Shown here: in pieces, positions 1 to 64,000 of the stretch
Position numbering within the stretch: position 1 is the first letter of the stretch
Layout: the number at the start of each line of letters is the position of its first letter
Assembly: GCA_002118135.1 (NCBI GenBank)
Contig: BDIU01000303.1
Coordinates: 1-64,000 of the forward strand
Direction: 5' to 3'
Length of the DNA: 64,000 bases
Origin: Trebouxia sp. TZW2008
Taxonomy: Eukaryota > Chlorophyta > Trebouxiophyceae > Trebouxiales > Trebouxiaceae
Notes under the pieces: generated by a model
Databases searched by the model: none
The model's input: the letters and a program-made list of their open reading frames with translations, nothing else
Told to the model about the DNA's origin: nothing
Position numbers and translations under genes: made by a program

Positions 1-527
1 TATGCCCAAATGCACAGTGAGTTGCAAATGCTGAGCATCAGCGCAACCTGCCAAATCAGTCACCAGCTGCGACTCACTATGCAGTACTGCATACTGCATG
101 CCTCATCTAACTAAATGTTGAGTTGACCTCGACAGCTCAGCCTACAATCATTCACAGCTACCGCTGTGACCATACCCTCAGCTTCACTGCAGATGAAGCT
201 AAGGGTGATGTTTCAGCAGAAGCTGTACGTTGCTGCAGTATGGGCTGTCGGGCTGACTCATCCCATACATGTTTGCTGATGAAATTCTACAGCTCTGCTA
301 GGTGCATACAGAAGCAGTAATCTGCGTCCAAATATGTCCAGAGCAGCTTTATGGCCATCATCACAAACTGCTGAGTGACCCATGAGTTGTTTTTTGTCAT
401 TGTGCTAAGTCACAAGTTGCATGCATGACTAGAACCAACTGTGGTGTCAAGTCCAACAGCTCATACTGCAACAAGCTACAGCTTCTGCTCAACAGGTTTC
501 CTCAACTTCACCTCAGTTTGAAAATGT

Positions 528-1307
528 GATTTTTCCAGCAGAAGCTGTAGGTGGCTGCACTATGGGCTGTTGGACTGAATCATCGGTTGCATGCTTGCTT
601 GTCAGACTCCACAGCTCTGCTAGGTGCCTACAGAAGCAATACCTTCCCTCCAACCAATTGTGGGCGTCACATGCAGGCTTTGCAGCCTGGCACAGCAACA
701 GCACTGTACGCAGTGACGCTTGAAGCCATTGCTGGGGATGTCCCATCAGCTTCCCAGCAAGCAGCAAAGACGATTGAGCAAATCACTGATCACATTGTCT
801 GGTTCATGCAATGCTAAGTGTGTGCGTCACATGCAGGCGCTGCAGCCAGGAGCAGCAACAGCTTTGGATGCAGCGACTCTTGAAGCTATTGCTGGGGATG
901 TGCCCTCTGCTTTCTTGGCAGCAGCAAAGGCAATTGACCAAACCACAACTTATATTGCCAGATTCATGCAATGCTAAGTGTGTGCGTCACATGCAGGCGC
1001 TACAGCCCGGCGCAGCCACAGCGTTAGATGCAGCAACTGTTGAAGCCATTGATGGTGATGTGCCCTCAATCTCATCACGAGCAGCACAATTTGCTGAGCA
1101 ACCTACAAAATCAAATGGCTGCCTGACATGCAGGCGCTCCAGCCAGGAGCAGCAACAGCTTTGGATGCAGCGGCTCTTGAAGCTATTGCTGGGGATGTGC
1201 CATCAGCTTTCTTGGCAGCAGCACAGGTGGTCGGGCAGCCTCTGGTACAGGTCATGGTGGCATCTGGACTCCAGCCCAGCAAAGCTGCAAGCAAACGCAT
1301 GATCAAG
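528..1307 (+). CDS. Unidentified plus-strand gene, two candidate exons (partial)
   Basis: I do not recognise this product. Two stretches look like exons because each has degraded copies beside it. The first, about 540-629, follows a pyrimidine-rich acceptor and reads AEAVGGCTMGCWTESS... up to a GTGCCT donor; an older copy lies at about 205-300. The second, 1134-1307, starts after ACATGCAG and reads ALQPGAATALDAAALEAIAG, continues through VMVASGLQPSKAASKRMIK, and stops at AAG|GCAAGT, which looks like a GC-AG intron donor. The composition is Ala-rich and helical, with no catalytic motif that I can see. The gene probably begins left of the window. I could not find its last exon or stop codon. 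Exon limits are inferred from splice signals and from where the copies break. Confidence 0.4.
677..1133. repeat. Acceptor-side exon copies, left gene
   Basis: Three tandem copies begin after ATGCAG at 677, 837 and 997; the intact exon follows at 1134. Each repeats the acceptor and the first part of the exon (Ala-Leu-Gln-Pro-Gly...). Spacings are 160, 160 and 137 bp. They also share intron sequence (about 806-836 and 966-996 are nearly identical). Confidence 0.8.
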
Positions 1308-1344
1308 GCAAGTTGCACGGCCATGTACCCTTGTATTTATCTCT

Positions 1345-1905
1345 ATTCTGTTGTCAGCATGATCAAGGCAAGACGCGAGCCTATCTTTTGTGACTGTCTC
1401 TGTTCCTTGGGCAGCCTCTGGCGCAGGTCATGGTGGCATCTGGCCTGCAACCCAGCAAAGCTGCAAGCAAACGCATGATCAAGGCAAGTCATACAGCCTT
1501 GTGGTCTCCGACTGTGCAGTCTTCACTGGTTGTGGCTGCCGTTGTCTGTTCATCGACATGATCAAGTCATGGTGGCAGTTGGACTGCCGCCAAGCAAAGC
1601 AGCATGCAAACGCATGATCAAGGCAAGTCACATGCACCCTCTGGCTGCATGGTCTTCATGATATCTTTGTGATCGTCTGTGATTTTTGTTAGCATGAATG
1701 AGGCAACTCGTGCAACCCAGCAAAGCTGCCAGCAAACGCATCATCAGGGCAAGCTGCATGTATCCTCTGGCTGTGCGGTCTTCATTTACTGTTGCGGTAA
1801 TCCTTGTCTGTGTGTTAGCATACTGTTGCGGTGGTCTTTGTCTGTGTGTTAGCACGATCAAAGCAATTTGCATAGCCCAGCAGAGCTGCAAGCAAGGATT
1901 CATCG
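1345..1905. repeat. Donor-side exon copies, left gene
   Basis: The end of the exon, CATGATCAAGGCAAGT and flanking bases, recurs downstream at about 1358, 1475, 1557, 1613, 1738 and 1852. The longest copies (about 1409-1490 and 1700-1760) include the coding stretch for QPSKAASKRMIK. Most keep the AAG|GCAAG junction; the rightmost copies are the most degraded. Confidence 0.75.
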
Positions 1906-2616
1906 CGGCAGCTCACACAAACTGGCTTTTGTGACTGTCTCTGATTGAGATGGGTAGTGCTCATGATGCAAATACACAGAGGACTGAGGTTCAAAACAGT
2001 AGAGTCATGATGTGCAGGGAGGAGGGGTGCAGGTAAACAATGCACGCATCACATCTGAAGACCATGAGTTGCAACAGGATGACCTCATAGAGGGGCGGTT
2101 GCTGCTGTTGGCAGCAGGCAAGAAAAACAAGCTGCTTGTCAGGATTGAATGAACTGCTCAGCACTGTAAGCTCAGAAAACTCTTCTGCAACAGAGACACC
2201 AGCTGCATGAAATTTGGCAGCTCTCACGCATCAAGGCATGGAGTGAATCAGAATCTTGAAATTGAATCTTAGTCCTGCATGGCAACATCTTCACATCATG
2301 CAAGATGCAACCCCATGCACATACAAGTAACTTGCGCAGAAACGACTACAGAGCGCTGTCAAGCCGCGACGTGAATATTTGTAAGTCACAGCAGTATCTG
2401 TTTGGGAGAGGAGGGGCATCAGCTGCAAGCAAAACTCGCGTCCGTAGTTGGGTACGTGATGTCTCGTCTTGCATATGCACATGCGTTGGTCGCACGAACG
2501 CTGCTCATTTGAAATATAATTCACCATCGCGTCGCATCACAGCAGGTGTGCTCGATTTTGGCATTGTCAAGTCAGACGCTTCCCCAATCTGCAGGCTGTA
2601 GCCGTCAGCTGCTGTC
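1906..2616. other. Intergenic stretch and epoxide hydrolase promoter
   Basis: No convincing coding exon is visible on either strand. The right end must hold the promoter and 5' UTR of the epoxide hydrolase. An AT-rich GAAATATAATTC at about 2510-2521 is the best core-promoter candidate. The last exon of the left gene may also lie here, but I could not place it. Confidence 0.4.
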
Positions 2617-5600
2617 ATGGCAACACCTTACACCATCAATGTTGACCAGGCAGTCTTGGACGACCTCAAACGCCGATTGCAGCACACTCGGTTGCCTGAC
2701 CATATACCTGGAACATACTGGGACTATGGCACAGAGCCATCTTATCTGAAGGTGCATCATCAACAGTCGGTCTACACTGCTTCAACAGAGCATGTGCATG
2801 TGCATGTGCGTGCATGTGCTTGCATTCCAAGACTGCCCCAGAAAATACTGCTTTGCTGCATGGTTACATATGCTGCAACTTCCGCAGAGCACGCTCGACT
2901 TTGAAGCAAAGGCTCCACAAACGCATGCCTGTTTGGCATTGCCTTGTGAAAACCCATGCAGGAGGTTTTGAATCATTGCATCACTTTGTCCGACTGCTGT
3001 TTTTGAACATGCACCACAATAGGCATGCCTAGCTGGCATGCATTCACTGAGGCACAGTGCACATGCGAGCTTTTGAACCATTGCATCTTTGAACGCTGTC
3101 AAGTCCGAGTAGGAGCTTCTTCATCATTGGATTACGTCATATGACAGGAGAGCTCATGAGGCCAAGTTCAACAAGTCCCTGCATCATTTCAAGATGCCGG
3201 TCAACACCATTGACTGCGCTTTGTGCATGAATGGTCATCAACATCAAGTGCACCCCAATTGCATGCCTGGCTGGCATCAACTGAATTGCAAATCATGCAG
3301 GAGCTTCTGAATCATTGGATTACTTCATGTGATTGGAGAGCGCATGAAGCAAAGCTCAACAAGTCCCTACATCACTTCAAGATGCCAGTCAACACCATTG
3401 ACCTGCATTTTGTCCATGAGAGGTCATCACAAGCTGGTGCTATCCCTTTGGTCCTGATTCATGGTTGGCATCAACTGATCTGCAAATCATGCAGGAGCTT
3501 CTGAACCACTGGATCGCTTCATATGACTGGAGGGCCCATGAAGCAAAGCTCAACAAGTCCCTACATCACTTCAAGATGCCGGTCAACACCATTGACCTGC
3601 ATTTCGTGCATGAGAGGTCCTCACAAGCTGGTGCTATCCCTCTAGTGCTGATCCATGGTTGGCCTGGCAGCATTCTGGAGTTCACTGAGCTCATCCCCCA
3701 GCTAGTCAACCCAGGTATGCTCAGCAAGATCACATGATCTGCCAAGCTTGACAGCATCACACATGTTCGTCCGTTGACACACTGGAAAACCTAATTGTTT
3801 GCAGAAGCTTGAGTATGTCAAGGATTAGCTTGCGTTGGTACCAAGCCGCTTTGAGCAGAGCTGTTTGCACTGCTGACACGTGCACTCAGCGGGATTGTGG
3901 GACCTCAACAGCCAGCATGGAACAATGATGATCCCGACAGTAGTCGTTGGAACCTCATCAGCAAGCATGTCAAAATGACAGTCAAGATGGTGGTCACGGA
4001 ACCACATAGACAAGCATGCCCCCAAAAATGGTCATGAGACCTAATCAGCGAGCATAATGATGAGGCTCATGATGCCAACAATGTTTATTGTAGGGCCAGG
4101 CAAGCAGGCCTTTCATGTGGTGGCTCCCTCCTTGCCAGGCTTTGCCTTCTCCTCAGCTCCCAAGCAGAAGGGCTTTGGCCTGAAGCAGATTGCCAAGACC
4201 TTCAACCAGCTCATGCTGGAGCTTGGATACACCAAGTATGTTGCACAAGGTCAGTTGCTGACTCAACGTTGTGATAAGAGCCCTTGAGACTTTGTCTCAA
4301 AGTCTATCTGTGTGAATGTTAAAGATTCTGTGTAAATATTGCATGGGATTACATGCACAGCAGGAAGGTTGCCAAGAGTAATGCTTATGGCTAATTCCCC
4401 CACGTTGTTACTGAAGCTTTGTCACGCGCAGTCACCAGCACAACCACAGAAACTTCGCTAAACCCATGTCAGACCTTTTTCACATCATGACATGCTTGCA
4501 CCAGGATTTGTCACGACATGCAAGCAGCTGTTTCAGCTCTCTGTCATGTGACAGGTGGGGTGCTATGCTGTCAAAGGCCCTGGGCTTGTACCACTCTGAT
4601 CACTGCAAGGGCATCAGCATGAAAATGCCTGCATTGAACTTTTCATGACAGTCAATCAGCTATTGCAGTTTCCACTGCAAATTTGATCACTGAAAGGCTG
4701 TCAATATCATTATGCTTGCATCAGACTCCACATGGCCGTCGATCATCTTGCACTCTTCTGTGACAGGTGGTGACTGGGGAGCCATGCTGTCAAAGGCCCT
4801 GGGCTTATACCATTCCGATCACTGCAAGGGCATCCATATCAACATGTTGGCAGCAGCGCCCCGCTTCTACAACCCTCGGCATATACTGCAGATGGCAAAT
4901 GCCTTTTTGCCTTACCTGGACCAATATCCCATCTTTGCCACTGCACAGGAGATCTCATGGCTCAAAGACACCAGGCATTTTGAGACTCAGGAAGCAGGTA
5001 GGGTAGTCTCCCATTGTGTGTGCTGTGTTCCTTTGCTCTTGAAGTGTTCATTACAATGTAGACAGCAATGGACTGTTGCACAAGCTATTACCGCATGCTT
5101 GCCACGCATTTTGCAACTCAGAAGCATGTCAGGCATGTATCCTACCTAAGGGGTGCTGCACATTATCTTTGCTTGCACTTGCGCCATGTCTCCTCATCAC
5201 AGCCATCGAGTTGTGTTGTATGGTTGCAGCTCCTGTGCCACCGCAATGCAAAGATGTACAGTCCATGCATGCAGACACCCCCCTGGTGCACATCTCATTG
5301 TGGCTGTTGTGCTGCCTTAATCAGTATGCAGTGTCAAGGCCCCAGGTGACAACACAAGCATGTCAGAAGTTTAGCTTTTGGGTCCGCAATTTTTGGGTGT
5401 TTTTGTACCCATGTACATGGAAAGCTTGACTCAAATTCTGGCTGGCTGATGATTCTAAAGCTAGTTTCACAATTGTTACAACAGCTCGCTGTTACATGAG
5501 GTGGCTGCTGCAGCGTACAATGAAGAGCAAGCCACAAAGCCCCAAACTCTGGGCTATGGATTGAATGACTCACCCGCCGGTCTCTTGGCATGGATTGTGG

Positions 5601-7070
5601 AAAAGTTTCACACGTGGACAGACAGGCGGCAAAGCAACGGCCACATCCCTTTTGACAAGAACTTCATCCTCACCAATGTGTGCCTATACTGGTTGACTGG
5701 CAATGTCACTTCCAGCTTCAGAATCTACTATGAGAGCAAACACACTGGAGACAGAGGCAGGATTGTTGCCAAGGAATACTGCAAGGTAAGGGAATTTGAT
5801 GCACAGTAACTGGAAGCACCACCTTTAGCATTTCACTATGCTATCAGGATCAACTCACTGGAGGCAGGGGCGGAATCGTTGCCAAAGCATAGTGACAGCA
5901 TAACTACCGCATGCCAGGTACATACACCAGGAATGCTGCAGTGATGCTATCACTATGCTGTGGCTATACTGCTGCTCTGCTGTGGATACGCAGCAGCTGT
6001 ACTGCTGCTGTGCTGTAGCTATGCTATGACTATGCTGCAACTATGCTGTCACTGTGCTATGGCTATGCAGTTTCTTTGTCGTTGATACGCTGAATGCATG
6101 CTGCAGCTATGCTGTTGTTTGCTGTAGCTATGCTTTTGCTATGCTGTGACCATGCGTTCATGATGTTGCAGCTATGCTGTCACTATGCTGTGGCTATCCT
6201 GTTGATATGCTGAAGACATGCTGCAAACGTGTTGCAGCTGTGCTGTAGCTATGCTGTGAGTATGCTGCAATCAAGCCGCAGCTATGCTTTAGCTATGCCC
6301 TGCCGAAACAGTAGCTATGCTGTTGTGAAGCTGTCACTTGCTTTGGCTCTGCCACTCCTATGCTACGTGTATGCTGTTTCTGTTTGAGTCTACGCTGTGG
6401 CCATGCTGTGAGTATGCTGCCACTAGGCTGTCACTTGCTGTAGCTATACTGTGGCTGTGCTGTCAATCTGCTCTTGCTATGCTGTAGCTACAGTGTTGCG
6501 GAGCGTTGGCTATGGTGTGGCTAAGCTGTCCGCGGGCTGAGGTCATGTCAAAGCTATGGTGTAGCTATGCTGTGATTGTAATGTCACTACTCTGCCCCTG
6601 TGCTGTAGCTTTGCTGTACTATCCTGTACGCAAGCCGCCACTATGCTGCTGCCATGCTGTGGCTAAGCTGTAGCTATGCTGTTGCTTTGGTTCCACTATG
6701 CTGGAGGTCATGCTGTAGACAGGCTATAACCGTGCTGTCCCTATCCTGTAGCTGCTGTTGCTACACTGCCATTATGATGTAGATACAGTGCTGCTCTGGT
6801 GTGGCTATGTCCTGACTATCCTGTTGCTTTGGTTGTGCTGCGCCATACTTTTGCTGTAATGCACTGCAGGTGCCAACTGGTATTGCTGTCTTCCCTAAGG
6901 AGATCTACAAAATGCCCAAGAACTGGGCGCACAGTCTCTACAATCTGCAGCATTGGACAGTGTATGATCAAGGCGGTCATTTTGCAGCCAAAGAGGAGCC
7001 AGAGCTGTTAGCCCAAGACATGCAGACGTACTTTGGCAACAGAAGCATTTTTGGGCAGATATTCTACTGA
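2617..7070 (+). CDS. Epoxide hydrolase, microsomal/EHN type
   Basis: An alpha/beta-hydrolase that opens epoxides to diols. Six exons join in phase: 2617-2751, 3495-3714, 4100-4249, 4767-4997, 5514-5785 and 6870-7070, about 400 residues, the normal length for EHN-type enzymes. Exon 1 carries the N-terminal EHN segment with a YWDYGTEPSYL-type motif. Exon 2 has the oxyanion-hole motif HGWPGS. Exons 3 and 4 together make the nucleophile elbow GGDWG, whose Asp is the catalytic nucleophile. Exon 5 supplies lid tyrosines in FRIYYES. Exon 6 has the catalytic histidine in DQGGHFAAKEEPE. The start is ATG in GTCATGG, the first in-frame ATG before the EHN motif. Substrate cannot be told from sequence; xenobiotic or lipid epoxides are typical for the family. 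Exons 2, 4 and 5 have broken partial copies in neighbouring introns. Confidence 0.9.
2960..3494. repeat. Graded copies of epoxide hydrolase exon 2
   Basis: Copies of the acceptor edge of exon 2 (AGGAGCTTCTGAA...) start at about 3301, 3112, 3067 and 2963. The copy at 3301 is nearly perfect and runs to the HGW codons. It then jumps back to intron sequence (CATCAACTGATCTGCAAATC) just before the real exon at 3495; the period is 194 bp. The copy at 3112 is shorter. The two leftmost keep only about 25 bp. Confidence 0.85.
4552..4650. repeat. Copy of epoxide hydrolase exon 4 start
   Basis: GTGACAGGTGGGG followed by about 65 bp almost identical to the start of exon 4 at 4767. The copy lacks the GAC codon region of GGDWG, so it has lost the catalytic nucleophile and cannot replace the real exon. 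Confidence 0.8.
5850..5895. repeat. Donor-side fragment of epoxide hydrolase exon 5
   Basis: About 45 bp resembling the last part of exon 5 (ACTGGAGGCAGGGGCGGAAT, then GTTGCCAAAG) sits about 65 bp downstream of the real donor at 5785. Confidence 0.6.
5895..6865. repeat. Degenerate GCTATGCTGT intron satellite
   Basis: Nearly the whole last intron of the epoxide hydrolase is built of degenerate repeats of about 10-12 bp around GCTATGCTGTAGCTATGCTG. It has no open coding sense, and the repeat ends a few bases before the exon 6 acceptor. Confidence 0.85.
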
Positions 7071-7604
7071 GCACATTGAAGATTGGCACCGCAAATTTGA
7101 CATAGATCCTGCGACAGATGCGGTCTTGAGCAGCTAGTTCATTGAGGGCATGTGATGTTTGTGGGTGATGCAAACTTGACACATTTGGTGCATTCAGCAC
7201 CCATTGTTGAAGTGGGACAGGCCAGTGGGTGTGGTTCAGATTCAGCATTGAATGAGCCAGTCCTGACATATGTCGATTTACACAGCAAAGCTGCCAAGAC
7301 CCAATGCTGAGAATCTGTGTAAGTGGTGCAATGAGGGACACATTGCAAATGGATGTTGATTCGTACTCAGACTACGTCCTGGACAATATAAATTCTGTTG
7401 CAAGCTTTGCGCACTGCTGATGTATTTGAAACTGTGTGTACAGTAAACTCTTGTTCAGCCGACTGCTTAAGTTGTTGCCCATTCAATGATTGTTGTCAAC
7501 TGCCTCTGAGAATTATGACTGATGTTATTCTATTTCAGCTAGCATCATTGTTCGCATTTAGCTAGATGCTTATTGTAAGTGACTGATGCAGATTGGCAGG
7601 CAGA
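7071..7604. other. 3' region of epoxide hydrolase
   Basis: Follows the TGA at 7068-7070. I see no coding exon. It presumably contains the 3' UTR; TGTAA-type motifs, used as poly(A) signals in many green algae, occur at about 7319 and 7574. A short GA run at about 7606-7620 marks the edge of the retroelement tail. Confidence 0.35.
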
Positions 7605-8510
7605 GAGAACGAGAGAGAGAGAATAATTTTACATGCTTTAGCCAGCCAACAAGGCTGATCACATGTGCCACACTGTGGCAATGACTATATGTCCATGAAA
7701 TACAGGCAGTCTATGACATAGTGAAACAACCCCAAATGATCATGTTGCGCAGGAAAAGCGCGCATGTTATAACCGCAGCTCTCAAACAAACCAGGGTAGT
7801 TGGCCCGCACCCCAGCCAATGCTCCACATTCAAACACTAAGTGCCTGTCATCGCCTAAGGCCCCAGAACCACACAGTCTGCACAGCCTACTAGGCTACAG
7901 GCTCTAGCAATGCCACTGCAACGACCAGCAGCAATAGGAAGCTGGTGACAACCAAGCCTAAACTGTAGAAAGCGCTGCATGTTCCTGNNTGCATGTTCCT
8001 GCCAGAAACAGGCAATTGACAATATCGTCTACGAGCACTAAAAGGCTGAAACCACTGAGAGAGAGAGAGAGAGAATAATTTTACATGCTTTGGCCAGCCA
8101 ACAAGGCTGATCACATGTGCCACACTGTGGCAATGACTATACGTCCATGAAATTCAGGCAGTCTATGACATAGTGAAACACCCCCAAACGATCATGTTGC
8201 GCAAAAAAAAGCACGTACGTTATAACCGCAGCTCTCAAACAAACCAGGGTAGTTGGCCCGCACCCCAGCCAATGCTCCACGTTCAAACACTAAGTGCCTT
8301 TCATCGCCTAAGGCCCCAGAACCACACAGTGTGCACAACCTACAGGCTCTAGCAATGCCACTGTGACGACCAGCAGCAATAGTAAGCTGGTGACAACCAA
8401 GCCTAAACTGTAGAAAGCGCTGCATGTTCACGCCAGAAACAGGCAATTGACAATATCGTCTACGAGTGCTGAAAGGCTGAAACCACTGAGCATATGTGTA
8501 ACAAACCACG
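7605..8510 (-). mobile_element. Tandem 3' tails of a non-LTR retrotransposon
   Basis: Two copies of about 453 bp lie head to tail (about 7605-8057 and 8058-8510), each ending on the minus strand at a GA-rich run. The minus-strand translation has the look of the Cys/His segment that closes LINE reverse transcriptase ORFs: FLQFRLGCHQL, then RLCTLCGSGALGDERHLVFE. No reverse transcriptase core is present, so these are dead 5'-truncated fragments or one tail duplicated. The left copy contains the N gap, so part of the duplication could be a scaffolding artefact. Confidence 0.65.
7988..7989. other. Assembly gap (2 N)
   Basis: Two undetermined bases interrupt the left retroelement copy. GCATGTTCCTG occurs on both sides of the gap, which suggests a join made within repeated sequence. 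Confidence 0.95.
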
Positions 8511-8662
8511 CCTGCACAATGTATGATATCCTTCTACGTAATCCCCGTGATGCACATGCCACTTTTTGACTAAACGCACAGGACGCAGTCAGAGAGCACA
8601 GCGGGTCCAGCACCGGATAAAGCAGTCACCTAATCACAATCGCGGCGATCGGCATCAAATGA

Positions 8663-11600
8663 AGGTCCACATTCAAGCTCAGGTCAGCTGCACCATCCGC
8701 CAGCCATTTCAATGCTGCGCAACGCTCCGACTTGAAGCTGCTGCTGTCCATTCAGGAGTTTGCACAGCTGAACTGGGGCAAGGTGCTGCCTTCTGGATCA
8801 GTCGTGCGCGATGCTGCAAGTGCCTTTTGCCGGGCCTACGGACTATTCAGCTTGCATTGTCGCCTTTTGGCAAACGGCGAAAACCTTGACTTGAACACCC
8901 CTCTCCAGCAGGTCGTACATAGTATGTCAGCAACAATGCTTCCACTTACTGCACGGTCTCAACAAGGACTGTGAGTGCAGTTGGATCCTAAAGGGACAGG
9001 CGTGGTCAAGCTGGACGCCATCTTCCATTCTTCGGCCTCGTTTGCAGTCTGGCAAATTCTGTCTGTGGAGACAAAGCACCCTGCCTGGGAGGACAGCTGC
9101 AAAGGATTCGTGCTGCCTCTGTTGTCACATCTTCTGCCCAAGGACAGTGATGAGGATGTGATCAGGCAGATCATGTTAGTTCATCCAAGGCAGCTGGCGT
9201 ATGCCTCAGAAAAGGCTGACTTGCCGACTGACTACTGCGTCCAGCCAGTAGCATTGCCCTGCCTTTCATGGGCATTGCAGGTTCTGAAGTATGCACAACA
9301 AGGGTTTGACGGCTTCATTGAGTTTGCAGAAGCTGCAAAGGCAGCCGCATCAGACAGCGCTCCTCAGATTATTCAGTTGCAATCTGCTGTGGTCTTTGAG
9401 GATGCCAAAATTGGACTTGGGGTCTCTGAACCCAACCCGCAGGAAACGCTAGGGGACATTTGCAAGATGGATCCAAACTGCTACATATCTGTCAGTTACC
9501 TGGATCACATCGTCGCAGCGTTGTTGATGATGAAGCTCTCACTGTTGGTAGCAGCAGTGCGTAGCGACAGCCTAGAAACGTGCAATGCTCAGGCAACTCT
9601 GTGGTCAGTCATTGCAACCTTCACTGACAGCCTGAGGCAGCAGAAGTATGCAAGCATAGACAGCTGCTCTGAGGATGACGTTTCAAAGATACAGCGCCTA
9701 TCACTGATGCTGGTGCAGCTGCTGCTGCGAATGATACGCCAAGCCATCAAAGACAGCTCACAGCAAGCGTTCCACAGCATAGAACTACTGCACGTCCTGC
9801 TGCTGTCACCATTCAAGCCAGTGGGGGACAGCATTGCAGCTGAGATCATTGATGCAGGTATGTGTGCAACCCTTACTTTCTGCCTCAATGCTCACGGTCA
9901 CTTCTTTCCGCCTCATTGCATTTTGTCTCCTTGTGCAAGGATGGTGCTGCATGCAATTTTTTTGCAGGCTCTCTTGATATGTTGAGGTCACGCAAAGGTT
10001 TTGTCTCGCAGCACAGCATCAGGATTAATTATGCCAGCATGCTCATGCTGTGCCGCTGGCAAGCTTGATTTGCTTGAGTGTTGGCTGAATGTTTTCGTCA
10101 ACTGACCTTGATGCATGTGGACTGCACAGCCTTTTGCGTGACAGTTCTGCTTGCAGACCAGTTCACGTCCCCAGCAGATTTTACAGTGATGATGGCTCAT
10201 CTCAATGCGCTGATGTTTGCACCATTTGTTGCGTGTCAAAAGCCTGCGCATGCTTGCAGCTGACGTCGTCTCTCTGACACCACCTTTTGAGGGCAAGCAG
10301 CAGGCAGGCGTGCAAAGTGCTGCTGCTGCTTGTGACCCAGCAGGAGTTTGGCTCACAAAGCCATATGCTTGGTGCCTGTTTGCAGGTGGCATTGTCTCTC
10401 AAATAGCAGCCTTGGAGGGCAAGCGGCGGGCAGCAGGCAGGCGTGCAAAGTGCTGCTGCTGCTTGTGACCAGGCAGGCATTCAATGCAAAACACAGGGCC
10501 ACACGCCTGGTGCCTGTTTGCAGGTCGCATTGTCTCTCTGATAGCAGCCTGGGAAGGCAAGCGACGGGCAGCAGGGGAGGCATGCAAAGTGCTGCGGTTG
10601 CTTGTGACGCAGCAGGGATACAGAGCCATACGCCTGGTGCCTTTTTGCAGGTGTGGTTGTCCCTCTGATAGCAGGCTTAGAGGGCAAGCGTCATGCAGCA
10701 GCGAAGATTTGCAGAGTGCTGCTGCTTGTGGTCCAGCAGGAGTTGGGTGCAAGACACAGAGCCTCACGCCTGTTGCCTGTTTGCAGGTAGCATTGTCTCT
10801 CTGACAGCAGCCTTAGAGGGCAAGAGGCAGGCAGCAGGGGAGGCATGCAAAGTGCGGCTGCTGCTTGTGATCCAGCAGGAATTTGCTGCAAACACAGAGC
10901 CACACGTCTGGTGCCTATTTGCAGATGGCATTGTCTGTCTGATAGCAGCCTTAGTGGACAGGAGGCAGGGGAGGCATGCAAAGTGCTGCGGTTGCTTGTG
11001 ACGCAGCAGGGATACAGAGTCCATACGGCTTGTGCCTGTTTGCAGGTGTCGTTGTCCCTCTGATAGCAGCCTTAGAGGGCAAGCGTCATGCAGCAGCAGA
11101 GATATGCAGAGTGCTGCTGCTTGTGGTCCAGCAGGAGCTTGGCGCAAGACACAGAGCCTCATGCCTGTTGCCTATTTGCAGGTCGCATTGTCTCTCTGAT
11201 AGCAGCCTTAGAGGGCAAGAGGCAGGCAGCAGGGGAAATATGCAAAGTGCTGCTGCTGCTTGTGACCAAGCAGGCATTCAATGCAAAACACAGCGCCACA
11301 CGCCTGGTGCTTGTTTGCAGGTCGCATTGTCTCTCTGATAGCAGCCTTAGAGGGCAATAGGCAGGCAGCAGGGGAGATATGCAAAGTGCTGCTGCTGCTT
11401 GTGACCAAGCCGGAGTTCTATGCAAAAATAGAGCCATACGCCTGGTGCCTGTTTGCAGGTGGCCTTGTCTCTCTGATAGCAGCCTTGGAAGGCAAGCGGC
11501 AGGCGGCAGGGGAGGCATGTAGAGTGCTGCTGCTGCTTGTGACCAAGCAGGGATTTGAGTGCAAATATAGAGCCATACGACTGGTGTCTCGCATGCAAGG

Positions 11601-14600
11601 CATGCGCCGCTGTACTGCGCTGATGGCACCGTACTGTCCCCCGCATGAAGTCAGGCCTGATTGGGGTAAGTCCTTCAACTCTGCATTTGTTTGTACACTT
11701 GTTTATTGGGTAGTTGATGTGTGCATTCATTTGTGCACCTCTCCTTACGTATTTGCATACGCTCTTTTGTTCAGGCACTTGCTCCCTCACTCACTCACAA
11801 ACTCAGTCACTCACTCACTCACTCATCACTCACTCGTCTGTCCATTCATGCTTTAATGCTTTCATGTATTTATTCAGATCTGTTCACGCGCTTGCCAGTC
11901 AGGTTCTATGAGGTTGCTAGGTGCATTGGGGTCAGAGTCTGAGCTTCGCTGTGCTGACTTTCCTGCACACTAAGGTTATATCGACACACAAAAGAAAGGC
12001 AAAGTCTAGGCCATTAGGCGTCATCTTGGGAGTTTCTGAGTTTGAGTAGTGGCCTTGGCTTACTGCCTATCAAGGAACACTCGGCAGAATGGCGACCTGT
12101 GGGAATTTAGCTTTTAAGGCTGCCTCGATTCAAGTGCCTGTGCCAGTTCCATGCTGCTGCTGGAATAAAGTCTCCTATTCTGATGCCTGACGCAAAGCCT
12201 GTCTAGCCTTTCTGCCTAGTGAACTTGTGCATGCAAAGGGCAGGGGCAGTAGATGCGCTGACAGTTGTGGTCCAGGGTCTGAAAGAAAATTGCTTGTTTG
12301 GGATGTGCGAACAAGCTGAGCACACCTTGAACTGCTCAAATTGTTTGCACATACAAACAAGCAATTCTTTTCAAGTTTGTACTGGGCAGCGCAACCTTGC
12401 ATGCAATGCTATGCGTGCCATAAACACCGCCTTGGCTTGTTTGCTGTGGGCAGTAGTTCCTTGTGCACAATGCAACTCATGTTGATCTGTTGATATCATC
12501 TCAGTATATGTGGGCTTTGATGCCAGATGAGATCATTGCCTGCATGCTTCTTCCTACATTTATAGGCAAAGAAATTGTGGTCCACACAATAGTCTGTGTA
12601 TGTTGCTCGAAAGTGTTCACAGCTTGACTGCTGCTGTTCCACCCTTTGCCGTCATTCTGTAGCCCATTGTGTAATCATCGTTGTTGTTTTGGGTACTGGT
12701 TTGTCAGTTGATATCAAGTACCTCCGTGTTGTGTATGTGTCCTGCGCTAGTCTGTATGCAGACCAGACTACAAAATGCCGATGTCAAAAGCACTTAATAC
12801 ATGTGCCTGTTGTTCTGCAGTGGTCAAAGCTTTTCCTGCTGAGCCACCCCCAGTCACCTCAGCAACCTATGTGGACAGCGCACAAGAGTGGCTCGAAAAC
12901 CTTCGAGTGTGCTTGAAGTTCCTGCTGGCCATGCTTATCGCAGCCCCTCTATCAGACCACACTGAGCGCCCATGGCAGTGCGACTTCCAATCGCCGTACA
13001 ATTTGGCTACTGCATCTGGTGCAGATGATTTCACCGCTGCTGTTGCTGCTGCCACTGACGGGGGATCTGCCACGCCTCACCACTTATGGAGTCGTACTAT
13101 TGCGGGCGCCAGTAAAGCGGCTGCTGCTCTTGTCAATGCTGCTGAGGCCATTGATGCAGCTACTGCTGCTACTGCTACTGCCACTGAGCTGCGGGATCGT
13201 ATCATCAGCCAGCAACAAAGCAACCCCAGCATAACACCAGATGACGCCGCTGCCATCAAGGCTGCTGTTGCTGTTGCTGAAAATTGCGCTGCTGCTGCTC
13301 ATGCCGCTTTTGCCGAAGTACGTCCCTTCAGCAAGCTGACCAGTATCCTTCCCACTGCACCCAATGCTGATGCTTCGTCTGCTGCTGCTGATGCTGCTGC
13401 TGCTCCTGTTGCCAGCAATCAGCAACCATGTACCTCTGGCAGCCCATCCAGCGCAGATGCTTCTCCTGCCTCTGCTGCTGCTCCCGGCACAGAGTTGGTC
13501 AGCAGCCGGCTATCTAGCAGTCCTGCCACTGCATCTGGCACCAATGCTTCACCTGCTGCTGCTGCTCCTGCTCCTGCTGCCAGCAGTCAGCAACCAGATA
13601 CCTCCGGCAGCCCATCCAGCGCTGATGCTTCTCCTGCCTCTGCTACTCCCCCTGACACAGCGCCTATCAACAGTCAGCTATCTAGCAGTCCTGCCACTAC
13701 ATCCAATGCTGACGCTTCACCTGCTGCTGATGCTGCTGCTCCTGCTGCCAGCAGTCAGCAACCAGATACCTCTGGCAGCCCATCTAGCGCTGATGCTTCT
13801 ACAGTCTCTGCTGCTGCTCCTGACACAGTGCCAGTCAGCAGCCAGCCCTCTAGCAGCCCTACCGCTGCACCCAATGCTACTGCGGCTGATACTGCTGCCG
13901 ACCCCGCTCCTGCCAGCAGCACTCAGCAACCAGATAATTCTGCCAGCCCATCCAGGACTGATGCTTCTCCTGTCTCTGCTGCTGCTCCCAACACAGTGCC
14001 TGTCAGCAGCCAGCCCTCTAGCAGCCCTGCCCTTGCATCTGGCACTGATGCGTCGCCTGCTTCACCTGCTGCTGATGCTGCCGCTCCTGTTGCCAGCAGT
14101 CAGCAACCAGATACCTCTGGCAACCCATCCAGCGGGGATGCTTCTCCTGCCTCTGCTGCTGCTCCCAACACAGAGCCTATCAGCAGTCAGCCGTCTAGCA
14201 GTCCTGCCACTTCATCCAATACCAATGCTTTGCCTGCTGCTGCTACTGCTGCTGCTGTCAACACAGCGCCTGCTGGCACTCAGCCATTTAGCAGCTCTGG
14301 TACTGCATCTGACTCTGATGAATTGACCAGTGCTGCTGATGCTGTTATCAGGAGCATCCAGCAGGAACAACATGCGCTGTCACAAGGTCAGCCGGAGGAC
14401 ACCAAGCGGGACGGGACCAAACTCCCAGCAGTCATCAAGGGGTCAACATTTCTGCCACAGGAGAACCTTGATCACACTCCACTGTGGCCAACGCCTTCAG
14501 CCGCAGCTTGGGCAGACATTGAGGTCATTGCCTCCCGCACAGCAGTCACCCTGGAGTGGCTTCTGTCCAAAGTCTTCTGCGATGGGAAGTCGCAGATTGC

Positions 14601-17600
14601 CAAGCAACTCAAGGATCTAGCCTCCATCATTGTGCAGTTGAACTCTGTCCTGCATATCATCACCCATGGACATATAGCCGACCCAAAATTGGGCATGTCA
14701 GCCATCTTTTGGCCGCTTTTGAGGGCAGCGACTCAGAACATTGTGAGCTTTGGATGCCACGTGGAGATTGCTAATGACCTCATCTTAGCTTTGATGTCAC
14801 GCAAAGCTGTGGACAAAGGGCTATTTGATCTGAAGGGAACAATGATTGAGGAGTCCAACTGGGCCAATCGCATGCTCCTTCTATGCTGCAGTAAGTTCAC
14901 TGGCAGGACTGCTGCATTGTTTGTGTTTGCAACTGAAAAAGTGATGTAGGCAATTCAGGGCATATGTTCAATGCAGCCTCCTTTGCAAGACTTGATCTGT
15001 ATTGCAGAGGCGCTCATTGCTGCTCCTTTACCCGTGCTGTGCTTTTGTCTGTTGTAGTCTGTATGCTGAGTGTGGCGCAAGATGTTGATTCATGAGCATG
15101 ATGTGTCTTGTTGAGCCCATTCAGCTTGGTGCAATCTTGTCTGATTTGTGTGATTTGGTCAAGCATGCAAATTGCTGCAGTTGCCTTCCTGAGTATGGAC
15201 ATGCTAAAGTAAATAATCAATTCTGTGCATGAATGCATGCATGCTGGCTTGTGCATGCGGATAGCACAACTCATGTATGTGACTAGCTCCTCTGCAGATA
15301 CCAGCATGCACAAGCACCCACAGCTGCTGACAGCAGCAGCGCAAGCTGTTCATGAATCCCTGCCCGTGTATGCATGCAAGCTGCACCTTGCATGGGAGAT
15401 AGCACCAGTCAATCTGACTGAATCTTGGGCAAATGTCTGCAGTTGCCGGCATGCAAGTGCAACCACAGTTGCTGACAGCAGCAGCGCAAGCCATTCATGA
15501 ATCCCTGCCCATGTATGCATGCAAGCCGCACCTTGCATGGCGGAAAGCACCAGTCATTCTGACTGAGTCCTGGGCAAATGTCTGCAGTTGCTGGGATGCA
15601 CAAGCGCCCACAGGCGCTGACAGCAGCAGCATAAGCCATTCACAAAGCCCTGACCATGTATGCATGCAAGCCGCATCTTGCATGGCAGAAAGCACCAGTC
15701 AATCTGACTGAATCTTGGGCAAAAGTCTGCAGTTGCCAGCATACAAGTGCGACCACAGGTGCTGACAGCAGCAGCGCAAGCTGTGCATGAAGCCCTGCCC
15801 ATGTATGCGTGCAAGCTGCACCTTGCATGGCAGAAAGCACCAGTCATTGTGACTGAGTCCTGGGCAAATGTCTGCAGTTGCCAGCATGCAAGTGCAACCA
15901 CAGTTGCTGACAGCAGCAGCGCAAGCCATTCATGGCTCCCTGCCCATGTATGCATGCAAACCGCACCTTGCATGGCAGATAGCACCAGTCATTCTGACTG
16001 AGTCCTGGGCTAATGTCTGCAGTTGCTGGGATGCACAAGCGCCCACAGTTGCTGACAGCAGCAGCGCAAGCCGTTCATGAAGCCCTGACCCCTGCTGGGA
16101 CCTGTCACCACATGCTGTCAACACAGGAGCAGTCTCTTCAGCTGGTGGTCCAGTTGAGCTTTGACCTTGTCCAAGCAGATGACACAACCAAGCTGGCAAT
16201 GTGTGCATGCATCGCACGCCTTGCCTGTTTAGACGCTCAAATACGCGGCGCTTTCGTGGAAGATTCGGTGCTCTACCCCACTGCAATTAAAGCAAATCTG
16301 TTTCCGACTTGGCGTCAGCTTGTGATCACATTCATTCAGGTGGGTTTCTGCTTGCTACTGCGTAAAGTTTGGTATACGCTGGGTCTTTGCTTGTTACTGC
16401 ATGACCTATGGTCTACAATGGTCTTAGCTTGGTACTGCGTGAGCTTTAGTGGACACTCAAATTGGTGTGTAACAGAGATGCCATAGTTGATTTGGTCGAG
16501 AGCGTCAAGGGGGTCTGGCAATGCTGTGCGTTCATTTGATGCTCAGCTTGGTATGCCTGTGTGCCTTGTTGGATTGCAAGCAAGTGTGCAGCTTGAGAGT
16601 CTCAGCTGTTGTTTATGCTGCATTGTAGCAACAGTTTATGGCGTAAACACTACATTTGGCTTCATTAGTCAGTGTGCAACAAATCAAGCCTGCGGGCTGC
16701 ATGATGTCAGCATGCCTCTGCATGACTGGACACAGCATGCCTGCTTAGCAAGTGTTTCAAGGTGTGCTGATGATGGCCCTAACTGTCCAAACAAGGCATA
16801 GTCTGCTGTTTTGACTGCTGGAATCCATGCTGGACGCGGGCATCAGCATAGCAACTGCAACATGTGCCAAAGAGCATAGGATCGCTGAGCATCAGCAAGT
16901 GATCTAGGTTCGACTGCATTCTGGTGTCAATGTTGATGACAGTGCTCTTGACTTTGACTGTAGTATTGAGGTGAACATGTATGATGTTATGGATGCAGAC
17001 CCCAGCCCCATGGAATCTTTTGCATTGTCTTGGCGTGCCGCCACTGCCCAATTGGCCAGAGACTCATTTTGTTGTGCTCTAAAGTATTTCAGTGATATTT
17101 ATTATTATATGAATGCAGGCTCCAGCCCCATGGAACCTTCTGCATTGTCTTGGCGTGCTGCGCATGCTGCACCATTGCCGCGACTTGGCTGAGACCCCTT
17201 TGGACAAAGCCCAGGACAGCAAGATCTGGGAGGTGGGGTGCTTTCATGTCTTTGCACACTGCACATGACAGCATTCGATTATGTCTTGGCTTGTGTCGTT
17301 TTAACGGCAACTTCTCAAGTGCCTGGCATGTGATAAGTTCTTTGGGGCGAGTGTAGAATGCTTGGGTGTTGAAGAGTTTGAACTGCTGTCTTACCAGAGT
17401 CACTGTGTACTGCAGCAGCCAGCAGATTTTGGCGACTTTGCTGTCTGCTGCAGCAGGTCCAGGACTGCTTTGCTGTGCCAGGCATTCTACGTTTGGCCCC
17501 CAGCTCAACCCAACAAGTGCCCAGTTGAGTTGTAGGCAACTTGCAGAATGCCTGTCATGTGCTAAGTTGTTTTGCAATGTCTAGCTCAGTGGACACAACA

Positions 17601-20600
17601 GCCCAATTGGCTGTGGTGTGCTGTGCTTCACTGCGGACTTATTGCTGCTACTTTATGCACATAGCATGCACAAACCTTGTGACCAGCACTCCTGCAACTA
17701 GTGTCAAACTGTTTTCATTTTGCATTGTGATTGAAATGCAGCCCGTGAGCAGACAACCCTCATCAAAGACAGCAGCTTTTGCCCTCACTTTGGTGGTGCC
17801 ATGCAGCTGTGACAGAATGGGTTGTGGATGTAGCCTGTGACCGTACAACCTTCGTTATGAATGGCACACTTTGACTTCACTTTGTCATTGGCATGCAGCC
17901 CTGGACACTAATTCCAGATGCAGCATGTGCAAATGCAGCCAAATGGCAGACTGCAGGCTTTGAGTCTACTTTTTTGTTGAAATGCAGCCCTGAGAACTCA
18001 TTCCAAACGCAGCTTGGCAATGCAATCTTCACTGGAAATAGCAGACTTTGACCTTACTTTGTTACAAGTTTAAATTACCTGCATGCAGCCCCGAATGGAG
18101 ATGGCAGATCTTGGCATGCACCTAGCTTTGAACGTGCAGGTTGTGACCTCAGACATCATCCTGCAAGCAGGCTTTGATTGAGACTTGTCACTGGCATGCA
18201 GCCCCGAGAGGAGACAGCCAACCTTAACATGTAGCTAGCCTTGAGGGTGCAGGACGTCACATCAGAAATCTTTCTGCAGAGGCAGCCTGTGAACATGTCA
18301 ATATCATCACAGTCTTCAACCCTTTTGTGTCGGTGACATGCAGCCCCGAGAGGAGATGGCAAATATTGGCATGCAGCTAGCCTTGAGGGTGCAGGACCTG
18401 ACATCAGACATCACCTTGCAGAGGCAGCTGTTATATGAGGCTATACGCTGGACTGAGATGCCAGAGGGAATTGTCTTCAAAGAAGAGGTGCGCAAAGCTC
18501 AGAATTGTTGTAGTTCAAAATCAAGCTTGTACCAATAGCACCCCTCATTGCTGCCAGACACACTCTGGTGATTGACGCACAGCACATCAACCTTGGGTCC
18601 CAGGATGCCAAAGGCTTTCCTGCTGTGGAAATGGAATGAAGCTGTTAACAAATTCATGATTGTGTCTAGAGCTCAGCATGCCATATATTTGGTGGAGTGC
18701 GTGGACTGAGGGCTGCACTGTGAGCACGTCCTATGCCTGCTGCATTATATGCCATGACCAAAATAGAACCTGTCCTACTTGGGTTGAGTATATTGACAGC
18801 AATGGCTTTGGCAGATATGCCCTAAAACGGAATGCTGCTGAACGAAATTGCAGCAAAATTAGCAATATGCTTGCCAGTCTGTTTGCTGCCTGTGCTAGCT
18901 ATGTAGAATGTTAGTGTGATACAAGGTACGTTACATGCAGTATATTGTACAATCATCTCACTATTGCACACAACACTTGCTGTTTACTTTTCCATGTACC
19001 ACATGATATTGTATCTACTGTTTCACAGGGCTGACCTGGAAGGCTGTCTCTTTCAGTGGTAGCCTTTCACAAGGTGCCACAATTTTTTTGCGAGTATGTT
19101 GTCATGTTTCATACCTCATCATATGTGCTTTGTCTTAGGGCTGGGCTCAAAGCTGTCTTCTTTGGTGGAAGCCTTTCATGCTGGACATACTTTGCGTGTA
19201 TGGTGTCATAGGTCATGACTCATCACATATGCTTTGGTACAGATCTGGGTTAGAAGGTTGTTTGCTTTAGTGGTAGTTTTTAATCAGGTCCCGCCACAGC
19301 AAACTCGTAGCAAAACTTGAGCTGAGCTGAGGCACAAATGTGGAGCAGAGTCAACCTAGGAGTGACAGAGCTTATCTGATTGGGCGTGCTTTGTTACAGG
19401 GCTGGGCCAGAAGGTTGTCTGCTTTAGTGGTAGTCTTTATGAGGTGCTGCCACATCAAACCCTTAGAACGGCACATGCTGAGGAACAGCTGTGGACTAGA
19501 GTCAACCTGGGAGTAAGAAAGCTTGCACATTTGGCATGTATGTGGTAATGTTTCATACCTGAACACATATGCTTTGTCGTAGGGCTGGGCTAGAAGTCTG
19601 TCTGCTTTAGTGGTAGTCTTCCATCATGTGCCGCCACAGCAACCTCTTAGCAAGAAGCAAGCTGAAGAACAGATGTGGAGTAGAGTGAACCTGGGAGTAA
19701 CAGAGCCCACACAAGCAGAGCTGTTGAGAGCATTTGTGCGGTGCATCTTGACGCACGGAACGCTTCCTGTCTCAGCTGATTCAGTCACAGACTACCAGCA
19801 GTTTGAGCAGATAGCTATGCCCATTTTAGTTGATGATTTCAAGACGATGGCTGGGGAGGCAAGGTTCAGTCAAGAACAGGGGACTAACTATGATGAGCGT
19901 TTAGAGCATGCTCATGTCTACTTCTATGTTGAAGGTGAAACATGCTTACTCTGGCTGTCAGCAAACGTGTTGCCTGGCATCGTCCATCTGCACATCGCAA
20001 TCTCATAGCAGTGACACTTTCAACGAAAAGGGTAAGTGTCAGTGCATTTGTGAATACATGGCCTGATGACGCTCTTGACCTTGTCATTGTCAACTTCTGC
20101 CCTGAAGGTGAAGAATGCTTACTCTGGCCATTAGCAGATGTCTTGCCTCCCCATTACTTTGTGCAATCATGCATTTACTCATGCAGCCATGACCTTACAG
20201 GCAATGATCGTCGTGTGGAAAAATGCTATGGTGCTTGCTGTGTTGCAACAAAGCCACTCTGCATCTGCACATTGACCTGACCAATCTGCACTCGCTGCTG
20301 TAACCCTCTTTACTTGCTTGCAACCTCACACTATAGCGCCTTGTAACTTCACAGAGCAGCAAGGCTGTGGGATAGTAGCAAGATGTGCGGGGAAATTCCC
20401 TTTTGGTGATGTGTTTTAATGAGAATTTATTGCTTTTGCAGGCCAGAGGATACTGCAGCACAAGTCCTGGACAGCGCTTCTCGCAAACCCTGCCCCACCG
20501 CCATTTGTGATGCAGCAGATTCAGTCCATGATGCAATTCATCTACTTGATGATTGTGCGCCTGGACGAACATTATACTGCTGCTAGACAGCTGAAAGTGG

Positions 20601-22817
20601 CACGATTGAAGCAAGCCCAGGAAAATATTCGGCTCAGGCAGTTGGCTGAGGATGAAGGTGGGTTGACTATCAAATCACCACATTCCGTTTCAGTGGTCAA
20701 GACATGTGAATTGGGATGCTCTGATTTATGATGATCGTGACTTCAAATATACTTCCGTGTCGCGTGTTATGTGTTGATGCAAACATACTGTGTATTTCAG
20801 AACTTGCATTGCATTCCAGTGATGCATGCTCTCAAAAGCTTGTCTGTTGCATGTCACATATTGTGCATTTCGTATGGTGATTCACGTGGTTGACTCTTTT
20901 GAGGAAGCTTGGACAAACACTCTTGTTTCTGCAACTTCAATAACAACGACGCATTGTCTGTGCATAATTTCATTTTATCTCAAACATGCATGCAGCATTG
21001 ACAATGCGTTCTCTGTCTATATTCGTGTTTGATGTTGGACATGCATGCAGCACTGAGAGTGCGTTCTCTGCTCATATCTTCACGTCATCTTGGACACGCG
21101 AATGTACTCCCTATATGTGTTTTCAGTTCACCTTGGACATGTAATCGTATTCTTGTGTTATTATTATTATATGTTATCAATTCACCTTGGACATGCAAAC
21201 GTGTTCTTTGTATAATATGTCCAATTCGTGTTGGACATGCATGCAGAGGAGGAGTCACAAGACGCCTTGGAAGCTGGATTGAGGGCCCACCGCTTAGTGC
21301 AGCGAGATATCCTGATGAACACGGCACACAGTGCAACCCTTGGCAACAATATAGGTACACCTTAAACATCATTGCGCTCCCTGCCTTTTGCTTGCAGCGT
21401 TGCTTGTAGGGAGATGTGTTCATGAAGCCGGCAAACGGTGAAAACCTTGGCAACTTGACAGGTAGACCTTGAACACCATTGCACTCCCTGCCTTTTGCTT
21501 GCATGTGGGCTGTGCACAAGTGTCCAATCTGCAGCATTGTCTTCTTGCCTATTTTAGCCAAAGCGTTGCCATGCAGGCATGTCCCATGCTTCTCACAATC
21601 AGAATGTTGAGCTCACTTTTGCATGATAAAGCAGAGACTTTGCTTCACAGCAATTGACGCATTGAGCTTCGGTCCAGCGGTTTGGACTAAAAGCAAGTCA
21701 GCAAGTCCAAATCACTCTTTCGTTCATTTGCATATCCACTCTTTAGATCATTTGTATATACATATCACCACTTATTCAGCATTCTAGGCTGACTGTTTAC
21801 ATGTGCATTGCGGCTGTCCCAGGATGTTGATGTTGACGCAAGCCGCAGTCTGATGAAGTCTCTATACAAGATATGTTGAGCACAATGTGACAGTCACATG
21901 TGCAGTGACTTCCCTTTGTGTTGACTGCTTTGGTCACCAACAGAATTGACCTTACATCAAATCGTCTTTACTCAGAAAGACCACTGTAGTCAGAATGCAG
22001 TGATTGGTTCACGATTGCATTGTCCCCACATAACAGATGCCCTTACATCGAGCGTCCTTACAAGGGGAAGCTACTGTAGCAACATCGCATAACAATACTT
22101 GCACAGGCCTGCATGGTGAATCTGGGTAGCAACGCTGCATAACAAACATTGCGACATATGTGCAGGCCAGGCCTTGGGCAACATGAAATTTGCATACGGA
22201 CAAGCCGCATCCTGCTCCTCATCAAGTCTCTAAACAGGCTATTCTGAGCGCAATGTGACAGTCACATGTAGCAACATTGCATGACAACTGCCCTGAAGAA
22301 GGTAGCAGTCTTAATGCGCTTTGAGCGCGTTCCACAGACTTGGTCAATGCAATACACGCTCAATGCACAGTACGCTGGACTGCTGTGCCACAGCCAGATC
22401 CTGCATACTGTTGTAAAATGGGCACTGTAATGCCTATTTGCAGTGCATGTATTTGCACAAACCTGCATGACAAAGTTGAGTAAGAATGCTGCGTAGTAAA
22501 CATTGCGACACATGTGCAGGCCAGGCCTTGGGCAACATGGAGCTTGCATACGGACAAGCAGAGTGGCTATGCTGCATCGAAGCAGTAGCTGCAAGCGAGT
22601 GGGGTCTGAAAAGCTACAAGACATTGAAGCCGTTGCTTGAGAAGCCTATGATGTCCAAGTTGGCATTTGCCGAGCCTCACTTTCCAGCCACAATTGCGTT
22701 TGTACACAAGCTCTTCAACCCAGATGAGGTATGCTGTACCAAGAAACACTTGTACATCAGGCTGTTTCTTGTTGTGTAAATGGCATTGATTTGTGCAAAA
22801 ACAGCTTGCAACTTGCT

Positions 22818-22865
<48 letters not shown>

Positions 22866-24451
22866 TCAACGAGTGTGACTCAATGCCATGCTTCAGTCTT
22901 GATTTGACCAGGAAGGCATGCATTGCAAGTGCTCTTGTATCGTCTGATCAGTAGAGAAAAGTCACAGCGGCGATGGATGGTCATCTCTGCCAGATTTGAT
23001 TTGTGCTTGATGCTCAGGAAAGAAACTTGATATTTCCTCTGTGAGGAAAAGCCAGTAGTATGCTGCAATCCTATTTCCACAACAGTTCAAAGACTTTCTG
23101 CGTGCATGCAGGACGCTGGAGATTTGTCTGAGGTCGTAGGCAAGCTGCTTGTGACTGATGAGGACTAAGCTCAGCTCATGAAAAGGCTGCAACTTTCGCA
23201 ACACATCTGTCAACAGATCTTGATCAAATGCATGCAGGGCGCTGGAGATGTGTCTGAGGCGGTAGGCAACCTGCTTGTGACTGATGAAGAGTTAAGCTCA
23301 GCTCGGGCAGAAGTTCATGCAGCTTCCAAAAAGGCCAGAAAACTGAGGCACAAGCAAAGAAAGCGGCTGGAGAAACAGAATCAGCAACTGAGCCCAGACT
23401 CATCTGACCGTTTGACCCCAAGGGATTTGAGTCAGACAGATAATTATGGTGGCATGTCACCAGAGCAGCGGCAGCAGGCAGATGAAGAAACTCAGTTCTT
23501 GCACAAGCTGTTCTGCTGCCCAATCACACAGGTCAGTTTGAGCGCTGTAGTTCTCTTTATCACGGCCATTCAGTCAGACAGCGCTGTCACATCTGCTTGC
23601 AACAAGCAGCACTAGCTTTGTTGTATCTGCAACCATGTAGTGATCTACACGACTATGCTGCCTGCAAAGTGCTAAGCTTGCTGTCGTACAGAACCACAAC
23701 TTGTGTATTTTTTGGCTAGTGTTGCCTTAGTCTGTTTGCGCTCTGCTTGACCTCAGATCTTGCAGAGCCTGGCTGATCTGTCTGCCGTGGAACATCACTA
23801 TCACAATCAACATCATCATCAGCAGCAGCATCATGTATTGAGTGTTCTCGCATACATGGTACGTGCTGCCCTTTGGCCACTGACACGCTGTGCTAAATGC
23901 CAATTTCTATGGTGAATCCTGTCATTGCTGCTGATGAGGATAGCTGATGTACAGCAGGTGCAGGCTTTTGAAGGGGACTCTGTCATTGCTAATAACAGGC
24001 ACCATAGCACGTCTGTCAAATTTTCAGGCTTTCACGCTTTACCCTGTGGTTACAGCATATGGCCAGGCCTGTTCTGTGCTGAGTGGAGGTATTCATGGTG
24101 GATCCTGTCATTGCGTCTGATGGGCACACCTATGAGCGCACTGCCTTGGAGCAGAACATGCTACCCTTGGTCTATGCTGAGTGCTGGCATTCATGGTGAA
24201 TCCTGTCATTGCTGCTGATGGGCACACTTCAGTTTTTTGAAAGCTCCCCTGCACTATCTTCTGTGCAGGTGTTCATGGTGGATCCTGTCATTGCTGCTGA
24301 TGGGCACACCTATGAGCGGGCTGCATTGGAGCAGCATCTGCTAAGGCATAAAACTTCCCCAGTCACTGGCGCCCAGCTTGCTCACCAGCGCTTGGTGCCA
24401 AATCTCATTGTCAAGCAAGCCATTGCCAAGCAGCAACAAGCTCTACTGTAG
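8663..24451 (+). CDS. Giant U-box E3 ubiquitin ligase-like protein
   Basis: Probable E3 ubiquitin ligase of about 1,770 residues with a C-terminal U-box. Exons that join in phase: (8663 or later)-8911, 8981-9857, 11459-11665, 12821-14890, 16023-16339, 17119-17232, 18344-18487, 19583-19934, 20442-20657, 21247-21354, 22520-22728, 23238-23531 and 24269-24451. The first exons are helical with no family I can name. Exon 4 is a 690-residue Ala/Ser/Pro-rich block. Later exons are helical to coiled-coil (EHYTAARQLKVARLKQAQEN; KARKLRHKQRKRLEKQNQQ). The U-box spans the last two exons: HKLFCCPITQ, then VFMVDPVIAADGHTYERAAL and LVPNLIVKQAI. U-boxes recruit E2 enzymes; the substrate is unknown. The first exon is open only from 8663 and lacks an ATG, so the initiator is unresolved. 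I treat it as one gene because phases match throughout; two adjacent genes remain possible. Confidence 0.65.
10260..11458. repeat. Nine-copy acceptor/exon array before U-box gene exon 3
   Basis: Partial copies of exon 3 start after TTGCAG at 10260, 10387, 10524, 10651, 10787, 10925, 11046, 11182 and 11321; the intact exon is at 11459. Spacing is 121-139 bp. Each unit is about 11 bp of intron (CCTGTTTGCAG) plus the first about 128 bp of the exon. The break lies in CTGGTG, a sequence shared by exon and intron edge. Units starting 10524, 10651 and 10787 match those at 10925, 11046 and 11182 best, with an offset of about 395-401 bp. Confidence 0.9.
11784..11840. repeat. CACT/ACTC microsatellite
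   Basis: CTCACTCACT-type tetranucleotide repeat with interruptions, inside the intron after U-box gene exon 3. Confidence 0.9.
13360..14300 (+). repeat. Coding tandem repeat, about 56 residues per unit
   Basis: Inside exon 4 of the U-box gene. Units carry AASSQQPDTSGSPSSADASP and VPVSSQPSSSPATASNADAS, spaced about 168-176 bp apart (CAGCAACCA at roughly 13421, 13589, 13759, 13926 and 14102). The reading frame is kept across the array. The protein is predicted to be disordered and rich in Ser/Thr and Pro. Confidence 0.85.
15282..16022. repeat. Strict 145-bp array before U-box gene exon 5
   Basis: CTGACAGCAGCAGC recurs at 15327, 15472, 15617, 15762, 15907 and 16052, always 145 bp apart. The last belongs to the intact exon (from 16023). 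Each unit has about 77 bp of intron ending TCTGCAG plus about 68 bp of exon. Copies 2, 3 resemble 5, 6, giving a 435-bp higher-order period. Because 145 is not a multiple of 3, splicing to an earlier copy would shift the frame. Confidence 0.95.
16990..17060. repeat. Copy of U-box gene exon 6 start
   Basis: GATGCAGACCCCAGCCCCAT and about 45 further bases match the exon 6 start at 17119, then diverge. One copy only, about 120 bp upstream. Confidence 0.75.
17735..18343. repeat. Graded copies of U-box gene exon 7 start
   Basis: ATGCAGCCC... copies start near 17740, 17893, 17981, 18084 and 18199, with the intact exon at 18344. The copy at 18199 matches for about 100 bp (CCCCGAGAGGAGA...). The 18084 copy is weaker, and the three leftmost keep little beyond ATGCAGCCC plus scattered matches. 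Confidence 0.8.
19029..19582. repeat. Graded copies of U-box gene exon 8 start
   Basis: Copies of GGCTGGGC...TTTAGTGGTAGT start after an AG at 19029, 19139, about 19243 and 19400; the intact exon is at 19583. The unit also carries about 40 bp of intron (ATACCT...ACATATGCTTTGT). The nearer copies are longer and closer in sequence. Confidence 0.85.
20055..20150. repeat. Donor-side copy of U-box gene exon 8 end
   Basis: About 85 bp around CTGAAGGTGAAGAATGCTTA repeats the end of exon 8 and its donor (GAAG|GTGAAACATGC at 19931-19941). It lies about 170 bp downstream of the real donor. Confidence 0.75.
20975..21246. repeat. Acceptor-region repeats before U-box gene exon 10
   Basis: Five to six degenerate units of about 50 bp carrying TTGGACATGCATGCAG or CACCTTGGACATG. 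The last unit is the real acceptor at 21246. Little or no exon is included. Confidence 0.7.
21435..21500. repeat. Donor-side copy of U-box gene exon 10 end
   Basis: AACCTTGGCAAC...ACAGGTAGACCTTGAACA repeats the end of exon 10 plus about 45 bp of intron (real donor at 21354), about 100 bp downstream. Confidence 0.75.
21840..22519. repeat. About 360-bp units before U-box gene exon 11
   Basis: The intron block containing GTGACAGTCACATG and the start of exon 11 (GCCAGGCCTTGGGCAACATG) is repeated. A partial exon copy lies at 22165 and the intact exon at 22520, 355 bp apart. A third, more diverged intron unit begins near 21840. Confidence 0.75.
22816..22865. repeat. CAG trinucleotide run
   Basis: About 16 uninterrupted CAG units in the intron after U-box gene exon 11. 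It is intronic by the exon model, so not a polyglutamine tract. Confidence 0.95.
23103..23170. repeat. Copy of U-box gene exon 12 start
   Basis: ATGCATGCAGGACGCTGGAG and about 50 following bases match the start of exon 12 at 23238. The copy reaches the GATGAGGA codons and then diverges. Confidence 0.8.
23904..24268. repeat. Graded copies of the U-box exon
   Basis: Copies of the exon 13 start (TTCATGGTGGATCCTGTCAT...) lie at about 23904, 23968, 24088 and 24187, before the intact exon at 24269. The 24088 copy extends through HTYERTALEQ. The others are shorter and changed, for example Asn for the conserved Asp in MVDPV. Confidence 0.85.
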
Positions 24452-25443
24452 TTGACTAGCATTGCTGGCTTGAGCCTCAGTAGGGCCCAAGTCTGTTGGG
24501 ACTCAAGATGAGAAATTCATCGACAAGGTCAGTAAGACACTTACGCTTAATGCATGCATCTGTTGCTGCGAGGATATGCTTCTTAGTCCATGCAACATAG
24601 TGTGTCAGAATCCTGCAGCTTGCGCTTTAAAGTGTGACAGTCCACTCACATTTACATTGCACCGTTTATGACTAAATAATTTTGCAAGTATTCTTTGAAC
24701 AAGGGCAGAACACTGTGCTTGATATTGCAGGGTGGGCAGATGTCACAGTCTTCACTGCTCAGCAGCTCCTTACCCATTGTGAGTGCAAGACATCATCCTC
24801 ACAACAGCAGACAGCAGTCTAGGCACCTAGCAGGGTGTAGTTGCTGGTGGACTTGTGCATTGATACAGGCAGTGACATTGATGCAAAAATAGATGTGACT
24901 TATGTCATTCCAAACTCGGAAACAAGAACTAATGCGTGTACGTTCACGCAAGCACTCGTTGGAACGTGGCACTCGTGGTCGCCAGCTTACAGCACAGCTT
25001 CAGTCAGAGTTCAGCTTGATACAGATACAGCAGCTTGGACTGTAAGAACTACACTCTGTGAGGGATCGTGCAGCATATGCATCAGCTTAGGTGTATGTGG
25101 TGTCGCAGATACTCTCATGCCCACATGACCTTCGGTTCTTGATGGAGGTCGCTAGGGCCAGTTGGCAATGAATCAGGCAGCACAACTGTAAATGCAAAAG
25201 GCTCACGCAGTTTCAGTTATATATACTACAGTGTCCTGACACAAGTTTTGAAAGCGTCTGAAGCCTGTGTAACGCCTGCATAACGCCTGTTCGAAACGCG
25301 GCATAAGGCCAGGGCCCCTTCGCGACGCGCAGATGCAGATCGCAAAGCGACGCGCTTCTTGTGCCTGTTGAAAGTGAGAGCGCGTTTTCCAGGTGTCGAT
25401 CTCAGTGCTGTTGGCGCAAAGAGTCGAGGGTGGTCTTGTTGCC
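24452..25443. other. Intergenic region, U-box gene to WDR55 gene
   Basis: No convincing exon. It holds the 3' end of the U-box gene and the promoter of the next gene on the same strand. The last about 200 bp, rich in CpG (CGCGACGCGC at about 25320), look like the promoter and 5' UTR. TTATATATACTA at about 25217 is a TATA-like candidate. Confidence 0.4.
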
Positions 25444-28082
25444 ATGGAAGGTGAACATTGCATACAAGTCAGGTTACCCGAACAACCCATGGTGAGCGTC
25501 GAGATTGAACTTTTTGATGACAACACGGGCCGCTTTCAAAGTCGAAACGGCTCATCTGAGTTGCCTGTCATGACCTGCGCGGCCACCCTGCAGGACTGCA
25601 GCTTTCACCCAACGGAGAACCTTCTGGCGGCAGGGATCATAACAGGGCAAGTCCGCCTTCAAGAATACAGCAGCACTGCGGCGGTTCGCAAGAGCCAGAA
25701 ACGCTTGCATGCAGAGTCTTGCAGAGCAGTGCATTTTAGCAGTCAGGGAGATGTGTTGCTGACTGGTTCAGCGGACAAGTCAATTGTTTTGCTTGATACA
25801 GCCACATGCAAGGTTCAGCGCATGCAGCAGGGCGCGCATCCTGCAGGCATCAACAGACTAGCAAGTCTCTCAGACAGCACTTTTGCATCAGGTTTGTATC
25901 TCTTTGACATACATTTGCATGAAACAATCAATAGTCATCCTCAGTTTGGCCGCTGACTGTCAACTTGTCTGCTGACATGCCATGCAAATGCTCCTTGATG
26001 AAAGAGAAAATGTGATTGATGATTTCATGGTGTCTTCCATGCACATATGCTAACGTTTTGGAGAAGGCTACATGAGGCATGCATCAAAACTCCATACCTT
26101 GCAATACGGCAGACATTGACTGATCATCGTCCCGCTGGTACGCATGCAATGATAAAGTGATTGCTGCAGGCGATGATGACGGGCTGATACAGACCTGGGA
26201 CCAGCGACAAGCTGAAGCAACTGCATCCTTTGAGGCGCACACAGACTTTGTATCAGACATGGTGATGCATGAGCGTGAGCAATGCCTGTTGGCTGTCAGC
26301 GGCGATGGTACACTCACAGTCAACGACTTGAGGACAAACAAGGTGCAGCATGCATCGTCTGGGCCTTGCATGCTACGGGGCTTGTTGCGGTGCTGCTGAA
26401 ACCTACTCAATATTGTGTCGCACAGGCGCTCTTCATGAACAGCCTTCATGACATGCAGCAGCCTTTTTACGGTCGTACGCAAGCAACAAGCTGCATCATC
26501 TCTGGATCCATCATGCAAAGCCTGAGAATCTGCAGAGCAACCTGCTGCAAGAATTGCACAGTCTGGATAACTTGCGACGCTTGCATAGCCTCAAATATTT
26601 GATGAGACAGGTTGCTCTGCCTTCAAAATGTAGGTTTGCACACCTGTTGCTTGAGCGCGGGATCTAGTCTCAAGCTTCTACACAGACGAGTCCATCAGTG
26701 TTTTTTGTTAGTGCCTTGGTATGACTCATTCACGTTTTCATTGTGTGCAATCATGCACTGACAGCGCGGCATGCAGGTCAGGTCCCAGTCTGAAGATGAT
26801 GCAGACGATGAATTGCTGTCAATTGCCCTGCTGAAGGGTGACAAAAAGGTGATTGCTGGCACACAGAGCGGTGTCATCAATCTCTATAGCTGGGGTCACA
26901 TGGATGACTGCAGTGATAGGTTTCCAGGTACAATCCCTGCAGCTCTCTTGACATGCCAAACACTGCATGATCCCAACTGCTTGCACATTGCCTGTGACTG
27001 GTAGCCTTGATCTACAGATATTGTCAGCGTGTGTGAGAATCAGCCTGAACAGGCTTCCCAGACCTGCAATCCTGCATTTTGACTGATTACTTACCTGAAA
27101 ACCCAACCCTGACTGACGCATGCGTATTGATGGCAGTCAGGGCAGACTGGCTTGCTCTGTTCATTAATGCAGCCAAAACATCTCTGACATCGCCCAGACA
27201 TGCAGGGCACCCCAGCTCAGTGGATGCCTTAGTCAAGTATGACTCAGACACAGTCATCACAGGCAGCTCTGATGGCATCATCCGGATTGTGAATATCCTG
27301 CCCAACAAGATGTTGGGAGTCCTTGGAGGCACAGAAGATTTGCCCATTGAGCGGCTGGCGTTGTCACATGACCAGGCAAGACTTGCAAGTGTGAGTCACG
27401 AGAGCTGCCTCAGATTATGGGACCTGAGTCACTTGGCAGAGGGCAGCGATGAAGAAGATGAGGCACAAGAAGGAACTGATGAAGTAGCAGATGATGCTGC
27501 AGTACAGCAGGTATGCGCTGGTGGCATGTTTTGCTGATTAGTGTTGCCGTCTGTGACTATCATTGGCTTCTTTTGCGGTGTGAGAAACAATTGTGGGGTC
27601 ATGTGAGATATGGAGTGGCCACATGCTGTATGAGTTGTGTTGAGAAGTTTCGTCAAATCTTGTGTTGCAGCACTTTGACTCTGTCTTGCTTGCCAGTGGA
27701 GTAAAGACAATCTCAGTAAATATTGCCTCTGCAAACAAGACTGGACTGTGCTGTTCGCTTTGGTTGCAAGGAAGTGTGCAGCATAAGCTGATGCTGTACT
27801 TGATGTCATCACTGTCATTTTGATTTCCAGCTGCTACTGCCACAGGTTTTGCCTAGGATGCAAGCCAAGATTTTGTCCTGCTTACAGAGTGGAGCACAGC
27901 CTCAGGAAAAGCTGAGGGCAAGCCAAATACCACAAGATGATGACAGTGATAGTGACAGTGATGGCAAAGCTCAAAAACGGAAAGGGAAGCGAGATAAGTC
28001 TGCAAGTGGAAGAGGGCAGCATAAAATATCAAAACGGCAAAAAGGCAGTACGTCAGCGTCCTTCTTTGCAGATCTCCTTTGA
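25444..28082 (+). CDS. WDR55: WDR55/Jip5-like WD40 repeat protein
   Basis: WD40 beta-propeller protein of the WDR55 family, linked in other eukaryotes to rRNA processing and the nucleolus. Five exons join in phase: 25444-25891, 26170-26342, 26777-26927, 27206-27510 and 27831-28082, about 440 residues. WD motifs run from DCSFHPTENLLAAGIITGQV through GSADKSIVLLD, DDDGLIQTWD and GSSDGIIRIVNI to ASVSHESCLRLWD. Family hallmarks are the PIERLALSHD motif, the acidic stretch after the last blade, and the basic tail ending FFADLL. The start is the ATG in GCCATGG at 25444, which leaves an N-terminal extension compared with most WDR55 proteins; a later ATG at 25570 could be the real start. Its introns carry no exon-edge copies, unlike the flanking U-box gene. 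Confidence 0.85.
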
Positions 28083-29139
28083 TGTCGAATTTGCTTGTTT
28101 GAATAACAGCAGCTCATGCCCACTTGACATGTCCATAATTGCAGTCATGATGTCAGGCAAGGTCATCTGTTGTCAACTGACCTGCACAAGCTGTCAATGC
28201 TTCTGTCAATGCTTCGATGCCTCACCTAGACCTTGGCGTACTGAGTGTTGATGCTGAGGTGACAGGATGCTCATCAAGTGCAACATTTAGCAGCAGCCTG
28301 GTTGTAGACAAGGATGATCTATGTGACTTCAGACATGCTTGTTGGAAACTCAGGCTGCCCGGAGCACTGGTGCTATAGCTGTTGCCAGCTTGCATGCACA
28401 CATACCTTGGTCCTACCTGCGGGGCTTCCACTGCGCGTAAAGCTTGCATGCAGCGCAGAGAGAACCAGCTCAGGCTTCAAAAAAAACCCTTCGTGAAACC
28501 TCGCACGCTTCATATTTTGGTCGAAGGTCTTCAGGCCTCTTGTTGAGTAGACGAATCCACCGAACCGAGAGGGTTCGGTAGACTGGCCTTGGTCAACACT
28601 ATATAGTGTTTTTATAGCTGCCATTTCGCTGAGAGTGTTGACGCGAGCTTCACACTGGGGCCATCATTCTAGTCCCGATGGGCTGGCACATTTGTCGCAG
28701 TGATGGGCCAGTGCTGACTCGTCCAAGGGTTTGAGGTTCTCGCAGATTCAAATTTGCAAGGAAAAGCATGGACAATCGAGTTGATCACTGCGTTCCTAGT
28801 CATGAGCCATGCATGTGCCCGATCTAGCTAGCATAAACTTTCTCATTGCGACACTGTTCTCTGCAACTATCACAGCTTCCTTTCAGAGGTTTTTAAGCAA
28901 GATTGCAAACCTTATGAGGCAAGTTGAACATCAGTGAAGAGGTGTTCATCACGCAACATTGAGGATTCTGGCAGCATGATGCTTCAATCTACATCATGCC
29001 ACCCGACAAGCAGTGACTGACAGGAGGTTGACTTGGCTGGTTACTGCATAAGATGGACTTTTGTTCCATTAGCTGCCTAGATGAGTAGCCGACACCAGAA
29101 GTGCAGTACAAGCATTTTCTGTCAGACTCTTGTCACAGG
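28083..29139. other. Unresolved stretch with TATA-like site and hairpin
   Basis: Follows WDR55. A perfect 8-bp stem with a 5-base loop (ACCGAACC-GAGAG-GGTTCGGT) lies at 28559-28579. ACTATATAGTGTTTTTATA at about 28600-28618 is a TATA-like site, and an ATG in CCCGATGGG lies at 28678. An open stretch from about 28730 ends at TAG near 28832. I could not build a gene through it. Confidence 0.35.
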
Positions 29140-29140
29140 A

Positions 29141-29251
29141 GTCGCACGCCTTCAAGCATCACTGCACTGACTCCTACATTCAGGTGGTGGGCAAGCTTTA
29201 CAACAAGCTTTTGCTGCACATCACTGACTCTCCCTCCGCTGTGGCTTTCTG
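29141..29251 (+). CDS. Possible terminal exon of a small unidentified gene
   Basis: After TTGTCACAG, a reading frame of about 36 residues (SHAFKHHCTDSYIQVVGKLY, then NKLLLHITDSPSAVAF) ends at TGA 29249-29251. The composition looks protein-like and ends just before the convergent channel gene. Upstream exons may start near the TATA-like site at about 28.6 kb. I do not recognise the protein. It could be spurious. Confidence 0.3.
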
Positions 29252-29367
29252 ATGCGGAAGCTTGTTCTTTGTGGTATACTTTCTGTGCTGTTTTGTCTGC
29301 CTGCACCATCTGCTTGCTCAACAGCTAAAGTATGACCCAAAAGTGGGCTTTGTGATGATCCGCTCCC

Positions 29368-32300
29368 TTAAGATGATCCTGAGACTTGCCGCTGCAGCTC
29401 AGCAACTCTGCGGTGCTGCGGCAAAGTGCCATGAAAGGGCATGTCCCTAGGGCTGGAAGTCACGGCTGCCCTCCTGTAGGCAGGAGTTGAGGTGTGCTCT
29501 GGCTTCATCAGTGCATCCCTGCGGGCTCGCTGAGGCTCTGAGTGCACCACATTGTTAGCCAAGCCTGGAACACAGAACAATCCAGATCAGAAATGTTTAC
29601 CGTCACAGAGACTCAACAGGGGTCAAACAGACAATGTCAGTGTCAATCAGTACCAATCTACTGTATGTCGCAGCTAAGCTTGCTGTGCCCATGCCATGAA
29701 GAAAGTAGCAGATTTAGTTTTGCCTGCGACAGCGTATGTTTCAGAAATGACTTTTGGGCAAATTGCAAACTCTGTTTCTAAATGAATAGACCACACTTGT
29801 TGAAAGGAGACACAGACAATGCACATGTGATTTGTTAGGCCTTGACAAGCCCTACTGCCAGCTGCACAATAACAGGCACAGATTGTCTTGTCACATGGCC
29901 TTGCTAGGCACAAGGGCAAAACAGGCAGCATGCTGATGTGAGTTGCCGACCAAGACTTTATTGAGCCGCTCCCAAATGCAATACTTTGCTCAAAAGTGCA
30001 CTTGATCATGTGGTGTGACCTACCAGCAAGGAAGCTGCCAAAGTCGCCCAGTGCACTGCCCAGTTCTTGCATGCCCCTGGTCAGGCCCCGGGCCAGCCTG
30101 CGTGCTGCATTGGCAGCCAAGCGGGAGCGTGGTGACAGCAGCTCCTCTGGCATCTCCACCTTCCAGGTTGTGTTGCCCTGAATCACGTCAAAGCAGCAAT
30201 CTTACGGGCTGTAATGCAAATTTGGCAGACTGCTTTGAGATCCAATGGTCACTTGGGGTGGGGAGCATCTGTGATACAATCACACATAAATGCTGATGCC
30301 AATGCTGCACAACATGGCAGAGTGCCTATCATCAATTCTGATGGCACTGAAACTGTACTGAGCTGAAGCTCAAGCTGGCACTGTTCTATGTTTGACTGAC
30401 TACAGGTACTGAGCATCAAGACATACTGATGACACACTGCTTGACAATGCAAGCATATGCTTGCCTATGCTGTTTGGGCAGTGACAGTCGTAGAAATTGC
30501 AAATCTAAAGCTAAGGACATGAAGCTTTCAAGTCGAGCTTTGCTGCACAGGGTCATGACACTGTTGGCATTGTGACAGCACATTGGCATGAATGACAAGC
30601 TGGTATGCATAGATGTTGCTTGCACGCCGCTGTATGCTGCATGGGGTGTACATGCTGTAGTGATGGTAATGGCAGTGGGCATAGCACATCACAGTAGGAC
30701 ACCAGTCTGACCTGGGCTTGCAGCTCTTGCAGCTGCTTGAACAGGGCTGTGCGGTGCGCTTGCAGCTGCTGGAAGGGTGGTGGCACTGCTCTGTCACCGC
30801 GCACAAGCCTCCTGTGCTTGATCTACATCACCATCGCGACTTCAGGGCATCCTCTTCTGCCTTACTGATGACAGAAACTGTCAGAATGCAATGCAAATGA
30901 TGTCAGAACATCAAGGCCCAACTGCAGCCTCTCAATGCCCTGCTAAGGCTCCATAGCATTGCAACTATCTGGCAACATGCGTCAAGCATATTGTTCAATG
31001 GAAGCACAGCTTGATGGCTTCACGTTTTGATACCTACAATGTGTGACATCAGGACCATGGGATTGCAAGTCTCACCTTGTGTGCCTTCATGCGTTGTCGC
31101 CACTTGCGCTGTACGCTCATGACTGTGACAGCTACACTGAAGTTGAGCTGCTCATCCACAGGCAAGGAGGAGAAGAACTTGGCAATCATGCGGTCAATCT
31201 GCAGTTTCATCTCCCCCTGCAGCGCATCATGGCCATGTCAAGCGATCCATGATGTCAAGCACCCTCTTGCGTTTGGCATGAACATCTTTGAACAACTGTG
31301 TCATAACAATGTCTCACGAGAAGGCATTCGTTATTACAGCATCATGGTCTGAGGAAATGCAAAATGTCGAGCTGCATCAGTCTATTGTGTATGGTCATGG
31401 TAACAATCAACAAAAGAAGTTCAGACCCATTCACAATTTGGTGATGCCACACACAAAGTCTCACTTGCAGGCACATAATAACAAATGATCAATGGAAGTC
31501 TTGCTGTATAGCTGCTCATGCATGGCGAGTTTCATGCGTTATACCTCTGGTATCTGTGTCTCAGACACATTCCTGACCAGCTCATATACGGTCCTGTGAA
31601 AGGGGACTCTGCCATTGACCAGAGGGATGTCCAGATTGAATACAAATCTGAGCACATCTCGGCCTGTGGCCATGCGGCCTAGACCCAGCGGGGGGTCTGT
31701 GCGTGTGAGCAGGGCCTGCAGCTGCTCTGGTGCAATGGTTCCGGAGCCGTCATCATACTCTGCCCACAGTTCTTGAAACTCCTGGAAGCATAAAGTCCAG
31801 AATTGTTGTGACTACTTGCCACAAGTTAATTGACACATTTTACAGTTCTGAATAACTCGCTAGCATTGCAATGAGCGATGTGCGTAGCCATCGTCGTACT
31901 CTGCCCACAGCTCCTGATACTCATGCATGTACAGGGTCCAAGAAGAATGTGGTTGTGAGTAAAAATCTGAGGCAAATTACGCAATTTGAATGCGCTGCTA
32001 GCTTGCAACCTGACAGAGCCCACATGCTGAAGCGTTTGCTAGCTTTGCAATGTGCAACTGCTGAGCATGCATTGAGCATGTCATCCAGCTACCTGTGAGG
32101 GTTGTGCTGCACTGATCCCACATCTTAAGCCAGCACAGGAGACAAAGAGAAGCCTCAGCAGTCTTATACCTCAAGAGCAGCGGGCGTGAGAGTCCATTCA
32201 GCCTGCTCCTCCTGGATCTCAAAGTTTTCCAAGACCACAGCTGTGAAAAGGTTCAACAGGATCATGGTGATGATAACTGTGAAGCTGCAGAAGAACAAAG

Positions 32301-35300
32301 CTGACAGCACTGGATTGCCGCAGCCACCCTGCGTCACACAAAAAGCTGTTGTCAACAATGTGAACAAACCTGTGATGCAGCACTGCTTTGGCAAACCAGA
32401 CTTTTGTGCGTGTACATGAAGGGCAAAGCACAGCCCAAGCTCAAGTCGAACCCTTGTACTTCATGGTCAGCAATTGAGGGGAGGGGAAGTCAATGAGCTG
32501 CACGGATTAAGCAGGAAACTTGACTTGGCATGAAAATAGCACCAAGACAGGTTCCAAGCCCAGAGACTTGTCTCTCAGAGACTTTCTCTGCAGACTTGTG
32601 CACAATCGTTGTGTGTGCCGGGAGCTGTGCAGAACTGCACACAAATCTGCACATCGGCTGGTGAAGAGCAGCATTGGTTCAAGTTGCACGTGTTGCCATT
32701 TCAGTCAAGACCTTAGCAGTGACATACCGAGACAGTGCAGGCAGGAGGGCGGATGCCGCATTGCTGCATGATGTAGACCCAGTCATCTCCCGTGGACACC
32801 CGGAACATTGTAAGGGCTGCCCTGCCTGCAGGCATCACCAGGTCAACTGCTAGCTCAGCACACATCATGCAACATGCGGCTTCACTGCTGTTTCTGATCG
32901 TGAGAATGAATGTGCAAGGCTGCTGTGACCGATGATAGCCTGACAATGCTGAAATACCCAAATGCCACCATGAGCTTACTGCAGGTTTTCAACTGGCAGT
33001 GCAATTTCTCAAGTGCGCTCCTGACAAACAGCACAGCTCACCAAAGTTGGAGAAGTTGGCGTGGCTTGTGATGGCATCCTGTGCTTGGATGCTGCCAAAC
33101 AACAGCACAGCCACATAGGAGTACATGAAGAAGACGAGCATCAGCAATGCTCCCACATTGTAAAAGGCTGGCAAGGAAATGATCAGGGTAGTCAGCAGTG
33201 CCTTCAGACCCTGCAAAATCAAATGACCCAGATGCAGCAGTATGGTGGCATCACTCAACGATGCAATAAACCTTGTGCACACACAACCAATGCATGAAGT
33301 GATGATGATGCAGTTGATGAGGGCTGTATAAAGTCATGCTGGGTTCTGAGTCATAGCAAATGTGATTGTTATGCTTGTGCAGCTGCTCTGTCCCACTCTT
33401 TCTGGTGGTGAATGCACTCACCAGGGTCGCCTCACGCTTCTTGATTGCTTTGCTGTCCTTAGCTTTGGATGGCTGCATGCACAAGGCAAAAGCATGGATG
33501 ACCTGTCATGCTGCCTTTCCAGTCAAGTCAAGCAGATGCTGCAGCAAATACACAGAGTAAGCAGGATGTTCATCAATAGGTCAAAGCATTCACAAAAGGC
33601 ATACATACTGAGGCTGTCAGGGAAGGAGGCTCATGCAGGGCTTTACCTTGAAGCCCTTGATGAGCTTGATGATTCTGGCAACCCGCAGCAGTCTTAGCAG
33701 CTTCTGTATGCTCAGAAGCTGGCTGACCTGCATGCATGCCAATGCTGTTGAAGCTGCACTTGGACCTTAGCTCAAACAGATTCCACGGTGCATGCATTGC
33801 AACATCATTCACCAGAGAGCTATATGATTTGCCTCAGCACAGCAAGCCAGAACAAAATGACTGATTTTAAGGGCAATCAAGTTGGCCAGGATGTAGGACT
33901 AAGTGATCAGCCTAACAGCCAACACAGACACACACACACAACACAGTTCACTTGGCTCAGCAAACATGACCAACAGACAGCCACAAGGCAGTGAAGTAAG
34001 CTGAGAAAGCAACTGAACAGAGACAGGCCTACCGAGGAGCCATGTGAAGCTATGGCAGTGAAGCCAATATCCACGATAGCCATGGCAATCAGGAAGAAAT
34101 CAAACTTGTTCCAACCACTACGCCAATAATTCCTCCAGCCTAGTCCAGTGATCTTGATGGCAGCTTCTATGATGAAGATTGCTGTGAAAGCATAGTTGCA
34201 ATCTTCTTTGGCTTTGGTGAAGCGTGGGGACTCATTGTACACAGTTGCTGCTAGAACAATGATGTTCAGGACAATCACTGCAGTGATGATGTAGTTGAAC
34301 GCCTGCGACACGACCCAAGAGTCAAGTCATAACTCAAACTACCTGCTGACAGCAGCCAGCAATGCTGTTGGCATCTGTCTATGAAAGTATGCATAAGCTT
34401 TGGAGGCCAGCACTGACAATGCATTGCTCAGCATTGCTATAACATGTAGCTGTCAAGTAGAGTCAAGCAAGTGCAAGACATTGGCCTCTTGTATGCATGA
34501 CAGGCAGTATGATATGCAGCCACAGCAGTATGGTATGCAGCAAACATGATGAGCTTTCAGACAGTCTTGACCTTGGTGTGCACAGCCTTGTAGCAGGCAA
34601 GGCGTGTTTTGTTAGTTGGAGGGTTGTTCCTCTGCAGTGGCTTCAATCTGAACACCATTTTAGCCAACGCTGTCCACTCCTGCAATTTCCATAGATGCTT
34701 GTGAAGCTACAGGCACTTCAGAATAAATGTAATGCCGGTGCATCATGTGCTGTGCCATGATGACACATTGCTCACCATGGCAAAAAGCCAATCTGTTCAG
34801 GGCATTGCATGCGGCATGCAGGTGTCTCACCTGCTGCTTTGTGGTGAGAAACGCAGAGCCTGCAGTGCTGAGCAGGCGGATTTTGCTGAACTCTGAGAAT
34901 ATAACTCCCACATACAGGTTCAGCAGGCAAAAGGCACAGATGACAATGAAGGCAGCGTAGAACAGGAAGCCTATGATGCCGTTGCTGGTGGGCTGAGGCT
35001 GATCATCCTTGGTGTTGGGTGCTGCCATTGCTGCATACATTGCACCTGCACATCATGCATTGCGATCATATCTACAGCCATAAGGGTGAAGTTGTGTAGA
35101 CATTCGGAAGTGTGGCTAGCTTTGTGAAAGCAACATGAAGGCTACAATACATGAGAAGAAGAATGTAAGAGCTGATGCTAAGCTGCACTCAGGCATGGTG
35201 GTCAGCTATATATTTGAAAAGACAGACTCTCAGATTGATGCAAGACAACAAGGTCGATGGCCACAAGAACTGCTGCCCAGATTTGGCTTTTATGAGTCAG

Positions 35301-38300
35301 CATTGTGCTGTGGTAGCAGCTCAAAATGGCTTGTTAGCCCATGACAGCACGATTACAACCGTCCAGACAGACACCCTAAGAAGGCATCATTAGGGCAGGT
35401 CAGAATCCAAGACAAAGACACAGCTTGAGGACGATTGCTCACTTGAGTAGCCATTGAGCGTCACAGCAACAAACAAGCTCAGCAGAGCATTCCCCACATT
35501 ATCATAGTTCTGATAAGGGTTGGACCACTGTCTCTCTGTCCAGACACCATCATTGCTGAAGTACCCAGTGCAAGCTGCCTGCAGCATACATCACAGTCTG
35601 AGTCACTCATGCCAAACTGCAATGTGACGGGTCGGCTATCGCTCTGGTTGCTCTTTGTGACCACTTCAAGAACGGCTCACATGACAGTACACTGCAGAGG
35701 TCATGGCATCAGAGGGCTCTGAGATGAAGATTCGCTTGACTGCAAGGCATGACTTGGGCTAAGTTTCAATGTATTGGTGGCCTCAACAAAACAAAGAGGA
35801 GTGTGCTATCAGCCAAGAAGCATGCTGTCTCCAGCAGCGCAACAGCTGTATGTGTGAATGAAAGACATGTCAATGAGCTCATACATGTCACAATAGCATT
35901 GACAGCCCATTTCAAGAATGCAGCCAGCATTGAACCCAGCAGGCCTTTCTCACCTTGTTGGCAACAGAGGTGTCATTGCAAGACCAGAAGCGCCCGCCGA
36001 ACAGCTGCACGCCCATGATGGCAAAGATGAGGAAGAACAGGCCCACTACAATGGACACGTTGGCCATGGAGGCCAGCGACAGTGTCACAGAGCGGAAGAC
36101 CAGCATCATGCCAGGACTCCTGGTCAGCGTCCTGCAGAGGAAAACCAACACACTTACAACACAAACGATGAAGAGAAGATTTCAAATGAACCATGTTGCT
36201 GCTCATATGCTGAGTTGCCTGAACTTGCTTGCCTGAATTTCATCCATTGCTGCAAGTGCTGGCTGGACAAAGCGTCATTGACAGTTGCTTGAGACAGCAA
36301 GAGACAACTGAACATGCAATCAGCGCGTCCTCTGATAATCAGGTGCTTCGATTCCGATGTGTTTGCGATCGAACTAGGTCAAGTGGGATTCATGACAGCA
36401 GGGCTTGCACACCTGAGGGGCTTGAGGGCTCTTAGGACTCGCAAGCCCTTCAGCCACTGCACTCCTGGCAGCAGGGAGTCCAGAGCCAGCACAATCACAG
36501 ACACCACCACAATAGCAAAGTCCAACTGCACACAATAGTTCCACGTCTGCAAGCATGTGCTTAAATATGCTGGGATTGACTAAGCTTTGGCATATTGGCA
36601 GAAGCTCCTGGTTTATGGCAGCATTTGCATGTTTTTAGATACAGGATGACAATATAAAGGAAGTTCATACAACCAGCAGAGTGCAGTCTCATTGGTGTAA
36701 AGCACACTGTCCACAGGCCAGCACATTGGGAATGTGCAGCATTCAAAGTGAAAGTGATGCTCGTACAAGTGGCACACAAGGAGAACGCCAATCAATCAAT
36801 GATGCAGAAGCACTGCATACCTTGTTGCTGTTGACAGTGATGTAGGCTGTGAAGGTGAAAGCTATGATTTTCAGGAGGGCCTCCAGCCCAAAGATGGCAG
36901 TGATGCCAGCGTCCAATCCACTGATGATCTGCAAGACACAATACCACAACTTAGGCATAGAAGGCAGTACACAATCCACGCACGCCAGCAATGGGGGAAT
37001 TCAATAACAAACATAGTTGACTGTGCTTTCTAGCAGATATTGCTAGGTGTGTGTTGCACAAAGCCTGCCTGGTCAGGAGGGCTTCATTTTGAGCAATTTG
37101 CAGCCATGCTGTGCCACAAGCAACCTTGCAGCCCTAGGTATGGGCTTGCTGACTGCTCCTGATACAATGTCCAGCATTTTCTTCTTCAAGCATTACTTCC
37201 ACGGAAATCAATTTGGAACATGCAAGAATGCCAACCAGCAATTTAAACATGTCTTGCCATTTCAGTGTGAAGCGTACTTGATATGCCAAAGATTTTCGGG
37301 CAAAGGAAGGTCGCTCTGACATCATCTGGCCACAGCTCATCATGATCCAGAAGAACATGAAGTACTCAAACCTTCTGCTGATGACAAGATCATATATCTG
37401 CAGAAATGCACAGCAGCTTCTATACAAACAAACTCAACTGTGACACTCGACTGATGCCAATGAGTATAGCAGTTCTTGCATGTCATGTTGCCCGTATGCT
37501 CATGAATGGCAATTTGCAGCAGATTTTGGTATGCAATGCTTGCAAAAATCGTGTTGTGCAAGCTTGGCAAACAACGGTACACACTTGCATGTACTCAGTA
37601 TGCAGTCTGCAGTGTCCTCGCTGCTGTTGAGTGTCAAGCATTCAGACATGCACAGGAATAGCAGAAGCCTGCACAATGCAGAAGATAATGCACAAAGGAC
37701 AGACCTGCATGCGAGCCAGGTTGTCAGCTTTGATCACCCCAAATGACTTGCCAGTCAAGGGCGGGTACTCGTGCCTGCCTATGGAGCTTGCCCTGCATCA
37801 TCAAATGGTATCAGCAAGTTGCTTGTTGTGTAAACAGGCTACATATGTTGTTTGCGGCTGCCTGCAAGTTGCAAACAAGGACGCTCACCAGAGGTGTCCA
37901 CAGGGCAACCATCAGTTCACTGCTACCTATATAATGTTGGTGTGCAGTCTGCAAAAGACCAATGCTGTACTGGTGGTGTAGGTATTTCTGCATGACTTCT
38001 GCTTGTGTTATGGTCGTCTGCTCAAGGGAAGTGAATGACAGCAGCTGCAGTTTCATCTTCATCAAGTGCCCACAAGTTTTGATAAAGGCGTTCACGTCAT
38101 GTGAGCATTTATGTTGTAGCAACATTTTGTGCAAGACACAAAATGCTAGGCTCTGCCACAGTATGTGCACTATGTGTGAAACACTATGCTATCTTGCAAA
38201 AGCTCACCTGCTGGCTGAACTGTGGCCAGAGCCCTGAGATGCAGCATCATCATCCCTGCGGGAGCCTGTACGTGAGAAGCGCCTGCTGCCACCTAGCTGC

Positions 38301-41300
38301 TTGTTGATGTTGGTGGCAGTCAGGCTGGTTGGCACTGTTGCTAGTGTGCTAGGCAATGGTACAACCTGCAAATTTACACCATGCATACATGCTGTGTATA
38401 GATGGTTGCAATAGTGACCAGGTCAGGCCATAACAGGGCTTCTGCTGGGGACTTAATGGCATTTGAGTACAACAAGTGCAATCAAGATGAATCAGCAGGT
38501 CAAGCATCCTAGCAGGTCACAAAAGTGCAGTGTGAGAGTCAGCATCACATGTTGATTTCTCACCTTGTCTTTGGGCTTGAAGGGGGATGACCCATACTGT
38601 GCATCCTCATTCAGCTTGAATGCTTCTTTGGACTTGCGTACAGCCTGCACATCGAAAGCAGTAATTGCAATCAGACAGTGATTGTGGCACAGACCATTTG
38701 GACCCAGCCCTCTTTACGAGCATGCCCATGTTGCAAATGTGAATCAGCAGGCAGCTTGTCTTCATCAGGCATGGCTTCAAAAGGGCCAAAATTGCGGCAT
38801 TCATCAGCTTTTACAGTCCTGTGCATACCATGGCAGCATCTTGAGATGTGCAACAGCTTGCTGCCCTCATGCTAACAGACTCTCTGCAGGAAGATGGGCG
38901 CAAAACAAGCTCACCTTCTCCACAAGAGGGTGGGTCATAGCCTCCATTGGCATGTCAACACTCTCCTTGCTGCTCATGTCATTCCCAGTGGTGGCCAGCA
39001 AGGGGACTCCCTGGATGGCCCTGCCTCCAGAGCCCCTTGGTTCCCCATGCACAGCCTGAGGCGGGGGCATCTCATCTGCTGCTGCTGGTAGATCATACAG
39101 CGCTGTGTCTTCTGCAGCATCATGGTGCTTGGTGTCAGCTCTTGCAAGGTCAGTGGTGATGCATTGCACCAAGACTGGAGCAGAAGCTTAGTGCATGTAG
39201 ACCGCATGTTGATGAATGTTGAGCAGACAGCACATGGCTTGAGCATTCGTTTCTAGCAGGCAAAGTCATATACATGCAGTGCAGCAGTCAGTCCACTGCT
39301 GAGTCTGTTTCTGCAGAGAGTCTGTGACAAATACTTGATGAGCATGAATGTACACCCACCTGGCGCAGCACTCGCTGCATCGCTGATGGTTGGAATGAGG
39401 GCGTCCAAGTCATGTGCAGCCATGGAGTGCCTCTGTGCATCCTGCAGCTGATCTGGCCTCATGCGCATGAAGCGCTCCATAGGTGACAAGCCCTCTGGCT
39501 GCTGCTTGCTGCAGTCCCGCATGAAGTCAGCTGACCAGACTTATACGGCAAGTGTAAATACTGTTGCTGAGTGCATCAAGCATCACACCACAGAATATTT
39601 GCTTGACAAACACAGATTCAACGACTCCAAATGCCATGCATGCTGGACTAGTTTGACTAACATGCAGTGTGCCTAAGGTGCTGACTGCTTTGCAATCACT
39701 TGGCCGAGCACAACTTACATGATTTGTGCTGGCAACGTGTGGATATGCAGTAGGGTAACTTCTGCTTACTCTGGGTCTATTGTGCTGTCAACAGCCAGGG
39801 CACCAGGCAGCAGCTGTGACTGCATGTCATCCCTAGCATCTTCTTCTTCAGCTTCTTTGCTCACTGGGGCCAACACAGCAGGCTTAGCAACTTTCCCACG
39901 GCCTGTGGAGGCTCCTGACATGAAGCCCATGCTGTTCTTTGGAATTAATCTGGCCCCAGTGAGGCTTTTGTTAGGGGCTGAGGGCCTCTCCTCAGTGCCC
40001 TCAGCAATTGGATGACCGTTGATGTAGCCATGTCTAGTCACACTTGCCTTATTTTGAGGTGCCCAAGTTGTGTCAGGTGTGTATCTGGCAGGTATCATGT
40101 TTGATGGGTTGTCTGCAAGCCCCCTGCTCATCAAAGGGCATGCGTTGAGGGCTGCTGAAGAAGCAGAGCGGCTCGGCTGGGCAGCAGCAACATCCAGAAA
40201 GAAGGATATGAAGCTGCCTGATGAAGCAGAAACGCTGTGCTTGATGTCAGCTGGGTCTACAATCCCCTCGGCCACAGGATGTGCAGCTGCAGGGCTGTTG
40301 GCTTGATGGGCTGCCCCATGCAACAATGTTCTTGATGAAGTTTCTTCATCTGCTATAAGTTTGCCTGTGACTGCTGATGGCTGCCGTTTGAGTGCTGATG
40401 TGACTCGCTTGAATGTTGGTGGCTTGCCGTGCAGTGCTCGTGATGATTCTGTTCTGACTGCCGCTGACTGTGCCGTAGCAGGCTTTTCTGCTGTGATGCT
40501 TTGGGAACCTTGTCTTGAGACAGGCTGAAATGCAGCAATCTTGACTGCTGCAATGCCTTGAGAGCCTTGCCTTGAGACTGGCTTGAACTGTTCAAGGTCT
40601 TCACTGGCGCCGCGGCTTGGTGTTGTGCTGTTTGCGCGCGAGGTTACTGCTGACATGCCAGACTTGAACAGACCTGTCAGCTGCCTGAATCTGCTCTTCT
40701 TGCCCTTGTCTGCAGCATGTCAGCTTCTTGTAAGACACCTTGCCATTACTTGCTTGCTCAGCATTTCATCGAATGCGTTTCACAATCCATACACCATGCA
40801 GCTGTTGAGGACAGCTTGCGCTGTGCAAAATTACTTTTCTCAAGTGCAGCAAGCTGTTGTGAGTAATGGTCGTTTGGCCGAGGCAAAGCTGTGCTCATGC
40901 CAAGGCTATTGGATGTAGATGGGCCATAGTTCGTGAGCACTGCATGACAGATGCACATCAGGCACAGACCATATGCAGAAGGGAGGGGCCCCTACATGCA
41001 AGGTATGCCTCCTGCATGGCCCCCTTGTCATACTTGGACTCAAATGCCTCCAAAATAATGGCCATGAATAGCACTAGCAGCACATAGAAGCCAAAGATCA
41101 CCCATGCCAGTATAAAGATCAGGGCACCAAAGTTGGTGTCTTGTTCAAGCTGGAATTGGATATTGTCATAGTTCTCCAAAGTCAGAACCTGCACAATGTG
41201 TGTTGCTCAAAGTGTGTCTGATGACTGCACACTGTCAATGCGACACGTCAAAAGGATTTCAAATTGAACTGCTTGGCACATTTTCCAAACGTGCTGCAAA

Positions 41301-44300
41301 GAAAGTCAAAAGCATGCAGTAAAAAGCCTGTATGCATAGTCACAAGAGACTCCGAGATTCAAAAGGCATCGCAGTGTCATGCTTAAATTTTTCTTGCACA
41401 CCTGATGCATGAGCATCAGCTGAAACATGAACAAATCAGTGCAGTCCGCATTGCAATGATGTCTTAATGTTCATAAGTACCTGGAACATGGTTGTGACAG
41501 ACAGTAGGAAAGTGCCAAAGTTTGGGTACTCGCTGCTCTGCTGCGTGCCGCCATATACATGCAGTCCAATGATGGCAAAGACAATCATGAACAGGAGGAT
41601 GAGGCTTGCAATAGCCAGGAAGGATGCTGCTGATGACAGCAGCACCTGGGTGATCTTGCGCAAGCTCTGCAACATCATGTGTCAAGCATTAAGCACAGTA
41701 CAAGCTGAATTGCTCATGGCTTGGCTCAAGTGTTGACTAGCTGCAGCAGCCAGAAATGCAAGCAAAGCAAGCATAGAGCCTATACAAGATGCCTGCATGA
41801 CATGAGTTCATGTCTCTGCAGTGCTGTGCTGCCAAGCCATTAAATGTCTACTCATGCATTCTGAAAGCAAACAACAATTCAACAGCTGAGTAGCCCTTCT
41901 ACAGCATCCATGCAATGAGTGCACTAGTCATACTTTGCTTAGACAAAGTCAAGTTGCATTTGCAGGGTTGACATTCATTGTGACAGAGCTCAGAGCATCA
42001 TGCTACTCACCTTGATGTACTTGAAGACCTTGAAGAGCCTTAGCACCCTGAAGGCCCTCAGCACCCTCAGTCCAGCAAAGCCCTTACTGGCAACATTCAA
42101 TACCTGCAAGAGGCGTTCAGAGGGTCGCAAATCGGGAGGTGGCCAGAAGCTCAGCAGGACACACCTCTGCTTGGGTGGGCACAGCAAAAAGGTACACCCA
42201 AAGGGCAAGGCAGGCAAGACCCACTCCAGCAGGCAGCTAGCACACCAGTCTGAATATGTTGCAGTGCACTCACTGCTATGCATCAGTTTGGACACAGCAC
42301 TCATTGACACTTTGCAAGGGTGCAGCTGCAATTCATTCACAAGAGGAAAGGAGCTCATGCAAGGCGTTCAGTTGATAGTTGAATTCAGCATGGCTACAAT
42401 ATGCATAATGTGCCTGAAGCTTCATGCAGGCCTTGAGTACAGCGGTATTTAGCTTGGGTTACAAGTCATGCAGAACTGCGCTTACATCCAGGATGATCTC
42501 AACAATTGATAGGATGACCACCAAGCCGTCAAACAGGTTGAAGCTGTCTGCTGCGTACTCAAGGAAGCCTAGTGCAAAGAGCTTCAGTAGCATCTCCATG
42601 GTAAAAAGGCCAGTGAAGACATAGTTGCTGATTGTCAGGGTTTCAGCGCAGGTGTTGGACATGCCTGTAAGAGCACACACGAGAGTTGCTGGTTGCAGCA
42701 AAGCAATGGGGTCATCCTTCATCCTGCAGCACAGACGTGAACTTCAGCAGAACCCTTGAAAAGGAAGGCAGTGACAATCACAAGAGAAAGCACAGTGGTC
42801 AGTGGCAATTCACGTGGAGATACCTGCATGCATAAACAACGTTTGTTGGCAGTTCTGCATCAGCCTGACTGCAAGCATATGTAACAAATTAGCCTCACTG
42901 TTGACATTGCTGAAATGCACAGCGCAAACGAAGGGAGCCATAGGCGCTCACCATCATAAGCCAGTGCAAGGAAGAGGGTGTTCAGAATGGTTATGCCCAG
43001 AAAAGCTTGATTGAATCTAGAGTCTTCCACTATCTGCCTGGCCAACCATCTCTGATCAAAGATAAACTGCCTGAGGAAGCCAAATTCACTGTCCTCCTCA
43101 GGTCTCATCATGCCCATATCTAGTCCCTGCGCAGCTAAAAACAAGCATAATCATCAGGGGACATTGACCAGTGAGCAGTGTCCAGAAGTATGCTTGTCCC
43201 ACGATTCTTGAGGAACCAATGCAGTTGCATACAATTGGTCAGGCAACATGATGCATCTCAAAAATGTTTTGAGATCTTGCACGCACAAGTTTGTTCACAT
43301 ACAGAACAACTCAGCATCAGAGCTACAGCATTGCTGACAATGTCTTGTTGCAGCAAATTGCTGTTTGCATGTGAATAGCAGGAAAGAAGTGGAAAATGCT
43401 CACTGTTGATTCCCTGCTGCTGTTGCTGGTGTTGAAGCTGCCCTCACTGAAGTTCTGTGTGCCACTGCGGCTGCCAAAGTCAGCTGTGGCGCCTCTACTC
43501 ATGCTCCTGTTGGTGGACATGCGGCTCCAGCTGGCCTGCAGTTTGTTGCACAACCATGCAAGTGATGGTCGCAAAGTTGCATTGACAGCATAAAAACTCG
43601 TCGCAGATTGCTGCAAGAACATTTGGTCGGCACTTGAAAAGTTATCTAGGCGTGCCTTGAGTGCCCATGAAAGCAATGCATAAAATGCAGTGGCACGTCT
43701 TCTTCTGGATTGATGAACTCACCTCGCTTGCTTCCCGCTTTTTCTTGACTTGCTCACTGATGCCCTTTTTGCCCTTGTCCATGACCCGACCAATGATGTT
43801 TTTGCGCTTCTTTCTACTCATCTTGGCAAGCTTGCTGTGAAAGAGGGTCTGAGCCTTTGCAAACTTGATCTTCAGCACAGCAATGAACAGATTGACCTGC
43901 AAGGAAAGGGCCAGGGATCAGCAACAGCTGCCAAAGATGCAAAAAAAAGCTCGGACATCCACATCAAATATAGGTTTGACACTACTTACAAGCAGCTTTG
44001 CCTGTGCAGCAACACGGGACACACACAACACATTCCATGTTGTGCTCGACAAAGTACAGAAGATGTAGCATACTGAAAAGTCAACCATTGCGCAACTTGC
44101 AAGCAGTTGCAGCATACTTACCACAAAGTAGCAGCCAAGGATGATACACAGCACAAAGTAGATGATGGCATAGATGCCATATGTGTCTGTTGTACGGTAC
44201 ATCATGTAAGACCAGGCCGCATATGTCAGGATTTGAATCACAGAAACCATTGCTGCTGCAATGTTATCAAAGCCAACTCCATCAGTGAGAACCATATGGG

Positions 44301-47300
44301 GGAAGGTCTGCAGAGCAAGCACAGAGGCAATTTTTGGATTCTTGCAGGGTCCTTTGACGTGCTTAAATGCAAAGCTCGTTGCAGATCATGAGCCAGCAGA
44401 ACGTTGCATGCTGGATGCTTGGCGATCAGCAAAAATGAAGAAGATTGCTGCAAGCAAACAGTGCTGTTCAGACATTGTCTTTAACACAATAGATGCAGCA
44501 AAGCATAGCATCACATGCTTCAAGACAGTATGCTGCCCTTGACAGGTAGCCGGCATGCAGTGCACCAGTCATGGCAAGTGCAGGCAATGTATGAGTAGTT
44601 TGAAGTTTGCAGAAAGCGTGACTGTCAGTAAGCCCATACTGTGCAGGTATAGTTGGTAGGACAGTGACGATGGCCACAGCCCCACTCATCAGAGTTTTCT
44701 GTGGCTTCTGGATCAGGATAGCTGCCATCCACGTCGTTGACACAGGTCTTATGTGCTGCGTCTTGAAACAGCTGAATGCCTGCCACCCCGAATAGGAAGA
44801 CAAAGATCATCAACAAGATCACTGCTGAGGACAGCAGGGGCAGGGCCTGCATACGGGCAACAGAAAGACAGCTGGCAGGCATGCAAAGCTGCACAAGATC
44901 TCTAAAGCTGGGACAAGGCCTTTCATTGGCAACAGTTGCTCAGGAGACCTGACAGACATGCTGAGAAGTATGCTGGGCAAAATCAAACAAATAAGTGGTA
45001 GGCATACTTGCTGTATGGCTGCATGACTGCTGCCAATGAGGATAAGCAGGCTTCACTTCATCCAAATCTGAGTCCTGGCTGTGTGCTTACTTGCATTAGA
45101 TCAGCAGCACATATGATGCAGACGTCAGGTGGGCACATGCACAGTGTGGGAAGGGCACTGAGGTAAAAAATGGCTGTACCTCCAAGAAGCAGACCACAAT
45201 GGCTCGCAAGGAGTCAAAGCGAGTAATTGTCCTCAAAGGTCGCAGCGCGCGCAAAGCTCTAAGGGCTTTGACGCTTTGCGTGTTATTGCCTGCAGATTAT
45301 CACAATCCTACTAAGTTTCCATGGAATAATGTGCGATTGCAATCCAGTGTTAAATTCCTTCTGCTGCAGCTCTTCAGCAGAGAGGGGTGCGTCCACATCA
45401 TGACACAATGCCTGTGAACTAAAGCACATGCGTTGAGCATAGCATTCTTGGCCAAGGCTCATGGTGGCACATGATCAGGGCATGGCAGGAACAGCCAAGC
45501 TTGCTGATGCATTGTGCAAAGATCAGGCATTCATGTTGTTGTACAGCTCCAGCACAGCAGAGACGCTCACCAAACCAGGAGGCTGGCAGGAACTCTGTAT
45601 AGCCTGCTAGCACCATGAGCAAGTCAAAGATATTCCAAGCATTGCTGAGGTAGGCCTTGGGACCTCCGCTTGCAACGGCTCTCAGCAATAGCTCCAATGT
45701 GAAGAATGCATTGAAACCCAACTCTGCGGCACCACAGCATGCCACATGTTGCCAATCGACCTTTGTACATTGATATGACTATGGCCATATCATGTGTCTG
45801 ACAATTATGGTGTGTTTCATGTGTCATATACTGGCTCATGTGTGTATGCCCCCAAGTAATATGCAAGACCTGGGAAGACATGCAGACAGGCTGTGCAAGA
45901 GTAGCAACTTGGCTCAGCACAGCTGCTCCATAGAAAGGCTCGGCAGCTTACGTATTCTGTCTAGGATGAAGTTGTAGCGGCTGCTGTCTGGCTTCAAAGG
46001 GTTGTACATTGCCAGAGTGATGATGTTGGCAAAGATCAGGATGAAAACCACAAACTCAAAGTCCTCATGCGTCGAGATCTTGACTGACCACCTCCTGATC
46101 ACATTCATGTTTTTGAGTGCCTCTAGGTGAGCTAGCCGCATGGCCTCAGCTTCTGCCTCAGCTGCTAGCTTGGCTGCATCAGGAGGCGGCGGAGGGGGAA
46201 TAGGCAGGACTGACCCCTCCACTGGCACAACAGCTGTGCCTTCAGCACATGAACAAATCGGCTTCAACAGGCACGTCCCTGTCCTGCTCATACAATGCAG
46301 GGATGCCATTGGCAATGCTTCTGGGCGGATACGGTGAGCATGACGGTAAGCGTGGTTGTGCAGATCAGGCGACATGGATCTGCCTGTCACTGGCCTCCTG
46401 CTCGGCTGAAAATCAGACAACAAAGACACAAGGTAGCCCATGCGCACCCTCAGGGCAATAAAGCAATATGCCCTGGACTGTTGCATGTAGTGCTATGCAG
46501 GTCATGCATGTCTGGCCTACTCATGCAGCTTGTAGGCCTCTTCATGTATAATAAGTGTCGAACAGCATTGCAGCATGCCATGCAATACAATGCAATGCAT
46601 CAGACAGCACATTCTGCTAGCACAGTATGAAAGCTGTTGTGATTACACTGGCGGAAGCAACACAGTCTGCCCTAGTGTAGTGCTGCCAAAAACCTATATT
46701 AAAACCTGAAGTGCTAGATCATCACAGAGCAGCCTAGTCAAGTAACCCATTGACTGTCAATGTAATCAGACATCAGGTAAACGCTGGAAGAAGTATGCAG
46801 TCCAGAACGGCTATTTTGACTGTGATCCCAATAGCTTTGCGTCAAGTCCAAGCGTCTTTTGTACCTGCCACCCCCTCTGCTGCTCCTCTCTTCATGGCTC
46901 CCTTAGGCTTTGGCTTTGGCAGCACTTGCTGCAGGGGGATTACCACAAGCTGCCCATTGATGATCTGATAGCACTGCCTTGAGTCTGGTTCAGCCACTGG
47001 CTCTGGGGGTGGTTCTAGCAGAGGGGTCGCAGCAGGGGGTGGCAGGCGGGGTGATTTTGAGGGCTGCCCATGAGGCATATGTGACAGTAGGGCTTTTGCA
47101 GCAGCCTCAGGACTGTTTGCATCAGAGGATGTCACTACTTGAGGCAGGAGCGCCACGGGTCTGATGTAGCCTGCACAATGAAGCATGTTTAGTCAGCGAT
47201 ACTATCCACATATTGAGCTGGAGCATGACCTTGTGGGATTAACAGTTTGATTGTTTTCCGTCATATGTCCATGAAACAGGACAAATGTAGCATGGAATTG

Positions 47301-49088
47301 ATGAGTCACAGTTCAGTTTACATTCTGGTATAGTCCATCAAGCAGGGCATATAGCATTCATGAAGCAAAGCCAGCTCACCTTCCATTCTGCGCTCTAGTC
47401 TGTCCATGAGCTTGGCCTCCTTGTTTTGCTTGTATAGCTCGCGCTTGTTGACACCTGATGCCTCTTCAGCCTCAAAGAGCTCAGTCATTTCCTGCTCATC
47501 CCCTAGCATCAACACAATATCTTCAGACGCTATATTTGCCTCACAGCATGTTGCATGCTATCGACGCAGCATGGGGCAGCATCCTGTCAATACTAACTGT
47601 TGCATTTGAGCAACGTAAGGCATCTAATCGAGCATGCAGGTCTGTAGCTCTAGGGACTGCACTGCTGACTACAGTCAACAGTGGTCACAGCAAAAGGATG
47701 AAGCATTGCTTTGCATGTGCTGTCCATGCAAGTGTGCATATGTGTAGATACCATGCCTTGATGCCAGCGAAAGCTACCTTGTCCAGCAGCCAATTTCTGG
47801 AAAAGGGCATTGTTGCCTCGCCTGGTGCTTGCACGAGGGTTCAGGGGTAGCGCAGGAATGTAGTCTGGTTGGAAAAGGCCGGCAATTGCGCTGTCACTAC
47901 CATTGCTGGCTGTGCTGTACAATTGGGTATCTGCATCACTTCTCATTGTGTCAGCCGCTGCTTGTGCTTGTGCTGCTTCCTCCTGCTCACCAGCCATTCT
48001 GATGTAGTCCTCTTGGACTGCTGTCAAGGTTGTTTGCATCTGATTGTTGCCAGCAGTATAAAATGTTGGCCAGGACATGGCTGAGGTATTCTGCATGTCC
48101 ACTGGCGTGTTTGACACTGTACTTGCTGTGTTTGCTGAAGTTTGATGATCAGCATTAGTGGGGTCTCCAGCAGACATGGCACTGATCTGTCCCTGGTTTG
48201 GCATTGTTGCTGTTGCTACTGTTTTTGGCTGCTGCAGTGCAAGCTGAGAAGTCATGTCCGGCTGTACATCAACTGCTTCATCATCTGCTGGGGTCAGCAA
48301 ATGTGAAGGCTCCTCCACAGGCCTTGAAAGTGTGCCTGCTTCATTCACTTGGGGCGCAGCAACGGTAGGAGCGGGCTCTAAAGGTACAGAATCAGCAGAA
48401 ATTCCGGCTGTTACTGACTCTGAAGCCTCTGCTGTTCCTGACGCTATTGCTGCTGTTGTTGCTGACCCCAAAACCCCTGCTGATGTTGCAGAAACAGCAG
48501 GCTCTTCAATGCCTGCGCTTGCAGCATTTCCAGCTGTTGACGACTGCCTGGCAGGACTGGCTTTCTGTGGTGATGAGCTGCTTTGACGGCTGATGTCTGC
48601 AGCCCTGGAGCTTTGGCGTAGAGCATCAGAGCCAGATGAACCTTGCCTTGCAAGATCAGCAGCCCTTGAGAACTGGCGGGATATGTCTGCAACCTTAGAT
48701 CCCTGCCGGGCGATGTCAGCAGCCTTCACAGGCGATTTCAGACTGCTCTGAGACTTGACTGCAGATGCAGGCCTAGATGCTTGCGCCTTGCTAGGTGTTG
48801 CTGCTGCAGCAGCCGCTGCATCAGCAGGATGTGGCTTGTGAGCCTTGTCACCTGTAATAGACAGCACACCTCAGGCGTGGTGTTTCCGACTTAGTCTGCA
48901 GCGCAAGGCAGCAAGCCAGCCACGTCTGTACCTTCTGCTGGATTCTTTTTGGCTGGTGTACCAGCTGGCTTGCCAGGTGCAGAACTGCCAGGCTTCGCAG
49001 CTGGCGGTTCTTTGACCTTCAAGCCAGCCCTGGAGGCCTTGTCATAGGTGGATTTCGACTTCTCATACAAGTCTTGCTGCCGCTGCAT
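29368..49088 (-). CDS. Four-domain voltage-gated cation channel (CaV-like alpha subunit)
   Basis: Pore subunit of a 4x6TM voltage-gated channel, roughly 1,900-2,000 residues in some 35 exons; first ATG 49088, stop at 29368-29370. A Pro/Ser-rich cytosolic N-terminus (exons 49088-48932, 48851-47778, 47502-47380, 47170-46865) precedes domain I (about 46.2-43.7 kb), II (43.1-40.96), III (37.4-34.8) and IV (34.3-32.2). S4 helices: VKALRALRALRPLRTITRFD (I), LRVLRAFRVLRLFKVFKYIK (II), LKGLRVLRALKPLR (III), LLRLLRVARIIKLIKGFK (IV). Pore loops: QILTYAAW (I), QVLTLENY (II), VAVTLNGY (III), RVSTGDDW (IV). The III-IV linker has EWTALAKMVFRLKP. The C-terminus has a CaV-like EF-hand region (WAEYDDGSGTIAPEQL, then PPLGLG) and an IQ-like VQRKWRQRMK. 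It should sit in the plasma or flagellar membrane. The pore differs from CaV, so calcium selectivity is doubtful. Confidence 0.88.
31868..31945. repeat. Copy of a channel C-terminal exon edge
   Basis: About 45-60 bp (CATCGTCGTACTCTGCCCAC...) repeat the first part, in minus orientation, of the EF-hand exon at about 31790-31740. The copy lies on the 5' side in gene orientation, as in the plus-strand genes. Confidence 0.65.
39766..40656 (-). other. Channel II-III linker with RQGS repeats
   Basis: One long linker exon of about 290 residues joins domains II and III. It is low-complexity, Ala/Ser/Pro-rich, and carries two copies of PVSRQGSQ (basophilic kinase type, R-x-x-S). Further linker exons follow at about 39.5, 39.1, 38.6 and 38.3 kb. 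No structured domain is visible. Confidence 0.7.
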
Positions 49089-49527
49089 ATGGAGTGTCGG
49101 TAACAGCAACAAGCAGATGCCAAATCATGAACAGATCACACAGCATACGCAGCACGGATCGGCCACCCGCACCGGTGGCACTGCAAGCTGCAGGCAGATC
49201 ACACGATTACTTGCCTGTAAAGACATCTCGCAAGCGTACAGTGATGTCACGTTGTCAGCTCTGTGTCCCGAGCTTGTAACACGACCACCGGCCTAAGTCA
49301 GCGCCGGCGCAAGCATTACTGCAGAGTCGACACTCCTCCTGTGCATGCTTGAACATGATTTGAATTATGTCCGTCCGTCCGTCAGTGCGATTGTCGAAGC
49401 TGAGGTCGAAAGCCACAAGGACTCGATTTCCCTGCGCAAGCAATGCGCACAAGGCGTCGCATCGTATCGTGTGTTCTGGCAGTGCTAGATCTACAGCAGA
49501 CGTGTACTTTAAAGTCGCGGTGGAAGC
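49089..49527. promoter_or_regulatory. Divergent promoter, channel / HCF173-like gene
   Basis: 439 bp separate the two start codons on opposite strands. The region is richer in CpG than its surroundings and holds a short GTCC repeat at about 49367-49383. No clear TATA box. It must contain both promoters and 5' UTRs. Confidence 0.6.
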
Positions 49528-52500
49528 ATGTCAGGCGCCTTCGTCGGTCAACCTTGCGTGAACACAACTCGATCAGCAGTATCGTGCAGGCTTCCTTGGG
49601 GCTGCGAGTGCTTTGGCAGTAAACGCGTGTCCAGCGACATCAGGCGAGCAGGTATGTTGCTACGTGTTTCGCGTCGTCACAGTATAAAAGCGATTTTCCT
49701 GCCGACCTGCGTAATGTTTTGCATGCGTATGCAGGTGTTTACCGTTCGCGTCGGTCACGCAGACGACCCGCTGACATCAGTGTGGCAGCTGAAGGTACTT
49801 GGAACATACATGGTTCATGCATCATGTTTGTGCATGCTGATTTGCCCAGCTGTTGACAGGCGGACGTCAGTCTTGGGACTTCGGCAGATTCCTCAAGACG
49901 GTCACATACTTCAACGAGCCCCCTACCGCTGAGCAGGTGCTGCAAACTCTCGTGGAGCAACCCATCAAGATCGCTCGACAACTCACTGGCCAACAAGAGG
50001 TACAACAAAGAGCGCATGGCTTGCTATATGCCTGTGCCGTGGTGTATGCGGTCATAGGCGGACCGCTCTTGCTCGTACTGGCTATAACATGACATGTGAT
50101 ATTGGATGGTTGCCAGGAAAAGCAAAGTGCTGTCCTCAAGCTATTGGCAAGCAACAAGTCAGCAGAAGCTCAGTCCAGCACCAATGATGTAGTCCTGGTA
50201 GCAGGTGATTTGGCCTGTCCAACTCAACTTGGCTGCAGCAATTGCCAAACACCAAAACTCTGCAATTCTCTGGGCAATTCACTGCATGGTTCCTGAGCTC
50301 TAGCAGCTGAACAGACTTGATGGAAATTGCGCAAACATAGGTGCGACTGGTGGTGTTGGCAAGCGGGTTGTGGAGGTTCTATTGAGGCAGGGCAAGGCCG
50401 TCAGGGCCCTTGTCAGAGATGAAGACAAGGGCAGAAGATTGCTGGTAAGGTAGCACCTGTCACTGTGTTGACTTTTGGGTGTTGCTGATCCTTGGTTCTC
50501 CAGCTCGTATGCACAATGTGCTGTCTGTGCGGCCGTGTAGACATTGCTGCTGATGCCTTTGAAAAAAGTGCATATCACTGCATACGCCAACCTACACTGC
50601 AGTCCCTGGTGCCAGCGTAGAGCTGGAGCTTGCAATCAAAGCTTTTGCACAGTGTAGCTTCAGGACTTCATATGACACCATACTATCTTTGCGGCTGTGC
50701 CTACATGCGGATAGCACCCATGTGTATTGCATCATCACATGCACTGCATGCAGACCCACTTGAACGAGCTGGTTGCCCAACAGCTGGTCAGAGCAGGCAC
50801 ATTGATCATACTGTCCTTGCCTCATACTGCGTTAGCTTGCTGTTGTCCTGAGCAGTTTTGTCACATTGTTTGCAGAACAAGGTAGGTAAAGCCTCTGTGC
50901 TGGCCTAGAGCTTGGCACAGCAGGGATGTCAATCACACTGTCCTTGCAATCTACTGCATCAGCTTGCTGCTGTACTGAGCACATTTGTCGCATTCTCTGC
51001 AGACCAATCTGAGTGCAGCACCTGGTGCAAGCCTTGAGCTTGTCACAGCAGACATCACAAGGCCCAACAGCCTGTCAGCAGAGCTGTTCCAGGGTGTGAG
51101 GTCAGTCATCTCCTGCACTGCTGTCAGAGTTAGTCCCAAGGAGGGCGACACTGAGAACAGAGACAAGTACAAGCAGGTATGGTGGCATGACAGCATTTGA
51201 ACCATCTTGCACAGTTGGCACTTGTGCATTCTGGGCAATCTTGCTGTTGGGCAAAATCATAACCTATGCTCTACACAGCAAGCCATATGCAAGCATTCAG
51301 CTGCAGATGTTTGCTTAGCAATGAGGTGACAATCAGTGCAAGAGCTCAAAAAGAGGCTGCATACATGGCACATGCACTTTGAGCAGTGACGGGGCAGGAT
51401 GCAATTGACCTCAATGCTTTTGACTGTTTGACTTCTAAGGCAAGCACACTGTCAGTGCATCCCACATACATGCTCTTTGACTATGAGAGCCAATGCAGGG
51501 CATCAAGTTTTACGAGCCTGAGGTGGTTGGAGACACTCCTGAGGCTGTGGAGTTCCGCGGCATACACAATCTGCTGGCTGCTGTCAAGGAGCATGTCGGC
51601 TACCGCCATGGCAAGCTCATCTTCTCAGCTGATGGCCAAGTATGTCTCCCCACTCAACTGTCTCACGTTTCTGCCAAAATCCCTCAAGCAAGTTCATGAA
51701 ACTGAGTCTGTGCCTGTGAAGTTTGAGGTAGCAGCTGCTGACAGGAATGCCTTGCCTGAGCACAGCACGCTGTGTCATCCCAGTCAATTCTGACAGGTGT
51801 TTGTGCTGCCCTGCCAACATCATCAATATGTGCCAGAAATAACAAGCTGCACTGCTGGGCAGTTGATCAGTTTTGCTGTGAAACAACCCGTGACAATTTG
51901 CCAGAACAGTTACTGTGTTATTGCATCCTAAGCAAACTCACTCAATGGATAAATTCATCAACAAATCAATGACTATACCATTGTCTCTTTTGTGATGCTA
52001 GCCACCCTCCATTGCATCTGCTGTGCTGAGAAGCTGAAGACAAAGTCAGCTGCAATATGAGGCTATGGGTGCAGGGGTTGGCCAATGTGTGGGGGCCGTT
52101 TGATGATGTGGTGATAGGAGGAGTATCAGAGCCTTGGTTTGCAGTGCAGCAGGCTGCAGGGTCTGGGTTGCTGTCCATCATCTATGCAAACATTGTGCTG
52201 AAAGTTGCATGGCAAGGTCAGGCACATATGGGTAACTGTGGATGCATGGGCTAGCTAATGTGTGGGGCCCTCTTGATGGTGTGGTGATGGGAGGAGTGTC
52301 AGAGTCTGGGTGTTCAGTGCAGCTGGATGCTGGAGAAGGGGGACAGCCAGCAGGCATCTTCAGCAACAATGTTTCAAATGCTACTCCTCATTCATTGCAA
52401 CTCGTGTGACACGCATTGCATGCAAGATTGGGCACCCACAGTGATTGTGAACGTAGGGTTTGGCCAATGTGTGGGGGCCGCTTGATGATGTGGTGATGGG

Positions 52501-55500
52501 AGGAGTGTCAGAGTCAGGGTTTGCAGTGCAGCAGGGTGCTGGAGAGCAGGGGCAGCCTGCAGGCATCTTCAGCGGCAACGTGTCCTCCTCCAACAATGGT
52601 GGCTTTGCTTCTGTAAGTTTTGACTGTCAGTGTCATTGCTGTTGGTACAGCTCTTGCCTTCTGTTGAAGGCTTGCACAGAATCAGGAATTTCCAGCGGCA
52701 ATGTTTCCTCCTCCAGCAATGGTGGTTTTGCTACTTTAAGTTCCACAGGTCAGTGTCTGTGCTCTTGACAAAGCATACATTTCCTGTACTTGCTCCCCAG
52801 CAGTGCTTACATCTCATGACCAACGAATTGTTCCAGCTTAGTAGAGTTTGGTGATAAATTCAGTTTCTTGAGGGATCACAAAGGCTGTCTTGATTGACAA
52901 ATCCTGCTGTTGTGTCACAGCAACAGACATCGCTGATTCAGAACGTACGCAGCTGTTGCTTCAGATATCTGAGTGATTTGAGAGATGGCAGGCTGAGCAC
53001 ATGTGCTGCAGGTGCGGACCAAGAACTTTGCACCCTCCCTGGACTTGAAGGCATATGGCGGCTTGGGCTTCAGGGTGAGAGGGGACGGGCTGAGATACAA
53101 ATGCACCATCCGGACAGATACCAACTGGGACGGCATTGGCTACACGTTGTGAGTGCCTGCATGCCAATCAGCTTGCAATGCTTGCAAAGAAGGTCACAAC
53201 TTTTGCGCTCAATGCTGTGTAAACAGTGCTGTATAGCGCTGCATGCATCCCTTGGTGTTGTTTTGCTCGTGTGCATGTCCCATCTGGCAAGCTACATCAT
53301 TGAGGGTTTGCAAGCGGGCCACATGCTCATCATCCTGACCTGACAAGGAGCACCTCTCATTTGAGCCTTGCTCACACACCAGTTAATATTGAACACACCA
53401 ATCAGTGGATCGACTCATGTGAAGGTTTCATGACAGCTGAATGAATTGTGTTCATTAGTCTGAATTCAGGTACAGGCTGCTTGCATTAACAATGTCAGTG
53501 CATTGCAGGAGTTTTGACACCAAAGCTGGCAAATGGCATGATGTGCACTTGCCATTCGAAGAGTTTATTCCATTGTTCAGAGCAAAGACAGTCAAAGATG
53601 GCTCACGATTGAATTCATCAACTGTCACATCCATTCAGGTGAACATGCTAATCGCACATCGCAAACTCTGCACAAAAGGCTTGATACAATCCCTGCATCC
53701 TCAGTTGAAGATCTGCAAGATCGTTGTCTAGACATCTTGCCATGACAAAAGTTCCAACAAAAAAGCAGCTGTTGCTCTGTTCCTCACTGCTGTACAATCT
53801 GCTTGTTCTGAGATACTGCCCAGCAGACTTTGCCCGAAATCTGATTTCATTTAGCCATGCATTGCACCCAGATCAACAAATTTAGGTGCTTATCATGAGG
53901 TCAGTGTTCTGCTTTCTTTGCAATCACGGACTGTTTGGTTTGATGCAGTTGATGCTGTCTAAGTTTGAGAATGATGGTAAGCTAAATCCTAATTTCAAGA
54001 CAGGGCCCTTTCAGCTGCCCCTTGCCAAGATCTGGGGCTACCTCAAGGAGCCCCAAGCACCCCGTTTTGTGTTGGTCAGCTCCGCTGGTGTGACACGCCC
54101 TGGCAGGTCAACCCCTTGCCACCTTGCCCCTTGTCCTTACTTGCTTTCGTGACCATGAAGACTACCGTGTGCCAGGTTTGGGTGTTTGAGGATGAGATTC
54201 TTGACTTGCTGAAAAGTGATGCTTTGGTGAGCTGCCTTCTGCTATGTTGGGTGTTGAGCCTGCTGCTATAACTGTGATGTGCCTCTGACTGACAGCTTAG
54301 ATCTGTGATTGCTGCAGGCCGGGTATAGACCTGAGCCAAGAACCTCCAGCTGTACGCATGAATGATGAGCTAGGTGGCATCCTCACCTACAAGCTCAAGG
54401 TGAAACTCCCTTTACCTGTTCATGTCTGACAAGTGTTGACAGCTGCTCTGCATACTATTGACTATATGTTCCCTTCCTGTGAATATAGCACATGCAATCC
54501 TTGCTGCGCATGTCATTCCATCTGTCAAGGCAACAAGGCTGTTGATACCTTCAGGTCATCTTGCACACATCTCAAACGTATCTCTGAGTGTCCACGCACT
54601 TTCTGAAAGAAGCATGTGACAAATGGCTTGCTATGGGTAGCAGGGTGAAGACGAAGTAAGGCAGAGTGGAGTGCCGTTTGCGGTGGTGAGACCATGTGCC
54701 TTGACAGAGGAGCCTGCTGGGGCAGAATTGGCCTTCAGCCAGGGCGATACCATCAAGGTGCCACTGCTTCCTTGCCTTCTGACCATTGAGCGCCCATAGC
54801 ATACTGTCTCTTTCTGTCTGCCCTTCAAGAGCAGACAAGAGATGACATGGTCTTTCTGCATGGCATAAGAAGCATCAACATCGTAGACTTTCTGCTTTCT
54901 TGTGACCTTCTCTATAGGGGTCACTGACTGCCAGGCTGGTCAGCTTGCTTGTTGCGATCATCTCCAACCCACCATGTCTCTGCAATATCAAAAAGCAGGT
55001 CTGGAAACCTGTCGCTTGAGTCTTCACTTGCAAGTTCGCAGGCAGAGAATGTGATGTCCTAGACTCATAGCGCACACCTACTGTGTGCTGCCTGCATGAT
55101 GCATATGAGTCAGAGTCTTGCCACTGCAAACTGGTCATAATTTAATGTCCTTCTGTGCAGGGTAAGGTGAGCCGGCAAGACGTTGCAGAGCTGTGTGTGG
55201 AGCTGTTGTCACAGCAGCAGGCGCTCGACACAACCTTTGAGGTCAAGTCCACAGTGCCCTTCAGTCGGCCGTTTACTGTGGATGAAGAGCATCCTCCTGG
55301 CCCTAGAAACTGGCAGGTCAGCATGCTCTGTCCTTCACTTGCTGTTGTGCAGCTTGTTTGGGTACTCATGAGATCATGCTGCTGCTGAAGCAGTCAAACC
55401 TCTCTTGTGCATTCATGACTGCATCAGAGCAGTTGGAATCAACAAGGGTTGAGCTCCATTGCCACGAGCATGCAGTGCGTGAAGCAGTGGCACACGTGTG

Positions 55501-55559
55501 ACAGTACATTTGCAATGAACCATATGACTACAGAGAACAGCATGTTGCTTTGTCATTGA
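49528..55559 (+). CDS. HCF173: HCF173-like NmrA/CIA30 plastid protein
   Basis: Plastid SDR-like protein with a CIA30 domain, the architecture of HCF173, which binds psbA mRNA and promotes D1 translation. Exons in phase: 49528-49651, about 49737-49795, 49860-49998, 50117-50204, 50341-50444, 51003-51176, 51499-51639, 52457-52612, 53014-53148, 53509-53638, 53949-54106, 54318-54399, 54644-54757, 55161-55316 and probably 55428-55559; about 620 residues. The N-terminus is Ser/Arg-rich, like a transit peptide (VYRSRRSRRRPADIS). Then come WDFGRFLKTVTYF, the dinucleotide-binding motif VLVAGATGGVGKRVVE, and CIA30 motifs WGPLDDVVMGGVSES and CTIRTDTNWDGIGYT with FDTKAGKWHDVHLPF. The C-terminal half of the Rossmann domain follows (FVLVSSAGVTRPGR; VPFAVVRPCALTEEP). 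CIA30 is thus inserted within the SDR fold. The paralogue family At4g18810 has the same layout and is the alternative. The last exon is uncertain. Confidence 0.8.
50590..51002. repeat. Copies of HCF173-like exon 6 edge
   Basis: Fragments resembling the exon start at 51003 and its intron lie at about 50594 (CAGTCCCTGGTGCCAGCGTA) and about 50870-50920 (TTTGTCACATTGTTTGCAGA...GCCTAGAGCTTGGCACAGCA). An intron segment with TCATACTGTCCTTGC is also repeated at about 50809 and 50936. Confidence 0.65.
52060..52456. repeat. Copies of the CIA30 exon, acceptor side
   Basis: Two partial copies of the CIA30 exon start near 52072 and 52248, each opening GGG(T)TGGCCAATGTGTGGGG or close to it; the intact exon begins at 52457. 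The first ends after about 95 bp. The second runs to the codons for GIFSNNVSN. Both carry coding changes (for example DGVVMGG for DDVVMGG). Confidence 0.85.
52676..52752. repeat. Donor-side copy of the CIA30 exon
   Basis: About 60 bp (TTCCAGCGGCAATGTTTCCT...GGTTTTGCTACTTTAAGTT) repeat the end of the CIA30 exon and its donor region (real donor after 52612). Confidence 0.8.
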
Positions 55560-56900
55560 GGAATGTGTGCATGTGTAATCTCCTGCTGAGGCTTGTCTAG
55601 CAACATAGCTCTCTTTGAAAATCAGTAGGCCATAGTTGATTCTTCTTTGATACCTTGAAACTTTGTTGAGCAGTGTGATCTGGTTGCCACTGGAAATCAG
55701 TAGTGCCGGTCCTTCCTTGATGCTTTATGAGCATACAAGTTATGTGCTGTTGACTCTTGTTGCCATTGAACTTCAGTAGTGCCAAATGCAGGGGTTGCTG
55801 AAGGGTGCGGGCCTGAGGGAAGGTGTCACAGGCAAAGCATAGCAAGCAGTGGCCAGCGACAGCTGAGCTGCAGGACCATTTTCAAAATGTGCAGCCTTTG
55901 CTATGCAAATTTGGGCACCTGATATTTCATTGATTTGATATTTGTCAGACAGGGCAAAGGACCTTCCAAACCGAAACTTGAGCAGTCTGGATGAACAAGT
56001 GTTGTGTGTCACACTATGGATGATTAGTACTGCAGCCTGACATGCAATGGATCCTACAGCGAAATTTTGCAAAACATGTTGCAGCCAAAGAATCAGAGCG
56101 GCATGCTAGGACACATGCTGCTCTACTGCTGCTGACTTGTATCTCCAAAAATTGACTAGCTGTACAATCTGCATTGTTCTTGCTTCAGGCAAGTCATTCA
56201 TTGTTGCGTGCTGTGCGTTAATCAGGATGTGTGAACTGTCACAGTTTGATGTGTGTGTCAGCTTGTGGCTTAGCTTCTGCAGTGTATGAATTGAGGTCAG
56301 TGGTCTCACGCAAAGTTAATAAAAATGAGCTTTCTGGATGGAACGAGTGTTGCTACGTGTAAAGTCAGTACAGGCTTTTGACATTCAACTTGTTGAAAAC
56401 TGCAGTCATCATAGTACCAGCTACAGGTTTGTCACACCAGGTGCACGCATTCCACCTGCCAAACTTTGTCAGCAGCTTTCTGTCTACAAGTTGTGTAACC
56501 AGCTGGCATCCACAGCGCTGCTCTGCGTGACATCCAGCAGGCTTCCTGTACACGCGTATACAGCGGGATTATGCTTGGGCAGCATACCGTTTGTATCTTG
56601 AAACTGACCCCAAACCCAGATTTGTACTGCTCAATCAGCGCACTATGCTTGAACAGCACATATCCTACACAGCTGCCCTGCGTCTTTCTTTGTTGCCTGT
56701 CCCAGCCACAACCTTCTGCACAAGTTGGCAAGGGATCGCTTTAATGCTGGCACAACTCTTCTGTCAGCTGTTACAGAGCCATTTCGCACGCAATGCAGCA
56801 TTGCGTTCAACTAAACAATAGCTTGATTCTGTACAGCGCCATGGAAAGCAAGTTGATCGCCAGGAGAGGAGGTGCACCACTCCATTGCTTCCTTGCACAT
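55560..56900. other. Convergent intergenic region
   Basis: Lies between the ends of the HCF173-like gene and PIG-H. No exon is supported on either strand. Short repeats around GAAAATCAGTAG / GAACTTCAGTAGTGCC occur at about 55616-55790. It must contain both 3' UTRs. Confidence 0.5.
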
Positions 56901-57655
56901 TCATTTGTTTTTTGCACCAGCACAACTGCTTGTTGGCTTTCTGGCCGGCAAAGGTGGAAACATGTCCCTCAGCAGACACTGATACGCTGGCTTCAGTACA
57001 GCCAATCTTGGTAGCAATGATTGGTATGCTACCACCATATTGTGCTCTCCAACCATCTTGAAGGCCAGGTAGTAATACACATCAGTGGTGGTCACATGCT
57101 ATAGCAGACAAGAACCCTTAGAACCAGGAGCAGCTTTGTATAAAGAAATTTGCATTGTGAGAGCTGCAGTGCGCACCTCGCAGATCAAGACATCTTTGAC
57201 TAGTGTCACGTCATAGCAGACAGTGCTGCACAGTCCACATTTCGAGCGTGACTGCAGCTGGATCACAAAGCCTTTGATGAGCATGACAGACTCATATTGG
57301 GTTGCAAACGCCCAGCTGTATGCGCTGATCAGCACCAAAAGTCCTGCTGCAGCCTGCAAGCAACACTGCTTCATTGAGTCGTACAGAACCATTATCACGC
57401 CTCAGACAATATCTCCCTAGTGCGCACCTGGATCCACGTATGGTATCCGCCGTACAACAATACCTGAACATGCCACAAACACACTTTTTGGGTTGTCCCA
57501 GCGCATTAGTGATTTAAGATGAGAGTATTTTGGGAACTTACCGCACACGCTGACAACGACAGACCAAGGCAGATGAGGCCGGCATTGGAAGGATCAGCTA
57601 TGACTCTGTATTCTGTGAAACTGTTATCTATCTGGCGCACGTCCAGTAACGGCAT
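56901..57655 (-). CDS. PIGH: PIG-H, subunit of GPI-GlcNAc transferase
   Basis: Small ER-membrane subunit of the complex that starts GPI-anchor synthesis by moving GlcNAc from UDP-GlcNAc to phosphatidylinositol. Four exons on the minus strand join in phase: 57655-57542, 57463-57428, 57353-57177 and 57098-56901; 174 residues, close to the family's usual 180-190. A hydrophobic N-terminal stretch (GLICLGLSLSACA, later AAAGLLVLISAY) leads to the PIG-H domain: ESVMLIKGFVIQLQSR, VKDVLICEHVTTTDVYYYLA and PRLAVLKPAY. These match the family pattern of ES-x-I-x-G-x-GIQL, VKDVVINE and YYLA. ATG 57655 is the first in frame. It shares a divergent promoter with the kelch gene. No exon-edge copies are seen. 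Confidence 0.88.
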
Positions 57656-57953
57656 GCAACGCTAGCATCGTTGCCGATCAAGGCATGCTGCAGATCTGCA
57701 CAACAGCCGATTCGCGTCTGCGCAGCGCTGCGGCCAGCGCACAATTCGTCATGGGATGTGACGCGTCTCGCAACTATCGCTGGCGTCTGCGACTGGCGAG
57801 CTTTACCAGCGATGAGCCTTGACTACAACATGTATACTCACGTGCCTAAAGCAAGCGCAGCAGGCAAATCCCGCACAGCATGACGGACCGTCGTTAGCAT
57901 GTCGTGAAGAAAGCTGGCACGAAACAGACGACGCAATTTAGGCCCGACGAGTC
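57656..57953. promoter_or_regulatory. Divergent promoter, PIG-H / kelch gene
   Basis: 298 bp between opposite start codons, CpG-richer than the surrounding introns (GCGCAGCGCTGCGGCCAGCG at about 57720). No obvious TATA box. Both promoters and 5' UTRs must fit here. Confidence 0.6.
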
Positions 57954-60900
57954 ATGAAGTGGGTTCCGGGTACCCTTGCGGCTGCGAGCCCCGCAGCTGC
58001 TCCGCCTGCAGCTCGCATGGGTCACATCGCTGTCGCGGTTGATGCGCGAGAGTCCTGGGGTGACGAGATCCTGGTGGTGCACGGCGGACTCAGCGAGGGC
58101 AAGTACGCCCTGGCAGATGTCGTGATCTTTCAAGCCGAGGGCAACGCCTGGTCGCGCCCAGACATCCCAGCTGCGGGCCCACATGCGCGAGCCTTCCACT
58201 GCGCCGCTGTCGTCAGTACCAAAGTGTTCATGTTCGGCGGACACGTTTGGGTAAAAGAGAAGAAGGGCTTGCAAAAGTTCAACGATCTGTGGTGCCTGAA
58301 CACGGTCAGTCTGACACTTGTGCTGATTGACCTGTTCTGCCTGCATAGAAGCGATTTACAACGCTTTTCTGTATGACAACTGCGTTGATCACCAACACAG
58401 CTTTCCTTACTCAGTGACATTGCTGCAGTCCTTGGTTCCTGATTGCCTTGTCTTTACATTCAGCATGTCCAAGATTAAGTGTCCTATCAGCAGAAATAAC
58501 CGCTCAACTGTCTGCTGCCAATTGCAGGACAACTGGGAGTGGAGTCATGTTGATGTGGCCAAAGATGCACCGCAGCCATCAGCACGTGATTTCGCCTGCA
58601 TTGCAGCCCTGGAGGGAGGTCGCCTATTGGTGCATGGTGGCCTTGATGCTGCAGAGCGCCGCCTTGATGATGCCTGGATCTTTGATACCATCACGTAAGT
58701 CAGCTGCAGATGTGCAGTAGCTTGCATGAGTGGCCTGTGCTGCCTGCTGCTGGCTTGAAACCATCCGTCCGTCAGCAGCAGATGTACAATATGTAGCTTG
58801 CATGACATGTCTGTCATGCCTGCTGGTGGCTTGACACTGCTGGGCACAAGCTTGAATTCAGCCGTTGAGGGCATCACGTGAGGCAAAACAGCATGCAATT
58901 GTGCATTGTCGTGCACATGATAAATTTGCTGTGCACACTTGCACATCCTGCCAGCATTGATTGCATTCAGCCCTCATGCCTCATGCATGCAGCTGCACTT
59001 TGCACTGTATCCATGCGTTGAGCTGTGAGCATTTGTGAAGTCGCAACTGGAGCAAGGCAAGCCCATGCTGATTGCCAAGCTAAAGTTTAATACGCATTCT
59101 GCACTCTGGATGTCTGGATGACCTGAAACATGATGGCAAAACAGCAAGATGGTAAATTCTAAGCTGCCTGTTTGCCTTTATGGCTTGTGACAGGTGCATG
59201 TGTTAAATCTGCTGCTGCTGCTGCTGCTGCTGCTCCTGCTGCTGCTGGCTGTGCAAAGACATAGGCATTTGAGAACCCAGTATCATACGGTAGCAGCGTT
59301 ACTGGGAGGGTGAAACATCACAAGGCAGCAGCCTTGATAAGGCATGCAGGGGTAGCTGGACAGAGCTCAAAGTGTGTGTGCTGACGCCTACAGCATGCTA
59401 TGGGCACAGCATGTACACAGTGGACAGCCGTGTGTTTCTGTGTGGCAGTGACAAACAATGCCGATGGTGATGAGAGGAGCAAGGTTCAAAAGCCAGCAAC
59501 ACCTCTGTTTGACATGCAGAGGTAGCTGGACAGAACTCAAAGTGAGTGGGCTCAAGCCTAAAGCGCGGTATGGGCACAGCATGTGCAGAGTGGACAGCAG
59601 AGTTTTCTTGTTTGGTGGAGAGAACAACACAAGTCTAGCTAATGATCTCTGGACCCTGAGGGGTTTAGGGCTGGACGGTGCAGAAGCCCCTGCCTGGATA
59701 CCCCTGGAGCTGCCTGGGAATGCCCCTGCCCCACGCAAGGGCCACTCCCTGTCAGGTGAGCAGCGGAAAACAAAAACAAGTGAAAAAGCAAGATTAAGGA
59801 AAAATAGCCTTGCTGATGATTTGCGGACTCTGAGGGGTTGGGGCTAGACAGTGCAGAAACGCTTGCCTAGAAATCCTTGGAGCTGTTTGGAAGCCCCAAG
59901 CTCGGCTTCCATAGTCAAGCAGGAGGAAGCCCTAGGGCTCTTGACTACAGCCGCCCTAGGGCTGGGGCCTTTGTCAGAGCAAAGGCCACTCCTTGTCTGT
60001 CAAACATCTTTGTCAACCCTGCTGTGATGTTGCTATAATGTGTCAACTGCAGTCAAAACATGCACAGTCACATGCACTGCCAGCTTTGCATCACCTCTTG
60101 CATTGTGTGCCGCTCAACTGATCGTGTGACGATCAGCTCTCATCAACATCATAATCATAAAAAAGGTGATGAATATCATCAACGACACAGGTGTGCATGC
60201 TATAACAGGTGCTAGGCGTGTATGTCCAACAAGCTGTCATGATGATGCAGGCATGGGGCTGTGGCTAGTAGTTATGGGTGGGCGTACAGCAGATATTGGT
60301 TGGTTCCGCACCAAGACTGACAGCTTCCTCAATGACACTGTTGTGATGGACAGGTAGACCTCCCAGTGCTGACCACTTGAGTTTTCCATTGAAAAATCAT
60401 TTGCTGGTGATTGGTACACACACAAGCTGAAAATAACAGGTGCTTTGGTTTACAGCCTGAAGGGATTCTAGCCCCAGCATGTTATGCAAGCAATGCACTT
60501 TTGCATTGAACAGATGGTGTAAATGCAAAGGGCTTGGGCGCAAGGCTCCACAGTGCAGACCATCAAAAAGGTGTATCATGCCCAGGTGTTGCTGCCTGAG
60601 CATGGGTTGCAGCAAGGATTCGTCCTGCTGTTTACTTGTATGCGCAATACTGAGCATGACAGGATCTGTTGCGCGTACAGGGAAGGGGCAGTTACCTGGC
60701 GCTCACCAACGGTCAATGGAGATGCACCTGCTGCCAGAGAGTTCCACACCCTTACACCTCTCAACAAAGGCCGCCTCATGCTCTTTGGAGGTACCTGCCT
60801 GGTCCATATTTTGCCCGGTTGCACGGTGTGCCTGAGACAGAAGCAGTGGTACATCTGCAATGTTGTTGCAAAGCACATGCAGCCTGTGAGTCAAGATTTG

Positions 60901-63058
60901 CCATCAATGGTGCCCTCCAGCGTAACAGTAATATTTCCTGCAGTGCTCGCAGAGTGTCATGAAACGCATTGCTCATTGGCATTGGTGTCCAATTTGAATT
61001 CCTGACAGCTTCACGGAGAAGCAGTCATTCCCCAGGAGAAATGTCTGATCAGCGATATATATATATATCTTCAAGTCCCATCCTGATCCTTGGACTCAAC
61101 CCTTTAGACAAAGCATCCTGGCAGTGTGCCAAACTGCAATGACTTTGCAGTGCTGTCGATGGCATCAGCACGCAGACACCTGCATCAAACAGATTGCCCA
61201 TGCTTGTCTGATGTTGCATAAGTTGTACACTGCTGCTGCAACAGGTCCCCATGCCAAGCACATTCCCATCAGAAGGCAGAGTTATGTCTCATAACGATTG
61301 AACTGTATACTGCTGCTGTTACAGGTGGCAATTGCAAGCAAATCTTTAGGGAGTGGTTGTGGGTAAACACTGAAGGTGAAGCAATAGTGACTCCTTCACC
61401 AGCAGACCCAAGCATGCAGGCCTACTTAGCTTCTACATGAACTGCTGATGGCTGCTGTGACAGGTGCCAACAGCAAGCAGACTTCTGTCCAAGCACACAG
61501 TCTTTCTGGTTTTGTATGAACTGTGCACTGCTATTTTGCCAGGTGGCAATGGCAAGCAGATCTTTGGAGACTTCTGGTGGCTAGACACAGAAGGAGAAGC
61601 AGTGGTCAATCCATCACTATCAGATCAGAGCATCCAAGCCTACCTGACCTCAACAGCAGCTAGGCCAGGAGGGGCAACAGCCCTGGCCAATCACCTGCAC
61701 AGCCCCCAATCTGCCCTTGCCGGCCCTGATGCCCTCAGACACGACGCTACCCAGGTGGGTAACAGTGAGCATGGTTATTCTGCTGGATTTTCATGGGTTG
61801 TTTGCCTTATATAAGAGGGGTGACTATTGTGCAAACAGAATGCTGGCCAGGTGCATCTGTCTGTCTCTCTGTCTGTTGCAGCATGAGTAGTTGGCCACCC
61901 CCCAGGCCTCATGCCTTCAGAGACAATGCTTGCCAAGCGGGTTTTCTGTTTTCTGGTATTTGTTCAGTGCGGTTCGTATCTGATTGCCAATTGCCATAAC
62001 AGATACTGTTGCTCAGACATGACGCTAGACAGCGCTGCAAATGCGCTGTGCAGTTTGCTGATCACCAATTGATCATGCAGGCAGAAAGGGATAGCCTGGC
62101 TGGGCATCAGAGATGCTCACATCTCACACTCCCAATTTCCTCTCCACTGACCACAGTACTTGGCTTGCATGAGTTGGTCGGTATCAGTCTTTCCGGTTTT
62201 CCCACTACCCCACATGGCTTGCTGATCCTGCAGGCAGAAAGGGACAGCCTGGCTGGCCTTTCAGAAGTGCTGACATCTCAGACTCCCAACCTGATCTCGA
62301 CTGGCCACAGCGACTGGTATGGCGAGCCAGATCAAGCAATGCAGCAACAGCAGCAGCCGCAACACCCTGGCCTTACACATCTCAGAAAGCGCCTAGGCCT
62401 ACCGTTGCAGCAGTCCTTGCACCAAGAGACTGCAACTCAAGCTGCTGATGCATCAGAATTGCGGCAGCAAGGGGATTGTGCACAAGACAGCTTGAGTGCA
62501 GTGCTGCCACCACGCTTTGCCACATGCAGTTATGAGGTTAGTGCAAGACTCTGGCTGTCGGTTGGCGCAGTGTAGTGAATTTGCATTGCAGCTTCTGACG
62601 CTGCTTTACATGCAGCCTGTGTGGTGATATACCGCTGTCCTGCGGTTGACGCCCTGCTGCAACACGTTGTCATGGTCAACAGTGCTGCGCTTTAGCACAG
62701 CAGGCACAAGGTCAATTGTTGGTAGCGCGCTGTCGGATGGCTGTTGCCAATGGCTCACAAATTCCAATATGACTGTTTGTGTGTCTGTACTGAGCAGTGC
62801 ATCTGTGCTCAGAACTCGCTCTATGCGCAGGAGCTGCAACTCAAAGAGCTGGAGAGCTTGTTGCATGCATACAAGCGCTTGGCAGCCTCAAGTCAAGGGG
62901 CATACTTGCAACAGCAGCAAGCAGCTTTTGCTAGCGTGATAACAGCACATTCAGGGCGGTTCTGCCATTGTAATTCAGGCAACCTGACGCCCACAGATGT
63001 GAAGGACTTGCTGAGCGAGTACCAGCAGCAACTGCAAACAAGTCTCAGAGTACAGTAG
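57954..63058 (+). CDS. Kelch-repeat protein with C-terminal coiled coil
   Basis: Beta-propeller kelch protein of about 620 residues, probably a scaffold; partner unknown. Eight exons join in phase: 57954-58304, 58528-58694, 59520-59755, 60251-60353, 60681-60790, 61543-61754, 62234-62536 and 62831-63058. Kelch blades show the usual double-Gly strands and Trp: ILVVHGGLSEG, KVFMFGGHVW, RLLVHGGLDAAERRLDDAWI, RVFLFGGENNTSLANDLW, LVVMGGRTADIG, RLMLFGG and GDFWWLDTEG. After the propeller come a disordered Gln-rich stretch (QQQQQPQ) and a helical end (LKELESLLHAYKRLA) with DVKDLLSEYQQQL. The start ATG at 57954 has an Ala/Pro-rich lead before RMGHIAV. No BTB, F-box or ACB domain is visible, so it is not one of the common plant kelch fusions. 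Exons 3, 6 and 7 have copies in flanking introns. Confidence 0.8.
59206..59248. repeat. CTG trinucleotide run
   Basis: About 13 CTG units with one CTC interruption, in the intron before kelch exon 3. Not coding in the exon model. Confidence 0.9.
59346..59460. repeat. Acceptor-side copy of kelch exon 3
   Basis: CATGCAGGGGTAGCTGGACA and about 100 further bases repeat the start of exon 3 (59520), running to the codons corresponding to VFLFGG but with FLCGS-like changes. Spacing about 170 bp. Confidence 0.85.
59800..60000. repeat. Donor-side copies of kelch exon 3
   Basis: AATAGCCTTGCTGATGATTT... (about 59802-59890) repeats the part of exon 3 coding SLANDLWTLRG. A shorter fragment at about 59975-60000 (AAAGGCCACTCCTTGTCTGT) repeats its donor end (KGHSLS). 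Both are downstream of the true donor at 59755. Confidence 0.75.
61240..61542. repeat. Graded copies of kelch exon 6 start
   Basis: Copies follow acceptor-like CAG at about 61245, 61326 and 61466; the intact exon is at 61543. The copy at 61326 is longest (to the codons of PSMQAYLAST, then a TGA). The other two match over about 30 bp (AGGTGCCAACAGCAAGCAGA; AGGTCCCCATGCCAAGCACA). Confidence 0.8.
62060..62233. repeat. Copy of kelch exon 7 start
   Basis: ATGCAGGCAGAAAGGGATAG and about 80 more bases match the exon starting at 62234 (AERDSLAG...). The copy has lost the reading frame after about 30 bases. Confidence 0.8.
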
Positions 63059-63701
63059 ATTTGCAGGCTGCATCATATGAGTGTCAAATCTCTGCTGCGC
63101 TTGTCTTCACTTTCTGTCGTCATGTCTTGAGCACATCGATTACAGCTTTTCAGAGTGTCTTGTATCAATTCAGATTAAGCAACTGTTTTCACAGCAATGT
63201 TTGAATAGCAGATGTTGCAAAAAGCAACCAGATATCAACCAACAGCATAACTGCTCAATGGCAGTTCAGCGATCATCTTCATCATTTGAGCTGACAGATG
63301 GTTGGAGAGAAACAGCCAATATGCATGGCATTCAGATCTTTCTGTAAAAGTTTGACCGTCACAATATCGAATTTCACTGCTGAGCAAAAGCTGCAACGGA
63401 TGACTCTGCCAATTCCCTCCATGCATGTTGCAAGTTAGCACGTCCACCATCAGCATGCTGACTTGAGTAATTTTTTTCTGCTTTCACTACATTTGCAACT
63501 ACTGACATGCGTTCACTGCAAGCGTTCAACGCACGCCTGTCTGTCACATGCAGACTTCACAGCCAGCAAAGCCAATGTCAACTGCAACATGTCTATGTGC
63601 TATACTGCATTCACCTATAATAGTGCATATACAGCGTCATCTCTACTGACCAATCTGAACTCATCACAGCCTTCCTGTCCCAGGAGCTCAATACTGCCAA
63701 G
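63059..63701. other. Convergent intergenic region
   Basis: Lies between the kelch stop and the stop of the right-edge gene. No supported exon. TCTGTAAAAG at about 63341 is a possible TGTAA-type poly(A) signal for the kelch gene. Confidence 0.5.
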
Positions 63702-64000
63702 CTATGCGCCCTCAAGTTGACTGCCAGGAGCGACTGCTTCTGGTTCATGCTCTGAAGTATCACTGCGGTCAGTGGTGTCTGCCTCAGAGTCAGTCAACAG
63801 CTCTTCAGCGCTGTCACTTGCATCTGAATCATAGTCGGAATCATCTTCATCTGTGTCACAAGCTGTGTCAACATATCCCATCCCCATGAGCTGCTGCATC
63901 AAGGCCTTGAGCTCATCCTGACTGGTACCAACGCTGTAAACATCCGGGTCTGCAGACTGGTTTCGAAAGCAGTCTGGATCATCCCACTCATCCAGTTCCA
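63702..64000 (-). CDS. Acidic C-terminus of an unidentified gene (partial)
   Basis: Minus-strand frame open from the window edge to a stop at 63702-63704. It reads ELDEWDDPDCFRNQ, then SQDELKALMQQLMGMGYVDT, then a strongly acidic Asp/Glu/Ser tail (DTDEDDSDYDSDASDSAEEL). Such tails are common in nuclear and trafficking proteins and do not identify a family. Only the last about 98 residues are in the window, with the 5' part beyond 64000. The codon pattern and lack of stops support real coding. Confidence 0.6.
   Translation of the reverse strand, partial: ELDEWDDPDCFRNQSADPDVYSVGTSQDELKALMQQLMGMGYVDTACDTDEDDSDYDSDASDSAEELLTDSEADTTDRSDTSEHEPEAVAPGSQLEGA

Follow-up and report, generated by a model that had tools for sequence, protein, structure and literature searches.

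Tandem copies of exon edges in the introns of Trebouxia sp. TZW2008

Genes and exon-edge copies of the window

The window is a stretch of 64,000 nucleotides of the green alga Trebouxia sp. TZW2008 (contig BDIU01000303.1, positions 1 to 64,000). Pfam matches identify genes for an epoxide hydrolase, a kelch protein, an NmrA-like protein, a U-box protein and a WDR55-like WD40 protein and, on the minus strand, a cation channel with an Ion_trans domain. The epoxide hydrolase gene is the first one in the window and lies on the plus strand; its exon-model protein has EHN and Abhydrolase_1 domains and has full-length matches to a metagenome protein (79%) and to Trebouxia sp. C0006 (71%). A gap of N is present at 7988-7989, inside an intergenic duplication of the window.

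An earlier note on this DNA described tandem partial copies of exon edges at 15 or more plus-strand exons and at one exon of the channel gene. Such copies are found at 16 plus-strand exons, all of which have acceptor-side copies and four of which also have donor-side copies, and at one acceptor of the channel (Table 1). The extent described in that note also fits, the first copy starting at 669 and the last exon reaching 62536. When 20 plus-strand edges of the window were re-aligned, copies were found at 19 of them, the exception being the donor of exon 19640-19934. The exon ends 1314, 11665, 24450 and 59755 (the latter with start 59521) were set by hand. The ends 11665 and 62536 are our own reading, since the exon-finding model (HMM) put the former elsewhere and the latter at 62477.

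Table 1. Exon-edge copies in the window, with the identity of each copy to the exon edge
Exon	Copies	Position of copies	Strand	Identity	Remarks
1134-1314	3 acceptor-side (exon head)	669-780, 829-930, 989-1104	+	0.77, 0.95, 0.78	self-BLAST array
1134-1314	3 donor-side (exon tail)	1409-1498, 1563-1628, 1702-1758	+	0.90, 0.88, 0.86	GC-type donor motif (GCAAG)
3495-3714	2 acceptor-side	3111..3430	+	0.84, 0.91	epoxide hydrolase
4767-4997	1 acceptor-side	4538..4627	+	0.80	epoxide hydrolase
11457-11665	9 acceptor-side	10248..11444	+	0.80-0.89	period about 126-139 bp; intron flanks match the real one in copies 1-8, not in the outermost (9th)
16023-16339	5 acceptor-side	15291..15948	+	0.84-0.91	period 145 bp
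17119-17232	1 acceptor-side	16989..17064	+	0.88	
18344-18487	2 acceptor-side	18082..18290	+	0.81, 0.84	
19640-19934	acceptor-side	19291..19529	+	0.86, 0.77	further partial copies in self-BLAST
19640-19934	1 donor-side	20064..20148	+	74% (BLAST)	absent from re-alignment
22520-22728	1 acceptor-side	22158..22205	+	0.94	
23238-23531	1 acceptor-side	23103..23195	+	0.87	intron homology about 9 bp
24270-24450	3 acceptor-side	23905-23962, 24083-24163, 24181-24227	+	0.89, 0.88, 0.91	U-box exon (Pfam)
31545-31781	1 acceptor-side	31883..31961	-	72%	cation channel; acceptor edge 31781
51003-51176	1 acceptor-side	50866..50932	+	0.72	NmrA-like gene (Pfam)
52527-52612	1 acceptor-side	52308..52375	+	0.81	
52527-52612	1 donor-side	52683..52742	+	0.85	
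59521-59755	1 acceptor-side	59343..59458	+	0.81	kelch gene (Pfam)
59521-59755	1 donor-side	59806..59897	+	0.79	
61543-61754	1 acceptor-side	61322..61437	+	0.75	
62234-62536	1 acceptor-side	62071..62156	+	0.84	intron homology about 11 bp

Sample and exon models

The assembly that was searched has 68.5 Mb in 527 contigs, with a GC content of about 49-50%. Outside the window, the sample covers 295 kb of the same genome in 39 loci, a non-random choice of 20 regions around kinase domains and 19 around helicase domains. Locus L003, which has coding repeats, was excluded from the counts, so the window and 38 loci were analysed. Local direct repeats were taken from self-BLAST of the window and the loci, and the 40 sequences gave 296 direct versus 34 inverted local matches.

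Exon models were built, with no RNA input, by a splice-aware HMM trained on Pfam-located kinase exons of the same genome, which learned TGCAG/G as acceptor and CAG/GT(A or G) as donor (the slash marks the exon boundary). The first training, before retraining, recovered 23 of 25 Pfam kinase spans with a coverage of at least 0.72 and missed L001 and L006 entirely; of the later models, that of L001 and a portion of that of L006 run opposite to the strand of the kinase match. Confident edges are 353 acceptors and 361 donors. The edge classification leaves aside 44 exon-exon or complex matches and 8 intergenic matches, and in the edge counts only the closest pair was kept per exon and side.

Extent and polarity of the copies

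The recurrent pattern of junction-edge duplication is real and reaches outside the window, as the earlier note had expected, with at least one edge copy in 28 of 39 loci, window counted. A visible copy is present at 79 of the 714 confident edges, about 11%, which corresponds to about 13% of the acceptors and about 9% of the donors. This bias toward acceptors (47 versus 32) is not supported (p 0.11). The share of edges with a copy varies from gene to gene: among the 40 genes with 8 or more confident edges, where 69 of 625 edges have copies, the chi-square is 80.6 with 39 df (p 1e-4), a value reached by 0.001 of binomial simulations. Twelve of these 40 genes have no edge copy at all, and the cation channel has one at 68 confident edges.

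The polarity follows gene orientation, a further claim of the earlier note that is borne out here: 47 acceptor copies lie upstream of their exon (13 in the window) and 32 donor copies lie downstream (3 in the window), while the rule is broken or blurred in 6 of 85 cases, which are one downstream acceptor copy, one upstream donor copy, three whole-exon copies and one exon-interior copy in a coding repeat. At the 47 acceptor edges the duplicated unit spans the end of the intron, the acceptor and the start of the exon. Neither polarity nor inclusion of the junction needs a special process, because a tandem pair made of exon and intron must span the junction and only its outer copy can be harmlessly lost. 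That only one copy is exon-interior also fits, as contiguous duplication forbids interior copies.

Copies as neutral relics

The identity of copy and exon has a median of 75% (10-90% range, 64-89). Differences between them at codon positions 1, 2 and 3 number 226, 195 and 426 over 1664, 1662 and 1648 sites, in 71 of the 79 pairs; the remaining 8 were dropped for insufficient length or an identity below 68%. Of the 48 indels, 41 are frameshifts (p 0.005 in a test against two thirds). Thus, the copies are neutral and the exons are constrained at positions 1 and 2. The equal change at these positions is that of the copy drifting alone, and the change about twice as large at position 3 is that of copy and exon together. 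Functional duplicated exons, coding or alternative, were considered and rejected, since the copies have no coding constraint. An in-frame insertion at birth is also unsupported, the distance of the copy being a multiple of three in 22 of 49 acceptor cases (p 0.10) and in 8 of 27 donor cases.

Junction-spanning share and chance

Neutral placement was defined as a duplication that lies wholly in one intron or across one junction. Given the exon and intron lengths found here, geometry alone makes 49-56% of such placements junction-spanning. Detection lifts the expected share, since only one of the two exon halves decays: at a simulated divergence of 0.3-0.4, 45 of 102 acceptor, 32 of 99 donor and 11 of 193 intron duplications were detected. 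The expected share then becomes 0.545-0.713 depending on the assumed age: 54-60% when ages are uniform and 71% when every copy is old.

In the window and 20 loci, 56 of 69 arrays span a junction (p 3e-6 to 0.043 by age), a ratio that leaves out two L003 arrays, 11 complex, one double-sided, one exon-internal and four intergenic arrays. In the larger set, 79 edges stand against 26 independent intron-only arrays, which have unlike units (p 9e-6 to 0.22). In the window and these kinase and helicase loci, junction-spanning copies are thus in excess of expectation under most but not all age assumptions, the excess not being significant in the larger set if the copies are old. The claim of the earlier note that the copies respect splice sites more than ordinary repeats do is sustained in that homology tends to end at the splice sites, but geometry and the slower decay of exon halves already give 55-71% junction-spanning copies, and much of the initial impression of a preference for junctions is geometry. 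Slippage, template switching or repair acting at the splice junctions, as suggested in that note, are hypothetical mechanisms.

These figures are what makes it conceivable that nothing is specific to junctions, and that random tandem duplications occur everywhere, those in exons being purged and those at junctions staying visible longer through their conserved exon side. The geometric share and the easier detection of junction copies both speak for this explanation, and with old copies the expected share of 0.713 leaves an excess with p 0.04 for the smaller set and 0.22 for the 79 of 105. However, the excess is significant at younger assumed ages (p 3e-6 to 8e-4) and the abrupt stop of intron homology described below is left unexplained. 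We consider this explanation unlikely, although marginally less so than the other alternatives.

Where the intron homology ends

Among 59 simple two-copy pairs, intron homology extends for no more than 15 bp in 29 and no more than 25 bp in 35. When full tandem duplications were simulated at matching exon identity and period, 3.2, 8.8 or 17.3% of them had 15 bp or less, according to the indel rate and the constraint assumed for the exon. The stop within 15 bp is found in 3 of 10 simple pairs of the window versus 26 of 49 in the other loci; under stricter exon sets these fractions become 3/8 and 1/3 for the window and 24/44 and 16/30 for the loci. At acceptor edges the intron part is longer than 15 bp in 29 of 47 and not longer in 18, and it exceeds 25 bp in 43 of the 79 edges of both kinds.

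Exon identity is flat from the junction inward, at about 0.81-0.86, whereas intron identity drops to about 0.60. Unrelated introns have 0.53, and duplications simulated under exon constraint have 0.72-0.77. An earlier simulation of the intron profile gave the same contrast as that of the stop within 15 bp. In pairs with short homology the drop lies 9-12 bp into the intron. Without gaps, acceptors (n=16) have an intron identity of 0.65 up to 9 bp and donors (n=14) one of 0.40-0.45 up to 12 bp, and control level is reached beyond. Since exon identity is unrelated to the intron part (rho -0.09), age alone does not explain short intron homology. Periods are alike, with medians of 175 for short and 165 for long intron homology. 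Exchange between diverged haplotypes was judged unlikely, the third-position divergence of 0.258 being too small for unalignable introns.

The spacer between copy and exon resembles the sequence beyond the copy (p<0.05) in 27 of 39 long-homology pairs and in 8 of 34 short-homology pairs. Two other origins of the spacer were rejected, the first of them for the two loci searched. A mobile element was looked for in these two: the L004 spacer matched one region, itself, and the L034 spacer matched three, namely itself, its own local copy and a 69% exon paralogue. A decayed further copy of the exon edge was found in 11 of 35 spacers at p<0.01 and not in the rest, and at copy-free edges the same test gave a small excess at p<0.01 (13/272 acceptors, 17/273 donors).

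The sharp stop could indicate copying that is aware of the boundary, in which the exon edge and about 10 bp of intron would be copied inward from the splice site and placed in the neighbouring intron at a depth of 30-150 bp, for example by a template switch at the junction or by repair from a piece of pre-mRNA whose splice sites are protected. Such copying would leave neutral exon relics, seed tandem arrays, lengthen introns and act unevenly among genes. The return to control level at 9 or 12 bp and the 29 early-ending pairs are as expected from it, and so are young short-homology examples at L004 8080, L018 2949, L019 6104 and L034 2583; in the young L004 pair a 99 bp exon tail is kept at 95% and homology is gone beyond 5 bp of intron. 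On the other hand, random insertion would break the polarity, which is near perfect, and the spacers still weakly resemble the intron on the far side of the copy (direct in 9 of 34, inverted in none of 34, to the other intron in 1 of 34). The outer flanks of acceptor copies also resemble genuine acceptors and not random insertion points: in 23 outermost copies with non-matching flanks the composition is that of real acceptors (p 0.006 versus random sites, 0.46 versus real ones), while the same test is not significant for 16 non-matching donor flanks (p 0.21). We know of no biochemical precedent for copying of this kind, and we regard it as improbable. The loss of the intron half near the splice site is nevertheless a genuine residue, for which we have no confident explanation.

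Arrays

Two or more copies are present at 30 of the 83 edges examined in all loci. Regular arrays have periods of 133, 138, 145 and 150 bp and are direct, head-to-tail repeats with matching intron parts; the middle half of all periods spans about 135-230 bp. The earlier note pictured these sets as a conveyor, with new copies made at the exon and decaying with distance, and this picture was rejected. The nearest copy is the more similar one in 16 of 30 sets, the less similar in 9 and tied in 5 (p 0.23), and the mean Spearman correlation of similarity with distance is -0.09 in the 17 sets of three or more copies. An intron flank like the real one (p<0.05) is found in the nearest copy of 16 of 27 sets and in the outermost of 10 of 27; by our count it is in the nearest copy only in 9 sets and in the outermost only in 3. 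This asymmetry fits exchange inside the array with an older outer flank, although it is not conclusive.

Exchange is central to the explanation in which the tandem duplications are old and the likeness of the exon halves is maintained by gene conversion or by unequal exchange between exon and copy, the intron halves drifting to saturation. It is favoured by the flank asymmetry, by the exchange between units that arrays imply and by the independence of exon identity from intron homology. The differences between exon and copy also show mild clustering overall (Fisher p 5e-4), with only 6 of 68 pairs below 0.05 when taken singly, which hints at conversion. However, exon identity does not drop toward the junction or the far end and conversion would have to act over only 40-110 bp. 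We regard this account as improbable. Assembly error or functional alternative exons are very improbable, as nothing was found in their support beyond the gap of N in the intergenic duplication mentioned above, the pairs are too diverged for duplicated contig ends, and the frameshifts and the equal change at codon positions 1 and 2 do not suit functional exons.

Proposed origin of the copies

Tandem duplication followed by selection is the best account of the polarity, the neutrality and the arrays. In its full form, recurrent tandem duplications that straddle junctions are filtered by selection and their intron halves vanish unusually fast, a reading that we hold with about even confidence. 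Frequent short tandem duplications would hit the genome, the first step probably being break repair or slippage. Those straddling a junction would survive, as the edge that remains continuous with its exon keeps the reading frame, and the outer copy would land inside the intron, lose its function and drift. Equal units may then recombine into arrays of up to nine copies. Selection would purge duplications within exons, and the survivors would seem aimed at junctions, at the intron side and along the orientation of the gene.

In about half of the pairs the intron half is missing; it was presumably duplicated too and then lost faster than the exon half. This may be due to fast rearrangement of introns, which would spare only the ten or so terminal bases that the real splice site requires. 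Selection against competition between two splice sites may have helped, as may conversion of the exon half.

Introns with a single edge copy have a median length of 675 bp (27 with short homology) or 707 bp (33 with long homology), compared with 295 bp in 205 introns without local repeats. Introns here seem to grow by absorbing duplicates of their own exon edges, but longer introns may simply tolerate more copies. The edge relics are datable records of junction duplication and of splice-site competition and, if the sharp stop at splice sites is mutational, splicing or exon chromatin would be tied to DNA repair.

Comparison with known systems

Introner elements spread intron sequence in protists and algae as dispersed families, whereas the two spacer regions searched here are single-copy. 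The nearest likeness is with the RdRp gene of potato, in which a direct tandem duplication runs from the 3' part of an intron through the acceptor into the 5' part of the exon that follows (Ma et al. 2016, PMC4974935). As in the units described here, the potato unit crosses the junction and includes the acceptor, and the splice signals are inherited from the parent junction. In potato one event gave a new intron and a new exon copy, whereas in Trebouxia the duplications affect many genes and leave the outer copy as a decaying relic in an existing intron, often arrayed or poor in intron sequence.

In the model of Rogers, introns are gained through tandem duplication of an exon segment containing AGGT, and 5 of 31 novel intron positions in Drosophila probably arose in this way (PMC2891723). 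Both processes are local tandem duplications that make exonic sequence intronic. The model starts from the interior of an exon and gives a new intron, while here existing junctions are duplicated and introns lengthen. Only 1 of 85 copies is exon-interior, and according to the exon models no new intron arose. Small tandem duplications also form at breaks with 3' overhangs through fill-in by Pol alpha-primase/CST (PMC8355091), which is a plausible source of short tandem duplications, although it has no known tie to splice sites.

Among the matches listed in open-licence PMC literature, no report of junction-edge copies at genome scale was found. Junction-crossing duplication is known from one potato gene, and its presence at about 11% of exon edges appears to be new.

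Splice donors and junction copies

Exons with duplicated donor edges and GC-type donors (GCAAGT, GCGAGT) are found in the window and at L004 and L015, loci of the same genome outside it, and GC is also read in the donor copies of the window exon and of L004. The minus-strand cation channel gene has 45 exons and is nearly devoid of junction copies (partial duplicates of an exon edge and its splice site in the adjacent intron), while its neighbouring genes differ.

Other repeats

One intron of the epoxide hydrolase gene is filled by a diffuse 11-bp minisatellite, CTATGCTG-like, and other introns hold pure or almost pure CAG and CTG runs. The copies of a 452 bp direct intergenic duplication share 90% identity, and an N gap falls within the first. 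Coding repeats comprise an Ala/Ser-rich minisatellite (period ~168-174 bp) in the U-box gene, where it lies within a long open exon, and 105-bp repeats that make up intronless genes at L003, also outside the window.

Coordinates of the features described
Feature	Locus	Position
GC-type donor	window	1307
GC-type donor	L004	8080
GC-type donor	L015	4879
Channel gene	window	29368-49088
11-bp minisatellite	window	5953-6857
CAG and CTG runs	window	22818-22864, 59209-59247
Intergenic duplication	window	7605-8490
N gap	window	7988-7989
U-box minisatellite	window	13270-14364
105-bp repeats	L003	991-3870
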